In this document: positions 1 to 64,000 of the stretch, piece after piece
Numbering within the stretch: position 1 is the first letter of the stretch
Layout of the letters: each line of letters opens with the position of its first letter
Source: Siphonodentalium dalli
Taxonomy: Eukaryota > Mollusca > Scaphopoda > Gadilida > Siphonodentaliidae
DNA length: 64,000 bases
Reading direction: 5' to 3'
Assembly: GCA_032622095.1 (NCBI GenBank)
Contig: CP136063.1
Span: 214,911,982 to 214,975,981 of the forward strand
Program-made: the position numbers and the translations under genes
The notes under the pieces: model-generated
What the model saw: only the letters and a program-made list of their open reading frames with translations
Databases searched by the model: none
Told to the model about the DNA's origin: nothing

Positions 1-480
1 TCCGCACAAACATTTTGCATTATTGTTCAGCAAGCGCTGGGCAGATTTAGCTGTGGTACGGTGATAAAGCAGCATGGGGGAACAGCTACATGCATAGAGC
101 GGGTTTCGTCCCCCCATTTTCACTAGAGTTATGGCCCTTTTTTTACTTAGAAAATTCAATCTTTTTCTAGTTTTTTGGGTTTCCAAATGATAGCGTGAGC
201 TTTGGTGGTACGATTTCAAATCCCGTATTTTTGTGGATCAGTTATATGACAATACATGTCAAGTGCGAATTTGGGTATGATCTGATGATTTTTGCCAGAG
301 TTATGGCCCTTTTTTCAACTTGTTTTTGGGTTTCCGGATCGCTTGTTTTGGGTTTCCGGAATTTCTAGTACGATCTTCTTTTGGAATGGTCATATAGACC
401 TCCTCAGATATCTGCAGTTTCGTCCATGCTTAATCCGAATTGCTACGGTCGGGGGCAAATGCCACGCGACAGCGTACCTC
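1..480 (+). repeat. F-type repeat fragment, two units
   Basis: The phrase gagttatggcccttttt occurs at 126 and 298, 172 bp apart, each followed by ttgggtttcc. This is the same phrase found in the tandem units at 8.2-8.6 kb. Left edge is outside or at the window start. No coding signal. Confidence 0.5.
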
Positions 481-568
481 TTGTTTATTTATAGACTTAT
501 ATATTATTTTATAATTATTATTATAAATAGGTTCATATTTAATAGATAAATTATGTTTAATGAAAACC

Positions 569-924
569 TCACCAAATTCACCCTCTGGGAGCCTCATTCT
601 TCTTAGGCCTTAACTGCTATGGGAGATCTAGGATCAGATTGAAGTTCCATAGTTGAAGTCTGTGATGTTCACCCATTAGTCACCTCGATTATGTTTTTAT
701 CTTCTGCAAATTAGGGGATATAGAAACTTAACAGAAGGGAAAAAGTAACTAAAAACAATGTTAAATTGAGACTATAGATACTACCCAGAAGATGAGACCT
801 AAGCAGAAGGAGGACCACAGAGGGTGAATTTGGTGATGCTAGCCCACTGTGCGGGTTAGCATCACTAAATTCACCATCTGGGGATCTCATTCTGCAAATG
901 TCAGACACACTTTTTCCAGCCTTG
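569..924 (+). mobile_element. E element (hAT-type MITE), 5'-truncated
   Basis: Contains the E hallmarks caccaaattcaccctctggg, tgctatgggagatctaggat, gcaaattaggggatatagaa and gaatttggtgatgctagccc, and ends with cattctgcaaatgtcagaca and cagccttg. It carries the TTAA (ggccTTAActgc) that is occupied by a B2 element in the copy at 45.2 kb. Confidence 0.75.
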
Positions 925-984
925 AGTGGCTTAAAACAATGATAATTTAAAAACACCAAACTAAACCAAATACCCATCGCTATA

Positions 985-1343
985 TAGGGTAGATCATGCC
1001 ATGAATCTCAACTGTGGCTTCCACCCGTTCAAAACCTGGGAACTTTTTGATGTTCTGACGGGGAACATTATAACTGAACAAACAACTTAGGGAATAATTC
1101 TTTGTTAAATAGATATTGAATTGACCACCCGGGAGAAATTCCATGGTTATTAGTGATGCAAAGCAAAATTGGCTCATCAAAGTCACCTAAATCATGCAAT
1201 CTTGAGCTGTGATGAGGAACATGTACTGAGAAATATATTGTGTGCATTGTTTATTCAATGTCATAAACATCCTTGTCAGAAAATCAAAAAGTTCCCAGGT
1301 TTTGAACTGTCGAGGTATGATCTCTACGGCCCTAGCCAGAGTG
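985..1343 (+). mobile_element. K element with inverted ends
   Basis: Inverted repeat ends: ttcaaaacctgggaactttt (from 1028) and aaaagttcccaggttttgaa (to about 1308). A second, inverted copy lies at 38142-38862, interrupted by a B1 element. Family not recognised; a short non-autonomous DNA transposon is the simplest reading. Confidence 0.55.
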
Positions 1344-1998
1344 GAGATTCTTGACATGACTTAGGCAAAGGGAAACAAACAATGCATTCATGCTAGCCTG
1401 GGTCGCTACTGTTTCAAATTTGTGTGTGCCATAGTCGTCAAATATCTGCTGGTGTCATCCTGTTTCTTACGAATTTAACTAGATAGATTGCTCCACTCCC
1501 TGGAATAGTTCCAAATGTCCCTAATTGCCCCACACATACACTAACGACTAATTTTACAGGTAAGATATACTCTGGGTGGCACCAGTGCTGAACTCTCATG
1601 GACCAAACTTCCAGCGTTTAATTAAGTTTGAACTACTATGATTACCCAGATTGCTTTTTAGGTTGAAAGTTATATTCCTGAAGTTTGTGTGTGTGGAGGT
1701 TCATGTCTGTGTTGCGAGCTTTTGACATCTTAGAGACTTTTAGTACTTTTTATGCCTCTGTGGTTTATAATCATGTGATTGATTCTTCCGTGATCAACTG
1801 TTGGCAGGGGAGAATACTCTGTTAATTTGATACAAAGAGTTGAACTTGACTTGTCATGACAGATATCCTTCAGTTGTGCAAAGTAAATATTGGTTGATGA
1901 GGGGGCAATATCAGGTTGAATCAACATTGTGGGTGCGTATGAGGTTGCTCCAAAATACAAAAGGCTATAATTTGAAGGATCATAAAACTGTAAGGTAC
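1344..1998. other. No gene recognised
   Basis: AT-rich, no convincing open frame, no repeat shared with other parts of the window that I can see. Confidence 0.5.
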
Positions 1999-2212
1999 TA
2001 TAGTGACCTAAATAATCGACTCCTTAACCACAGCAGAATTATGGGTAATTTTTCAGGATTTAGTCGTAAATATGGCTTGTTGCCATTCATCGGAAAGCTC
2101 TCAGTGAGAGCTTTCCAATGAATGGCAACAAGCCATATTTACGACTAAATCCTGAAAAATTACCATTAATTCTGCTGTGGTTAATGAGTCGATTATTTAG
2201 GGCATTACTGTA
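1999..2212 (+). mobile_element. P palindromic MITE, near full length
   Basis: Arms are near-perfect reverse complements around the centre gctctcagtgagagc, ending ggcattactgTA on the right. The left end is mutated (TAtagtgacc). Confidence 0.85.
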
Positions 2213-2344
2213 GAAGGAAATCAAGAACGTGGAGAACGAGTCAAGGAATAAGTTATTTGTAAGGCATTCAGACCGGTTTCGTTGCTAAATGCAACTCGTC
2301 AGTGAGATTCTGTTTGGAAGTGGAATGAGCAAACAATTAGTATA

Positions 2345-2600
2345 ATTTATATAGTGTTGCTATGTAGCCGGTAGCCGTTTTTCTTTAGCCTGTAGCCAGT
2401 TTCGTAGCCTGTAGCCTGTTTTTAGGCTGGTACACGTAACTGGTAGCTGCTGTTGTGGCCTGTAGCCTGTTTTTTTATTGGTAGATTGGCCTAAAGCTAG
2501 GTGTCGGTTTCATAGCTGGCAGCCAGTTTGAGTTGGTTTTGTGTCCTTTTGCTTGTTTTATAGCCAGTTGGTATTATAGCCAGTTTCTCTTAATAAAGAA
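2345..2600 (+). repeat. GTAGCC-rich degenerate minisatellite
   Basis: Irregular reiteration of gtagcc, tagccngt and gtagcctgtttt, with T runs. Low-complexity DNA, not coding in any frame. Confidence 0.65.
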
Positions 2601-2891
2601 AAGGTTACTTATTTTTTCCTTGTTTTGGTGTGGTATATATATATAGTTTGTAAATTTGCTGGTTTATTTCATATTTTGTTGGTTATTTAGTTTGTTTAGA
2701 TTAAGTTATGTACATGTAATTAATCCACGGGAACTTTTAGTGAGGTTAAAAACATCCAACTCTCCACCCAACCAAGTCTTATCCGGAAGTTACATAAAAA
2801 AATCCATGCTCCGACACCAAATGTTTAATTAAAAACTTTAATTGCAAAAGTCATTGCATATTTCAAATTAACGCTCACAAGTAAAATATAT

Positions 2892-3306
2892 TACTGTAAA
2901 GGTTGCATGAACTGCAACACATGTAATTCAATTTACCTACAGTAGTGCCCTAAATTTCCGACTAAATCCTGAAATATTACCCATAATTCTGCTGTGGTTA
3001 AGGAGTTGATTATTTAGGGCATTACTGTACTCAGTACTACTCACATGTAAATTATGTAAAAAACAATACGTCAGGGGAACAAAGCGAAAATTCACAGTTA
3101 GAATGAAGGAGCAAATATACGATATCAATAAAAAATATGATAAACCTGTCTCTAACCACTACAATATAGCGGGACACAGCTTGAAAGATATGACATTCCG
3201 AATTATCCAGATCCTAAATAGTGGTCCAGATGATGAGGAGTATAGCACACCTTTCCGTAAAAAACGGGAAACACATTGGATTTATCTACTTCAGACTCTT
3301 GTGTAA
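2892..3306 (+). pseudogene. Penelope-type GIY-YIG endonuclease remnant
   Basis: The right part (3046-3306) reads through without a stop. It begins CKLCKKQYV, followed by RGTKRKFTVRMKE, then KPVSNHYNIAGHSLKDM and finally RKKRETHWIYLLQTL before a TAA at 3304. This order (Cys pair, YVG-T, R-x-x-E/H, P-V-x-H-F/Y-N-x-x-G-H-S, R-x-x-R-E-x-x-W-I) is that of the C-terminal GIY-YIG endonuclease of Penelope-like retroelements, which nicks DNA for target-primed insertion. The left part (2892-2939) reads YCKGCMNCNTCNSIYL, the expected Cys-rich lead-in. A truncated P element splits the two parts, and about 10 extra bases (agtactactc) at the junction break the frame. The second G of the YVG signature is replaced (YVRGT). 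No reverse transcriptase is visible upstream, so this is a dead 3' fragment. Family assignment is from motif order by eye. Confidence 0.6.
2938..3029 (-). mobile_element. P MITE, one arm, inside the endonuclease remnant
   Basis: Left terminus TAcagtagtgccctaaat jumps directly into the distal arm (ccgactaaatcctgaaat) and ends ggcattactgTA. The hairpin has lost most of one arm. TA is present on both sides. Confidence 0.8.
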
Positions 3307-3309
3307 GGA

Positions 3310-3470
3310 CACCATTATAATGAGTAAATACACTTCAAATATGTTGTTGTGAAATACGCATACTGGTATATGAGAGAGAAGCTACTTCACCCAAGGACTA
3401 AAATAGGGTGAAGTGGGACATTTTAGGGACAAGATGTCTCCCAAGTAGCCCTCTAGGCTTTTCCTTGAAT
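3310..3470 (+). repeat. Dispersed repeat, empty-site copy
   Basis: Matches 41064-41240: ATTATAAT, then tgagtaaa, acttcaaatatg, atgagagagaag and atgtctcccaag. Here ATTATAAT (3314-3321) is uninterrupted. In the other copy the same octamer flanks an E element. Confidence 0.6.
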
Positions 3471-3554
3471 ATAACATCTTGCATCAGCATTAAATAATAT
3501 TTGAACCACAATTTTCACATCAATTTGAGAGTGGGAGTTACTGGCCTTGATCAA

Positions 3555-3973
3555 CAGGCCTGGGAATATGGTTCTGGATATTTGCAGATTGAGTACCCCA
3601 GAGGGTGAATTTAGTGATGCTACACCACAGTAGTTTAGCGTGAACAAATGGATCCTCTGGGGACCCCATTCTGCATGGCCTCTTCTGCTATGGGAGACCT
3701 CAACTCAGATTTAAGTTCCCAGATGGTGAAGATGGTGATATGTGGCCATTGCGCACCTCGATTATACAAGAGAAACTGAAATATAAAAAAAAAAAAAAAC
3801 TTTCTAAAGAAGTTTCTAGAGATACAAAATAACTTTTTAATTTGGTTTTACAGATACTTTCCAGAGAAGATGAGGCCTATAAAGCAGAATGAGGTCCCCA
3901 GAGGATGAACTTGGTGACTTCACCCTCTGGGGCCACATTCTACAAAATATCCGGCACCACATTGTCAGCCCTG
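3555..3973 (+). mobile_element. E element, diverged
   Basis: Ends caggcctgg and cagccctg. The interior keeps agagggtgaatttagtgatg, tgctatgggagacct and gatgaggcctataaagcaga. It contains an A15 run at about 3786. Confidence 0.65.
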
Positions 3974-4251
3974 CATGTTGATCTCTTGATCAAACCTGCA
4001 TACTGACTTGGTTTGTCATTCTGCTGTGATGTTGGTCATTCCTGTCAGTTTAACTCTGATGTTGGTAGAAAAAACTGATGGTATGAATGAAAAGCACTGT
4101 TCAGTTGTATTGGATGATGACTGGTCAGCACCTATGAAGCAAGTTGAGATTTTTTTTATCGAATTGTTGAGTTTCACAAACTTCTCTGATGATGAAATGT
4201 TAAATATTTGATATGGTTTCCTGTTTCTTCAATCTTAGGAAAAGGCAGAGA

Positions 4252-4435
4252 TACTGTAATGCCCTAAACAATCAACTCCTTAACCACAGCAGAATTATGG
4301 GTAATTTTTCACGATTTATTCGGAAATATGAGAGATTTCCGATGAATGGCAACAAGCCATATTTTCGAATAAATCCTGAAAAATTACCCATAATTCTGCT
4401 GTGGTTAAGGGTGGATTATTTAGGGCATTACTGTA
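4252..4435 (+). mobile_element. P MITE with shortened centre
   Basis: TActgtaatgccctaaacaa to gggcattactgTA. The arms are reverse complements, but one copy of the Gttgccattcatcgg segment is missing near the centre. Confidence 0.85.
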
Positions 4436-4780
4436 CCAACCATGCTCATTATGATGCTGAATGAATCCTCCAGGCACCAGTTGCAAGACAAGAAATAGCA
4501 TACTTTTATATTCAAAAGTAATAACTTTTGTCAGACTCCCGACCAGACAGTCCACATGTGGCACGCATTCTTTTTTACATGTCAAATTTATCTTGCTTAT
4601 TCTTTTTCCAAAAAAAATTGCTGACATGTGTCTCTTGTTATAATCCTCCATTGTTCTTATTTGAGAAGATTTTAAAAGGGAGATTGTTAGCTGGTTTGAA
4701 GGCTGATTCTTCCTTCCTCTGTAGAATTGACAGGATGTACTTATTTGATTGATGCCAGGGTCATGTCCATGCTAAATACA

Positions 4781-4887
4781 TACAGTAATGCCCTAAGTAA
4801 TCCACTCTTTAACCACAGCAGAATTATGGGTAACTTTTCAGGATTAGTCGGAAATATGGCTTGTTGCCATTCATCGGAAAGCTCTCG
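4781..4887 (+). mobile_element. P MITE left arm fused to E
   Basis: Left arm only, from TAcagtaatgcc to cggaaagctctcg. The sequence then continues as E DNA (cagggacctcattctgc) with no second arm, so this is a deletion or recombination junction. Confidence 0.75.
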
Positions 4888-5228
4888 CAGGGACCTCATT
4901 CTGCTTAGGCCCTCAACTGCTATGGCAGACCTAGGACCAGATTGAAGTTCCCCAGTTGAAGTTGGTGATGTTCACCCAATGGGCACCTCAATTATGAATT
5001 TCATCTTCTGCAAATTAGGGGATGTAGAAACTTCCTAGAAGGGAAAAATTAACTAAAAACAATGTTAATTTGATACTATAGATACTTCCCAGAAGATGAG
5101 GCCTAAGCAGAATGAGGTCTCCAGAGGGTGAATTTGGTGATGCTAGCCCGCTGTGCGGGATAGCATCACTAAATTCACCCTCTGGAGACCTCATTCTGCA
5201 AATGACAGGCACGCTATTTGCAGGCTTG
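4888..5228 (+). mobile_element. E element, 5'-truncated at the P junction
   Basis: Runs from ggacctcattctgcttagg through gcaaattaggggatgtagaa to the right end atttgcaggcttg. Confidence 0.75.
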
Positions 5229-5270
5229 CTTTCAGCAATTCTAGTGCTCCCCCTCTATTCATGCCTTGAG

Positions 5271-5661
5271 TTAATGTAAACCAGGCTGGACATAGACCTT
5301 TAGTGAATTTTAACTGAACTATTTTCATATTAGCCCTTTCGTGACAATAGTTGCGCTGGTGCAGCATTAACCCTTTCAATGCCAAGTCCGATTTTTGTAT
5401 CAACCCATATTTCCTTGATCATTTTTCAAATTTATTGATTATAATAATGTGATACATCAGAGCTCTTTCCATCAATGTATCACATTATTATAATCAATAA
5501 ATTTGAAAAATGATCAAGGAAATATGGGTTGATACAAAAATCGGACTTGGCACTGAAAGGGTTAATGTAAACCAGGCTGGACGTAGACCTTTAGTGAATT
5601 TTAACCGAACTATTTTCCTATTAACCCTTTCATGACAGTAGTTGTGCTGGTGCAGCATTAA
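5271..5661 (+). repeat. 100 bp direct repeat bounded by TTAA on all sides
   Basis: Copies at 5271-5370 and 5562-5661 both begin ttaatgtaaaccaggctgga and end gtgctggtgcagcattaa or gcgctggtgcagcattaa, with few differences. Each starts and ends in TTAA. A 199 bp palindromic B3-type element sits exactly between them. Confidence 0.8.
5367..5565. mobile_element. B3-type near-perfect palindrome
   Basis: TTAAccctttcaatgccaag at the left and cttggcactgaaagggTTAA at the right. Between them, arms of about 90 bp (atatttccttgatcattttt) meet around cagagctctttc. It lacks hairpin H. Confidence 0.85.
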
Positions 5662-5865
5662 AGATCCTGTGCCAGTTCATTCTCTTATATATTCGAGCCT
5701 CCCATAGGTATCCTCGTATATATAAGAGAATACGTGGCTTACAAGGTCAAGGTATTGTTAGGCCAATGTATTCCCAATGGGAGACTGAGACTCACATTTA
5801 TGAGAGAATACATTGGCACAGGATTTTTGCTAAATTTCAGGAAGCTCCTGTCATGGAAGGGTAAA
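5621..5865 (-). mobile_element. B1 element with two H hairpins
   Basis: Left TTAAccctttcatgacagta, hairpin at about 5681-5735, spacer ttacaaggtcaaggt, second degenerate hairpin, and right end aggaagctcctgtcatgg. The right TTAA has decayed (gggtaaa). Its left 40 bp are shared with the 100 bp repeat. Confidence 0.8.
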
Positions 5866-6337
5866 AAACATCACATCTACATTCCACCTTCTTTCATTAT
5901 CCCCGAAGAAAATTTGTAAAGCTTGCTGTTTGACTTTTGAAAGACTTGACCCTAAGTCTGGCCCCTAATTGACCAGCTCTGGTCTTCATCATGATTCATT
6001 CATCTACATTTAATCTAATTTACCTGTTACTTCTTACAGCTAGCTGAATTTCAAATTTAATTTCACACTTAAATTACCTTATTAAATTGGGGGCTGATTT
6101 GATTAACAAATTGGTTTAGTTCTAGAAGTCTAGGCATACATGTTGCTAATGCGTGATCAAAGAGAGGCCAGCTGTTCTTAACATAATATCCATTCACTGT
6201 ATATCATCAAATTCATAGGCATTCAGCCCCATTCTAAGAATGGAGGTCCAATTTAACCCTCAGATCCAAACAGATTGTCTTGCCTCAAGTTCTTTTTCCA
6301 ATGAAAAGTTGATATAAATACTAAGCTAGGGCTAAGC
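5866..6337. other. No gene recognised
   Basis: AT-rich sequence without repeats shared elsewhere in the window and without a convincing frame. Confidence 0.5.
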
Positions 6338-6615
6338 TACAGTAATGCCCTAAATAATTGACTCCTTAACCACAGCAGAATATTGGTAACTTTTCAGGAT
6401 TTAGTCTGAAATATGGCTTGTTGCCATTCATCGGAAAGCTCTCACTGAGAGCTTTCCGATGAATGGCAACAAGCCATATTTCCGAATTAAATCCTGAAAA
6501 GTTACCCCCGAGAGTTTTCCAATGAATGGCAACAAGCCATATTTCCGACTAAATCCTGAAAAGTTACCCATAATCTGCTGTGGTTAAGGAGTCGATTATT
6601 TAGGGAATTACTGTA
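6338..6615 (+). mobile_element. P MITE with a duplicated right arm
   Basis: TAcagtaatgccc to gaattactgTA. After the first right-arm segment (aatcctgaaaagttaccccc), the right arm restarts at gagagttttccaatgaatgg and runs to the end, giving three arms. Confidence 0.85.
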
Positions 6616-6789
6616 TATAGTATCTCTGACTAGGAACTCCACTATTCTCTACATTCTGTTCATCTTTTACAATGTCCCTGTATCAAGATTGTTTTGCAGG
6701 CATTTAAATATGAGGCATCTATGGACTATGTCTACGAAAGAGAAACCTTTATTAGTGTATAATTTCTGTTTTATTGATGTATTATGCTA

Positions 6790-7010
6790 TTGGTCTGTTC
6801 ATCTGTCAGTCCATCCATCCATTCATTTTGGTTTCCAGATGATAACTTTAGATAGTCTGAACTGAATGGAATGGAATTTGGTATCTGGGATTACTAGCAC
6901 AAAATACAGGTCAATTTCGATTTTGTGTTCAGCCAGAAAATTTTCACCAGAGTTGTGGCCCTTTGTTTGAATTAGGCGTATTTGCCACACCCTAGACATG
7001 CTCTTGTTAA
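6790..7010 (+). repeat. F-type repeat fragment
   Basis: ccatccatccattc microsatellite, then tttccagatgataacttta, the aatttggtat phrase, aaatacaggtcaatttcga and gagttgtggccctttg, in the same order as units at 8.2 and 53.7 kb. Confidence 0.5.
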
Positions 7011-7873
7011 AAAATGCAGATACATAGACAGAAACATGCAGATATGTGAATGTGGTGACCGTTATTGCACAATTTTGTTGTGGCTCAAATTTTACTGTTG
7101 ATTTTAACACCTTCCTATCTCTTTGTCATTTATAATGGGAGTTATCGGCATTTTGCCTTTACATTTCTTAATCCCAGAAATTATAAGTACAACCTCATTG
7201 TCGTCATTATTTCCTGTTTTTCGTAGTATTAGTGAGGTCACAAAAGGAAATTGGATGCCATACTAGAGGTTGCTATTTAACCATATTAGACTGTATTCTA
7301 TTTCCATAATATGCGTTAATAGGTTTTTGAGAAGCTGGTCTAATTTTGTCCATGTGATGGAACAGTTAGGGGGCTTTTTTTGGCTAACATCTGCCCAGTG
7401 TATGATTTCTAATGCCCTATAATTACCACACAGGGGCTTATGGTTTAGCAGTGTGGGTCATCTGATTCCCACTCTAATAGCATTACAACCAGGCAGTATT
7501 AATTAGTACATTTGAGCACAATGACGCAATCTTAATTAATCCCAATTAACAGGACAGGACTTCCACCAATCCCATCTTTATCCTTCATTCAGTTTTGTTA
7601 AAAAAAACCTATTGAGGGCACATGTTAACTGATGCTGGTAGTCATTTTGGCATGGGTAATTATAACAGTAATGATATTATCTAAGGCACATGTTCCCAAG
7701 CTGCCTGGACTCCTGTTATGTAACATGATCAAATGAAAAGAATTGATTTTTAATTTGGATTGATTTGGAAAAGCTGTTTGACATGCTTGCTAATGAGCAT
7801 TAAAGGTGAAATTTTTGCAAATGGTTCTCACTTGTAATTATGACCACCTGACCTGCACCAGCTAATCAGCTAT
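7011..7873. other. No gene recognised
   Basis: AT-rich, no supported feature. Confidence 0.5.
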
Positions 7874-8070
7874 TGAACCGTTTCATGACTGGAGCTTCCT
7901 GAAATTTTGCGATAAACCCTGTGACAATGCATAGGGCGCCTCACATACATGTATATAAGAGAATGCATTGGCCTAACAATATTTATCTTGATCTTCTAAG
8001 CCAGTGCATTCTATTATATATGCGAGGCTCCCTATGGGAGACTCACATATATAAGAGAATGCACTGGCAC
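7874..8070 (+). mobile_element. B1 element, right end replaced by F
   Basis: Left end ccgtttcatgactggagctt, two H hairpins (about 7925-7975 and 8002-8070) and the cttctaagccagtgcattct spacer edge. After gcactggcacagggttt the sequence passes into the F element and the usual right end is absent. Confidence 0.75.
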
Positions 8071-8075
8071 AGGGT

Positions 8076-8920
8076 TTTTATGTTTACCCATACCATGTAT
8101 GGTAAACATAGTGTCGTTGTCCGGATTGACCACTCGTCGTTCGTCCGTCCGTCTGTCCGTCCGTCTGTCCGTCCGTCTGTCCGTCCGTAGACACTTTACG
8201 TGTAATGCGATAACTCAAACATTTTTTACCTGATCAAAACCAAATTTTGTATATGGGGTTTTCAGCCCAAAATACAGATCGAGTTCGAATATGGGTTTGA
8301 TCCAACTTTTTTGTACAGAGTTATGGCCCTTTTTCGACTTAGAATTCACGCATTCTGCCATAACTCAAACATTTTTTATCTGATCGGAACCAAATTTGGT
8401 ATGTGAGTTTCTCGGCCCAAAATACAGATCGAGTTCGAATATGGGTTTGATCCGACTTTTTTTTACGGAGTTATGGCCCTTTTTCGACTTAGAATTCATG
8501 AATTCTGCCATAACTCAAACATTTTTTATCTGATCGGAACCAAATTTGGTATGTGAGTTTCACAGCCCAAAATACAGATCGAGTTCGAATATGGGTTTGA
8601 TCCGATTAATTTTAAAGGAGTTATGACCCTTTTTCGAAAAAAAATTGAAAAATTGAATCGATTTTTTTTTAAATTTATTTTTAACTTTTATAATAATAAT
8701 AAAAAAAATGTCATTGACATTGTCATTTGTTTTCATTTAGATATTGATGATTATGATAAAAAGATTTCCAATGTGTCCCTTTAATTTTTTTAAATAAGTT
8801 TAAAAAAATTGAAAAACTAACACCATTATAACTCTGCCAAGGGTACCCCGAATCACCACACCAAATTTGATTAAATCGGTCCAAAATCTTGTGTTATGTA
8901 CTGGTAAATCTGTTTGGAGC
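8076..8920 (+). mobile_element. F element (pearl/HINE-like)
   Basis: In order: a small hairpin (tgtttaccca ... tatggtaaaca at 8079-8111), a CCGT/CTGT microsatellite at about 8138-8188, three tandem ~150 bp units, and an AT-rich tail with ataactctgccaagggtacc. Microsatellite plus core repeats is the architecture of bivalve pearl elements. No transposase is encoded. Confidence 0.5.
8204..8640 (+). repeat. Tandem ~150 bp units, three copies
   Basis: taactcaaacattttt recurs at 8211, 8361 and 8511, exactly 150 bp apart. Each unit carries gatcgagttcgaatatgggt and, shortly after, ggagttatg(g/a)ccctttttcga. Confidence 0.85.
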
Positions 8921-9401
8921 AACATTAAATCCAATTCACCAATTGCCTTTGGACTTATGCCAATGTGCAAATAATCTGATACATAAGGCTATGGCATCTA
9001 ATTTAAAATAAAGATTCAACAATAAACATCACATGCTATTAACAGTAGACATGGACATCTGTGCTGCTATATAATTGATATTAATGGGTCAGTGGTGAGG
9101 TTGCTTATCTGTATACTAGGACACATTATTATTGTAAACTTAAATTGGACTCTCTTAACCCAAGTATTCCATGTCCAGGTCACACCTACACATTTAACCC
9201 ATGGGCTTGCTGGCTGTGGCGGTTTAGCATTACAGATTCTGTACCAGTGCATTCTCTTATATAAATGCCAGTGACCCATAAATTCCAATAATTTGTGTTA
9301 TGTACATTTGTCTATAATAGTACATAACAGTATACTCTATAATTGAACACCAAAACTCTCATTTATCCGATCATATTAAATTTTTATCGCCAAGGGATGG
9401 G
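8921..9401. other. No gene; small B1 hairpin fragment
   Basis: Mostly unassigned. At 9229-9268 tagcattacagattctgtac and cagtgcattctcttatata are a relic of the B1 left end and half of an H hairpin. Confidence 0.5.
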
Positions 9402-9473
9402 TTAACATCTGCCGATCGTGATCGGCCTCTCGTTAATGCTGCACCAGCGCAACGCCCATCGTCAAAGGGTTAA
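9402..9473 (+). mobile_element. Chimeric TTAA fragment (B3-like plus B1 end)
   Basis: TTAA at 9402, then gccgatcgtgatcggcc (B3-like), an internal TTAA, then tgctgcaccagcgcaacgcc and tcaaagggTTAA, the B1 right end. Only about 72 bp long. Confidence 0.55.
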
Positions 9474-9570
9474 TAGCCTGTCATGATTGGGATAGATGTT
9501 TGGGCCCCTGTCATTGGAAAAAAAATTCCCACACTAGGTGTTAAACATGAAATTATGATTTTGTAAGGTT

Positions 9571-9715
9571 TAAACCTTTCTATACTATAAAATACTCATT
9601 GACGAGTAGTTTCCTAATAGGAAATGATAGATAATAAGATAAACGTTTGCTGAACTTATTTTCTGCACATTTTCCACCAATGAATATGAATCCTTCTGCA
9701 CCAGTACGATTTTGT
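9571..9715 (+). mobile_element. B4 fragment
   Basis: cctttctatactataaaata, ctcattgacgagtagtttcc and gataataagataaacgttt as in other B4 copies. The right half is missing. Confidence 0.6.
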
Positions 9716-9801
9716 GTTGTTTCTTTCCGATTATTGTTCATTTTGTTGTACTATTAAAAGTGAAAAACTTTCAACATAAATAAGGCGCATATAACTAAAA
9801 G

Positions 9802-9951
9802 AATACCTAAAGTTTTTTGTTTGAATACCTGAAAAATCTCATTCATGTCTTGAAAGAAATATAAAATTTTGATGCTGCTTGTGAAAATTTGATATTTCTT
9901 TCCAGACACTCATGTGATATTTCGGTATTCAAACAAAAACTGTAGGTTATC
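9802..9951. repeat. Inverted repeat of ~65 bp arms
   Basis: taaagttttttgtttgaata on the left pairs with tattcaaacaaaaactgtag on the right, and cttgaaagaaatat pairs with atatttctttccag. Single copy in the window; possible MITE. Confidence 0.6.
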
Positions 9952-10510
9952 TCTATATCTTGCAACTACAATCAGAACCATAGTCGAACTGTGCATCATT
10001 TGTATGCATCATAATTGTTAACGATTGTGGGTCATGCTCTCCCCTGTGAATCATAGTCGTCATGTAATCTGCTTCATGTCCAAATTGTTCTCTCAGATTC
10101 CATCGACAAAAATTAAAGCCGCAAATGAAAATGGATGTTTTAAGATAGTGGAGCACTCTAAAGGTTTGAACTCTCATCGGAAACGATGACAGTGCCAATT
10201 GAATATCGACAGCTCGGTATTTGTTCATTCTTGTCAGGACGCATTTCAAAATCAGGTTTTAAAAAGATCCGCTGATTGTAAAATTGGCATTCATTTTTAA
10301 ATTAGAATTGTCAAAATCATTACAACTGTGGAGAACATGAGATTTAGATTCCTATCCTATGCATTCCAGGAGATAATTGCACGATTGTTGCATGAGATGT
10401 TCTTAGCTGTTTCAAATGCGTTGGAGAACGGAAACCAATTGAGTTTAATTTTCTGATTTGATTTATTTATCTGTTGTAACAATTGTAGTACACATGTTAG
10501 CATGAGCTTC
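9952..10510. other. No gene recognised
   Basis: A 98-codon minus-strand frame (9953-10249) matches nothing I recognise and starts in the inverted repeat. I do not call it. Confidence 0.45.
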
Positions 10511-10511
10511 A

Positions 10512-11092
10512 TTTTTTAGCTCAATATGACAGTCAAGTTTGAGCTATTGCCATGTGTTTGCGTCCATCGTCCATCGGGGCGTGCATGCATGCGTCAACAA
10601 TTTCCTTTGGCACAATCTAAAAGCCACATATCGGTGCATGACATGTTTGCCTTTGTGAACACATCTATTATATATTTTGGAACTCTGTCTGTATGTATGT
10701 ATGTGTGTGTGTATGTGTCTTATAGACTCATAAACTGCTCGACTGATTCAACTCAAATTTGTTATGTAGGCCTACTTGGATCCCGGGAACAATATGGGCA
10801 GGTCCAATTTCACGTCCGAATTTGTCCTTGACCTCGCTCATATATGCTCATATATGCATGGTTCTAGACCTTGACCTATCCGATTCAAATCTGGTATGTA
10901 CTTTGATTCCGGGAACAATATTGGCAGGTCCAATTTCATGTGTGGCCGTGTCCTTGACCTTGATCTCGCTCATATACGCTCATATAGGCATGTTTCTGGA
11001 CCGATCAAACAATAGTTTGTCCAGATGCTGTATATTCTGCCCAGATGGAGGCGATCACAAAAAAATCCCTAAATAGCTCAGACGAAGCACAT
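10512..11092 (+). mobile_element. F element with two ~130 bp units
   Basis: Starts with ttttttagctcaatatgaca, has a gtatgtatgtgtgtgtgtat microsatellite at about 10690-10715, then two units sharing ccgggaacaatat, ggcaggtccaatttcacg/atg and cgctcatata. It ends aatagctcagacgaagcaca followed by gctag. Confidence 0.5.
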
Positions 11093-11449
11093 CAGCTAGT
11101 TGTAAATAACTGTGCAAGTGTGGTTTCTTCTAGAATATTAGCGAAAAACAACTCCTTTCACTTGCAATGGCCGTCAACAATTTGAGTAACTGTGAACACT
11201 AAATGTTTCATATAGCACGTACCTACTGAAACCGAAAAGCCATGTTCGTGAATAATTGTGAGAACGTCCTTCTTTCGGGTTAAATACGTTCATAAACCAT
11301 GCAACGCTAATGCATTCAATTTTATTGGAAATTATAATCATGCTATTTTCACCATATATACAAGAAAACAACATATAAAAATATCAGAGGCGGGCGATTT
11401 TTTTCCAGGAGGGCACTGATGATAAGCAACAATACAATTTTGAAAGGCC
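11093..11449. other. No gene recognised
   Basis: No supported feature. Confidence 0.5.
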
Positions 11450-11675
11450 TTAACCCTTTGAGTGGCAGGTCCGATTTTTGTATCAACACATATACCCTGT
11501 GCCAATGCATTCTCTTATATATGCGAGTCGACCATATATATAAGAGAATGCATTGGCCTAACAATTTTTTTTTTTAAATGTTTTACAATTTTAATAATTT
11601 ATTCTTATATTCTGTAACAGACTTATTTTGTAGGTTTAGGGCCGATGAGATCGGCCCCTGGCACTCAAAGGGTTA
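11450..11675 (+). mobile_element. B3 element with one H hairpin
   Basis: TTAAccctttgagtggcagg to cctggcactcaaagggTTAA. It carries gatttttgtatcaacacata, one hairpin at about 11505-11557, a T-rich spacer and gggccgatgagatcggcccc. Here the hairpin is on the left, inverted relative to the copies at 47.8 and 51.0 kb. Confidence 0.85.
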
Positions 11676-12636
11676 AACAAATAGTGACTTCTCTCAATTT
11701 GAAACCTGTAGACTGATCCCTGGTCTCATGTCATAGTTTGGATGACGAACTTTGATTTTTCTCATTTAATTGCAAAGTGTCCTTCAGAAGATTGTGTACC
11801 TTGTCCTTCAATGTTTTTTTTTTTATCATCCCATACTACATACCCCACACTAAAGGTCCTAGGTCCTCGCCTAGTACCCTGCACACCTGTTCAGTGTGCC
11901 TGGTATACCAGTCATATGCGGTTGGAGTCTTTTGTACTCGGAAACCTGGTTCCACTTAGTTCTGGCAGTGACTGTTATCAAAGATTTCATATCAGAACAC
12001 CCTCCAGGCAATTGAATTGAAGGTGAAAATACACTTTTGTTTTATAACACTTCCCCAGGTAGATTGCTATGGTACCAAAGGTGTGTTTAGAATTACAATG
12101 GGATGAACTAAGACAGAAATAGATTAGCATTTCTCGAGATTTGCCAGGTCATTTAAAACTGGAAGCGGGGCCAGCAACCGTCTAATAGATGCCTCTGTTT
12201 GTTTGCATAGGTGTTTTGAAGATTTTTGAAGAAATAGAAAATTCATTATATGCATACCTGGTTCCTGGCATGGGAGCGCTTTGGTGAGAGAATCGGCCTG
12301 AGAGGTTATGCAGGATTTAACACTTACACTCCGTCGATAACTCAGGTGGCAGTACACGATTTATCAGGTTGTAGGGGGATTTGAAAAATAGAAAAATAAG
12401 TATCAGAGAGGGGGGAGGGGGCATAACTGCTAGTGTAGGCTGATATATCTGACATTACTGGTTTGAAGGTTTAATTATTTTACAAAACTGGGAAAGATAA
12501 CAAAAAAACTGAAAAATTTGGATATGTGACATGATTTTTGTATTCATTGTAGGTCAACTATGTGTATTTTGTTACATGAAAATAGCCTGATTTCTTCTCT
12601 CCCCTAAATTCTGTCATCTGTGCTCGCAAGACATTT
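11676..12636. other. No gene recognised
   Basis: Short frames only; none resembles a family I know. Confidence 0.45.
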
Positions 12637-12815
12637 TTTAACATCGTCAAAAATCTCAAGCAAATCGACCATACCACGCCATAGAAAACATTGTCTGAAC
12701 TACAATCAATTGTAAATATTTACATCTCGAATCGGGATGCAACTGTCGTCGATAAACTAACGAAAATGATTTCGCCATCAAGAGTCACTGAATTTAATTA
12801 ATATATAAGAATGAT
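12637..12815 (-). repeat. Repeat R, copy with an empty hAT site
   Basis: On the minus strand this reads aattaaattcagtgactctt, ttcgttagtttatcg, acagttgcatccc, aatatttacaattgattgta, gttcagacaatgttttct and gtcgatttgcttgag. The same string lies at 61725-62290, where a 362 bp element follows gttcaga. Confidence 0.75.
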
Positions 12816-12909
12816 TGTGTGTGTTGCATTTTGATATACTATTTGTAAAACTAACTACTTTGAGCAAAATTTTACTCCATTTCACCCTACTGGAGTGTTT
12901 AACATCACT

Positions 12910-13133
12910 TTAACACTTTCTATACTCATTGACGAGTAGTTCAATTAGGAAATATTTAAATACTAAGGTCATTTGTTGAACTTATTATCTGAACATTTCC
13001 CACCAATGATATGAGTTATTCTACTGTTGTCTGCTTTTAATTTATCTGAACATCCCTCCAAATTAATAATAGAACTTTTCAATGTATACTTCTATAACTG
13101 ATGGGAGAATCCATTTAATATAGCAATGGTTAA
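12910..13133 (+). mobile_element. B4 element, complete
   Basis: TTAAcactttctatactcatt, gaacttattatctgaacatt, acttctataactgatgggag and agcaatggTTAA. Both TTAA ends are present, but the terminal CCC/GGG bases have drifted. Confidence 0.75.
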
Positions 13134-14275
13134 TGGTATACTGTCCAGAAGTTATTAGCAGAAACATACATCAGCCCCTATTGTAAGAACCAAAACATAT
13201 ATTAGCTTAAAGCCAGAAATCCTTCAGGATGAAAAATACAAACTTAATTGACGTAACTGGCAGAAACATCTGTCAAAATTTGCTGAAATTTTGGTTTCGC
13301 ATTCCAGTTGAAACTATATGAGGGAGATTATTATGATTAGTGTGTGGCAGGTCTGGCCAGCCTGAGACAGACTCATCTTTAATTTAATTTCACCCAGGAA
13401 TAAATCACCTTATGTTCGGAACTGACTGGGATCTATGATCATGCGTTTTTAAACAAAACAGTGTTTTGAGTTTCTCTTATATCTTCATTACACTCCAGAT
13501 CAAACATGTGATGAATCACTGGTGGTAGTGAGTTTAAGAACTTAATTGGGAGAATTCATATGTTAGTCTCATTCAATGCTTCTCTTAAAGCTACACATAG
13601 TGTTTCCAACTTCAAACTTTGAAGTTATGAGCATTATATTTCAGTGGCCAATTCAAAATCTGTTAAGAAATGGATGTTGAATTGCTTGCGTTCCATAGAG
13701 TATGGATGCAAGTTTGTTTGACATTTTGTGTGGAACGCAAATGCAACAAAATCAAATTCCATTATTATATTTACACTGACCAAGTCAACTGACAGATTAG
13801 AAGAGCATTAAGCGCCCACTTCCAACATTATTTTCATGACTTGATGCAAGTTGCGTCTACAAAAAAATGGATGCAAGTTGGGGTCAGCGCACGACGTCAT
13901 GTGACATAATTTTGACCAACCAACGTCCTGCATTCATGTTCCACAATACAATTGCATGTGTGAGTGTAAATATTTACAAAAAGCAAGTCCTTTCTCGTCA
14001 GAAGAAAATGAAACTTACATTTGAATGAAATTACATCTTCTTGCAACCGTGGAAGAATTTATGATATTAAAGTTTAGGCTATCATGATCTCTGATTGAAA
14101 TCCAATGCTTCTGTATTTGTATTTCTCCATCAAGCAGGGGGAAAACAGGTTTGCTCAATCAAAAAGGGGCATCGAGACATTGGTGATGGTAAAGAGTGTT
14201 TGACACCTGATAAATGCAAATTAGTGATCACATAAAGGGACAGTAACATGATTCATGTATCGGGGCAAGTTAGCT
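13134..14275. other. No gene recognised
   Basis: AT-rich. It holds a loose inverted pair ttgcgttccatag / tgtggaacgcaa (about 13688 and 13730) but no coding signal. Confidence 0.45.
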
Positions 14276-14282
14276 TCTGAGG

Positions 14283-14388
14283 CATCATGTGCTGGCCTGA
14301 AATATTGGTGCCGTCTCTAAATTCACTCTCTGGGGACCTCATTCTGTAAATGACGGGCACCATATTTCCTGGCCTGGTCGTGCGCATA
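14283..14388 (+). mobile_element. E element, internally deleted
   Basis: Left ggcctgaaatattggtgccg passes directly to ctctggggacctcattctgt and ends catatttcctggcctg. Only the two termini remain. Confidence 0.6.
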
Positions 14389-14453
14389 CGCAGCAGTGAG
14401 GTCATCTCTGCCAACAAAAGGGACAACTTTCTGATATGTCCTAATACCGATGG

Positions 14454-14640
14454 TACAGTAATGCTCTAAGTAATCGACTTCTTAAACACAGCAGAATTAT
14501 GGGTAACTTTTCAGGATTTAGTCGGAAATATGGCTTGTTGCCATTCATTGGAAAGCTCGGAATGCTCTCGGGGAGAGCTTTCCGATGAATGGCAACAAGC
14601 CATATTTCTGACTAAATCCTGAAAAGTTTTCCATAATTCC
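14454..14640 (+). mobile_element. P MITE, right end lost
   Basis: TAcagtaatgctctaagtaa start, centre gctctcggggagagc with a short extra ggaatgctc, and right arm ending at ttttccataattcc. Confidence 0.8.
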
Positions 14641-14730
14641 CTAACAAACCAAACCACTCAAACACATGAAGACTAAATGTTAACACGATTTTCATCAGAA
14701 TCTCAATCCTTTTATATATACGTTGCTACA

Positions 14731-15555
14731 TTAACCCTTTCATGACTGGACCTTCCTATATTTTGCGAAAACCCTGTGCCAATTAATATATTTCTCTTAT
14801 TATGCCCCCCCCCATTCCCAAAAGATGGGGGTATACTGGATTACATGCGTCCGTCTGTCCATCTGTCCATCCGTGATTGCATGCGTGTATTCTGGATTAC
14901 ATGCGTCCGTCTGTCCATCTGTCCATCTGTGCATGCATGCGTTCATCTAGCCATCTGTCTCTCTGTCCGTCCACTCATATATCTCAACCATGGGCGATTG
15001 GATCTCAATGAAATTTGGTATGCAGGTTTTGCATCAGGAGTGCTTTCAAAAGTGGGTTCACTGACGTTCACATTATCTGTTATCCCGCTTTGTTTATCTG
15101 AAAATGTTGGATTTCTGTCCATCCGCTCATATATCTCAACCATGGGTTATCAGATCTATGCAGGTTTGGCATTAGGAGGGCTTTCAAAAGAAAATTCAGT
15201 GACGTTGTTCACATTTTCCGTTCAAGAGTTATCCCTCTTTCTTTATATGACAATGTTGAATTTCTATCAGTCGTTCATTAGAATTTGTTTGTTCGTCTCA
15301 TTTTTTTTCACAATTTGGTTTCCAACCTGCCCATATTTAAATTTTCACCATGGGGGTATCCCAGCACCCATGGTGCAACCTCTTGCATATGCGAGTCACC
15401 TATATTCAAGAGAATACATTGGCCTAATTATATCTACATTGACCATGTAAGCCAGTGCATTCTCTTATATATGTAAGGCTCCCTATTCGAGACTCGCATA
15501 TATAAGATAATGCACTGGCACAGGATCCCATCAGCTCCCATCATGAAAGGATTAA
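14731..15555 (+). mobile_element. B1 element interrupted by F
   Basis: TTAAccctttcatgactgga at the left and ctcccatcatgaaaggaTTAA at the right. The first H hairpin is cut after atatttctctta and resumes at gcatatgcgagtcacc. The second hairpin is intact at about 15455-15522. Confidence 0.8.
14797..15385 (+). mobile_element. F element nested in B1
   Basis: Starts tatgcccccccccattcc and gatgggggtatactggatt, then an atgcgtccgtctgtccatct repeat and two ~150 bp units sharing ctcatatatctcaaccatgg. It ends accatgggggtatcccagca and catggtgcaacctcttg. Start and end resemble the copy at 57.7-58.4 kb. The long frame spanning this segment (about 224 codons) is repeat-derived. Confidence 0.6.
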
Positions 15556-15717
15556 CAGGATTTTCATCTGAATCTCAATCCTTCTATACAGATGTTGCTG
15601 CATTAAAGAGAAAGTTATATATATGCAGTAGTTCTGCAATGATAAAAACTATATAATTTAAAACAAATTCAAGTTCAATTTCAATCACTTCTAAATTTCT
15701 CATCAGTGCCTTGGCTA

Positions 15718-15980
15718 CTAACCCTTTAATGTAGCTGTGCTGGTGCAGCATTAAAGATCATGTGCCAGTGCATTCTCTTATATATATGCAAGTATATCCC
15801 AGAGGGAGCCTCGCATATATAAGAGAATGTGCTGGCTTACAAGGTCAAGGTAAATATTGTTTGGCCATTGTTTTCTATTATATATGCAAGGCTCCCTATG
15901 GGAGACTCACTTATATTAGAGCATACATTGGCACAGGTTTTTCGTAAAAATTCAGGAAGCTGCAGTCATGGAATGGTTAA
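15718..15980 (-). mobile_element. B1 element joined to B2 through one TTAA
   Basis: ctaaccctttaatgtagctg start, two H hairpins separated by ttacaaggtcaaggtaaata, and end gctgcagtcatggaatggTTAA. That last TTAA is also the first base group of the next element. Confidence 0.8.
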
Positions 15981-16375
15981 CCCTTTACCCAACAGAACGG
16001 CCCTGTGCCAATGCATTCTCTTATATATGCGGGTCGACCATAGGTCGCCTCGCATATATAAGAGAATGCATTGGCTTAACACATTAAAAATTATAAAATT
16101 GTTAAAGAATGTAAGAAAAAATGGTAAAAAGTGTTAATTTTTTTTTTTTTTAGGCCAATGCATTCTCTTATATATGCGAGGCGACCTATGGTCGACTCGC
16201 ATATATAAGAGAATGCATTGGCACAGGGTATAACTGTAACCATCACAATGTGGTCAATGAGCCGGTTCCAATGATATCCATATTTGTATGGTTTTATTGA
16301 GACAGACCCAAGATATTTTAGGCTGTTGCAGCTTTATTTGGCCGGTTTTGGCCGGTTTGTTGGGTAAAGGGTTAA
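15977..16375 (-). mobile_element. B2 element, complete, double hairpin
   Basis: TTAAccctttacccaacaga to tgttgggtaaagggTTAA. Hairpin 1 (about 16007-16070), an AT-rich spacer with aaagaatgtaagaaaaaatg, and hairpin 2, which is the mirror image of hairpin 1. Then a ~150 bp tail with caatgtggtcaatgagccgg and ggccggttttggccgg. Confidence 0.9.
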
Positions 16376-16484
16376 AGTGAAAATCATATATACAGTAGTT
16401 CTGCAATGATATAACCAATATAATATGAAAAAATTTCATATTCAAGTTCGATCACTTCTAAATTTCTCATCAGTGCCTTGGCTA

Positions 16485-16884
16485 TTAACCCTTTACCTAA
16501 CAAACCGGCCAAAACCGGCCAAATAAAGCTTCAACAGCCTAAAATATCTTCGGTCTGTCTCAATAGAACCATACAAATATGGATATCATTGGAACCGGCT
16601 CCTTGACCACATTGTGATAGTTACAGTTATGCCCTGTGCCAATGCATTCTCTTATATATGCGAGTCGACCATAGGTCGCCTCGCATATATAAGAGAATGC
16701 ATTGGCCTAAAAAAAATCTTTTTTTAACACTTTTTACCATTTTTTCTTACATTCTTTAACAATTTTATAATTTTTAATGTGTTAAGCCAATGCATTCTCT
16801 TATATATGCGAGGCGACCTATGGTCGACTCGCATATATAAGAGAATGCATTGGCACAGGGCCCTTCTGTTGGGTAAAGGGTTAA
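16485..16884 (+). mobile_element. B2 element, opposite orientation
   Basis: TTAAccctttacctaacaaa, ggccaaaaccggcc, tail, hairpins at about 16639-16703 and 16788-16853, and end ttctgttgggtaaagggTTAA. It is inverted relative to the copy about 100 bp upstream. Confidence 0.9.
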
Positions 16885-17624
16885 GGGGCAAGTGAAAATT
16901 AAAATGTTCATATACAATTCATCTTGTTAACTCTTCAATGATTCAATCCAATATAAGGCTCAGGCCCAGTCCCTATGTTACTGACAATGATTTTTACTCC
17001 AAGAATGGAAGACTAATTACTAACATTTATGATATTGGAATCTGTATCTGAATTTCAATCCTTCTATACATATGTTGCTCCGTCAAAGAGAAAGACATTT
17101 ATATAGTAGTACCGCTAGGATAACAAATCTTGGCATAAAAAGCCTTTTGTAATTTATTGATCATGCTTGCGTAAAACCTATATAATTTCTGCTTCAGTCG
17201 GTGCATACCTTCATTATAGTCTGAAATCGAAAGCCGTTAATTTGGAAACCGATATTTAAATTTTACTTTTCTCATCATCGACTGAGGAGATAATTTGCAA
17301 GCGTTAGCGAAAAATCAATCAACACCTACATTTTAACAATTTTCATATTCAATTTCAATCACTTATTAAATTTCTCATCAGCGCCTTGGCTATTAGGGCT
17401 GAAGTGAAACTGTCATTTTCTTCATAAAGCCATAGTTTTCTCACCGCGATTCCGATTCCCCATGGAGAACCAGCGTATACATCAACAACGATTGGATTAT
17501 GATTGCGGAATATGTATGAGTTTCAATTTCTCATGAATTTCTTTCTGCAAAGTGAAAGTGGCCTTGAAGAAAGAAAGTTGAAGCCATATATGGGAATTAG
17601 GCAGCCCTGTGAATTGAAAGTTGA

Positions 17625-17755
17625 ATTTAATTAGCTTTTATTTGGCTATCGGCTAAGCCGAGCAAATGCTGTGGCAAAAAGAAATTCCATCGGCTATTTT
17701 TTATACAATAAAAGTTCTGAAGCTGTCAGCCTGTCAATATTTTTTTGCTCAATTT
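17625..17755 (+). repeat. Dispersed repeat pair with 54985-55100
   Basis: ggctatcggctaagccgagc, tggcaaaaagaaattccatc and cctgtcaata are matched in reverse complement at about 55 kb. Function unknown. Confidence 0.5.
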
Positions 17756-17762
17756 AACATGG

Positions 17763-18114
17763 TGGACTAGCTTCATCAAATTCACCCTCTGGGAACCTCA
17801 TTCTGCTTAGGCCTCAATTGCTATGGGAAACCTAGGATCAGATTCAGGTTCCCCAGTTGAAGTTGTTGATGTTCATCTTGATTATGCATTTTATCTTCTG
17901 CAAATTAGGGGATATAGAAACTTCCCAGAAGGGAATAAGTAACTAAAAACAATGTTAATTTGAGACTAGAGATACCCAGAAGATGAGGCCTCTCGCAAAA
18001 TGAGGTCCACAGAGGGTGAATTTTGTGATGCTAGTCCACCATGCGGGACAGCGTCACTAAATTCACCCTCTGGGGTCCTCAGTCTACAAATGATGGACAC
18101 TATTTGCAGGCTTG
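17763..18114 (+). mobile_element. E element, 5'-truncated
   Basis: catcaaattcaccctctggg through gaaacttcccagaagggaat to atttgcaggcttg at the right end. Confidence 0.75.
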
Positions 18115-18344
18115 GTGGGTGTTGCATTAGTTTTACGGTTTTCATTAAACCATCGGATCACACCAAACTTGTATAATAAAGTTAACCACTTCACACACTT
18201 ATGTCGTTCTATCTATATATGACAACTGGACCCATTTGAAGTTACTGACAAATAACGCTTCTAATGAATCAGAATTATTTTGTTATGTTGTCATATACCT
18301 TGGTATGTAGTTGGTCCCAGCTTAAATATTCCCTTGGAAGGGCA

Positions 18345-18440
18345 ATCTGATTTGTGTATCTGGGCAAATTTGTTATTACTAGTAGCTTTTCAGTGGTCGG
18401 TGGTTTCTACATGCTGTGGAGTGATTTCTCATTTAACTCT
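18345..18440 (+). repeat. Dispersed repeat pair with 62365-62455
   Basis: gtatctgggcaaatttgt, gcttttcagtgg, tcggtggtttctacatgctg and tggagtgattt are shared with about 62.4 kb. Confidence 0.55.
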
Positions 18441-18652
18441 CTGGGTGGTTGTTCCAAATTCCTCCACCAATCAACAAGCCTTGAAATAATTTAGCAGTTC
18501 TCTGCTATTACAGCCTGTCATCATGACAGGCTCTTTGCAATTTCAGCCTGTCAATCATTTCACCTGCCTGTCAACAAAATGTCACAGTAAATACCGAATG
18601 TGCTGGAATATGTCATTATTCTTCAAAGAAACTTAACACATTCCTGAGACTG

Positions 18653-18869
18653 TACAGTAATGCTCTAATTAATCGACTCCTTAAACACAGCAGAATTATG
18701 GGTAACTTTTCAGGATTTAGTCGGTAATATGGTTTGTTGCCATTCATCGGAAAGCTCTCAGTGAGAACTTTCCGATGAATGGCAATAAGTCATGTTTCTG
18801 ACTAAATCATGAAAAGTTACCCATAATTCTGATGTGGTTAAGGAGTCGTTTATTTAGGGCATTACTGTA
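18653..18869 (+). mobile_element. P MITE, full length
   Basis: TAcagtaatgctctaattaa to ggcattactgTA, centre gctctcagtgagaact. The arms have accumulated several mismatches. Confidence 0.9.
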
Positions 18870-19448
18870 CATCCCTATTCTCATATGACTTCAGATCCCC
18901 AGATTAATCTTTTTCTGTTATGTGTTTCCATACATTACTGGTTGCTTTTGGCCCATTGGTTCAGATGTCATGTTTTACGAAATGGCACTGCTAATGTAGT
19001 TGAATATTTTGACAGCAAAGGCCCCTGCAGACTTGAGCAATCCAGCTTCGTAATCGGACTTGCGAGGCCGATAACTCGCGAGTCATGTTCCTCCGCAGAC
19101 TTAAGGAATTTGGATCAGCACTCAATGACATGACTTCAATTGATTCCAGATCAATATCACACGACTTACTAGTGCCAGAAACTTAGAAAGTGACACCTGT
19201 TTCCCTCCTATACAGTTGGACAGACATCACTATTTGAACGAGAAAAATATTGTTAACACAAACTGGTTGTTGAAACACACATTTCCATGTTGTTTTGCAG
19301 AGTAATCTGGCTTGTGAGTCGGCAATATATCAAACATGCTTGATATTCGATTTCTTAGTAAAATCACTGCGCAGACTGGAGCAATCGGCCTCGTGCTAAG
19401 CTCAATTACTCAAGTGAGTGGGGGTGGGGGTGGCTTAGCTTAATAATT
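18870..19448. other. No gene; two related ~55 bp segments
   Basis: gcagacttgagcaatccagc at about 19025 and gcagactggagcaatcggcc at about 19371 begin similar stretches. Otherwise unassigned. Confidence 0.4.
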
Positions 19449-20600
19449 GTCCCCCCAAAATTAATTGTGGGGGACTATAGAAATCAGCATCGTGCATCCA
19501 TCCGATCTGGTCGCAGGCACAATAACTCAAACAAATATTGACTGATTTCATCATTTTTTGTTTATGAGACGGTTGGCAGGCGGGCGGGCGGGCGGGCGGG
19601 CGGACCTAAAGTATGCCTTATAACTTTGACATTTGTGAACGGATTCAAAAAAAATTTGGTATGTGAGTTGCTCCCAATGACTATTTACTGCCTGTAGAAA
19701 ATGGGTCACGTCCATCTTTGATGACTTTTTTGCAATTTTATCACCTGTTAGCGCGATAACTCAATAAAATATTAACTGATTACAACCATATTTGATATAT
19801 GAGTCTCTTGCAACAATATCTCGGACATGTTCGAAAACCAGGTTTGTCAGAATTTTTTCCCCAGAGTTATGGGCCTTAGTTTGTTTATTTTTAGCATTTT
19901 TGTCACTGTTAGCGCGATAACTGAATAAAATATTAACTTATTCAAACCATATTTGATATATGAGTCTCTTGTAACAATATCTCAGACTAGTTCGAAAACC
20001 AGGTTTGTCTGAAATTTTTTCCCGGAGTTATGGGCCTTAGTTTGTCTATTTTTAGCATTTGTTTCACCGCTATAGCGCGATAACTCAATTAAATATTAAC
20101 TGATTCAAACCATATTTGGTATATAAGTCTCTTGCAACAATATCTCGGACGAGTTCGAAAACCAGGTTTGTCCGAATTTTTTCCCCGGAGTTATGTGCCT
20201 TAGTTTTTCTATTTTTAGCATTTTTTTCACTGTTAGCATGATAACTCAATTAAATATTAACTGAATCAAACCATATTTGATATACCGGTATGAGTCTCTT
20301 GCAACAATATCTCGGACGAGTTCGAAAACCAGGTTTGTCCGAATTTTTCCCCGGAGTTATGTGCCTTATTTTTTCTATTTTTAGCATTTTTTTCACTGTT
20401 AGCGTGATAACTCAATTAAATATTAACTGATTCAAACCATATTTGATATATGAGTCTCTTGCAACAACATCTCGGACGAGTTCGAAAACCAGGTTTGTCC
20501 AACTTTTTGGACCTTGTGTGGGCCTTATTGCCAAGTTATTGGCAGAAGTTTTCTCGACTGCCAATAAACTCGACATAGCATCTTAGATGCGTACCCCTTG
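19449..20600 (+). mobile_element. F element with five-unit array
   Basis: Starts with a hairpin gtccccccaaaattaattgt / gggggactatagaaatc, then a ggcgggcgggcgggcgg run (about 19577-19602), the array, and an end atagcatcttagatgcgtac followed by cccttg. Confidence 0.55.
19751..20510 (+). repeat. Tandem ~160 bp units, five copies
   Basis: gttagcgcgataactcaat or a close variant recurs at about 19748, 19909, 20072, 20233 and 20400. Each is followed by aaaccatatttgatatatga, gagttcgaaaaccaggtttg and a gagttatgggcctta phrase. Confidence 0.85.
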
Positions 20601-20811
20601 TTTTATTATGAATTGGTTGGTTCAGTCCGAATATTTTTGACTGTACATGTTATGGCTTATTTCGAATTGGAATTTGAAATATTTGAGGTTTTCAATGGAC
20701 TTAGAACACACACAATTCTTGGTTTCTGCATTATATCTTTTAGATATGTTTCTTTAATCAGTGAAATTTGTTATGTGGATTAATTAATTTTATTCCTAAC
20801 ACTGCCAATCT

Positions 20812-20860
20812 CGGAGTTAGCCACCATGGAGTTAGCCATCTTGGAGTTAGCCAGCGACCT
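20812..20860 (+). repeat. Three ~17 bp units
   Basis: tcggagttagccaccatgg, agttagccatcttgg and agttagccagc: short tandem array of ggagttagcca. Confidence 0.7.
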
Positions 20861-20944
20861 TTTAGTTAATTATGAATTCTTCAAATGGTTCTAGTAGCTG
20901 AGCAGTAGAATATCGGTTTGATTTAGTGAAATAAGTACATAATT

Positions 20945-21045
20945 ATAATTCGAAAACCAGCTTTGTCTGATTTTTTTAACCTGACTTTTGGCCCTCAGGC
21001 AAGAAAATCGACATTACGCCATCTTCGATGCGTAAACCTTGTTCT
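20945..21045 (+). mobile_element. Second copy of the F tail
   Basis: attcgaaaaccagctttgtc, ggccctcaggcaagaaaatc, gacattacgccatcttcgat and gcgtaaaccttg repeat the end of the upstream F element in diverged form. Confidence 0.5.
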
Positions 21046-21541
21046 CATTTGTATTATGTCCCTTGATACATATCCCACCTCCAATGCACTGTTCAGCCCA
21101 TGTGAAAGTGTTATTGGAATAATAAAAAAATCGAGTTATGATTTAGAAGTCTATTAGAAATGAAAAACAGACATCAATCGATAAATGTACCCCGAACAGT
21201 AATCATATCCCAGGACGCATCAGTGAAAATGCAATCTATCGTAAAATAAACTCAAATAGATGACATTGTGTCAGCACCAAGTTAAATTAAAATCAAACAG
21301 GTAAGTAGGTTACTGCGGGTCATGTATTCAGCCCGTGTTTATTCAGTAGGAAATTCGAAATTACACTGCATGCTGCTGGTGGTTGTGGGTTCTAATCTCA
21401 ATTGATTCAGCTCGGCACTGACCAATTCACATAATTGGCCACTTGCATTCAGAGTAAGCTTTTCAATGGAGTATATTAAATACATCTGAAAAAGTTTCTG
21501 CATGCAATTGGGGAAGGGGGGCAACTGGCCTTTTAGGGCTG
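21046..21541. other. No gene recognised
   Basis: Unassigned AT-rich DNA. Confidence 0.45.
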
Positions 21542-21735
21542 ACTGTTATGTAAACGAAACTGTTACAGTGAATTTTCAACAAATGTTGCTAATTGTGTAG
21601 TAAGTTCAAATATTTCACAATGCTTTGACCTTTTTCAATGCTTACTATCAAGTTTTTGTTAACCTTTGGTATCTTATTGTACTAATTGGTCTCTTATCTG
21701 TATTTCCACTGTAACAGTAATGTTTACATAACAGT
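21542..21735. mobile_element. Short inverted-repeat element, single copy
   Basis: Left ctgttatgtaaacgaaactg and ttacagtg pair with right cactgtaacagtaatgttta and cataacag. Arms are ~30 bp, total 194 bp. No clear target duplication. Confidence 0.65.
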
Positions 21736-21826
21736 GGTTTTGACTTGCAAAATCTCATTATTGGAGAGTTATTATATATTGAAAATAAGAACAAAGTCAA
21801 TCTATTTTTCATGTACTTGTTGATGA

Positions 21827-22006
21827 TACAGTAATGCCCTAAATAATCGACTCCTTAACCACAGCAGAATTATGGGTAATTTTTCAGGATTTAGTCGGAA
21901 ATATGGCTTGTTGCCATTCATCGGAAAGCTCTCACTGAAGAATGGCAAAAAAATTACCCATAATTCTGCTGTGGTTAAGGAGTCGATTATTTAGGGCATT
22001 ACTGTA
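21827..22006 (+). mobile_element. P MITE, internal deletion, left of cassette
   Basis: TAcagtaatgccctaaataa to ggcattactgTA. The right arm is shortened at ctcactgaagaatggcaaaa. The identical deletion occurs in the copy at 27105, proving common descent. Confidence 0.9.
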
Positions 22007-22324
22007 GCTTGTATATAAAGTGACCTTATTAATAGGAGAGGGCGGTTAGATGGCCCAACTTTGTGGAAATCCATTTATAACAGACACATAGCTTACTCAT
22101 ATTTTAAAAATGTTGAGGCCAAATTTTGTGAGAAAATACAGTTTGCCATCCCTTTATATATGTTCCATATACCTTGGTGTGCCATGAAGGAGCCAAGGGA
22201 TCGATCCAAAAAAGGTCACATTGTTTTAATCAGAGGTATATTGACATAAATACTGAAAAGGAAAACCTTTTTTTATTCATACAGCATTTTGGAGCACTTA
22301 CCATGACCAAGCTTATACTAAAGC
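22007..22324 (+). repeat. Cassette block between two P copies (copy 1)
   Basis: gcttgtatataaagtgacct, ggagagggcggttagatggc, ttccatataccttgg and ccatgaccaagcttatacta are matched at 27285-27580. Here an extra atcgatccaaaaaaggtcac is present. A 62-codon frame at 22061 is unrecognised. Confidence 0.8.
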
Positions 22325-22541
22325 TACAATAATGCCCTAAATAATCGACTCCTTAACCACAGCAGAATTATCGGTAATTTTTCAGGATTTAGTCGGAAAT
22401 ATGGCTTGTTGCCATTCATCGGAAAACTCTCACTGAGAGCTTTCCAATGAATGGCAACAAGCCATATTTCGGACTAAATCCTGAAAAGTTACCCATAATT
22501 CTGCTGTGGTTAAGGAGTCAATTATTTAGGGCATTACTGTA
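22325..22541 (+). mobile_element. P MITE, full length, right of cassette
   Basis: TAcaataatgccctaaataa to ggcattactgTA. Both arms complete. Confidence 0.9.
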
Positions 22542-22547
22542 TTTGTT

Positions 22548-22789
22548 TTGACCCTTCCATGACTGGAGCTTCCTGAAATTTTGCGAAAACCATGTGCCAA
22601 TGCATTCTCTTATGTATGCGATTCTCCCAAAGGCAGCCTCACATATATAAGAGAATATTTACCTTAAACTTGTAAGCCAGTGTATTCTCTTAGATATGCG
22701 AGGCTCCCTAAACTCACATACATATGAAAATGCACTGGCACAAAATATTTAATGCTGCAACAGCGCAGCTCCCATATTGAAAGGGTTAA
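22548..22789 (+). mobile_element. B1 element, complete
   Basis: ttgacccttccatgactgga start, two H hairpins with a shortened first hairpin, and end gcagctcccatattgaaagggTTAA. It starts 6 bp after a P copy. Confidence 0.8.
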
Positions 22790-23149
22790 CCAGTTATCTC
22801 GAGTCCTCGTCCTCTCCTCTGGCTTGATTAATTTAAGACGTTTATCTGGTTGTGCTTAGAACTAAAACAACTTCTTAAGGGTTGTTAACATAGGGCCATG
22901 AAAAACTTTGAGATTCGATTTGAATTGCAGATCGGGCTCCCAATTCAAATTTGACCATAAGATCAGAATATTTTCAAATCACCTTCTTGGTATTTATGTG
23001 GGTGAAAAAGAACACGAGGTTGAAGGTGCCTTGTTGTGAATTAAAAATTTATCTATAGGTCTATAAAGTATCACGCCTGAAAGTTTAGCCTACTCGCTGT
23101 TTTTGTCTTGCTGCATTGATTTGTCTCATACCTCCCAACGACGTGACAG
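22790..23149. other. No gene recognised
   Basis: No supported feature. Confidence 0.45.
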
Positions 23150-23188
23150 TTATAAAATTGCAGGAAGCTCCAGTCATGGAAGGGTTAA
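23150..23188 (-). mobile_element. B1 right-end fragment
   Basis: Only gcaggaagctccagtcatgg and aagggTTAA remain. The TTAA is shared with the following B2. Confidence 0.7.
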
Positions 23189-23584
23189 CCCTTTACCCAA
23201 CAAACCGGCCAAAACCGACCAAATAAAGCTTCAACAGCCTAAAATATCTTCGGTCTGTCTCAATAGAACCATACAAATATGGATATCATTGGAACCGGCT
23301 CCTTGACCACATTGTGATAGTTACAGTTATGCCCTGTGCCAATGCATTCTCTTATATATGCGAGTCGACCATAGGTTGCCTCGCATATATAAGAGAATGC
23401 ATTGGCCTAAAAAAAAAACTTTTTTTAACACTTTTTACCATTGTTCTTACATTCTTTAACAATTTTATAATTTTTAATGTGTTAAGCCAATGCATTCTCT
23501 TATATATGCGAGGCGACCTATGGTCGACTCGCATATATAAGAGAATGCATTGGCACAGGGCCCTTCTGTTGGGTAAAGGGTTGA
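23185..23584 (+). mobile_element. B2 element, complete
   Basis: TTAAccctttacccaacaaa, tail, mirrored hairpins at about 23336-23405 and 23487-23553, and end gttgggtaaagggTTGA with one base changed in the right TTAA. Confidence 0.9.
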
Positions 23585-23919
23585 AAGATAATGGCAGCCC
23601 ATGGCCTGTAGAGGGTTAAACATTTCTCTAGTATAATATGCAGGAATCTTGTGTTCTATAGTCACATGGTTCCACTGTTTTCAAGATAGATTGAGTTTTT
23701 AGTCTGCTGTCAGCTTCTCAATGCAGGAATGCATCGTGGCATGCTAGCGTCAGAACAAAAAGCGTAAGCCGGGCTGCAAAGACGGCAAATTAACATAGAA
23801 ATGATAGCGATCACAATGGTCTGAGTAAACCTTTTGTTAATTCTCTTGAAAAAATACTATTTTTACCCGGAGAAAAATGCTGCTGTTTATTCTACTTACC
23901 TGCATGCAGGTAATCAGAT
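23585..23919. other. No gene recognised
   Basis: No supported feature. Confidence 0.45.
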
Positions 23920-24590
23920 GCATTGTGGGTATAGAATCATGCAATTTGACACTTCCCGGTCACGGTGCCATAAGCCCCAACCCTTAAAAATTAGTTACCG
24001 TTGAAATTGGCTCAACTGTTATGTCTGTTATCTAGGTATCCGATTAATAGAATAAATTGGGATTTATAATGTCACTATAGAGAATGGGGCGCCATGTGTT
24101 TGAATGTACTATTTCCCATCAAGAAGTTTGGAACCCTAATACTCAACTGAGACATTCTCATATTCCTTCAGCCTCTTTCGCTGAGATACCATTCGCATTA
24201 ATCAACAAATTCACTTAGATATTGCCTGACCCTATCTTTTACAGTGCATTGTGGGTATATAATCATAGTTGAGACAATTTCAACAGTAACTAATTTTTAA
24301 GGGTTGTGGCTTGTGGCACCGTGACTGGGAAGTGAAATGGTTCTATGCCCACAATGCGCTGCAAAAGATAGGGACAGACAATATCTGGGTGGATTTATTA
24401 ATTTATGGGACTCAGATGTCTCCGAAATTTCGCAGCGAAAGTTGCAGAGGGAATATGAGAATGTACCAGTTGAGTATCAAGACCATAAATTAGTGCTGTA
24501 ATTCACAACCCTTATCAACAATACTTCTGGGAAATATATTCTACCCTATTCTCTATTGACATTATAGATGTAAACTGAATCAGTTTGAGG
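23920..24590. repeat. Rearranged inverted copies of a ~330 bp repeat
   Basis: cttaaaaattagttaccgtt at about 23984 pairs with aacagtaactaatttttaag at about 24282. gaatatgagaatgtaccagt near 24450 pairs with actgagacattctcatattc near 24147. The left copies are in the order A'-B' and the right copy in the order A-B, so this is not a simple hairpin. gcattgtgggtata occurs at both 23922 and 24246. Confidence 0.65.
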
Positions 24591-25779
24591 CATTACAGGC
24601 TTTATCCCCCTAGCCATCACACAGTGATGTTCATTAATGCATGTGTTTAGCTAGTAAGAATTACCTTGGCTGTGATGGTTGTGTTCCTTACCTGGCATTT
24701 CAACCAGAGTTGCAGCCCTTGCCAATAACTCTGTTTTCAGAAGATAACTTTAGTTATATATAGTTATTAATTTCTTTTCCTGATTATAAATTTGGTTGTC
24801 TTTTTTTTGTTGTGAAAAATTAAATTTGCTTGTTTCCAAATTTTTATGTTAAAATAAGTCTTCAATTTTGGATGATGTCTGGCCAAAGAGGCATTTCATT
24901 ATGTTCAGAATATGAGAAATTCACGTAATTTGACTTTTAAAACTGAGCGTATAGATGCTATATATAACCACTGCTCACATTTCATCATTGTTTTATTCTG
25001 ATTTCCGCCTCTGCTATCTATCAACATGAAGGCGGTTAAACCACCATGTCTGTGAGATAGAAAGTATAGATTTTATTGGCCGCATCTTGATCTTATATCC
25101 ATCCAATCAAAGACACGACACACCTATAGCTGTTCTTTGTTAGATTCTAACTCATTTACTACCTCATCTCCCAAACATTTATACAGAATACGAAACATTA
25201 AAACAGCAAGGAAGTATTATAGAAACCATATGCCAGAGCCATATTCTTTTGAAATATTTCAAAAGTCATAGTTTTCAAGTTACTCTTTAGCCCCGCTTGT
25301 CTAAGAAGTTGGCAATGATTGCTAGTATATGATACAGCACTCTTACATTATCTGACAAACTCAAGTGTACCTCTTTAAGACATTACTCTCCCTCAATTTT
25401 GACAAATCTGAAATATCTCCGACTTGTTAGTGCTCAAGCTTTATCTTTCTTGAGGCTTAATTGAATTCTTTTTCATTAGAATTGCAATACTTAAATACCA
25501 GAGAGAGGGAGTGATTTGTATCACTACTCTGAGCTTATTTATGTCATAAGCCCCTCATTTACCCCGGTATACTTCAATAGACAGATATATCATTGTACCT
25601 GTACTCTAAAATCACCCTTGGCCAGCCAGATATTTGTTTGTAATACCCATGCCAGGTGTTGCCAGTTTCAAATCTGAATGGTATATTTGCCAACCATCTA
25701 CATATAGTATCACAACTTATGGGAGGCATATACCGGTATAACATATGTATATTGCTATCTCTCATCTTATACCACCATA
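24591..25779. other. No gene recognised
   Basis: AT-rich; no frame or repeat that I can assign. Confidence 0.45.
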
Positions 25780-25907
25780 TATCATTGTTATTACTTAACT
25801 TTGTCTCATGTAATCCGTCCATTTTGTATTGTTATTCTGTGTTCATGTACATTTGACCATATATGGTGTACCGTACAAATAAACATGATTGATTGATTGA
25901 TTGATTG
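25780..25907 (+). mobile_element. LINE-type 3' end with TGAT tail
   Basis: aataaa at 25878 is followed at once by a gattgattgattgattg tail (25887-25907). CR1/L2-group LINEs of invertebrates commonly end in such short tandem tails. The upstream limit is uncertain and no reverse transcriptase frame is visible. Confidence 0.4.
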
Positions 25908-25921
25908 TATCTTAAATCCTG

Positions 25922-26014
25922 ATCAAGCTTGTCTGAAATTTGCAGAATGAGATCCCCTGAGTGGGAAATTAGTGATTATATCCCGCACATCATGCTAGCA
26001 TCACCAAATTCACC
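25922..26014 (+). mobile_element. E fragment
   Basis: caagcttgtctgaaatttgc, agaatgagatcccctgag and gctagcatcaccaaattcac keep the E left end. It is then cut at ccgattac. Confidence 0.6.
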
Positions 26015-26195
26015 GATTACGACTTCGCCGAATCACATTCTTAACATGTCTAACATTTTTTACGCAGATCTTTTCGAGTTCCCGAGATCAAGAATGATTG
26101 ATCCACTCATTGTAAATCAGATCTAATGTCAAAGTCACCAGGAAATTTGTTATCTCCATTCATAAATTTCTGTTGATTTTTCTCCAAACTCACTA
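26013..26195 (+). repeat. Direct repeat copy 1
   Basis: aatcacattcttaacatgtc through tgatccactcattgtaaatc to gttgatttttctc is repeated 417 bp downstream at 26436-26620 with few changes. Confidence 0.8.
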
Positions 26196-26435
26196 AATAT
26201 CTTCCAATTTAATATTGTTGAACAAATATCCTGTTTATAGGTTGAAAAAGATAAAAAAAAAATCCCGTTCTAAATCTCTGAAGTTTAGGGTTGCTGGAAT
26301 AGGTGAACATAGGAGAAAGTCATGGAGATAATATACTTAAGTCTCTCAAAGTGAAGCAAATCTAGGAAACAGATGTTAGCTATTAAATAATACTCCTTCT
26401 GTAAGCTGATAAATCCTCATAATTTTCTACATGTC

Positions 26436-26620
26436 CCGATTACACGGAATCACATTCTTAACATGTCTAACATTTTTTACGCAGATCTTTTCAAGTTCCC
26501 GGGGATCAAGAATGATTGATCCACTCATTGTAAATCAGATCTAATGTCAAAGTCTACCAGGAAATTTGTGATCTCAATTCGTGTATGTCTATTGATTTTT
26601 CTCACTCTAAACTCTTTATC
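26436..26620 (+). repeat. Direct repeat copy 2
   Basis: Second copy of the 26013 segment, also preceded by ccgattac. The copies are not adjacent; ~240 bp of unassigned DNA separates them. Confidence 0.8.
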
Positions 26621-27104
26621 TTTCAATTTTTTGTCAAAATTTAATTTGAAATATTGCCCAGAATTAAAATTGAAATTCATCGATCGTAGACGTGGCCTCA
26701 TATTTTATTTCTAATTCGTTTTATCATATCTCTTGAGGCTCGACTATCCTTCATCCAGCCAGAACAGTATATATATCACAGATTCATAAATATTTATAAT
26801 AAATTTTAACCCGGATCATTGATTTCAGGGAAATTCTCATAAAAAAGGGAGGTAAATAATGATTGATTTTCATTCTGTCTGTCTGAGAATGGAGCCCAGC
26901 AACTGATTGTTGTCAATTTTCACTATTTTTCTTCGGGGTTTTATGCCTTCATTTTATTAAAGTCTGCCATAGTGCCATCTGACATGTTGTTTTTGCTGTT
27001 CGCCCGCCTCTTTCTTTGATCTTCCCTTGAATTTAATTTTATGGTTTATTTGGATATGATTGAGTCGGATTTCAGAGGAATTTAGTCACGATATTAAATC
27101 AGAT
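26621..27104. other. No gene recognised
   Basis: No supported feature. Confidence 0.45.
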
Positions 27105-27284
27105 TACAGTAATGCCCTAAATAATCGACTCCTTAACCACAGCAGAATTATAGGTAATTTTACAGGATTTAGTCGGAAATATGGCTTGTTGCCTTTCTTC
27201 GGAAAGCTCTCACTGAAGAATGGCAAAAAAATTACCCATAATTCTGCTGTGGTTAAGGAGTCGATTATTTAGGGCATTACTGTA
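27105..27284 (+). mobile_element. P MITE, internal deletion, left of cassette copy 2
   Basis: Same internal deletion (ctcactgaagaatggcaaaa) as the copy at 21827. Confidence 0.9.
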
Positions 27285-27580
27285 GCTTGTATATAAAGTG
27301 ACCTTATTAATAGGAGAGGGCGGTTAGATGGCCCAACTTTGTGAAAATCCATTTATAATAGACACATAGCTCACTCATATTTTAAAAATGTTGAGGCCAA
27401 ATTTTGTGAGAAAATACAGTTTGTCATCCCTTTATATATGTTCCATATACTTTGGGGTGCCATGAAGGAGCCAAGGGCAAAGGGGGGGTGGGGGAGGTAT
27501 TGACATAAATAGTGAAAAGGAAAACCTTTTATTCATACAGCATTTTGGAGCACTTACCATGACCAAGCTTATACTAAAGC
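27285..27580 (+). repeat. Cassette block between P copies (copy 2)
   Basis: Homologous to 22007-22324 over its length, except that the segment after ggagccaaggg is replaced by caaagggggggtgggggagg. Confidence 0.8.
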
Positions 27581-27696
27581 TACAATAATGCCCTAAATAA
27601 TCAACCCCTTAACCACAGCAGAATTATGGGTAATTTTTCAGGATTTAATCGGAAATATGGCTCGTTGCCATTCATCGGAAAGCTCTCCCCGAGAGG
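27581..27696 (+). mobile_element. P MITE, right arm missing
   Basis: TAcaataatgccctaaataa to gctctccccgagag. Continues as gcatttctgtgctaaagc, so the cassette is broken at its right edge. Confidence 0.8.
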
Positions 27697-27873
27697 GCAT
27701 TTCTGTGCTAAAGCTACTAAAATGGATATATTTAACTTTTAGGATAATATCACAATGCCATCTTAGCTGATGAAGAATGAAAGGGTAGTTTCTGCCCTCC
27801 CTCTGACACCCCTGATTTTTATCGCCAGAAACAGGCAGGAATTTGAGAAAAGCAAGAATTACTAAATACAAAG
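27697..27873. other. Unassigned
   Basis: Between two P fragments; no repeat recognised. Confidence 0.4.
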
Positions 27874-27981
27874 TACAGTAATGCCGTAAATAATCGACTC
27901 CTTAACCACAGCAGAATTATGGGTAACTTTTCAGGATTAACTTTTCAGGTTAAGGAGTTGATTATTTAGGGAATTACTGTA
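27874..27981 (+). mobile_element. P MITE, collapsed to its termini
   Basis: TAcagtaatgccgtaaataa, acttttcaggattaactttt, then aaggagttgattatttaggg and attactgTA. The central ~110 bp are deleted at the repeated acttttcagg. Confidence 0.8.
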
Positions 27982-28045
27982 TATTGTCAGGTTTTATTTT
28001 ATTTAGCATTTCATGTAGGTGGGAGAGATTGGGTTGAAGGTTTAT

Positions 28046-28292
28046 TTAACCCTTCCATGACTGGAGCTTCCTGAAATTTTGTGAAAACCCTGTGCCAATG
28101 CATTCTCTTAAATATGCGAGGCTCCCACAGGGATTACATTGGTCTAACAATATTTACCTTGACCTTGTAAGCCAGTGCATTCTCTTATATATGCCAGGCT
28201 TCCCATGGGAGTGTAGCATATATAAGAGAATGCAATGGTACAGGATCTTTAATGCTGCACCAGCGCAGCTACCGTCATGAAAGGGTTTTTAA
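28046..28292 (+). mobile_element. B1 element, complete, followed by B4
   Basis: TTAAcccttccatgactgga, two hairpins, atctttaatgctgcaccagc, and end gtcatgaaagggttttTAA, where the final TTAA is also the start of a B4 fragment. Confidence 0.85.
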
Positions 28293-28325
28293 CCCTATCT
28301 ATACTACACTATAAAGTTATTATAC
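28289..28325 (+). mobile_element. B4 left-end fragment
   Basis: TTAAccctatctatactaca then lost. Confidence 0.5.
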
Positions 28326-28347
28326 AATTTTGTATACACGCAGTGTC

Positions 28348-29760
28348 AAGTCCAATATGACTTTTCACCACAACCTGGATGAGTACAAGAAAAACACATA
28401 CTGTATACAACATTATACAGTTGTCGCCCGTTGTCGAGGGAGACTTTGAGATTTGTCACCCGCTCGAAAATGGAATGTCTCCCGAGGAGCGAAGCTCCGA
28501 GGTAGACATTCCGTTCTTGAGCGGGTGACAAATCTCAATGTCTCCCAAGAAGAAGGGCAACAACTGTTTTGTTATCCGATTATACCACAGAAAATATCCT
28601 TGCCATCCACACGCACAATGTTGCACTGAGTCATGAGTGCCTTCTTTCCCGATTATGTGTATTTTCAGTAACTACTTATCGTCCCATAGGAATTCTGTTC
28701 CATAAACGATAGTCAAGCGTGTGATAATCCGATAATTTTGGTGGTTAAATCGTCAATATCGGTCCATGCAATATAAACCAATAAGCCATATAGGTATGTT
28801 CTCGTCTTCTGCAATGTGTCATATTCAATGTCGTCTTGTGAGCGCAATTTACTCGCGATGTTCATTTCATAACGGTCTTCCCCGAAAGCTATAGGGAAGT
28901 TGTCAATTTCATTAATGTACATTCATATGTGTCAGTGCTCATGACGATCCTCGCATAAAATACTTCTATGATCACATTGCAGACATCGCGGAGGATAAGC
29001 GTACAGTACTATTCATTCGCGACAAACGTATGCATTACGTTGTCTACCAGCAAATATTTATAACCAACCAACCTCAAGGGATCCTCTCTTTCAATCTTGC
29101 ATCATAATGTCGACATGAACAAATTGAATGTTTCGATGTAAAAAGTAAATAATAACGCTTGTCCGATAAAAGTATCAACTTAAAAGTTCGAATATTAGTG
29201 TTTACTAAATATATGCAAATTAGCAAACACCACAACTGGTGTGTATTGCTAATCCGTGGGGTATATAAGATCTATGCTATTTTAGTTTGTATAGTGATGT
29301 GAAATAGATGAGTTACTGCTGTGTGTATTAGGAGATATTCTTGCAATATATTAAACATCAGGCGGCGACAAAAACAATGTCTCCCTGATCAGCGGGCGAC
29401 AGTGTGATTTGTCGCCCGGCACGTGACAGGACATGGGCCAATCAGAAGGGTGGAAAATGGGGAGGAGGATAACAATGTATAATGACATTTTTATTATCCA
29501 TCTGTACGGTATGTTTATCCAAATTTTGTGAATAAAACTTTTGTGGTTATTTTTGGTATTTGTCGGCTTGATTCTCTATAAAAGCCTGTAATGATCATCA
29601 GAAAGCATGATTTGGACCAGTAAACACGGAAATGGAAAAAAAACTCAATTCAGAAGTGAGCTAAATCCACCAGAGTACTATGCACGCATCACCGATTCGT
29701 TTGGCAATAGAGTTACTTCGTGATGTCACGGAGTCCTGATAAAAAAGTCATATTGGACTT
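28348..29760. mobile_element. Inverted-repeat element with internal palindrome
   Basis: aagtccaatatgactttt at 28348 and its complement aaaagtcatattggactt ending at 29760 bound ~1.4 kb that is richer in CG than its surroundings. Repeated gggcgaca / tgtcgccc motifs occur at about 28421 and 29388-29420. A 69-codon minus frame at 28713-28922 has plausible composition but matches nothing I recognise. No clear target duplication. Confidence 0.45.
28418..28566. repeat. 149 bp imperfect palindrome
   Basis: cagttgtcgccc at the left edge pairs with gggcaacaactg at the right. gagatttgtcacccgctcg pairs with gagcgggtgacaaatctc. The centre is gaggagcgaagctcc. Single-strand folding would give a stem of about 70 bp. 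Confidence 0.85.
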
Positions 29761-29904
29761 TTGGGAGTCCAATAGGACTTTTTCCAGATTATCATGCGAC
29801 GGATTTTGCTCAATCAGAAATAGTGTTAGTTAAGGGACGGATAATAATGTAGTTTCTATAATCATTGACATTGCTATATATTACTAGTAATATTATTATT
29901 GTTA

Positions 29905-30079
29905 TACAGTAATGCCCTAAATAATCGACTCCTTAAATATGGCTTGTTGCCATTCATCGGAAAGCTCTCACTGAGAGCATTCCGATGAATGGCAACAAGC
30001 CATATTTCCGACTAAATCCTGAAAAATTACCTATAATTCTGTTGTGATTAAGGAGTTGATTATTTAGGGCATTGCTGTA
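29905..30079 (+). mobile_element. P MITE, left-arm deletion
   Basis: TAcagtaatgccctaaataa jumps from ctccttaa to atatggcttg. The right arm is full and ends gggcattgctgTA. Confidence 0.85.
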
Positions 30080-30270
30080 GTTCCCTTAGGAATTGTTTAG
30101 ATAATTAGTTAGTTCTAAACATTTCGCACCTAAGAATATGACTCCTGCACTTTTGTTATCTGTCGTCTGCAGATTTTACTTGAAAACCCATCCATGTGAA
30201 TAATAGACCATTCCAATGTATACTTGTATAACTGAGTGGGATAAACCATTTAGTATTGAAAGGGTTCAGG
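30080..30270 (+). mobile_element. B4, left ~35 bp missing
   Basis: gttcccttaggaattgttta, gttatctgtcgtctgcagat, ccattccaatgtatacttgt and atttagtattgaaagggtt. It begins directly at the right end of a P copy. Confidence 0.65.
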
Positions 30271-30344
30271 TTGAAATCTCTGCCTTGAGAGGAGCCAGAG
30301 AACTAGAAGAGGATCCAGTGCTCCATGTATTTGCCATGGCAATT

Positions 30345-30390
30345 ATCAAATCATATTGCCACATTGCCATTTCCACATTTCCCAGGGCTC
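30345..30390 (+). repeat. ATTGCCACATT motif cluster
   Basis: catattgccacattgccatt and tccacattt. The same motif recurs just beyond the next B2 at 30899-30995. Confidence 0.55.
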
Positions 30391-30508
30391 AAAATACATG
30401 TAATTTTACGAGAATCAAATGCTGAATCAAGTTAGTCAAAAAACACTGAAAATTTAAAAGTTTCGCGAGAATCATTACGAGAATCGATTCGGTGATTCTA
30501 ATCGAATC

Positions 30509-30898
30509 TTAACCCTTTACCCAACAGAACGGCCCTGTGCCAATGCATTCTCTTATATATGCGAGTCGACCATAGGTCGCCTCGCATATATAAGAGAATG
30601 CATTGGCTTAACACATTAAAAATTCTAAAATTGTTAAAGAATGTAAGAAAAAATGGTAAAAAAAGATTTTTTTTAGGCCAATGCATTCTCTTATATATGC
30701 GAGGCGACCTATGGTCGACTCGCATATATAAGAGAATGCATTGGCACAGGGCATAACTGTAACTATCACAATGTGGTCAAGGAGCCGGTTCCAATGATAT
30801 CCATATTTGTATGGTTCTATTGAGACAGACCGAAGATAATTTAGGCTGTTGAAGCTTTATTTGGCCGGTTTTGGCCGGTTTGTTGGGTAAAGGGTTAA
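30509..30898 (-). mobile_element. B2 element, complete
   Basis: TTAAccctttacccaacaga, mirrored hairpins at about 30538 and 30677, tail with gaagataatttaggctgttg, and end gttgggtaaagggTTAA. Confidence 0.9.
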
Positions 30899-30995
30899 GG
30901 CCTGATTGCCACATTTTCATTGCCACATTTGCAATGCCAAATTGCCATTTCCGTATTGCCACATTACCATTGCCACATTGCCAGGCACAAAGCTG
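30899..30995 (+). repeat. Imperfect ~12 bp ATTGCCACATT array
   Basis: attgccacattttc, attgccacatttgca, attgccatttccgt, attgccacattacc and attgccacattgccagg. Confidence 0.7.
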
Positions 30996-31644
30996 CCAAG
31001 GTTCTTTAGAGCAGCAGGACCCCCAGCTTGGTTCTTTCTCAGAACTCCCATGATTTCCTATGGGATGGCTTTTTCATTCTGTCTCAGTTGATGATGGACC
31101 ACCCACTGTCCAGGGTGGGTTAATTAACCAGACCGTATCTCAGGTAAAACACGTTTGTTGAGATAAATATATACCTGTATTTCATGCTTTATATCAACAA
31201 TGTCTCTGATTTACTTTAAATGTTCCATTCTTTTGTAGAGATACTGGGAGATGAAAGTGATAGCGACTGGAGGTGCGAATTTCAACAGAAATTTAATAGA
31301 TCTTTATTGGTGGGGTGCACGATAAAAAGGTGGGTGTGTTTTAGCAATTAACCTGGCACAATTGATTTTTCAGCTGTTTCAAAGTAAAATGTTTTTATTG
31401 CGCTGCCAATATTTTCATCCTATACACACATTGATGGTGTACTATTCAAATCTGTGATAACATTGTGATTAACCCATCCAATGCTTCGGGGAGTAAGCCT
31501 GTATGGATTGCTTAAATACCCGTGGTAGTATTAAATCATATCAGGATGTTACTAAGGGGTCATTATCTCCATTGGGGGCATGTTTCCATCTTGGAATATG
31601 AAACTGCACCCTCCCTCCACCTGAAACAGACTGAAAATTTCTAG
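30996..31644. other. No gene recognised
   Basis: No supported feature. Confidence 0.4.
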
Positions 31645-31925
31645 TGTTAAGAAAATTCATTTTAACAACCCCTCCCCCTCCCATGGTAAGATTCTCAGGA
31701 GAACAATTGGCATTTTGTTGGCTCCCAGAATGGAAAAACATCACTATGTCAGTAAGAAGAGAGGAAACAGTATTTTTGTCCCTTAATGGTACGGACGGCC
31801 TTGGCACTATAACGGTATGTAGTAAACAAACTGCATGGTACAGTTTTAACCAACATTCACATAGTGGGATCTCCCTGGTGTTGAGTGTTTTGCTTATAAC
31901 ACAATCTTTAAGTACTGCACTGTAA
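31645..31925 (+). CDS. Possible terminal exon of an unknown surface protein
   Basis: A 93-codon frame ends at TAA 31923. It opens just after ttctag at 31639-31644, a possible splice acceptor, and a stop lies just upstream in the same frame. The frame encodes two N-glycosylation sequons (KNIT and LNGT) and finishes with a hydrophobic tail, SGISLVLSVLLITQSLSTAL, that looks like a GPI-attachment signal. I do not recognise the family. No upstream exon, start codon or AATAAA site is evident, and a longer antisense frame overlaps it. Treat it as a weak candidate that could equally be chance. Confidence 0.15.
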
Positions 31926-32256
31926 CATAACATGGCTTTTGTATTTTACAATAACAGACTATTTATGCGATATTCATGATTGGTATAATAACAAAATCCA
32001 TCGATATTTAAAATATTCTTTCTCTTTATGGTGGTTTTAACGGATGTGCCAATTTTAACAACAATACCCATAGCGAAGGCCATCCGTATCTTTAACGACC
32101 ATATACAATGAAATTGAAAGTAGAGAGGCTGAGCATATCAAACTTTTGGGTATGGACATGAAAATAACCACCAACCATTGCCAAATTATAGCAAACTGTA
32201 ATTAAAAGTACATTTTTGATGAGAAAATCTACTGAAATAGACTGAATTCATCACCA
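31926..32256. other. No gene recognised
   Basis: No supported feature; no canonical AATAAA within the first 250 bases. Confidence 0.4.
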
Positions 32257-32427
32257 AAATTATGGGTAACTTTTCAGGATTTAGTCAGAAATATGGCTTA
32301 AATTGTTGCCATTCATCGGAAAGCTCTCAGTGAGAGCTTTCTGATGAATGGCATTCCGACTAAATCCTGGAAAGTTACCCATAATTCTGCTGTTGTTAAG
32401 GAGTCGATTATTTAGGGCATTACGGTA
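32257..32427 (+). mobile_element. P MITE, left end missing
   Basis: Begins at aaaattatgggtaacttttc and ends ggcattacggTA. Small insertion ttaaat in the left arm and deletion in the right arm. Confidence 0.8.
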
Positions 32428-33346
32428 TAACAAAAAGGTGTGGTGTATAGCTTCACTGACATTTGTAGTTCTAGCTAGTCCTAGGAGATGGGGGGTATCC
32501 AAGACTGGTGTGTATCCTTCTGATCTTATGAGTTCCACGAAAGAAGATTGAAATCTAGCGGGGTATATATTTGAAATATTTGTTTATGCCCAGCGATCTG
32601 TGGTGCATTGTCATATTCCAGTGACCACAAGCCAGCTTACAACAATACAACCTTGAATCCAGATATTTTAATGCAATGAAAACACTGTAGGAATATTTAC
32701 TCTATGACATATATTTATAGTGAAAACCCCTTGATTTGCTAGTCGCCAGACTATTTAAAGTTATGACCATGATATTACCAGACACTCCTGGTTAATAAGT
32801 CACTCCATGCCTGGCTCAGGGTGGGGTCCTTCATCAAAAGAATACCTGTAAGTGGGTTAACTAAGCACCAATTAATAATGAATAAAATTTCATTGCAAGC
32901 AAGCATCAGATTTCACTGCTTTTCACATGTGTACCATTGTAATCCATGTGGGGCCATGATAAGACATGCTGACAGGGCATACCAATGACATAATTAAACC
33001 CATATTAAAATTATCTCTCCCCCTGCTCTTATTTCACACAGAGACATAAGAGCATTATTATCTGGCACTGTGATGATAAGTCTTTGTAGCAATGTAACCC
33101 ACACTTAGCTGTTGGCACTCCGCCCTCTTGTTTAATTTGTAATAATTTGTAGAAGTACAGTGGAAATCAGCTTCTTGCATCAACTGACTATTAATTGTAA
33201 CAGACAGATACCTGTAAGTGACTCCTTCAGGGATATGTTCTGGTATTCTTACCTTAACCCCTCTATTGTAATGTGTGAATTAATTATGTCACTGGCAAAG
33301 GAAACTGCAAGTTCTATCTTTCTTAGTTTTGTGTGTTATCCCAAAA
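32428..33346. other. No gene recognised
   Basis: No supported feature. Confidence 0.4.
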
Positions 33347-33504
33347 ATGACAGGAGCTGCGCTGGTGCAGTATTAAATATCTTTTGCCAATGCATTTTCT
33401 TATATATGCGAGTCTCCCATAGGGAGCCTTGCATATATAAGAGAATGCACTGGCTTACAAGGTTAATATTGTTAGGCCAATGTATTCTCTTATATATGCA
33501 AGGA
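33347..33504 (-). mobile_element. B1, truncated
   Basis: tgacaggagctgcgctggtg, first H hairpin complete with centre tctcccatagggag (33400-33430), spacer, then half of the second hairpin, cut at atatatgcaagg. Confidence 0.75.
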
Positions 33505-33539
33505 TTATGCATGGTGTCGTCTGTCAATTTTGTGATATA

Positions 33540-33682
33540 GAGAAACTAAAAAAGAAAAAGAATCTTTGTGAAGAAGTTCCTAGAAACTAAACAACTTAAT
33601 TTGATAATAAAGATACTTTCAGTGAAGATGAGGCCTAAGCAGAATGAGGTCCCCAGGGGTATATACTGTGCGGGGTAGCTTA
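33540..33682 (+). mobile_element. E fragment
   Basis: gaagttcctagaaactaaac, gatgaggcctaagcagaatg and aggtccccagggg; right end lost. Confidence 0.55.
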
Positions 33683-33810
33683 CGCTTACCTAACAAGCCA
33701 GGCCCCTATTTCACGTCAAGATGCGACAACGAAGACAAAGTATGAGTAGCCTTGCTCAAGGTTCATAACATGGTGCGAGTCTTACACATTGTTTAACATT
33801 GTTCAACACC

Positions 33811-33880
33811 GCAGCCCGCTATTAAAAGCGGGCATTACGTAATTTACGTTCAACACTGCAGCCTGCTTTAGCGGGCAGAT
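33811..33880 (+). repeat. Two tandem hairpin units
   Basis: gttcaacaccgcagcccgct then aaaagcgggca, followed by gttcaacactgcagcctgct and ttagcgggca. Each unit folds (cccgct/agcggg). Confidence 0.65.
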
Positions 33881-34615
33881 CTAAATTTTCTGGAGTGACA
33901 GGGAATAATACGATATTTACAGGGATATACAAATGAACTTATTGGTTAGTGACTTGAATATCCTTTGGGTGATATTCTGTATGATTACTAATTGATTGGT
34001 GCATACTCAGAGTCGCAGACCTAACATGTACGGCCATAAAGAGATATTCCCAGTCTAAATATAGATAGCACCTGCATGATGTCACAATTACTAGTTTTGG
34101 GGTTGACTAAAAATGTTGACAAAACACTGCAGACAGGTGTGGTGTTTTGAGTCACATACTGATTTGGTTGATTTATTGTTTATCACAAACACATACCGAC
34201 GTTTATGAAATAAAGAATATTATGTTGCCCATTCTAACAATGTTTTATTTGTGGTATCCATCTATTATCCCCTATTTTGGATGCAATGAAAATCATCGCA
34301 CTGCAGTGATGCCATTTAAATAATAGTAGACAGGATGCATGTTATAAGCATGACATTGATGTACATGCACATTATGGGAACGCGATGAGGACATTTGTAG
34401 TTGTTTTATTTGGAAAGTTACTCATAATTCACCAGAATAATAACAAGTTAATAAATGTGGACCTGAATGTGGGGAAATGTGTCTATTTCGATCAATTAAA
34501 GACTTTTTGTGCATATTAGGGTAGTACTGGTCTGTTCATGTCACTGTACTCATTGCATACCTACTAATTACATTCCTAATCACCACATATGCTGAAACTA
34601 GGGCATGTGATGCAT
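33881..34615. other. No gene recognised
   Basis: No supported feature. Confidence 0.4.
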
Positions 34616-34792
34616 ACAGTAATGCCCTAAATAATCGACTCCTTCAGCACAGCAGAATTATGGGTAATTTTTCTCTCAGTGAGAACTTTCCGATGAATGC
34701 CAACAAGCCATATTTCCGACTAAATCCTGAAAAATTACCCATAATTCTGCTGTGCTGTGCTGAAGGAGTCGATTATTTAGGGCATTACTGTA
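34616..34792 (+). mobile_element. P MITE, left-arm deletion, variant stem
   Basis: TAcagtaatgccc to ggcattactgTA. The usual ccttaaccacagc is ccttcagcacagc on the left and gctgtgctgaagg on the right: the same change on both arms. Confidence 0.9.
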
Positions 34793-35122
34793 GATAATGA
34801 TAACTAACTATTTGAAAGTGAGTTTGGTCCATACTTTTGATGAATATTGCAAATCAAATTAACTGGAACAGTGTTTATTGAGTTCAAACATATTTTACGC
34901 ACCTGTTCACACCTGACATGCATTACCATGGTGACATCACCACAATTACATGACGTCATAAATCAGCAGGTGATGCAAATTGATGGGTGAACATCATTGG
35001 TCATGACACTATATATATTGGTTTTAATACCTATCATATATATAAATACTAGTATGAATGCCCTACATCTGAGACGCAGAATTTCCATATATACTGCTGT
35101 AAACCCGGTGTCATAACCAATT
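34793..35122. other. No gene recognised
   Basis: No supported feature. Confidence 0.4.
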
Positions 35123-35339
35123 TACGGTAATGCTCTAAATAATCAACTCCTTAACCACAGCAGAATTATGGGTTACTCTTCATGATTTAGTCGGAAATAT
35201 GGCTTGTTGCCATTCATCGGAAAGCTCTCAGTGAGAGCTTTCCAATGAATGGCAACAAGCCATATTTCCGACTAAATCCTGAAAAGTTACCCATAATTCT
35301 GCTGTGGTTAAGGAGTCGATTATTTAGGGCATTACTGTA
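35123..35339 (+). mobile_element. P MITE, full length
   Basis: TAcggtaatgctctaaataa to ggcattactgTA, centre gctctcagtgagagc. Confidence 0.9.
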
Positions 35340-35622
35340 CTTAAGTAAATTCGGTGGTGAAAGTGTTAACTCAAAACTTAGCCTGCTTTTATGAACCTCA
35401 GCAGTCCGCCGGTTGGGGTGCGTAGGGGGGGGGGGGGGGTGATGTTAGCTTCGAGAGCTCCAGTAAACAAAACTGCGCTCATGTTTCTAGGCTTATGACG
35501 TGAGTGTACTCGGTTGGGGATAGCATGAATTCTGTCCTCAAGTGATATGCTTCTGCCCTCACGCAATGGCTGTAACTTGTCAACTTGTCAGACAGTAGCC
35601 AATAAAGCCTGAAAAGCACTCC

Positions 35623-35800
35623 TTAACCTTTTATAAGATTATATATTGGAATGGTCTATTATTCATTTGAAGGGATGCTCAGGTAATATAAGCAGATGAC
35701 GGATAGACGAAAAGATAATATAAGTGCAGAAGGATTTCTAATAATTGGTAGTTTGTTGAACTTATTCTCTGAACATTTACTAAGAGAACTACACGTTAAT
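35623..35800 (-). mobile_element. B4, inverted, partial
   Basis: TTAAccttttataagattat, ggaatggtctattattcatt and gaacttattctctgaacatt read as the reverse of other B4 copies. It faces a second B4 about 65 bp away. The preceding 280 bp hold only a G17 run at about 35426. Confidence 0.6.
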
Positions 35801-35866
35801 GATTATTTAGGAAAGAAATGGTTATTTGTTGTATTGTTAACCTAATCACTCTTTTGTATTATGGAG

Positions 35867-36123
35867 CCAAACCCTTTCTTTAGTAAATACTCATTGATGA
35901 GTAGTTTCCTTAGGAAATGTTCAGATAATAAGTTCAACTAATGAACATATTATCTAAATATTTCCCACCAAAGATAATGAATTCTTCTGAATTTGTATTA
36001 TCTTTTCTATGACGTCTGCTTTATATATATTTCCTGAAAATCCTTTCAAATGTATAATAGAACATTCCAACTTATAATTTTATAAGTGAATGGGAAAAAA
36101 CATTTAGTATGGAAAGGGTTTAA
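35867..36123 (+). mobile_element. B4 element, complete
   Basis: ccctttctttagtaaatact, ctcattgatgagtagtttcc, attccaacttataattttat and agtatggaaagggtttaa. Confidence 0.75.
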
Positions 36124-36239
36124 TAAGAGCATCACTTTAGCTTTCTCCCATCAACATCATTTCTACTAGTATCTAAAACAGAAGGACTCACCAACATCAT
36201 AGCATTATAGCAGGATCAGCTTACCAGATTTGAGATATA

Positions 36240-36420
36240 AATTATTTCATGTTGTAGAGAAATGTGCGGCTGAAGCAACCATGGGCAAGGAATTTCAAGC
36301 CATAGGGACATGGGTAGCTGAATCAACCATGAGCAAGGAGGCACAAGTTTCAGAAAGGCCACATTGTTTTAATGGTCACAGATATAACATAAATAATGAA
36401 AAAATAGAATTTTGGTAATC
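36240..36420 (+). repeat. Distant relative of the P-flanked cassette block
   Basis: ggccacattgttttaatggt, gacataaata-like ataacataaataatgaaaa and ttttagcacttaa resemble 22205-22300 (ggtcacattgttttaatcag, gacataaatactgaaaagga). No P copies flank it. Confidence 0.4.
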
Positions 36421-37336
36421 AAATAAGATTTTAGCACTTAAAAAGGATTATGCAATAATTCTGTTTCTTGATATTTTATGATGTTTGAAAGGCCACTTTC
36501 TGCCCCTCCCCCCATGGCCCCCTTGGTGGAGAGCAGGAGGGGCAAGTGCCCCCTTCTGGCCCCCCTGATCCCACACCCTGCATGGAGAAATTCTTTACCT
36601 GATTGAAGTACATTTGCAAACAACTGTTGCCATTGAGTGCCGTTACGGGAGGGTTAACATATGAAATTTCAGCAGTGAAATCAAACCCATACTGCATTCT
36701 CGTGCAGGCAGCCAGTCTAATCCAGGATACCTGACGTATAGAATATTAGTGCTAATCTGTTTATTAGACTAGTACCTAGCCTGACTTGGACCGCACCCAA
36801 ATCACAGTGAAAGGCCATCATTTCAAACATTTGCCTACCTATAACAATATCTTTGTCTTCCGCGAAGTTAACTAGAAATTATTTTTTTTTCATTATGACT
36901 GACGAACAGGGATCTTGTTATCCAAATGAAATCGGCACTTGTTCTCTATCTAAAGAAAATAATCTCCCTCTGTCCAAAGCGTTTATCACAAGTTAATTTA
37001 TAAAATGGCAAAAAAGTATAAAAATAATTGAAATCTAGATGTAATGTAAGATGCAATCATGGTAGAATGGCCCACTTGGGACTATGTATTTTTAAGTTTT
37101 GTTCACTTTCATTTGCCTCCTGGTGCCGTTTTATGTATTTTTAGTTACCTTGGTTTTAGGAAGGTAATCTTGAACACAGCTGTTACCCGCTCTTTCTAAT
37201 CAAAGTTTTTGTTAACTTTCATTTTGCTAACTTCAACCCTTGTCTTCGTCATATCCATGAACCACCATTATATACACCTCCTGGATGCCATCACCGTAAT
37301 TGGAATTACTGTGTTAGATCTTTGGTTGTTTTTATA
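36421..37336. other. No gene; C-rich patch at 36500-36580
   Basis: gcccctccccccatggcccc and gcccccttctggcccccctg resemble the ends of hAT-type MITEs such as the one at 61.8 kb, but I find no paired terminus. Remainder unassigned. Confidence 0.35.
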
Positions 37337-38141
37337 CCTCATTTGCAGAATGAGGTCTCCAGACTGAGAGGGTGAATGTAGTGATGCTATCCCACACTGT
37401 GGGCTAGCGTCACCACATTCACCCTCTGGGAGCCTCATTCTGCTCAGGCCTCAACTGCTATGACAGATCTAGGATCAGATTGAAGTTCACAAGTTGAAGT
37501 TGGTGATGTTCACCCATTTATAGTCACCTCGATTATGCATTTTGTCTTCTGCAAATTAGGGGATATAGAAACTGAGCAGAAGGGAAATAGTAACTAAAAC
37601 AATGTTAATTTGACTCTATAGATACTTCCCAGAAGATGAGGCCTAAGCAGAATGAGGTCCCCAGAGGGTGAGTATGGTGATGTTAGCACGCTGTGCAGGA
37701 TAGTATCACTTAACCCTTTACTCAATAGAACGGCCCTGTGCCAATGCATTCTCTTATATATGCGAGTCGACCATAGGTCGCCTCGCATATATAAGAGAAT
37801 GCATTGGCTTAACACATTAAAAATTATAAAATTGTTAAAGAATGTAAGAAAAAATGGTAATTTTTTTTTAGGCCAATGCATTCTCTTATATATGCGAGGC
37901 GACCTATGGTCGACTCGCATATATAAGAGAATGCATTGGCACAGGGCATAACTGTAACAATCACAATGTGGTCAAGGAGCCGGTTCCAATGATATCCATA
38001 TTTGTATGGTTTTATTGAGACAGACCCAAGATAATTTAGGCTGTTGAAGCTTTATTTGGCCGGTTTTGGCCGGTTTGTTGGGTAAAGGGTTAATTCACCC
38101 TCTTGGGACCTCATTCTGCAAACAAACTATATCCAGGCTTT
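37337..38141 (+). mobile_element. E element interrupted by B2
   Basis: catttgcagaatgaggtctc at the left, full interior, atagtatcact before the B2 and ttcaccctcttgggacctc after it, ending atatccaggctt. Confidence 0.8.
37710..38093 (-). mobile_element. B2 nested in E
   Basis: TTAAccctttactcaataga, mirrored hairpins at about 37740 and 37873 with a short spacer, tail, and end gttgggtaaagggTTAA. Removing it with one TTAA restores the E string cactTAAttcaccctc (consensus cactaaattcaccctc). Confidence 0.9.
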
Positions 38142-38862
38142 GTCTTTATAGTTACCGGGAACTGTTTGATGTTCTGACAGGGAAGTTTATAACATTGAAA
38201 AAACAATGCAGCTAATGATATTTCTCAGTTAACACTTTCATGACGGGAGCTTCCTTAATTTTTGCGAAAACCCTGTGCCAATGCATTCTCTTGTATATAC
38301 GATTTGACCATAGGTCACCTCGCATATATAAGAGAATGTATTGGCCTAACAAATTTTATATTATTTTTTATAATTGTTAAAAAATGTCAGATAAATTGAT
38401 AAAAAATGATAAAAAAATTGTTAAAGAATTTCAGAAAAAAATGATGAAAATTGTTATAGAATGTAAGAAAATATGATAAAAAATGAAAAAAATTGTAAAA
38501 GAATGTAAAAAAAATTTATAACAAAAATTATAGGCCAATGCATTCTCTTATATATGCGAGGCGGCCCATGGTTGACTCGCATATATAAGAGAATGCATTG
38601 GCACAGGGTCTTTAATGTTGCGCCAGTGCAGCTCCCATCATGAAAGAGTTAATACCTGTTCCTTTACAATGTATTTCACAGTTACTAAGGTGAAGGTCCA
38701 AGCTTGATATTGCATGATTTAGTTGACTTTGGTGTGCCGTTTTTACTTTGCTTCACTTACAATAATTGAATTTCTCCCGGGTAATCAATTCAACAGCTCA
38801 GAACATAAAAAAGTTTCCAGGTTTTAAAAGGGTTGAATATGATCTCTAACAGTCTTAAGGCA
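38142..38862 (-). mobile_element. K element interrupted by B1
   Basis: gggaactgtttgatgttctg at the left, gattgcatgattt-like atattgcatgatttagttga, gaatttctcccgggtaatca and aaagtttccaggtttt at the right match the reverse of 985-1343. Confidence 0.6.
38229..38652 (+). mobile_element. B1 ends with B2-type interior (hybrid)
   Basis: TTAAcactttcatgacgggag and gcagctcccatcatgaaaga-gTTAA are B1 ends. Both hairpin centres (tttgaccataggtcacc, ggcggcccatggttgac) and the long aaagaatgtaagaaa spacer are of the B2/B3 type. Confidence 0.85.
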
Positions 38863-38941
38863 GAATCAAGATTTATGGTATGATATATCAGGTACCCAGC
38901 TTTGGAACAGTGTTCGGTCCGAATAGTCAAACATATTCAAA

Positions 38942-39447
38942 TACAGTAATGCTCTAAATAATCGACTCTTAACCACATCAGAATTATGGGTCATTTTTCA
39001 GGATTTAGTCGGAAATATGGCTTGTTGCCATTCATCGGAAAGCTCTCAGTGGGGGGGGGGGGGGGTATGCAAGGGGAGAGAGTGGCCTAGAATGGTCTGT
39101 TTTAGGCACCTGAAGTGACTTTCTCAACAGGTGTGATGTAAGCCTGAGTTAGTGTGCCTGTCATTTGCAGAATGAGGTCCCCAGAGGGTGAATTTGGTGA
39201 AGCTATCCCGCATAGTGGGCTAGCATCACTAAATTCACCTTCTGGGGACCTCATTCTGCTTAGGACTCATCTTCTCTGGAAAGTTTCTTTATTATAAAAT
39301 TTCTATAGAAACGTCTTCTCACTTCTTCTCACTTCTCACTGAGAGCTTTCCGATGAATGGCAACAAGCCATATTTCCGACTAAAACCTGAATAATTACCC
39401 ATAATTCTGCTGTGGTTAAGGAGTCGATTATTTAGGGCATTACTGTA
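38942..39447 (+). mobile_element. P MITE split by other DNA
   Basis: Left arm 38942-39051 (TAcagtaatgctctaaataa to gctctcagt) and right arm about 39337-39447 (ctcactgagagctttccgat to ggcattactgTA) flank ~285 bp containing a G14 run and an E fragment. Confidence 0.75.
39141..39330 (+). mobile_element. E fragment inside P
   Basis: agcctgagttagtgtgcctg, gaatgaggtccccagagggt, tggggacctcattctgctta and tctggaaagtttctttatta. Confidence 0.65.
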
Positions 39448-40077
39448 TCTTTCTCAATACTCATCATTTTAAATTTCATGAAATTGTCTCCTTTCAGTAT
39501 CAGGGATGGCTCCCTGGCTGATTCAAGGGGAGCTGTTTTAGCTCTCCTGCAGGCCTGTTTTCTTTCGAGAACTTCACTTGCTCCAAAGATTAAACTTGAA
39601 GTGGTCACATTTCGCTGTTTCTGTGTAATCATAGGCCACTAGTCATTTCCTGCAAAGTTTAAATAGTGTCAAAACTAAATTATAAAAAGTGTAGTAGGTA
39701 CTAGATTTCATGATGAAGGAAGTACATTTTGATGGCATTTTATTTCTGGGCTCTTCGACACACTTTAGTTATATCGTTGCATAAACCTGGTTACATACGT
39801 CCATCTGCATGAGTCACCAGTGCCTAATATATGTACCCTTATTTCTATGTTTAAACTGATCAAAACTCAACTAACTTGGTCTATCTACACTCATGGTGGG
39901 GAATCATGTGGATTCGAAGGTGGTGAGTACCACGCATACAAAATGGCCGATGGGAGTGTAAATGCACAAAAACATAATATATGGGGAACTGACACAAAAC
40001 ATAGCATGTTGACTGTTACGAGCATACGTTAGTTTATTTTTGAAATAAGTTGATACCTTATTTGTTGTTTTTTTCTA
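39448..40077. other. No gene recognised
   Basis: No supported feature. Confidence 0.4.
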
Positions 40078-40175
40078 TAACATTCTGACCAAAGTTGGCA
40101 GTCGGAAGTGTGTGGAACACACCAGTCCATGCATCTTGGAGAATCCTTCGACTGGCCACTTTGGTCAGAATGTTA
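40078..40175. repeat. 98 bp hairpin
   Basis: taacattctgaccaaagttg and gcagtcg pair with cgactggccactttggtcag and aatgtta. Single copy; possible small MITE. Confidence 0.7.
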
Positions 40176-40538
40176 GAGCAAACTATTATATAAATGTGAA
40201 TTTGGACACAAATGGGGTATCGGCTTGTTTGAAAAATAGTATAGCATCTGGTCGTAGCTGACAAAATACTATGTAATATCCTATATAGTTTATTACCTTT
40301 TTCCTTGTTTCCGGTCGCTTTTGCGATTTCTCGGCCATGTTGAGTGATACTCATCAACTCGAAACCACATATTCCCCAAAGTGTACACTATGTAGTTGTA
40401 CTTGTACTGCTGTGAAGATTGTACTAAAACTGCTCCATGTCAAATTTCTCATATAAGAATAGCAAGTCTGAGTATAAGCCTGGAGCCAACCTGGAGGTTT
40501 CAAATTGGGAGAAGCCACTTCTCTGTTTGGTTTTTAGG
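40176..40538. other. No gene recognised
   Basis: No supported feature. Confidence 0.4.
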
Positions 40539-40733
40539 GAGAAGTGTACTGTTATTAGGGAGAAGTGTACTGTTATTAGGGAGAAGTGTACTGTTATTAG
40601 GGAGAAGTGCACTGTTATTAGGGAGAAGTGTACTGTTATTAGGGAGAAGTGTACTGTTATTAGGGAGAAGTGTACTGTTATTAGGGAGAAGTGTACTGTT
40701 ATTAGGGAGAAGTGTACTGTTAGGGAGAAGTAA
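40539..40733 (+). repeat. 21 bp minisatellite, about nine units
   Basis: gggagaagtgtactgttatta repeats in register with one unit altered (gtgcactg) and the last truncated. Because 21 is a multiple of three, long frames stay open in several phases on both strands. These are not genes. Confidence 0.95.
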
Positions 40734-40829
40734 CAATGACTGAAGTTCAACATACACTATCAACATCACCCTTCATTGATCCAATAAGTATCATGCATCA
40801 CAAGAACACATCTATAAAACCATTATAAT

Positions 40830-41063
40830 CAAGCCTTGAAATAGTGTGTCTGTCATTTGCAGAATGACGTCCCCAGAGGGTGAATTTAGTTACCCATAAT
40901 TCTGCTGTGGTTAAGCAGGACCTCATTCTGCTTACACCTCAGCAGAATGAGGTTCCCAGAGGGTGAATTTGGTGATGCTAGCCCGCTATGCGGGGTAGCA
41001 TCACTAAATTCACCCTCTGGGGACCTCATTCTGCAAATGACAGACACACTATTTCAAGGCTTG
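40830..41063 (+). mobile_element. E element with 8 bp target duplication
   Basis: caagccttgaaatagtgtgt to acactatttcaaggcttg, flanked on both sides by ATTATAAT (40822-40829 and 41064-41071). It carries a 27 bp P scrap (acccataattctgctgtggt at about 40892) inside. Confidence 0.9.
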
Positions 41064-41071
41064 ATTATAAT

Positions 41072-41240
41072 TAATGAGTAAAAACACCAAAAAAAATCAG
41101 TAATTATACTTCAAATATGGTGTTGGGACATAATGCATGCTGGCATATGAGAGAGAAGTCACGCCTCCATGGGACAAATATAGGGAGAAGTGGCACATTT
41201 AAGGGAGAATGTCTCCCAAGGCGTCCTTTAGTCTGATACC
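41072..41240 (+). repeat. Dispersed repeat, occupied-site copy
   Basis: taatgagtaaaaacaccaaa, acttcaaatatggtgttggg, catatgagagagaagtcacg and gggagaatgtctcccaagg match 3322-3470. Confidence 0.6.
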
Positions 41241-41358
41241 TTTTATAAGAGCTCAGACTGGAGGACATCGTCGTAAACTAAATTTGAAGTGACCGACCCA
41301 ATTGAGATGATGTAGGACAACATGACTTGAAGGGTGTTTTGCTTCAATCTAAATAGAT

Positions 41359-41569
41359 TTAACACTTCCATGACTTGAGTTTCCTGAAAATTTGCGAAAA
41401 CACTGCTATTAAAATGCATTCAATGGTCTAACAATATTTATCTTTACCAGGTAAGCCAGTGCATTCTCTTATGTGAGACTCCCTATGGGAGACTCGCATA
41501 TATAAGAGAATGCACTGGCGCATGATCTTTAGTGCTGCACCAGCGCAGCTCCCATCATGAAAGGGTTAA
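41359..41569 (+). mobile_element. B1 element, first hairpin eroded
   Basis: TTAAcacttccatgacttga, aaaatgcattcaatggtcta in place of hairpin 1, an intact hairpin 2 and end cccatcatgaaagggTTAA. Confidence 0.8.
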
Positions 41570-42467
41570 ATTTAACAATTAACTTTTAATTTAACATTTA
41601 TTCAAAGGAAATTGTTATGGACCACCCAATGCAAGTAAAACAAAAACACCACTGAGTGCATAAATAGATGCATGATAGCACCCATTCAGATGCTTCAGAG
41701 AACATTATATATGTTCTTGTGTCTGTTGGATAATTTTTCATTTACCTCAGTTACTCAATTCAAGAACAGTTGGACTCGCCTGCCACATATGTTTAACTCA
41801 TATTTTTTAATAGTTACTTATGAAAAAAACCTAAATTATTTTCTTCAATTGAAGAACCCAGTATGTATTTAGCATTTTGTAATTATATTTGAATTGGACA
41901 AATTATTTTGTCATTAAGAAGCTAGCTTGTGGTCGGTTGCCGATTATTAGTTGTGCGTATTTCCACCAAAGTGTCGAATAATTTGACTGTTTGCTGATTG
42001 TAATTGTGCAGCACGCTGCGTGAAGTCCCCTGTTGGCCCCACAGGTAATTTTAGATCTAATTTGGCGGAATGCTATTGCATAACTCATTTCTCATCCAGT
42101 TACTTGAAGAATAACATTTTGCGGAGATGCTTTATGAAAAAATTAAGAAACAATGTCATTCTTATTTTCTGCCATTTACAATCATAAACTATCTTTGTTT
42201 TAAAACATTTATCACATTAAATAGGATGATGGAAGCTTCATTCAAATGTCAGAAGTACAACATCGTCCATATATTATATTATATCATAATTTTTAACCCT
42301 TACGCCCATTACAGAAGTTGTGCCATCAATGCATCGAATACAATTCAATTAGATCTGATGAAAGTTTAATAAAACCAAGTTTTGAAACAGACAGTTGTAC
42401 TTTATTTGTTGTGTTGATTAGAGATTTCAACAACGTCATGACTTGAACTTCACGTGCGATGACATAT
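41570..42467. other. No gene recognised
   Basis: AT-rich, no supported feature. Confidence 0.4.
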
Positions 42468-42687
42468 TTAACCCTTCCATGCTGGAGCTTCCTCAGATTT
42501 TGTGAAAACCCTGTGCCAATGCATTCTCTTATATATGTGAATCTCCAATAGGAAATAAGCTAACAATATTTACATTGACCTTGTAAACCAGTGCATTTTA
42601 TTATATATGTGAGGCTTCCTATGGGAGACTCGCATATATAAGAGAATGTACTGGCACAGGATCTTTAACGCTGCACCAGCACAGCAA
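42468..42687 (+). mobile_element. B1, right end lost
   Basis: TTAAcccttccatgctggag, first hairpin eroded, second intact, then atctttaacgctgcaccagc and acagca before unrelated sequence. Confidence 0.75.
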
Positions 42688-43061
42688 ACATTCATTATTG
42701 GAGAACTATCAATAATGAATATAAGAACGGTGTTTATCTTTTTCTCCATGTTCTTGTTATAGTGATTATAGTTATATGTTTTTGCAGACTTTTTAGATTT
42801 TTTGCACATTTACCCACTGCGAGTGCCTTGGGTCCCTTTAATACTGGCGTTTCTGGCTGACCATTTAATTGGGTCCATCATATGATTCATATCATAAAGC
42901 TAGTGGTCTTGATGCCAGTGGGTGGCCGCGTGATGAACCGGAGTCCAGATTCCAATCAAATTCTCGTTACCATGGTAAAAATCCATATTTGTTCATTTCA
43001 AATTATGTAATAATTGAAACGAACTTAATCAGCTGGACTTGCTATATTGACATTATGATGG
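42688..43061. other. No gene recognised
   Basis: No supported feature. Confidence 0.4.
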
Positions 43062-43070
43062 AAACATAAG

Positions 43071-44306
43071 CCTGAGTTTAGTGTGTCTGTCATATGTAGA
43101 ATGAGGTCCCCAGAGGGTGAATTTATTGATGCTATCCAGCATAGTGGGCTAGCATCACTAACTTCATCCACTGAGGAGCTCATTCTGCTTTAATAGGCCT
43201 CAACTTCTCTGGAAAGTTTCTTTATAATCAAATTTCTGTATAAACATCTTCACATAGATTTTATTTGTCCCCCGACGTTTCCGTCGGAGGACTATAGAAA
43301 TGACCCTCGTCCGTCCGTCCGTGCGTCCGTGCGTCCGTGCGTCCGTGTGTCCGTGCGTCCGAGATTGGGTACCTTCATGGTGTAATCAACTCCTCCTACA
43401 GTTTTAAACGTAGAGATTTGAAACTCTGGGATATTGTTCCTAACATGTTGGTGATTTGCAACATCTATAAAGCTAATCAAAAATATAATTTTTTCCATAT
43501 TTTTGGGGGGGTTTTCGACTTAGAAAATTTGGAACATTTTTGCCTTTTGGATGAGATTGGGTACCTTCATGGTGTAATCAACTCCTCCTACAGTTTTAAA
43601 TGTAGAGATTTGAAACTCTGGGATATTGTTCCTAACATGTTGGTGATTTGCAACATCTATATAGCTAATCAAAAATATCATTTTTTCCATATTTTTGGGG
43701 GGTTTTCGACTTAGAAAATTTTGAACATTTTTGCCTTTTGGATGAGATTGGGTACCTTCATGGTGTAATCAACTCCTCCTACAGTTTTAAATGTAGAGAT
43801 TTGAAACTCTGGGATATTGTTCCTAACATGTTGGTGATTTGCAACATCTATATAGCTAATACAAAAATATCATTTTTTTCGTGTTTGCATGCATTTGTTC
43901 ATCGGGTTGTTTTGTCCAAGAAATTTTGCGGTGGTTTGCAACATCTATATACTGTATAACATTGTTGCAAATAGTATCCTACAAACAAATCCAATCATGA
44001 AGTTTACCACTCGAGTCGGGGGACATGTGGTCTGCGACCTTTTATTCTTTTTTAGTTTAGTTTCTCTATATCCCCAAATTGGCAGACGACATATTGCATA
44101 ATCAAGGTTCCAAATAGGTGTACATCACAATATTCACCATTTGGTAACCTCGATCTGAGTCTATGTATCCTATAGCAGATGAGCCCATACAGAATGAGGT
44201 CCCGAGAGGGTGAGTTTGGTGATGCTAGCCTGCTATGTGGGTTAACATCACTAAATTCACCTTCTGGGGACCTCATTCTGCTAATGACAGGCACACTAAA
44301 CTCAGG
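43071..44306 (+). mobile_element. E element, full length, interrupted by F
   Basis: cctgagtttagtgtgtctgt to aggcacactaaactcagg, flanked by AAACATAAG at 43062-43070 and 44307-44315. The E portion is ~476 bp once the inner element is excluded. Confidence 0.85.
43266..44025 (+). mobile_element. F element nested in E, three ~188 bp units
   Basis: TGTCCCCCGAC at 43266 and GTCGGGGGACA ending at 44025 are perfect 11 bp inverted ends. Inside: a gtccgtgc microsatellite (about 43309-43360) and three units starting gagattgggtaccttcatgg at about 43360, 43554 and 43743. Open frames here are repeat-derived. Confidence 0.7.
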
Positions 44307-44362
44307 AAACATAAGCAGCTGACTTACCAACATAGAAGCGTAACCTGATGAAGTTAGTAGCA

Positions 44363-44550
44363 TACAGTAATGCCCTAAGTAATCGACTCCATAACCACAG
44401 CAGAATTATGGGTAACTTTTCAGGATTTAGTCGGAAATATGGCGAGAGCTTTCCGATGAATGGCAACAAGCCATATTTCCGACTAAATCCTGAAAAGTTA
44501 CCCATAATTCTGCTGTGGTTATGGAGTCGATTACTTAGGGCATGACTGTA
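44363..44550 (+). mobile_element. P MITE, left-arm deletion
   Basis: TAcagtaatgccctaagtaa to ggcatgactgTA. Both arms share the variant ctccataacc / ggttatggag. Confidence 0.9.
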
Positions 44551-44657
44551 GGAGCGATGTAACATACTGTCATTGTCACCGTAAGTCTATTAATTGTAAG
44601 GGTCAGATTGCAGTGGACCTGGGCCTCCTGTCATGATCACCATGACATAGTGATATA

Positions 44658-45018
44658 CAAGACTTGATATAGTGTGTCTGACATTTGCAGAATGAGGGTC
44701 CCCAGAGGGTTAATTTAGTGAAGCTATCCCACACGGCGGGCTACCATCACCAAATTCACCCTCTGGAAACCTCATTCTGCTTAGGCCTCCTCAACTGCTA
44801 TGGGAGACCCAGGATCAGATTGATGTTCCCCTATTGAAGTTGTTGATGCTCACCCATTAGTCACCTCCATTATGAATTGTATCTTCTGCAAATTAAGGGA
44901 TAAAGAAACTGAACAGAAGGGAAAAAGTAACTAATAACAATGCTAATTTGCAATTATTGATATTTTCCCAACAAGATGAAGCCTAAGCAGAATGAGGTTC
45001 CCAGAGGGTGAAATTAGT
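44658..45018 (+). mobile_element. E element, right end missing
   Basis: caagacttgatatagtgtgt, full interior, cut after gaggttcccagagggtgaaa. Confidence 0.75.
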
Positions 45019-45146
45019 TCAAAATTAATGCTGTTTTATTATTACATGTATTATTTATTATTATATATTTATTTAAAAAACACATTCTACAGTAAATAGT
45101 TTCAATGCACATAAAAATCAACAAAAACAAATATCTGTTCAGTGTC

Positions 45147-45661
45147 TATATCTGCACAATCGAGGTGAATGTCACCAACTACACCTGGGGAACTTTAATC
45201 TGATCCTTGGTCTCCCATAGCAGTTAACCCTTTACCCAACAAACCGGCCAAAACCGGCCAAATAAAGCTTCAACAGCCTAAAATATCTTGGGGTCTGTCT
45301 CAATAAAACCATACAAATATGGATATCATTGGAACCGGCTCATTGACCACATTGTGATGGTTACAGTTATGCCCTGTGCCAATGCATTCTCTTATATATG
45401 CGAGTCGACCATAGGTCGCCTCGCATATATAAGAGAATGCATTGGCCTAAAAAAAATCTTTTTTTAACACTTTTTATCATTTTTTTCTTACATTCTTTAA
45501 CAATTTTACAATTTTTAATGTGTTAAGCCAATGCATTCTCTTATATATGCGAGGCGACCTATGGTCGACTCGCATATATAAGAGAATGCATTGGCACATG
45601 GCCCTTCTGTTGGGTAAAGGGTTAAGGCCTAAGCAGTATGAGGTCCTCAGAAGGTGAATCC
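45147..45661 (-). mobile_element. E fragment, inverted, interrupted by B2
   Basis: gcacaatcgaggtgaatgtc, ctgatccttggtctcccata and gcag before the B2, then ggcctaagcagtatgaggtc after it. Confidence 0.75.
45224..45625 (+). mobile_element. B2 nested in E at TTAA
   Basis: TTAAccctttacccaacaaa, tail, mirrored hairpins at about 45377 and 45529, and end gttgggtaaagggTTAA. The target string gcagTTAAggcc exists uninterrupted (as its complement ggccTTAActgc) in the E copy at 569-924. Confidence 0.9.
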
Positions 45662-45718
45662 ATTTCTTTATCTTCCATTCCACTCTTCTCTTTCATTTTT
45701 TCCTGAACACCCCTCAAA

Positions 45719-45870
45719 ATGACCTGTGTCAATGCAATATCTTATATATGCGAGTCGACCATAGGTCACCTCGCATATATAAGAGAATGCATTGGCCTAA
45801 CAATAAAATATATTATTTTTTATAATTGTTAAAAAATGAAAGAAAAAATGGAAAAACAATTTTTTTTAAC
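45719..45870 (+). mobile_element. Half of a B2/B3-type interior
   Basis: One H hairpin with centre gtcgaccataggtcacc, then an AT-rich spacer; no TTAA ends found. Confidence 0.6.
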
Positions 45871-46020
45871 GGATTTATTCAGTTTAGAAACTACGAAACG
45901 CAATCGGAAAGCCCTCCCTGTTGTGATTAAAATGACCCAAGTCCCTTCCGATCGCATAATAAGTAAGCAGAAAAATTTATGAATAATACCATCACCAATA
46001 TTTGGATATTTCCGTGACTA

Positions 46021-46114
46021 AACTACGAAGACGTAGTTGTGGGCGAACAAATTAAAAACACTGATTCGGAACCGGAGTTTATATTGTGCCGACTACGATT
46101 ACGTAATCGTAGTC
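46021..46114. repeat. ACTACG palindromes
   Basis: aactacg-aaga-cgtagtt at 46021-46038 and a perfect 24 bp palindrome at 46091-46114 with the core acgattacgtaatcgt. Both lie just upstream of a TATA-like site. Dimer-binding sites or a small MITE are both possible. Confidence 0.6.
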
Positions 46115-46140
46115 AGCCGATACTAAAATGCGGAATCTGT

Positions 46141-46190
46141 GTGCGCGCACGGTGTATATATAGATTGCATCGCTAGTCACTCAGCGACTA
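46141..46190 (+). promoter_or_regulatory. Possible core promoter
   Basis: gtgcgcgcac, then ggtgtatatatagattgc (TATA at about 46155) and tcactcag about 28 bp further, an acceptable initiator. An ATG at 46197 opens a 31-codon frame (to 46292), and a donor-like gtaagt lies at 46362. No supported coding exon follows, so this is weak. Confidence 0.25.
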
Positions 46191-46384
46191 TTCATCATGC
46201 AGTGTCAACCGGCGAAATTGTTTGCACTATACAATGGATCCATAGTGAATGGTAATGCATTGCAGCAGACGATTGCATCAACTTTGTCATAATAAGAAGC
46301 TCCCAAACGTTATAAAACACTAGGCAGAACTATCTATCAGGTGTTTCATTTGTTGTTCATTGTAAGTTATTTCCAAGTTCTCAA

Positions 46385-46675
46385 TTATTCAAATATTTGA
46401 ATGCCACCATGCCGAATACAGATCACCATTATTAAGTACCTCCAAAAAGACAACACAGTTCGCAATTTAGAATGCTCTTTATTGTCTACCGCATTTGGGA
46501 GACGGAAGCATGGCCGCTCTTTATATTTAAATGTCACAATACCACATACAAAATCACCCATGACATCTCGAAATAGATCACGTTTGTAATTGAGGACGTT
46601 CTTTATTGTCACGCGGCGAAAACATGGACGCTCTTTATTAGAAGCAATCATTGTATTTTTATAGGCTAACAACAA
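46385..46675 (-). repeat. Two ~120 bp units with aataaagagcg motifs
   Basis: On the minus strand aataaagagcgtccatg, aataaagaacgtcc, ataaagagcggccatg and aataaagagcattc recur. The frame spanning them (96 codons) repeats KERPCFR twice. It may be a broken tandem repeat rather than a gene. Confidence 0.45.
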
Positions 46676-47679
46676 TTAAAAACTTCCTCTTTAGAAAGTC
46701 AATATCTACCATTCAAAATGAAAAAAAAAAACGAACAACAAACTCAAACTGAAAAACAAAGCCCGGCTAGCCTTCAATTTAAAAAAAATGTTGTTATGCC
46801 AAAGTGCATGCCTAATTAATAAATATTGTAGTTTCGATAGTCTGTTGTGTATTCGAGTGAAATTCTTTTGTGTATGTACTGATCGTATCTTGACTGGAAG
46901 GATTTTAGCAGACGGTTCGCAGTCGTGCACTTCTCCACACAAAATGTTTCGTGTGAAGAAACAGACAGGAACATTATTGTGACGACTATAAGCCATCATG
47001 ATGCATGTACTAGTATAATAACCATCACCTTTTTAATCAAACCCCATTTGTGTTTAATTGTTCTCCTATATCGCACAACGGAATGAGACGAGTATATAAA
47101 CTAGCTTCCGAAATTTGTACCATACAACGAAGAAGCCAGAACGCCCAACTTGCATTCTTTCAGAAACAGTTCAATTTAGTTTCGCACGAAATTCTGCTCG
47201 CTCATTGCATTTCTGCATAAATTAATCTCATTTCACGCAACTTTTATCGCTTCAAAGTACATTTTAGCCACCATTATTCATTATACAATCTAACATTCTA
47301 GCAAATCCAGTTCATAATAAGCACATTCAAACAATTTTATTCAATGATCGCTAGTTATCGTTTAAAGGTAATTAATAACCGGCGACTGCAATATATATTT
47401 GTATACGTAATTTATCAACTCGTTACGCGATTGGCGGAATTATTTCAAGCTCCACCCACTGCTGTCACCGGTAAGCAAATCAATTAACTTACCACGGCAA
47501 TGGAGCTGATCGGTCATGTGATCGCACTCACGTGACTTGCACTTCGGATACTTCCGCGATTTTTTTTTATCATAATAATAAAAATACTATTTCTCGATTT
47601 TGAATTTTCTTGGCGAAATGGGTCTATTAGACATATATAATTAGTATTATGACGACAAAAAAAATATTTTTTTGACAAA
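46676..47679. other. Low-repeat stretch, no gene recognised
   Basis: More CpG than neighbours. A second TATA-like string, gagtatataaactagc, lies at about 47090. No frame I can support. Confidence 0.4.
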
Positions 47680-47786
47680 CTAATTCCTTTAAAGAATGTA
47701 AGAAATAATGATAAAAAATGATATTTTTTTTTTTAAAGAATGTAAGAAAAAATGATAAAAATTGATAAAGAATGTAAGAAAAATTA
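47680..47786 (+). repeat. B2-type spacer fragments
   Basis: aaagaatgtaagaaataatg, aaagaatgtaagaaaaaatg and aaagaatgtaagaaaaatta: three reiterations of the B2/B3 spacer motif without hairpins. Confidence 0.55.
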
Positions 47787-47849
47787 TCAAAAATATACAC
47801 TTTTATAACTGGGTGGGAGAATTCATTTAGTATTAAAAGAAAGGGTTAA
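47787..47849 (+). mobile_element. B4 right end
   Basis: atatacacttttataactgg, tgggagaattcatttagtat and aaagggTTAA. The TTAA is shared with the next B3. Confidence 0.65.
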
Positions 47850-48102
47850 CCCTTTCAGTGCCAGGGGCCGATCTCATCGGCCCTAATTTACGGTCTGTAA
47901 AATCGGTCCTAAAAACATTTAAAAAAAAAATTTGTAAACAATTGTGAAAAATAATAACAAATGATGAAAAATTGTTAGGCCAATGCATTCTCTTATATAT
48001 GCGAGGCGACCTATGGTCGACTCGCATATATAAGAGAGAGAATGCATTGGCACAGGGTATATGGGTTGATACAAAAATCGCACCTGGCACTCAAAGGGTT
48101 AA
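47846..48102 (+). mobile_element. B3 element, complete, one H hairpin
   Basis: TTAAccctttcagtgccagg, ggccgatctcatcggccc, acggtctgtaaaatcgg, AT spacer, hairpin at about 47980-48050 (with an extra ga pair), gggttgatacaaaaatcgca and ctggcactcaaagggTTAA. Confidence 0.9.
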
Positions 48103-48375
48103 ACACAAAAAAAGACAGGAATAGCCATCTTAATCATGATCAGTTTGCAACTAACAGCACACCTATTATTAAAATATTGTTCAATATACAAATGTACATG
48201 CTTTTCCTCGATTTGTTCAGATTAGCCAAAGACCACGAAAATGACAACTTTAGAAAACATAACCGTAATTTTTCTTAACCGCATCAGTTTGCCCTACCAG
48301 CATCATATCAATTCAGCAGGACCCACCAGCATCGTAGTACATTAGCAGGACCACTTAACGAGGGGTGTGTACTAG
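48103..48375 (+). repeat. Block D1, copy 1
   Basis: aaaaaagacaggaatagcca, caactaacagcacacctatt, cctcgatttgttcagattag and ggacccaccagcatcgtagt recur at 51185-51450. Confidence 0.8.
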
Positions 48376-48466
48376 TATATAGAATATATGGTTAAAGAAG
48401 GGTTAAGAACACTGTAACCCTGTATCTATAATATGCGCATCGGTTTGTGAGAGAATACACGGTTAA
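48376..48466 (+). repeat. Repeat J, interrupted by B2
   Basis: ggttaagaacactgtaaccc, tgtatctataatatgcgcat, cggtttgtgagagaatacac and ggTTAA. It continues as TTAAagaagggTTAA after the B2. Related units are at 51708-51756 and 52497-52612. Confidence 0.6.
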
Positions 48467-48853
48467 CCCTTTACCCAACAAAACCGGCCAAATAAAGCTT
48501 CAACAGCCTAAAATATCTTCGGTCTGTCTCAATAACACCATACAAATATGGATATCATTGGAACCGGCTCCTTGACCACATTGTGATAGTTACAGTTATG
48601 CCCTGTGCCAATGCATTCTCTTATATATGCGAGTCGACCATAGGTCGCCTGGCATATATAAGAGAATGCATTGGCCTAAAAAAAATCTTTTTATAATACT
48701 TTTTACCATTTTTTCTTACATTCTTTAACAATTTTATAATTTTTAATGTGTTAAGCCAATGCATTCTCTTATATATGCGAGGCGACCTATGGTCGACTCG
48801 CATATATAAGAGAATGCATTGGCACAGGGCCCTTCTGTTGGGTAAAGGGTTAA
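48463..48853 (+). mobile_element. B2 element nested in J
   Basis: TTAAccctttacccaacaaa with one ccggccaaaa unit missing, tail, mirrored hairpins at about 48605 and 48755, and end gttgggtaaagggTTAA. Confidence 0.9.
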
Positions 48854-48860
48854 AGAAGGG

Positions 48861-49068
48861 TTAACCCTTCCATGACTGGGGCTTCCTGAAATTTTTCGAA
48901 AAAACCCTGTGCCTATGCATTTTCTTATATATGCTAGTCTCGCATATATAAGAGAATACATTGGCCTAACAATATTTACCTTGACCTTGTAAGCCAGTGC
49001 ATTCTCTTATCTATGCGAGGCTCCTTTTGGGAGACTCCCATATATAAGACAATTCACTCGTTCTCATA
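48861..49068 (+). mobile_element. B1, right end lost
   Basis: TTAAcccttccatgactggg, two hairpins (the first lacking its centre), cut after agacaattcactcg. It starts 7 bp after the B2. Confidence 0.75.
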
Positions 49069-50252
49069 TACCCCATCATCACACACTTAAGTATAACTAA
49101 GCATGTTCTAATATAGGAATTTACCTAGCAGCCCATGTTCCGCAGGTCGAATATATAAAAACACAACAACGTGTTTCGATCGGTGCTGTAATTACTCAAT
49201 TGGCACTTGTCAAACTCAATGTTCAGGGAAATTGAACTCATTCAGCGAGATCTATACAACATAGTATTATGATTTTAATGGTATAGGGGATTAGTAGTGC
49301 AATCATTTACACTGTGTTTGCTCTTTTAAACAAATTTTTTCAACCGTGGTACAAATTAAAACTGATAGATAATATAATGTCGCGCGCAAATAACCCGATA
49401 TTACGAGACAATACCTTATGTCCTCCGTAAGATAACGATACAAGACGTATCAATGGGATGCCTTCATGCAGTTAATAGTTTCCATAAATGAAATATTCAA
49501 TAGATACTTTCATCAAAATTTATATTTTCTGATGGAACAAAAATAATTATGCCGATTGCTTTAATATTTGAAATCTTTTCATTGATCATATATGTTTTTA
49601 CCAAGACTCAAAGGAAAAATCAGTGAGCTATGAATGAATCCGTAGAGGCTGAAAAAACTATATCACAATGTATTCCTTCTGTGTGGGGTGGATTTATCAG
49701 ATCGTAATGCCAGCTGGGATTTTTCCACACAATATGCAATAAAGTTCAATAGGATTCAAGGACAATGTTAAAGATAAATGCATTTGATATGAATACAACA
49801 TCGTCTCTCATTTAACTCCGTGTAAACATGTTTATTTCAGGTTGATTTACATCTATTGCCAGCAAATTTCCATGGTAACGTCAAATTGTGACTATTTAAC
49901 TGTTGAAGTAATTCCACGAATCGATAGCCGACCTACATCGTTAATACCGCTGGACCCTTCGTTAATTATGAAAACCAAATTTCATAAATCACGAAGGTCC
50001 AGTTTAAATCGCATTAAGTGATTCCGGCCGGATCAGACACAAGATACATGATTACTCATGGACCTCGGCAATTTGTACAATCAGCCGACAAATTGGAGAA
50101 TCCGATGAATTTTTTTTCTGGGAGAAAAAAGCGAGATAGATGGGCATGTCCAGTGAAATTATTTTGTATGAATTATCCATGGAGTATGGAGGATATTGAT
50201 TTTGCAATATGTCGGAAGCAGCGAAGCTCGAGGAAGCTGATGGTCAGTGGGA
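49069..50252. other. Low-repeat stretch, no gene recognised
   Basis: A 96-codon frame beginning with GTG at 50018 matches nothing I recognise and is not called. Confidence 0.4.
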
Positions 50253-50504
50253 GAAGTGATAGCTGCTCTGATCATCATGGGACACCATCTTATAATCACA
50301 AAATTTAACTCTTTCAATCCGAAGATTGCTCATTCACAAAAATCTTGGATCACAAATTCTGCCCCATGGGAATTGAACCAGCTTCATATTCAGCTGGGCA
50401 GCTTATTGCACTATGTATATTTTTTTTTTATCAGAGAAGTGATAGCCGCTCTGGTCATCATAAGACGCCATTTTATAATCACATAATTTAACTCTTTCAA
50501 TCTG
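50253..50504 (+). repeat. ~70 bp direct repeat around a tRNA-like core
   Basis: gagaagtgatagctgctctg at 50251 and gagaagtgatagccgctctg at about 50434 each lead into ttataatcaca and atttaactctttcaatc. About 110 bp separates the copies. Confidence 0.7.
50341..50412 (-). repeat. tRNA-related SINE head (possible)
   Basis: On the minus strand tagtgcaataag resembles an A box and, about 30 bp on, ggttcaattcc fits the B box. Spacing is right for a polymerase III promoter, but no cloverleaf forms. Confidence 0.3.
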
Positions 50505-50902
50505 TTGGTCTCACTTCAAAAAACAACGTTATTTAAAAAAAATAAATTATTATTGAAATCACCTATATATACACAATTTCACCCCAAAAAAACATTGTAA
50601 TAAAGGTAATTAAAGTTGTTGTTCCTGTTTTCGTTTGGGCGAGGGAGGACATATCAGATAAGGTTAGAATAGAAAAGAATAGTGAAGAGAGTGGGGTTCA
50701 TAAAATAAAAAATTATGTAAGTACCATTTTAGAGCTTGTTGCTGGTAGGACAAAGTATTGCTGTTAAGAAAATGTACCGTTATTTTTTCTAAAGTTTTTG
50801 TTTGGCTAATCTGAACAAATTGAGGAAAAGACAGTCTCTGAATGAATTCTTTAAACATTCAAGAACTGATATACTTTAAGATATTTCAACAATGCCTGTG
50901 CT
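50505..50902. other. No gene recognised
   Basis: No supported feature. Confidence 0.4.
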
Positions 50903-51450
50903 CCTAACAGCACACCCATTATTAAAATATTTTACACTATACAAATGTACATGCTTATCCTCGATTTGTTCAGATTAGTCAAAGACTATACGGTCTGTAA
51001 AATCGGCCCTAAAAAAAAAAAAATTGTAAAAAATAATAACAAATGATGAAAAATTGTTAGGCCAATGCATTCTCTTATATATGCGAGGCGACCTATGGTC
51101 GACTCGCATATATAAGAGAGAGAATGCATTGGCACAGGGTATATGGGTTGATACAAAAATCGCACCTGGCACTCAAAGGGTTAAACCCCAAAAAAGACAG
51201 GAATAGCCATCTTAATCATGATCAGTTTGCAACTAACAGCACACCTATTATTAAAATATTGTTCAATATACAAATGTACATGCTTATCCTCGATTTGTTC
51301 AGATTAGTCAAAGACTGCGAAAATGACAACTTTAGAAAACAGAACGTTAACTTTTTGTAACAGCATCAGTTTGCTCTACCAGCATTATAACACTTCATCA
51401 GGACCCACCAACATCATAGTAAATTAGCAGAACCACTTAACACAGGGTGT
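50903..51450 (+). repeat. Block D1, copies 2 (partial) and 3
   Basis: 50903-50985 (ctaacagcacacccattatt to gattagtcaaagact) joins directly to atacggtctgtaaaatcgg inside B3. After that B3, the whole D1 block follows (51185-51450). Confidence 0.75.
50986..51184 (+). mobile_element. B3, left end replaced
   Basis: Starts at acggtctgtaaaatcggccc without a TTAA terminus, then spacer, H hairpin with the same extra ga pair as the 47846 copy, and end ctggcactcaaagggTTAA. Confidence 0.85.
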
Positions 51451-51451
51451 G

Positions 51452-51707
51452 TACAGTAATGCTCTAATTAATCGACTCCTTAACCACAGCAGAATTATGG
51501 GAAACTTTTCAGGATTTAGTCGGAAATATGGCTTGTTGCCATTCATCGGAAAGCTCTCCCCGAGAGCTTTCCGATGAATGGCAACAAGCCATATTTCCCT
51601 GAGAGCTTTCCGATGAATGGCAACAAGCCATATTTCCGACTAAATCCTGAAAAGTTACCCATAATTCTGCTGTGGTTAAGGAGTCGATTTATTAGAGCAT
51701 TACTGTA
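51452..51707 (+). mobile_element. P MITE with a partial third arm
   Basis: TAcagtaatgctctaattaa to agcattactgTA. Between arms, gagagctttccgatgaatgg is present twice. Both ends share the variant ctctaattaat / atttattagag. Confidence 0.85.
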
Positions 51708-51756
51708 CCCTGTATCTATAATAAGCGCATCTGTTAGTGTGAGAATACATGGTTAT
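51708..51756 (+). repeat. Repeat J unit
   Basis: ccctgtatctataataagcg, catctgttagtgtgagaata and catggtta. Confidence 0.5.
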
Positions 51757-52496
51757 GGCTCCATGACTGGAGCTTTCTGAAATGTTTTGAAAAACCCTGT
51801 GCCAATGCATTCTCTTAAATATGCAATCACCACAGGGAGCCTTGCATATAAGACTAGCTGGTGGGCCCGACTTCGTCCGGGCTGTTTCCCCTCTGCTTTC
51901 ATCCGTCGAAAGGCGCGATTTGACCTTGAATTGGCCATTTTGAAGGTCAAGGTCAGGTTGGTGTCACGATTTGACCCGTCCAAAACACTCCCCGGACAAA
52001 AGGACCCCTAGATATCAAATTTTGTCGATATCCATCCGTGTTACCCGATTTGACCTTGAATTAACCATTTTGAAGGTCAAGGTCAGATCGGTGTCACGAT
52101 TTGACCCGTCCAAAACACTCCCCGGACAAAAGTATCCCATAGGTATCAAATTTCCTCGAAATCCGTCAGTTTTACCCGATTTGACCTTGAATTGACCATT
52201 TTGAAGGTCATGGTCAGGTAGGGGTCATGATTTGACCCGTCCAAAACACTCCATGGACAAAAATAACCCAATGTATCAAATTTCGTCGAAATCCGTCTGG
52301 CAGTTTTTCCGGCCATTGCTAATAAACAGACAGACAAATATAAGTCCCAAAATATATATTAGATAATACATTGGCCTAACAATATTTATCTTGACCTTGA
52401 AAGCCAGTGCATTCTCTTATATATGCGAGGCTCCCACATATATAAGAGAATGCACTGGCACAGGATCATTAATGCTGCACCATAATGAAAGGGGAC
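51757..52496 (+). mobile_element. B1 element interrupted by F
   Basis: ggctccatgactggagcttt, first hairpin cut at gcatataaga, resuming at ataatacattggcctaacaa. Second hairpin at about 52402-52460, ending ttaatgctgcaccataatga. Confidence 0.75.
51855..52360 (+). mobile_element. F-like element nested in B1, three ~127 bp units
   Basis: ctagctggtgggcccgactt and cgtccgggctg start. gatttgaccttgaatt recurs at about 51918, 52049 and 52177, each with ccattttgaaggtcaaggtc and gacccgtccaaaacactcc. It ends caaaatatatattag. Confidence 0.65.
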
Positions 52497-52612
52497 CACA
52501 TAGCCTGGATCTATAAGATGGACATTGTTAGTGCGAGAATACATGGTTAAAGAATGGTTAAGATCACATACCCTAGATCTATAATACGCACATCGGTTAG
52601 TGTGAACCACCA
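52497..52612 (+). repeat. Repeat J, two tandem units
   Basis: ctggatctataagatggaca / gtgcgagaatacatggttaa and ctagatctataatacgcaca / gttagtgtgaacc. Confidence 0.55.
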
Positions 52613-53735
52613 CTGAGCATCACCTATTGTTTGCACAGCGGCCGCCACCGTAGCATCTAATTTCACAAAACTGCCGATAAAACTCTGTGAATAACATGAA
52701 AAACAGTGAAAGTGAAATATCGATTTCAAAAATCAAAACTTCATCCTGATGCATAAAACGTTATAATAATTATCATCAATTCCGCACACGCGTCAAAAAT
52801 TCTATATTATAAGACACTGGTGTAATTTGATTTGAGTAACATGAGTGATACTTCGATTGCATATTTTGTTTATGAAAACACAGGGCTGTGATTCGGAATA
52901 GCTTAGCATCGTTATTTAAATCGCTTGCAGAACAGTACTGACATTGATGCAATTGACTCGTAAAGGAAATGTCATTCTACTATGAAATTTTCTCGACTAC
53001 GTTGCAATAAAATATTCCTTTGCGTAATTTGATTTCAGCATTCGCGTCATTTAAATTTCACAAAAACTCGATGAAGATGAATACGGCCTGACAGCATTTC
53101 AATATTGAGCCGGCAATTTAAGAAATGTTAAATTTTTGTAGCTGTCAGATACTAAATTGGCAAATCAATCAATCATTGGTTTTTTTTCTTCTCCAACTAT
53201 AGTCTGGTATCTGCGCACATGGTGTACTTTTTAAGTGAGATATGACCCGGGCGATGAGTGTGTAATGCATTGTGGGGTTTTTTAATGAGTCGATGAAATT
53301 TGTATCAATATTTCGCTATCAATCGAGCTATTGATGCAAACTTCAGCTTCATTACTGACAATTAATATTGTTAACTGATTGATTTCCCTTCGTTAACAGG
53401 AAAGATAATTGGAAATTTGAATATATGATGAATTAAACTCATCAGTATTAACCCTCTTCTGGCTCAGACCTGTTATATTTTGTGTTTAAATCTGCTTTAT
53501 TCTGCTCATCAGTTTAAAATAAAAGGAAATTTCAAAAGGATGATCTTGGAGTCGTTAATGAGATATCATTTTTAATGTATTGATTGATTTTTTTAAATGT
53601 TGAGAAATGTCTTGTAATTTTACAATTGAGGTCATTGAAAACCCCTCAAAATTGTTGAGAAATAACCTTTAATGGCCTTGAAGTTTTATATGTCTGGTTT
53701 AAAAAACATGACGTATTATGTTATTGGTCTTGATG
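52613..53735. other. No gene recognised
   Basis: Includes a gcggccgccacc patch at about 52640 but no frame or repeat I can assign. Confidence 0.4.
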
Positions 53736-53880
53736 TCAATCTGTCTTGTCATCCGTCCGTTCAGTTTATTAGCACTAGTTATGGCCCTTTTTGTTGGAAC
53801 TTGCAGTCAAATTTTCGTTTCTGGATGATAACTTTAGTAAGTCAGAACTGATTCGGTAAGTTCCAAGGTACTTTCTGAAA
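53736..53880 (+). repeat. F-type fragment
   Basis: catccgtccgttcagtttat, tagttatggccctttttgt and ggatgataactttagtaagt. Confidence 0.5.
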
Positions 53881-54467
53881 TGCCCTGCTTCAAATGGCCA
53901 ACCTCTAAAAGTTTTGAGCTTGGATTAGTAGCAAACTTTGAACAGATGTATTGGTTTCTTGTGCTAATTAACAGTGAAATGTTGTTAATTTCCTCAATTT
54001 ATTCTGTAATAATGACCAATGTCATATGCTCTCTGATGCCATAGGAATTTAGCCTGGCATGAATTGAAACATGTTTCTCATAATAATCACATCTTGGTTT
54101 GATTTTCATTGGGCCCCACAACTCATGCTCTAAAATTAATGATGCCTTGTGACTCCTATTAAAATCTTGACCCTTGTAAACCTTGGTTAAGTAGAGTTGT
54201 GACTTTAGCCAAATTCAGTGCCAAATATCTGTATCAAAGACATGTGCTGTGTATTATTTCACTAGAAAATTAATGCAAATAGTTTATACAACTGGACACT
54301 GATCTGGTATCTGTGTGTGTGATGTCCAGATTTTGATGGATGCTTGTATTGATACAAGCATAATTGAAGTATTAGTAATTAGCATACATATCTGGTATGG
54401 TCACTCTATGATTAGTTTATATTTAACCCATGGTTACCATGGGACCTTGAAAGCCTGGATAGCCATG
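53881..54467. other. No gene recognised
   Basis: No supported feature. Confidence 0.4.
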
Positions 54468-54669
54468 TAAAATAATGCCCTAAATAATCGACTCCTTAAC
54501 CACAGTAGAATTATGGATAACTTTTCAGGATTTAGTCGGAAATATGGCTTGTTGCCATTCATCGGAAAGCTCTCATTGAGAGCTTTCCGATGAATGGCAA
54601 CAAGCCATATTTCCGACTAAATCCTGAAAAAGTACCCATAATTCTGCTGTGGTTAAGGAGTTGATCATT
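54468..54669 (+). mobile_element. P MITE, right terminus lost
   Basis: TAaaataatgccctaaataa to gtggttaaggagttgatcat. Arms around gctctcattgagagc are nearly perfect. The last ~15 bp are absent. Confidence 0.85.
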
Positions 54670-54984
54670 TTGGTTAATTAAAAAAAAATTGCCTAGGCCA
54701 TAAATATTTCCTTGGCTAAAAAGCCTGGGACCCACATATGCACATACATGTAATTGCAATCTCTACACATACAAGTATAACTTCAATTCACAAAATTAGA
54801 ACTCTGCCTGTTATCATCCATGGCATTGGCAGACCTTGATTGGGTCTGGCTTTAATAATAATGCTGATTATCAAAATACATGTGTAATAATTGTCATTGG
54901 CATTCAACAATGAATTTTTGCTGTCTGCAGACTTCCACAATGTGGCACTAAGACAATATCTGCAGCAATTTGTTTCAATTTTGC

Positions 54985-55100
54985 ACAAAACATTGGCAGG
55001 TTCTGAGATTTGTCTTGGCCAAAAATTTGCCGATGACATTTCTTTTTGCCTTGTCATTTGCCTTGGCTCAGCCGATAGCCGATGCTAATTGACAGGGCTG
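54985..55100 (-). repeat. Dispersed repeat pair with 17625-17755
   Basis: Minus strand: atcggctatcggctgagcca, ggcaaaaagaaatgtcatcg and gcaaatttttggccaagac. Confidence 0.5.
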
Positions 55101-55294
55101 TGGCCATGTATGATAAGTAACCATTCAAGGCCTGGAAATTGCTTAGATTAACACTATAACGAACCTTTAACTTTTTCTGCACTAAATGGATTCTCCCATT
55201 CTAATCACACTGTGTATCTTTAAGAGCTAAATATATCCCTTCTGATAATATGTCTAAGAATTATTATGGCCCTTACCATTGATTCCTGGTACCC

Positions 55295-55511
55295 TACAGT
55301 AACGCCCTAATTAATCGACTCCCTAACCACAGCAGAATTATGGGTAACTTTTCAGGATTTAGTTGGAAATATGGCTTGTTGCCATTCATCGGAAAGCTCT
55401 CGGGGAGAGCTTTCCGATGAATGGCAACAAGCCATATTTCCGACTAAATCCTGAAAAGTTACCCATAATTCTGCTGTGGTAGAGGAGTTGATTAATTAGA
55501 GCGTTACTGTA
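55295..55511 (+). mobile_element. P MITE, full length
   Basis: TAcagtaacgccctaattaa to agcgttactgTA, centre gctctcggggagagc. The cgcc / gcgt change occurs on both ends. Confidence 0.9.
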
Positions 55512-55889
55512 GCTTCAGAATAACATCCCTGACGAGGAGGCTTTAGCTCTTTTATTTTTGATTCCGCTTCATCCACTTTTGAGTGTTAATTCGGTGAAGT
55601 GGAGATAGTTTTGGCGTACTCTGCATAATAGTTATGAATAAAATTCATTTGAGCCATTAAAAAAGATATTAATGGGGGCCAAGAAACGTGAAGTGAATTT
55701 ATAAAAGGGGCCAAGCGCTGAAGTGTGAGTCTCTCCAAGCGTCATTAAAAGGTAAATTAGTTTTAGCGCATTTTTAAATCACTCTATACATACAGGCCTA
55801 ACCTTCAAGTGTTTGATGGAAACTTGTGAATAAAACTGAATGTCTCTGATGTAATTTCCCATAATGAGCTTCAGAATTAACCCTATAGC
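55512..55889. other. No gene recognised
   Basis: No supported feature. Confidence 0.4.
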
Positions 55890-56074
55890 TACAGTAATGT
55901 CTTAAATAATCGACTCCTTAACCACAGCAGAATTATGGGTAACTTTTCATGATTTATTCGGAAATATGGCTTGTTGCCATTCATCGGCAACAATCCATAT
56001 TTCCGACTAAATCCTGAAAAGTTACCCATAATAATGCTGTGGTTAAGGAGTCGATTATTTAGGGCATTAATGTA
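55890..56074 (+). mobile_element. P MITE with central deletion
   Basis: TAcagtaatgtcttaaataa to gggcattaatgTA. The centre is deleted between ccattcatcgg and caacaatcc. Confidence 0.85.
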
Positions 56075-56159
56075 CCCATGTCTGGTGCATGTTGTATTTC
56101 AAATCAAATCAAATCATTTAATCATGGAATGAGTCTGTTTGACTCTTGGTTCCGGTGAA

Positions 56160-56220
56160 GCTATATATACCATATATACTATATATATACATATATACGT
56201 TTTCATAATACATATATAGA
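56160..56220 (+). repeat. TA-rich microsatellite
   Basis: ctatatataccatatatact and atatatatacatatatacg. Preceded at 56099 by three aaatc units. Confidence 0.75.
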
Positions 56221-56327
56221 CTGCCTATACATCGTGATCAAATTTCTGGTATTCCAAATGAATGTCTATGAGAAACTATGCGGTCACCATGCACTGACTC
56301 CAGTAAATTGGATGGCCTCAACCCTTT

Positions 56328-56773
56328 CTATACTAAATACTCATTCCCTTAGAAATGTTCAGATAATAAGTTCAACAAACGTTTGATGAACTTATTATCT
56401 GAACATTTCCTACCAATTAACAGAAATCCTGCTGCAGTTTGTTATGCATCTGTCTGTCGTCACCTTTTATTACTTGAACATCTCCCAAATGAATAAATGA
56501 CAGTTCCAATGTACAGTAATGCCCGAAGTATATGACCCTTTAACCACAGCAGAATTATAGGAAATTTTCAGGATTTAGTCGGAAATATGGCTTGTTGCCA
56601 TTCATCGGAAAGCTCTCACCGAGAGCTTTCCGATGAATGTCAGCAAGCCATATTTTTGACTAAATCTTGAAAAATTACCCAAAATTCTACTGTGGTTTAT
56701 GCATGGATTATTTAGGAGATTACTGTAAACTTTTATAGTTGAATGGGAGAATGCATGCAGTATATAAAGGTTG
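56328..56773 (+). mobile_element. B4 element interrupted by P
   Basis: ccctttctatactaaatact, gaacttattatctgaacatt and acagttccaatgTA before the P; then aacttttatagttgaatggg and agaatgcatgcagtatataa after it. Confidence 0.75.
56512..56727 (+). mobile_element. P MITE nested in B4
   Basis: TAcagtaatgcccgaagtat to gagattactgTA. Removing it with one TA gives ccaatgTAaacttttatag, matching B4 copies such as 30215 (ccaatgtatacttgtata). Confidence 0.9.
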
Positions 56774-57689
56774 CATTCAAAATAACGGTAAAAGAGATAA
56801 ACAGACTAGCACCAGTCATATATTTCCGACAATTTATACTCCAGCCTTATTCTCCGCAATATGTTCAATACATCAATGTCCGTCCTGTATCATTTTGTCA
56901 ATAACTGTAGCCGGTATCAAACAAAATTATGAATTGTTCTCAATTTGGATAATGTGTATTCATTTCAATAATTTTGACATATTAGTAGGATTTGAAGGGA
57001 TTAAATGAATGAAAAATGTGATTGGGGATGAAAACTGGGCATTAACTGCGGACTTTATCGGTCCTGTTGGCTGTTACGATGGCCCACAAATAGCATTTGA
57101 TGTATTCATATTTGAAGAGCAGAATATTAAAGATAAAACTCAACTACACGGCAAACATTTCAAGTGGGAGCAGGCTGCTAACACTTCCATGGAAAAAACG
57201 CTAATTAACACTTTGTTGCCATGTTTGTCTTGATATGAATTCAAGAACAGATGGCAGGTAGATCCAAAGGGAACAGGGACTTAGCAACAGGGGGGTGTGG
57301 GTTTGGGGAGACACGATCAGACACCCCTCAAAACTGTTCTACAGTTTGCCTCACACAAAATCAGTTGGAGATTTCAGACATAAAATATGTTGAAATTGTT
57401 CTGATAGTTTGAATTCTAACCAGTATTTAATGTGAAATTCAACATTTTAGACCAACAGTTGAATAATTTCTTACTTTTGGTAAAAAATTATGACGGAAAT
57501 GACCTCAGCTGGAAAATTCCAACCATATTATTGTGTTGGGTTGGAAATTTCCAAATGTTTGACATGCTAGTTGGAATATTCTAAGCCAAAGCCAGGGCAA
57601 AATGAAATTTCCCAGAATTGTCAATTTCAATCTGGTTTTAACACATTCTCTGCCGACTATGAGTTATCTCGTACTTTTTGCATGTAATT
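56774..57689. other. No gene recognised
   Basis: Two short plus-strand frames (56739-57008, 57009-57233) are unrecognised and the first starts inside B4. Not called. Confidence 0.4.
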
Positions 57690-58442
57690 ATACCCCCACT
57701 TTCGAAGAAAATGGGGGGTATACTGGATTGACTGTCTGTCCGTCACACTTTCTCCCTCTGTGCGTCCGTGCGTCCATCCGTCCGTCCGTCCGACCTCATA
57801 ACTCAAACAACTATGAACCGATTTGAATAATTTTTTGTATGCAATCTCCTTAGGACTGCCTCTCCGCATGATGTTAATTGCGGTGCGGTCCGACTTTCTT
57901 TTTTTAAGTTACGCCTTACTTTTCAACTTATTTTGACTTAGAAAATTCTGTCCGACTTAATAACTTTAACAAATATGAACCGATTTCAATAATTTTTGGT
58001 ATACATGCTTCTCACAACACCCTCTCTACATGATGCGGGTCAGGGTTGGCTTGCACTGTTTTTCCTAACATTACACTTCATTTTCGACTTATTTTGACTT
58101 AGAAAATTTGGGGTTTTTTTTCTTGTGGATGCTTTTTTCCCTGGAGTTGTGTGCCTTCTTAGCAGAAGTTTGGTTTGACTGACGAAACACTCGACAAAAG
58201 CCATCTTAGATGTTAAGCTTGCGTTTCATTTTCTACCCTTTTTTGGGTTTCTGTAATCATTCGAACAAATATGAACCAATTTGAATATTTTTTTCTGTAC
58301 AAGCTTCTTGCGACACCATATCGATATTATTAATCCAAATTTTTCTTTAAAGTTAAAAATCTTTTTTGTTGGGTTTACGGATAATGCGGGTTGGAATTTG
58401 CCATGGTGGGGGTATGCTAGCACGCGAGTGCACACCTCTTGT
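57690..58442 (+). mobile_element. F element, complete, three units
   Basis: tacccccactttcgaagaaa / atggggggtatactgg start, a gtccgtccgtcc microsatellite at about 57776, units with aacaaatatgaaccgattt, and end ggtgggggtatgctagcacg, cgagtgcacacctcttg. A small hairpin gcac-gcga-gtgc lies just before the end. Confidence 0.6.
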
Positions 58443-58468
58443 TGAATATGGCGTAGGCAGTGAACGTA

Positions 58469-58731
58469 TTAACCCTTTCATGACAGGAGCTGCGCTGGTG
58501 TAGCATTAAAGATCCTGTACCAGTGCATTCCCTTCTATATGCAAGTCTCCCATAGGGAGCCTCACATATATAAAATAATGCATTGGCTTACAAGGTCAAG
58601 GTAAATATTGTTAGGCCAATGCATTCCCTTGTATATGCGAGTCTCCCTATGGAAGACTCGCATATATAAGAGAATGCATTGGTACAGGGTTTTAGCAAAA
58701 ATTCAGGAAGCTCCAGTCATGGAAGAGTTAA
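58469..58731 (-). mobile_element. B1 element, complete
   Basis: TTAAccctttcatgacagga, two H hairpins (58532 and 58615 on), spacer ttacaaggtcaaggtaaata and end gctccagtcatggaagagTTAA. Confidence 0.9.
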
Positions 58732-58833
58732 GGAAATTAAGGCTGGGGAGGGGAGGTGCAAATGAAGAAAGCCTAAGGCTGAAATTGAAAGTTTATTTTT
58801 AATCGTTTTATATTATTTGGTTGGACTTTTATG

Positions 58834-58975
58834 TACTGTAATGCTCTAAATAATAGACTCCTTAACCACAGCAGAATTATGGGTAATTTTTCAGGATTTA
58901 GTCGGAAATATGGCTTGTTGCCATTCATCGGAAAGCTCTCACTGAGAGCTTTCCGATGAATGGCAACAAGCCATG
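58834..58975 (+). mobile_element. P MITE, right arm truncated
   Basis: TActgtaatgctctaaataa, centre gctctcactgagagc, cut after caacaagccatgtttct. Confidence 0.85.
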
Positions 58976-60267
58976 TTTCTGTGAAAACTTTGATAATTTC
59001 CTAGTTTCAGTCAATTTTGGAGGCATTGGGAACAATTAGAAAATGTTAATATTGAACTCTCAATTGAACATTAGTGACCATAAATTTCTCTGCAATGTGA
59101 ATTTTAGTTTACGCGTGGGATAGTAATGGTGCAGTTGGCATATATAAGTGGATATTCCATAATAATTCAAGATCCTCCCGATTTTGATATTTTTCTGCAT
59201 TTTGCTTGCACAAGGCTTACCATGCCTAGATTTAAAGCCTTGTTGACAACAAATCAAATGATCTATTCTGAAATTGACATGGCTATAGGATTTCACTGTC
59301 AGATCTCAATTTTGATAGCTGTGGGTTTTGATTCCTATCCATAGAGTTCCATTCCACAAAAGCTAGATTTCACAGATAATCAATGGAAAATGCAATTAAG
59401 ATACTCTGTGCTACAGGTCTCTCACCAGCATGTTAAAAGAGTGAAACCAGCTGACCTACCAAATCATGATTTTTTCAACATTTTAATGGTCTGACAGACC
59501 AAATTACAGTGGAATGGAAAAAGAAACAATTCCGGAGAAGGCATAAATACGGAATGGGGCATAGGTTCATAACCGAAACAGTTGCTTAGCAACTAGCATC
59601 AGTTTTTGTTTGATAATTTAACTAGTTGGACATAAAACTTGTAAATTTTGTAAAAATTGACATTTGCTGTTTGGAATCGGCAGCACATGGCCGGTCTATC
59701 AAATTTTATCTTCTTCCATTGTAAATTACTCTTTTGTTTGAATGTTACTGGGTTTATCCTGCTTCTAATAGCCTGGGAGTGGTGCCTGGATGGCTGAAAC
59801 ATTTGGTGAATATCTCCAACGTGCCCTTCTATCTCTTTTTCATCAGACATAACAGATGTTCAAACTTAACTGTTATTTGCATTATTTTTAGTGGCAAAGG
59901 TTGAATTTAAGAAACAGCCGGTAGTTTTTGCTATAGAACAATAGAAAGAGGTCAGCTCCAGGGCCATGACTGGGACATATAGAAGATGTGCCCCCCCCAA
60001 AATAAATTTCCAGCTCTGGGTCTGATGAGAAGCCTCATTTATTTTTTTCACCATTTTCAACTTTAATGAATGCAAACATCCTGTAAAATTATGGGGGAAC
60101 CGAGTCACCACACCAAATTTGTTTTGTGTGAAATTCTACAGTATGTTGTTCGGCATTTGACACTTCTATAAAATGACGTTCATTGCATATATATATATGG
60201 CAATAATAAAGAGTGTTTATGTGAAAATTGAAATCTGCTAATAAATTTCTGTTAATTGGTCTGTCCT
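58976..60267. other. No gene recognised
   Basis: Only short frames; no repeat I can assign. Confidence 0.4.
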
Positions 60268-60519
60268 TTAACCCTTTACCCAACAGAACGGCCCTGTGCC
60301 AATGCATTCTCTTATATATGCGAGTCGACCATAGGTCGACTCGCATATATAAGAGAATGCATTGGCACAGGGCATAACTGTAACTATCACAATGTGGTCA
60401 AGGAGCCGGTTCCAATGATATCCATATTTGTATGGTTCTATTGAGACAGACCGAAGATATTTTAGGCTGTTGAAGCTTTATTTGGCCGGTTTTAGCCGGT
60501 TTGTTGGGTAAAGGGCTAA
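60268..60519 (-). mobile_element. B2 with a single fused hairpin
   Basis: TTAAccctttacccaacaga, one hairpin whose centre gcgagtcgaccataggtcga is fully symmetric, tail, and end ttgttgggtaaagggCTAA. The spacer and half of each usual hairpin are gone. Confidence 0.9.
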
Positions 60520-61228
60520 GAGTATATGGAGTCTGTATATAAGTATTTCATGTATTATTAACCTATTTTCAATCTTAGAACATGACAAAAGCAATGAATT
60601 TCCAGGTTTATTTTGAGGACCGAACATTATGCGCCGCTTTATTTTTTTAAGTAAATAATTCTGACCGTGCTCTTAAAGATACAGAGATACACTGTGACAA
60701 ATATGGCTTGAACTAATTAACAAGCCAGACATACTCATTAAGATTCAGTAGAAAAGTTTCGCAGACAAAACAAGTCAGACTTATGTCCAGTGATTGAGCC
60801 AGAGTGGTAAAATTTGCATAGATACGTTATGTATCAAGTCAGATTTTAGCTTTAATGATGACACGACCATCACCACTCAATGATATAAATGTCTATAAAC
60901 AAAGGGTGGGACATTCTGTGATTTTAGGCTGAGAATAAAGAAGTCTTATGATCTACTGTTATATAGAACTTGTAGAGAATCTCATTAAGTTGACCTATAA
61001 ACTAAGCAAAGTGCTGGTTTTAGCCTTCATACAGGACTTAGTAATTTTCTGGAGGAATTTCTGGTGACATGATAGATATATCAGAATTTATATGGAGGCA
61101 CGGACTCGGCCCTTTCACCGAGAGCTCCGAAGCTTATCAGTCTGAACATGGGTTTGAATATTGACATAGAACTGATATGTCATGATATTGGAACAGCACA
61201 ATGCACTTCCTATGAAATTGTATTTGTG
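60520..61228. other. No gene recognised
   Basis: No supported feature. Confidence 0.4.
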
Positions 61229-61236
61229 ACCATACA

Positions 61237-61483
61237 AAAGCCTTGAAATAGTGTGTCTGTCATTTGCAGAATGAGGCAGAGGGAGAATTTAGTGATGCTA
61301 CCCCGCATAGTGGGCTAGCATCACCAAATTCACCCTCTGGGGACCTCATTCTGCTTACACCTCAGAATGAGGTTCCCAGAGGGTGAATTTGGTGATGCTA
61401 GCCTGCTATGTGGGGTAGCATCACCAAATTCACCCTCTGGGGACCTCATTCTGCAAATGACAGACACACTATTTCAAGGCTTG
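61237..61483 (+). mobile_element. E element with 8 bp target duplication
   Basis: aaagccttgaaatagtgtgt to atttcaaggcttg, flanked by ACCATACA at 61229-61236 and 61484-61491. Two inverted gaatgaggt / acctcattc modules, no long interior. Confidence 0.9.
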
Positions 61484-61724
61484 ACCATACAATTACTGGA
61501 ACTGGCATATGTATATCAAATTATGGAGGCATGGACTCAGTATGAGTGTTCATTGCTTCAAATATGCTTGCTCCAGTGAGTGTGAACAAGCTGCATGGTG
61601 CATTTAAAGTGATGTGAAACACTCCGGTAAGGTGATCAAATATAGAATGGAGAATAATCTTGCTCAAAGTAGTTATTTTTACAAATATTGTATCCAAATT
61701 GACAACATACACCATCATTCTTAT

Positions 61725-62290
61725 ATATTAATTAAATGCAGTAACTCTTGATGGCAGAATCATTTTTCGTTAGTTTATCGCCGATAGTTGCATCCCAAAT
61801 CGAGAAGTAAATATTTACAATTGATTGTAGTTCAGACAGGGGCGCCGGAAGAGGGGGGGGCAGAGGGGGCAGCCCTTGACCAAGGGGGCGAGCGGGGGCA
61901 GGACTTGCCCCTTTTCTGGAGACAGAAAATGCTTTTTGTGTGTTTAATCTCGTGTTTTTATAGCAAAATGTGACTTTTTTGGTCCAAATACCACCAATTT
62001 CACAAGGAATATTAATTTTTTGTCAATTTTATCACAAAACGGCCATAAAAACCGACAAATACCATTAAAATAGGGATTTTTGCCACAATGAATTTATGGT
62101 TATTTTCCCGAGTTTGCGGAGAAAATGCCCTTTTTTGCGGAAAAGTTCCCTTTTTGTAGGCTCTGCCCCCCTGCCCTTGGATGCTTCCGGCGCCCCTGAG
62201 TTCAGATGCTGTTTTCTATGAATGTTCCGGTCGATTTGCTTGACATTTTTGGCTATGTTAGTTGAATGATACATTCATCCAGTTTGCATA
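61725..62290 (+). repeat. Repeat R, occupied copy
   Basis: attaattaaatgcagtaact, ttcgttagtttatcgc, aatatttacaattgattgta and gttcaga, then the inserted element, then tgctgttttctatgaatgtt and ggtcgatttgcttgac. Homologous to 12637-12815 in reverse. Confidence 0.75.
61837..62198 (+). mobile_element. hAT-type MITE, 362 bp
   Basis: CAGGGGCGCCGGAAG and CTTCCGGCGCCCCTG are perfect 15 bp inverted ends. AGTTCAGA flanks both sides (61829-61836, 62199-62206). The GC-rich edges surround an AT-rich core; no transposase. Confidence 0.95.
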
Positions 62291-62364
62291 GCGCCTGAAT
62301 ACTAATTAAACTCTTATCAGTTTCACTCATCCGAACAAGTCCATAATATGTCTTTAATTTACCA

Positions 62365-62455
62365 ACAGCGGTATCTGGGCAAATTTGTCAGTTGCTTTCA
62401 GTGGGGTCAGTGGTTTTTACATGCAGTGGAGTGATTTACCTGTGAAATTAACCTT
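62365..62455 (+). repeat. Dispersed repeat pair with 18345-18440
   Basis: gtatctgggcaaatttgtca, gctttcagtgg, tttttacatgcagtggagtg. Confidence 0.55.
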
Positions 62456-62501
62456 TGCACTGTTTTTTCTCCACCTGTTAAACTGCTATGGCTTAGCAGC
62501 C

Positions 62502-62735
62502 CTGGGAATTAGCCTAGGAAATAGGCAATGCCCAGGTAAAAGCAGAGGTAAAATCAGTTTGCCTAGGAAATTATATTGCCTAGGTAAATTAAGTATACAA
62601 TTCTAAAGTCTACTAGTCTACAATTTCTTTGATAACTAATCATAATCAATTGCCTAGGTAAATCTGTTTTTGCCTAGGCCGATTACTTTCTCCTAGGCAA
62701 ACATATTGCCGAGGCATCTTTTCCGTAATTCCCAG
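62502..62735. mobile_element. CCTAGG-rich inverted-repeat element
   Basis: CTGGGAATTA and TAATTCCCAG are inverted ends. Inside, tgcctagg occurs in both orientations: gcctaggaaa, tgcctaggtaaa (twice) and tcctaggcaaa. About 234 bp; no clean target duplication. Confidence 0.6.
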
Positions 62736-63012
62736 TGTTGGCCTAGCAGCTGAAATTACGTTAAACCCTAATAAACCAAACAAACCAATGTATTGACTTG
62801 AAGCAATCGTCCAGTTTTATTGTCGAAGGTTCCTCGTCATTTTGACCAAGACAATATGATGGGCCATTAATCTGAAGAAAGTCATTAGTCAAATGGGTCA
62901 GATTTTATTACCAATCTGAGGCTATTATTTTTGACCAGTTCTGAAATAAAAATTAATGGCTATTACTAGTATTAAAGAAGAACTTTATTTCTCTGAAGAT
63001 TTCCACACATGC

Positions 63013-63170
63013 CTTAACACTTCCTATACTAAAGCATCATTGATGAGTAGTTATCCCTTAGGAAATGTTCAGATAATAAGTTAAACAAACGACCATAGGT
63101 CATTTATTGAACTTATTATCTAAACATTTCCCTCAATAAATAGGACTTCTTCTACACTTTTGTTTATCAA
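63013..63170 (+). mobile_element. B4, right half missing
   Basis: TTAAcacttcctatactaaa, cattgatgagtagttatccc, tattgaacttattatctaaa and ttctacacttttgtttatc. Confidence 0.7.
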
Positions 63171-63764
63171 AGTATAGGGCTTTCTTTTTGCAAGGATATT
63201 ATTCAAAATGGTGATTGTGTGGCAAAATATTGTATTTTCGGCATTTATGTTTACATTTATCTAAAAATGTGTCTTTTTCTGCAAGTAGTAGTCCCCCACC
63301 TTGCCCATGGTTGCTTCTAGCTGTCGCCCCTTAGAAATCATCATCTGAAAAATAAGCAAATGATTGAGCAGTTCCCCTTAATTTTGAGCGTAACTGTATC
63401 TGATGAACAGTCATATCTCATTATAGGGGAATTTGTGAAGATGTATATTGACCATTTGAAATATTAATTTGGAGTTAAAACAAACAGGTGCCTGGCCTGC
63501 CACACAGGAAAGTAAATATAATGTGTGTTCTAATCCCCCAGGGTTTCAAATGAAATTTGGTGAAAATTCAATTCAAATTTCTATGTGCTGGAATTTCTCT
63601 CTCTCAATTACTTTGGTGAATTCCATAAATGATGGGAAAATTGATTGGATAATTAACCCACAAAGTGCCAAGGTGACATTAATATATGACTACTGACATG
63701 ATTAATTTTGAGCCCACGCTTTCTGTGAATCTTGGTCAAATGAAATGAGGGAGAACCAGTAACC
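63171..63764. other. No gene recognised
   Basis: tgtgtgttctaatccccc at about 63520 resembles a B box, but no A box is found. No supported feature. Confidence 0.35.
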
Positions 63765-63960
63765 AGGTTCACACCGCCATTGAGTCCAGGATAACGCAGG
63801 AGCACTGGATCCATTTTATTGTAGGAGCAGTTGGTTCAGATTAGTGCTGATGTTGTTCCAGATTATCGCAGGGGCATTGATTCCAGGTTTCCACATTGTG
63901 TCCTGGTTAAATCAGGAGCATTGGATTTTGATTGTTGCCTGAGTATTGAATATAAGTTGA
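63765..63960 (+). repeat. Degenerate ~27 bp minisatellite
   Basis: acgcaggagcactggatcc, tgtaggagcagttggttca, cgcaggggcattgattcca and atcaggagcattggatttt recur with irregular spacing. Confidence 0.5.
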
Positions 63961-64000
63961 CACCAGCATAGGGCCCTGTGAAATCTCAGGATTCACAGGG

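Follow-up and report, generated by a model that had tools for sequence, protein, structure and literature searches.

The closest described parallel to the elements analyzed here is found in corals, where the CMITEs are TTAA MITE families whose terminal repeats differ but which have a conserved internal region of 75 bases in common (Wang et al. 2010, PMC2872659). The same interior with different ends is unusual for MITEs; according to the accessible portion of that paper, the internal regions of different MITE families are typically much more dissimilar. About 1600 CMITE copies are given there for A. millepora, all of the TTAA kind, and the term "hairpin" was not found in that portion of the text. 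The CMITEs are a precedent in print for a common interior behind different TTAA ends. Palindromes near transposon ends are described for piggyBac and piggyBat, where the transposase recognizes them and where, in piggyBac, they are placed asymmetrically with respect to the tips (PMC11707139, in the part available to us); the piggyBac palindrome is 19 bp long, whereas the hairpin described below, H, is 69 nt long and is common to unrelated ends. The H carriers have the CMITE organization, families with different ends and a common conserved internal region, and they share with CMITEs the piggyBac-type tips, tandem arrays and a composite element made by insertion (PMC2872659, same portion). The likeness is one of organization, an internal region behind different ends. 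The H carriers go beyond the CMITEs in the palindromic form of the cassette, in copy number and in having a carrier outside the TTAA group, all of which are new: the H cassette is a pair of 69-nt palindromes present in more than 10^5 copies, and one of its carriers makes AWWT duplications.

The window (the whole 64-kb stretch of DNA analyzed) contains 45 non-overlapping nhmmer matches to a model of H between positions 5666 and 60366, of which 36 are near full model length and 33 lie within the gap limit, and across the genome (2.23 Gb, nine contigs) the exact outer arms of H occur at least 171,045 times. Over its 69 nt H is nearly palindromic; a single conserved T·C mismatch is kept in 219 of 238 full rows (sample described below). 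Its apex is of two types, CTCCC and CGACC; with up to two mismatches allowed, the apex CTCCCATAGGGAG has 17 matches in the window (0.85 in shuffles) and the apex CGACCATAGGTCG has 20 (0.27 in shuffles), and mixed apices number only 26 and 53 across the genome. The first-pass annotation had reported about 45 complete or partial copies, these two apex types and the asymmetric T..C position, all of which were recovered. Folded as single-stranded DNA, three window copies gave -36.1, -29.5 and -40.4 kcal/mol (z of -13.7, -11.5 and -16.0). An Rfam scan of the window found no family at gathering threshold, and H was dropped as a candidate Rfam family; Pfam gave a single match, below the curated cut-off, to four window ORFs.

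H makes up one half of a cassette with inverted repeats, and the carriers of this cassette are non-autonomous DNA transposons (MITEs) present in very large numbers. The cassette is laid out as CCCTGTG, H, a mostly A/T-rich spacer, inverted H and CACAGGG, and its carriers B1 and B2 hold the inverted pair while B3 holds a single H. All three are short, non-coding, high-copy elements (consensus length 244-400 bp) with terminal inverted repeats; as had been claimed for them they have TTAA at both ends, and their consensus sequences begin TTAACCCTTT or TTAACCCTTC at both ends and so carry the CCYT tip motif, in the form stated in the accessible portion of PMC2872659. Exact ends of B1, B2 and B3 number 91,621, 27,509 (satellite included) and 16,492. 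B2 elements with two hairpins lie at 15977-16375 (minus strand; TTAA ends, two inverted CGACC hairpins), 16485-16884 (plus; hairpins at 16632-16709 and 16783-16860), 23185-23584 (plus), 30509-30898 (minus), 37710-38093 (minus), 45224-45625 (plus) and 48463-48853 (plus). Single-hairpin elements are found at L029 and in the window at 60268-60519 (minus strand), where a B2 has one hairpin made from two outer arms, with T/A in place of T/C and thus a perfect palindrome, and tandem arrays with 96- and 97-bp periods are present at L110 and L159. B3 is represented by an element with one CGACC hairpin (47846-48102, minus), by one whose single hairpin has an apical deletion (11450-11676, plus) and by a left end with hairpin whose other end was not placed (51057-51184, minus). 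B3-like ends also occur without H, at 2 of the 100 places listed and in the window at 5367-5565, a palindromic TTAA element (...GATTTTTGTATCAACCCATAT; no strand assigned). The CTCCC-type B1 elements are at 5621-5865 (plus; hairpins degraded), 15717-15980 (plus; two hairpins), 28046-28289 (minus) and 58469-58731 (plus; two hairpins). An element at 38229-38652 (minus) has B1 ends on both sides of CGACC-type hairpins and an A/T-rich spacer, so that the link of apex type to ends, which had been proposed earlier, is broken and holds only as a tendency; CGACC hairpins with a B1 left flank are also present at locus L141.

A fourth carrier, B4, has ends unrelated to those of B1, B2 and B3, with 18,051 exact ends in the genome. 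Eighteen copies were collected and one was removed as a duplicate; among the remaining 17, which retain L179/L182, an apparent reverse-complement duplicate, 13 have the same four-base sequence on both flanks, every one of them AWWT, and the next four bases outward match in 1 of 17. None of the 17 has a TTAA target duplication, and B4 does not belong to the TTAA group. Because its ends and its AWWT duplication are different, B4 should require a transposase other than that of the TTAA carriers. The CCCTGTG/CACAGGG boundary is identical behind the unrelated flanks of the carriers, and the H consensus shows no difference among the five hairpins of B2, B3 and B4, in which the spacers vary. The cassette is thus joined to at least four different end sets. 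The earlier proposal that H is a module passed between families is borne out for B1, B2 and B3 and extends to B4, and H in a carrier with another kind of target duplication speaks against the alternative of a single ancestor in which only the ends drifted apart; the evidence supports H as a module common to element families with different ends.

Are the two arms of H kept matched in individual copies? The sample consists of 238 full rows from 133 sources (the window, loci for which exact ends or the B1 spacer served as seed, and first listed places); these places are nearly all on contig C1, and the B4 loci are outside this set. Removal of L002, L004 and L090 as overlaps reduced 308 matches to 301, of which 63 were incomplete, and some duplicated segments may persist among the rows. 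One row of ambiguous type was excluded from the apex-type shuffle test and four CTCCC-type rows without H1 or H2 assignment from the test of the two B1 hairpins. In the 143 CGACC-type rows, 88 changes are one-sided and 1 is compensated, against a mean of 0.4 in shuffles. When the CTCCC-type rows are pooled, 47 compensated changes are counted against 37.5 in shuffles (sd 4.4, largest shuffle 54), an excess that vanishes only once H1 and H2 are split, with 12 against 11.0 in B1-H1 (53 rows) and 6 against 6.9 in B1-H2 (37 rows). At mutated apices, 96 of the 98 distinct sites listed are one-sided and 2 are compensated. A third covarying pair had been described as separating the two B1 hairpins (CCAGT/ACTGG versus CCAAT/ATTGG); it does differ between their consensus sequences, but only loosely, since 22 of 37 B1-H2 rows have A/T and 12 of 37 the one-sided G/T. 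The first-pass annotation held that symmetry is upheld during drift and named independent change of the two sides as the result that would speak against it; at the level of copies this is what we find, as the arms change independently in each lineage and compensated changes stay at shuffle level.

The CTCCC/CGACC change is a difference between founders, and the apparent matching changes go back to a small number of founder copies; the individual copies examined do not uphold them. The founder consensus sequences of H differ by two or three whole pair changes, too few to tell selection on master copies from a template switch. Template-switch mutations that make several paired stem changes in one event are reported for RNA genes (PMC8794818, accessible portion), whereas in H no more than one or two events among founders could be of that kind. 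Paired differences between founders are also expected under selection on masters, and to that extent they count against the explanation that we prefer.

That explanation, to which we give a probability of roughly 0.7, is that H belongs to a piggyBac-type MITE cassette that acquired new ends on several occasions, was amplified and is symmetric by descent. Its arms would match through descent from a palindromic master, and not through copy-by-copy repair or selection of folds. It is extremely unlikely that individual copies are selected, as first proposed, for an RNA hairpin (a small-RNA precursor) or a DNA cruciform: the fold is very stable and founders differ by whole pairs, but the compensatory changes between related copies expected of a structured RNA are at shuffle level within lineages, the window has no Rfam family at gathering threshold and B1 hairpins have diverged about as much as their flanks. 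Selection for such a fold is not supported, ongoing selection for pairing was rejected on the shuffle and apex counts above, and at copy level the idea is contradicted. Hardly more credible is a continual copying between the arms that would keep them alike (quasipalindrome correction through template switches); the mechanism is known for hairpins (PMC8794818, same portion) and one step could yield the CTCCC/CGACC change, but the persistent T·C mismatch argues against routine copying, as do the one-sided changes left unrepaired. As a routine process arm-to-arm copying is contradicted by these rows; as a rare founder event it could have occurred.

We regard as possible, though doubtful, that H is a cis-acting site without which masters could not move, a long palindrome bound by a dimeric protein in several transposon families, with selection ending after insertion. 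Two C-terminal cysteine-rich domains bind the palindrome close to the piggyBac end (PMC11707139, part available to us), H lies 48-51 bp from the tip in 5 of 7 ends, apex intermediates with a one-sided change are rare, and the H consensus is identical in the five hairpins of B2, B3 and B4 despite their spacers. Non-CpG divergence from consensus is 1.1% in H against 3.3% elsewhere in B2 and 0.8% against 5.0% in B3, but in B1, where seeding of loci on the spacer understates non-H variation in this and the column comparison, divergence is 9.3% in H and 10.0% elsewhere. Columns with shared variants are rarer in H in B3 (3 of 61 against 28 of 84 elsewhere, p = 2.4e-5), but the B3 left flank by itself (3 of 24) is no different from H, and there is no significant deficit in B2 (12 of 122 against 21 of 157), B4 (1 of 122 against 7 of 176) or B1 (79 of 130 against 38 of 74). 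The divergence figures suggest that H varies less in general, but since by columns this is significant only in B3, it was not relied on. The B1-H2 consensus moreover holds an unpaired position (14/68) and B2 breaks the tip spacing (153 and 30 bp). H arms were absent from the interior of all 24 piggyBac loci examined of 128 listed matches; L020 alone has arms, adjoining neighbouring B1 and B3 ends, and one weak gapped match at L015 was taken as chance, so H was rejected as a component of the piggyBac elements examined. It is unlikely, finally, that the cassette is a transposon in its own right, with TA as its possible target, and that insertion into small B1-B4 elements gave composites that were then amplified. 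The cassette boundary is the same in four hosts, TA stands on both sides of it in B4 and before it in B3, and TA precedes 3 of the 5 CGACC rows that have no recognized flank (one hairpin each of L127, L149 and L157). However, neither TA nor a direct repeat surrounds it in B1 and B2, TA is missing at the other hairpin of L157 and at window position 45723, B4 is symmetric so that its terminal repeats would likewise account for TA on both sides, and among the fetched loci no cassette was seen standing free, with clean ends on both sides and a duplication.

Under descent from a palindromic master, B1, B2 and B3 would be mobilized by piggyBac-type transposases of the same genome. Loci with a piggyBac transposase have tips resembling those of B1 (L162), B2 (L171) and B3 (L008/L011) (one similar tip each, by comparison with shuffles that do not preserve the common CCCTTT start), and no matching second end was found at these four loci. 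The cassette probably resided first in B1, since both apex types occur behind B1 ends, and recombination, template switching or nested insertion may later have brought the CGACC type together with the ends of B2, B3 and B4, after which a few master copies would have been amplified. Each copy would descend from a palindromic master, with its arms mutating independently after insertion. The CTCCC/CGACC change may have happened once or twice in a lineage of masters, for which a short template switch at the apex would be the simplest route, and recombination between H1 and inverted H2 could have given the single-hairpin elements and tandem arrays.

We offer only as speculation, and think it improbable, that non-autonomous elements can use unrelated transposases through the double-hairpin cassette, which would be exchangeable between them and act either as a general accessory site or as a mobile unit capturing the ends of active transposons, non-TTAA ones included. 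The H carriers are also a warning that subfamily consensus sequences of palindromic repeats may mimic covariation through two-sided differences that the copies themselves do not show. More than 10^5 hairpins behind four end types and with two kinds of target duplication provide material with which to ask whether internal sequence aids transposition, and how transposon ends come to be exchanged among the carriers of H.

The 69-nucleotide hairpin H reads, outer end first, GCCAATGCATTCTCTTATATATGCGAG, T, CGACC, ATA, GGTCG, C, CTCGCATATATAAGAGAATGCATTGGC, and its arms pair fully apart from a single T·C position. An nhmmer model of the hairpin gives 45 non-overlapping matches in the window (G000:C3:214911982-214975981), which bears out the approximately 45 copies counted in the first-pass annotation. 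The window is enriched in H: it holds 47 exact arm 21-mers, when about 10 are expected (our own arithmetic, based on 338,640 in the whole genome of 2.227 Gb and nine contigs). Genome-wide there are at least 171,045 occurrences of the outer arm together with the CCTGTG that flanks it.

The B1, B2 and B3 carriers are short TTAA elements whose consensus sequences begin with TTAACCCTTT or TTAACCCTTC and diverge thereafter; a fourth carrier, B4, does not figure in the earlier annotation, and no copy of it was seen in the window. B1, B2 and B4 share the layout end, CCCTGTG, H1, spacer, inverted H2, CACAGGG, end. The distance from H to the two tips is 50 and 48 bp in the B1 consensus (263 bp), 153 and 30 bp in that of B2 (400 bp) and 51 and 50 bp in that of B4 (457 bp), and B3 (244 bp) has a single H 51 bp from its left tip. 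Exact ends number 91,621 for B2, 27,509 for B1 (satellite included), 16,492 for B3 and 18,051 for B4 genome-wide. The satellite consists of dense clusters of the B1-type TTAA end on contig C1 (3257437-3273391, 4325745-4329315, 4907349-4910270 and 4921208-4924003), spaced at 37 bp and its multiples, each unit bearing one B1 end. The B4 ends read GTGACCCGCCATATCAAATCCAGTCG, and the four bases flanking the element on either side are identical to each other in 13 of 17 copies, all of the form AWWT, with the next four bases matching in only 1 of 17, so B4 is not a TTAA element. At C1:12491674-12492177 a B4 element with ATAT on both sides lies within an apparent H arm of another element and, judged from the sequence, looks like a nested insertion.

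That H is common to families with different ends is upheld, and the evidence is against a single ancestor whose ends alone drifted: the carrier flanks are mutually unrelated right up to the common CCCTGTG boundary, and B3-like ends occur without H at window 5367-5565 and at 2 of 100 listed genome places, most of which lead directly into H. Single tips at piggyBac transposase loci resemble B2 (L171, 1 mismatch in 18; L018 and L161, 3), B1 (L162, 2 in 18) and B3 (L008 and L011, 3 in 19). The closest chance matches in 300 shuffles per tail, which do not preserve the common CCCTTT start of the tips, had 3 mismatches for B2 (in 15 shuffles), 3 for B1 (in 2) and 4 for B3 (in 12). A second matching end was not found at these loci, nor were H arms inside piggyBac loci in the 24 matches examined of 128 listed. 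Two piggyBac elements, 3411 and 3413 bp long (C1:161099000-161104500 and C3:298383500-298389400), have long open frames and the same 17 bases, TTAACCCTTTATCTGCT, at both ends, and were probably recently active. Long near-perfect palindromes without H at window 6338-6615 and 5107-5199 are likely other MITEs. Rare H flanks found at about 1.73-1.83 Mb on C1 appear again at about 3.55-3.67 Mb, in mirrored order and on the opposite strand, which probably reflects either an assembly artefact or the inverted duplication of a large segment.

The proposed tie between apex type and ends holds for most of the 238 full hairpins, as 135 CGACC-type hairpins have B2, B3 or B4 flanks and 72 CTCCC-type hairpins have B1 flanks (one ambiguous hairpin has a B1 flank and 27 have no recognised flank). 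It fails in three CGACC-type hairpins with B1 flanks, two from the element at window 38229-38652, bounded left and right by B1 ends and with an A/T-rich spacer, and one from locus L141, so both apex types occur behind B1 ends. The simplest history suggested by these sequences is that the CGACC type arose within the B1 lineage and was later joined to B2, B3 and B4 ends.

Is the symmetry of H maintained as its sequence drifts, as had been proposed? Changes at 32 pairs were scored against each lineage consensus, and the null was obtained by shuffling the 3' letters 500 times. The 143 CGACC-type hairpins have 88 one-sided changes and 1 compensated change (shuffle mean 0.4). The 94 pooled CTCCC-type hairpins have 511 and 47 (shuffle mean 37.5, sd 4.4, largest 54), but pair 11/71, which distinguishes H1 from H2, accounts for 29 of the 47, and the excess disappears once the two are separated (H1, 53 hairpins, 12 versus 11.0; H2, 37 hairpins, 6 versus 6.9). 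Within lineages, then, compensated changes are about as frequent as in shuffles. A second sample, of apices with A or C as second base (1,900 and 1,918 matches), agrees: of the 100 sites listed, 98 are distinct, and 96 of these leave the partner unpaired; the two exceptions are identical in sequence and 122 kb apart. Several recurrent one-sided changes are at CpG. The T·C mismatch is indeed kept, in 219 of 238 hairpins, so copying between the arms is not routine, contrary to the suggestion of arm conversion.

The claim of two-sided compensating changes thus stands between founder consensus sequences and not within lineages. The six H positions that differ between B1-H1 and B2 make three whole pairs (probability about 6e-5 for six random positions among 33 pairs, our own after-the-fact arithmetic), and B1-H2 differs from B2 by two whole pairs plus the one-sided position 14/68, so strict symmetry is not required. 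Mixed apices number only 26 and 53 in the genome, scattered over contigs, and one-sided intermediates therefore amplified little. Selection on master copies could have produced the paired changes, as could a template switch, which can change both arms of a hairpin in one event (excerpted text of PMC8794818); just two or three events do not decide between them.

Constraint on H in masters as a binding site, a rival rather than a finding, is weakly suggested by sequence comparisons: five hairpins from B2, B3 and B4 have one and the same H consensus whereas the spacers differ, and in B3 shared-variant columns are rarer in H (3/61 versus 28/84 elsewhere, p = 2.4e-5). The same comparison is not significant, however, in B2 (12/122 versus 21/157, p = 0.46), B4 (1/122 versus 7/176, p = 0.15) or B1 (79/130 versus 38/74, p = 0.24), although singleton columns are also rarer in H in B2 (p = 0.022). 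H sits 48-51 bp from the tip at 5 of 7 ends, a spacing that B2 breaks.

H1 and inverted H2, being alike, probably recombine with each other. At window 60268-60519 the only hairpin of a B2 element consists of two outer arms and is a perfect palindrome, with T/A, and a B2 element at L029 has a single hairpin that retains T/C. Tandem arrays of H plus spacer at C1:6762200-6763300 and C1:544100-545100 have periods of 96 and 97 bp, close to the combined length of H and the B1 spacer.

This kind of organisation, with different ends around a common interior, is already known from the coral CMITEs, TTAA MITE families that, in the excerpted text of PMC2872659, have different terminal repeats and a common 75-base internal region, also occur as tandem arrays, and have an internal region that its authors suggest may aid transposition. 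Set beside that description, the H carriers are distinguished by a shared part that is palindromic, by copy number and by the presence of an AWWT carrier, B4.
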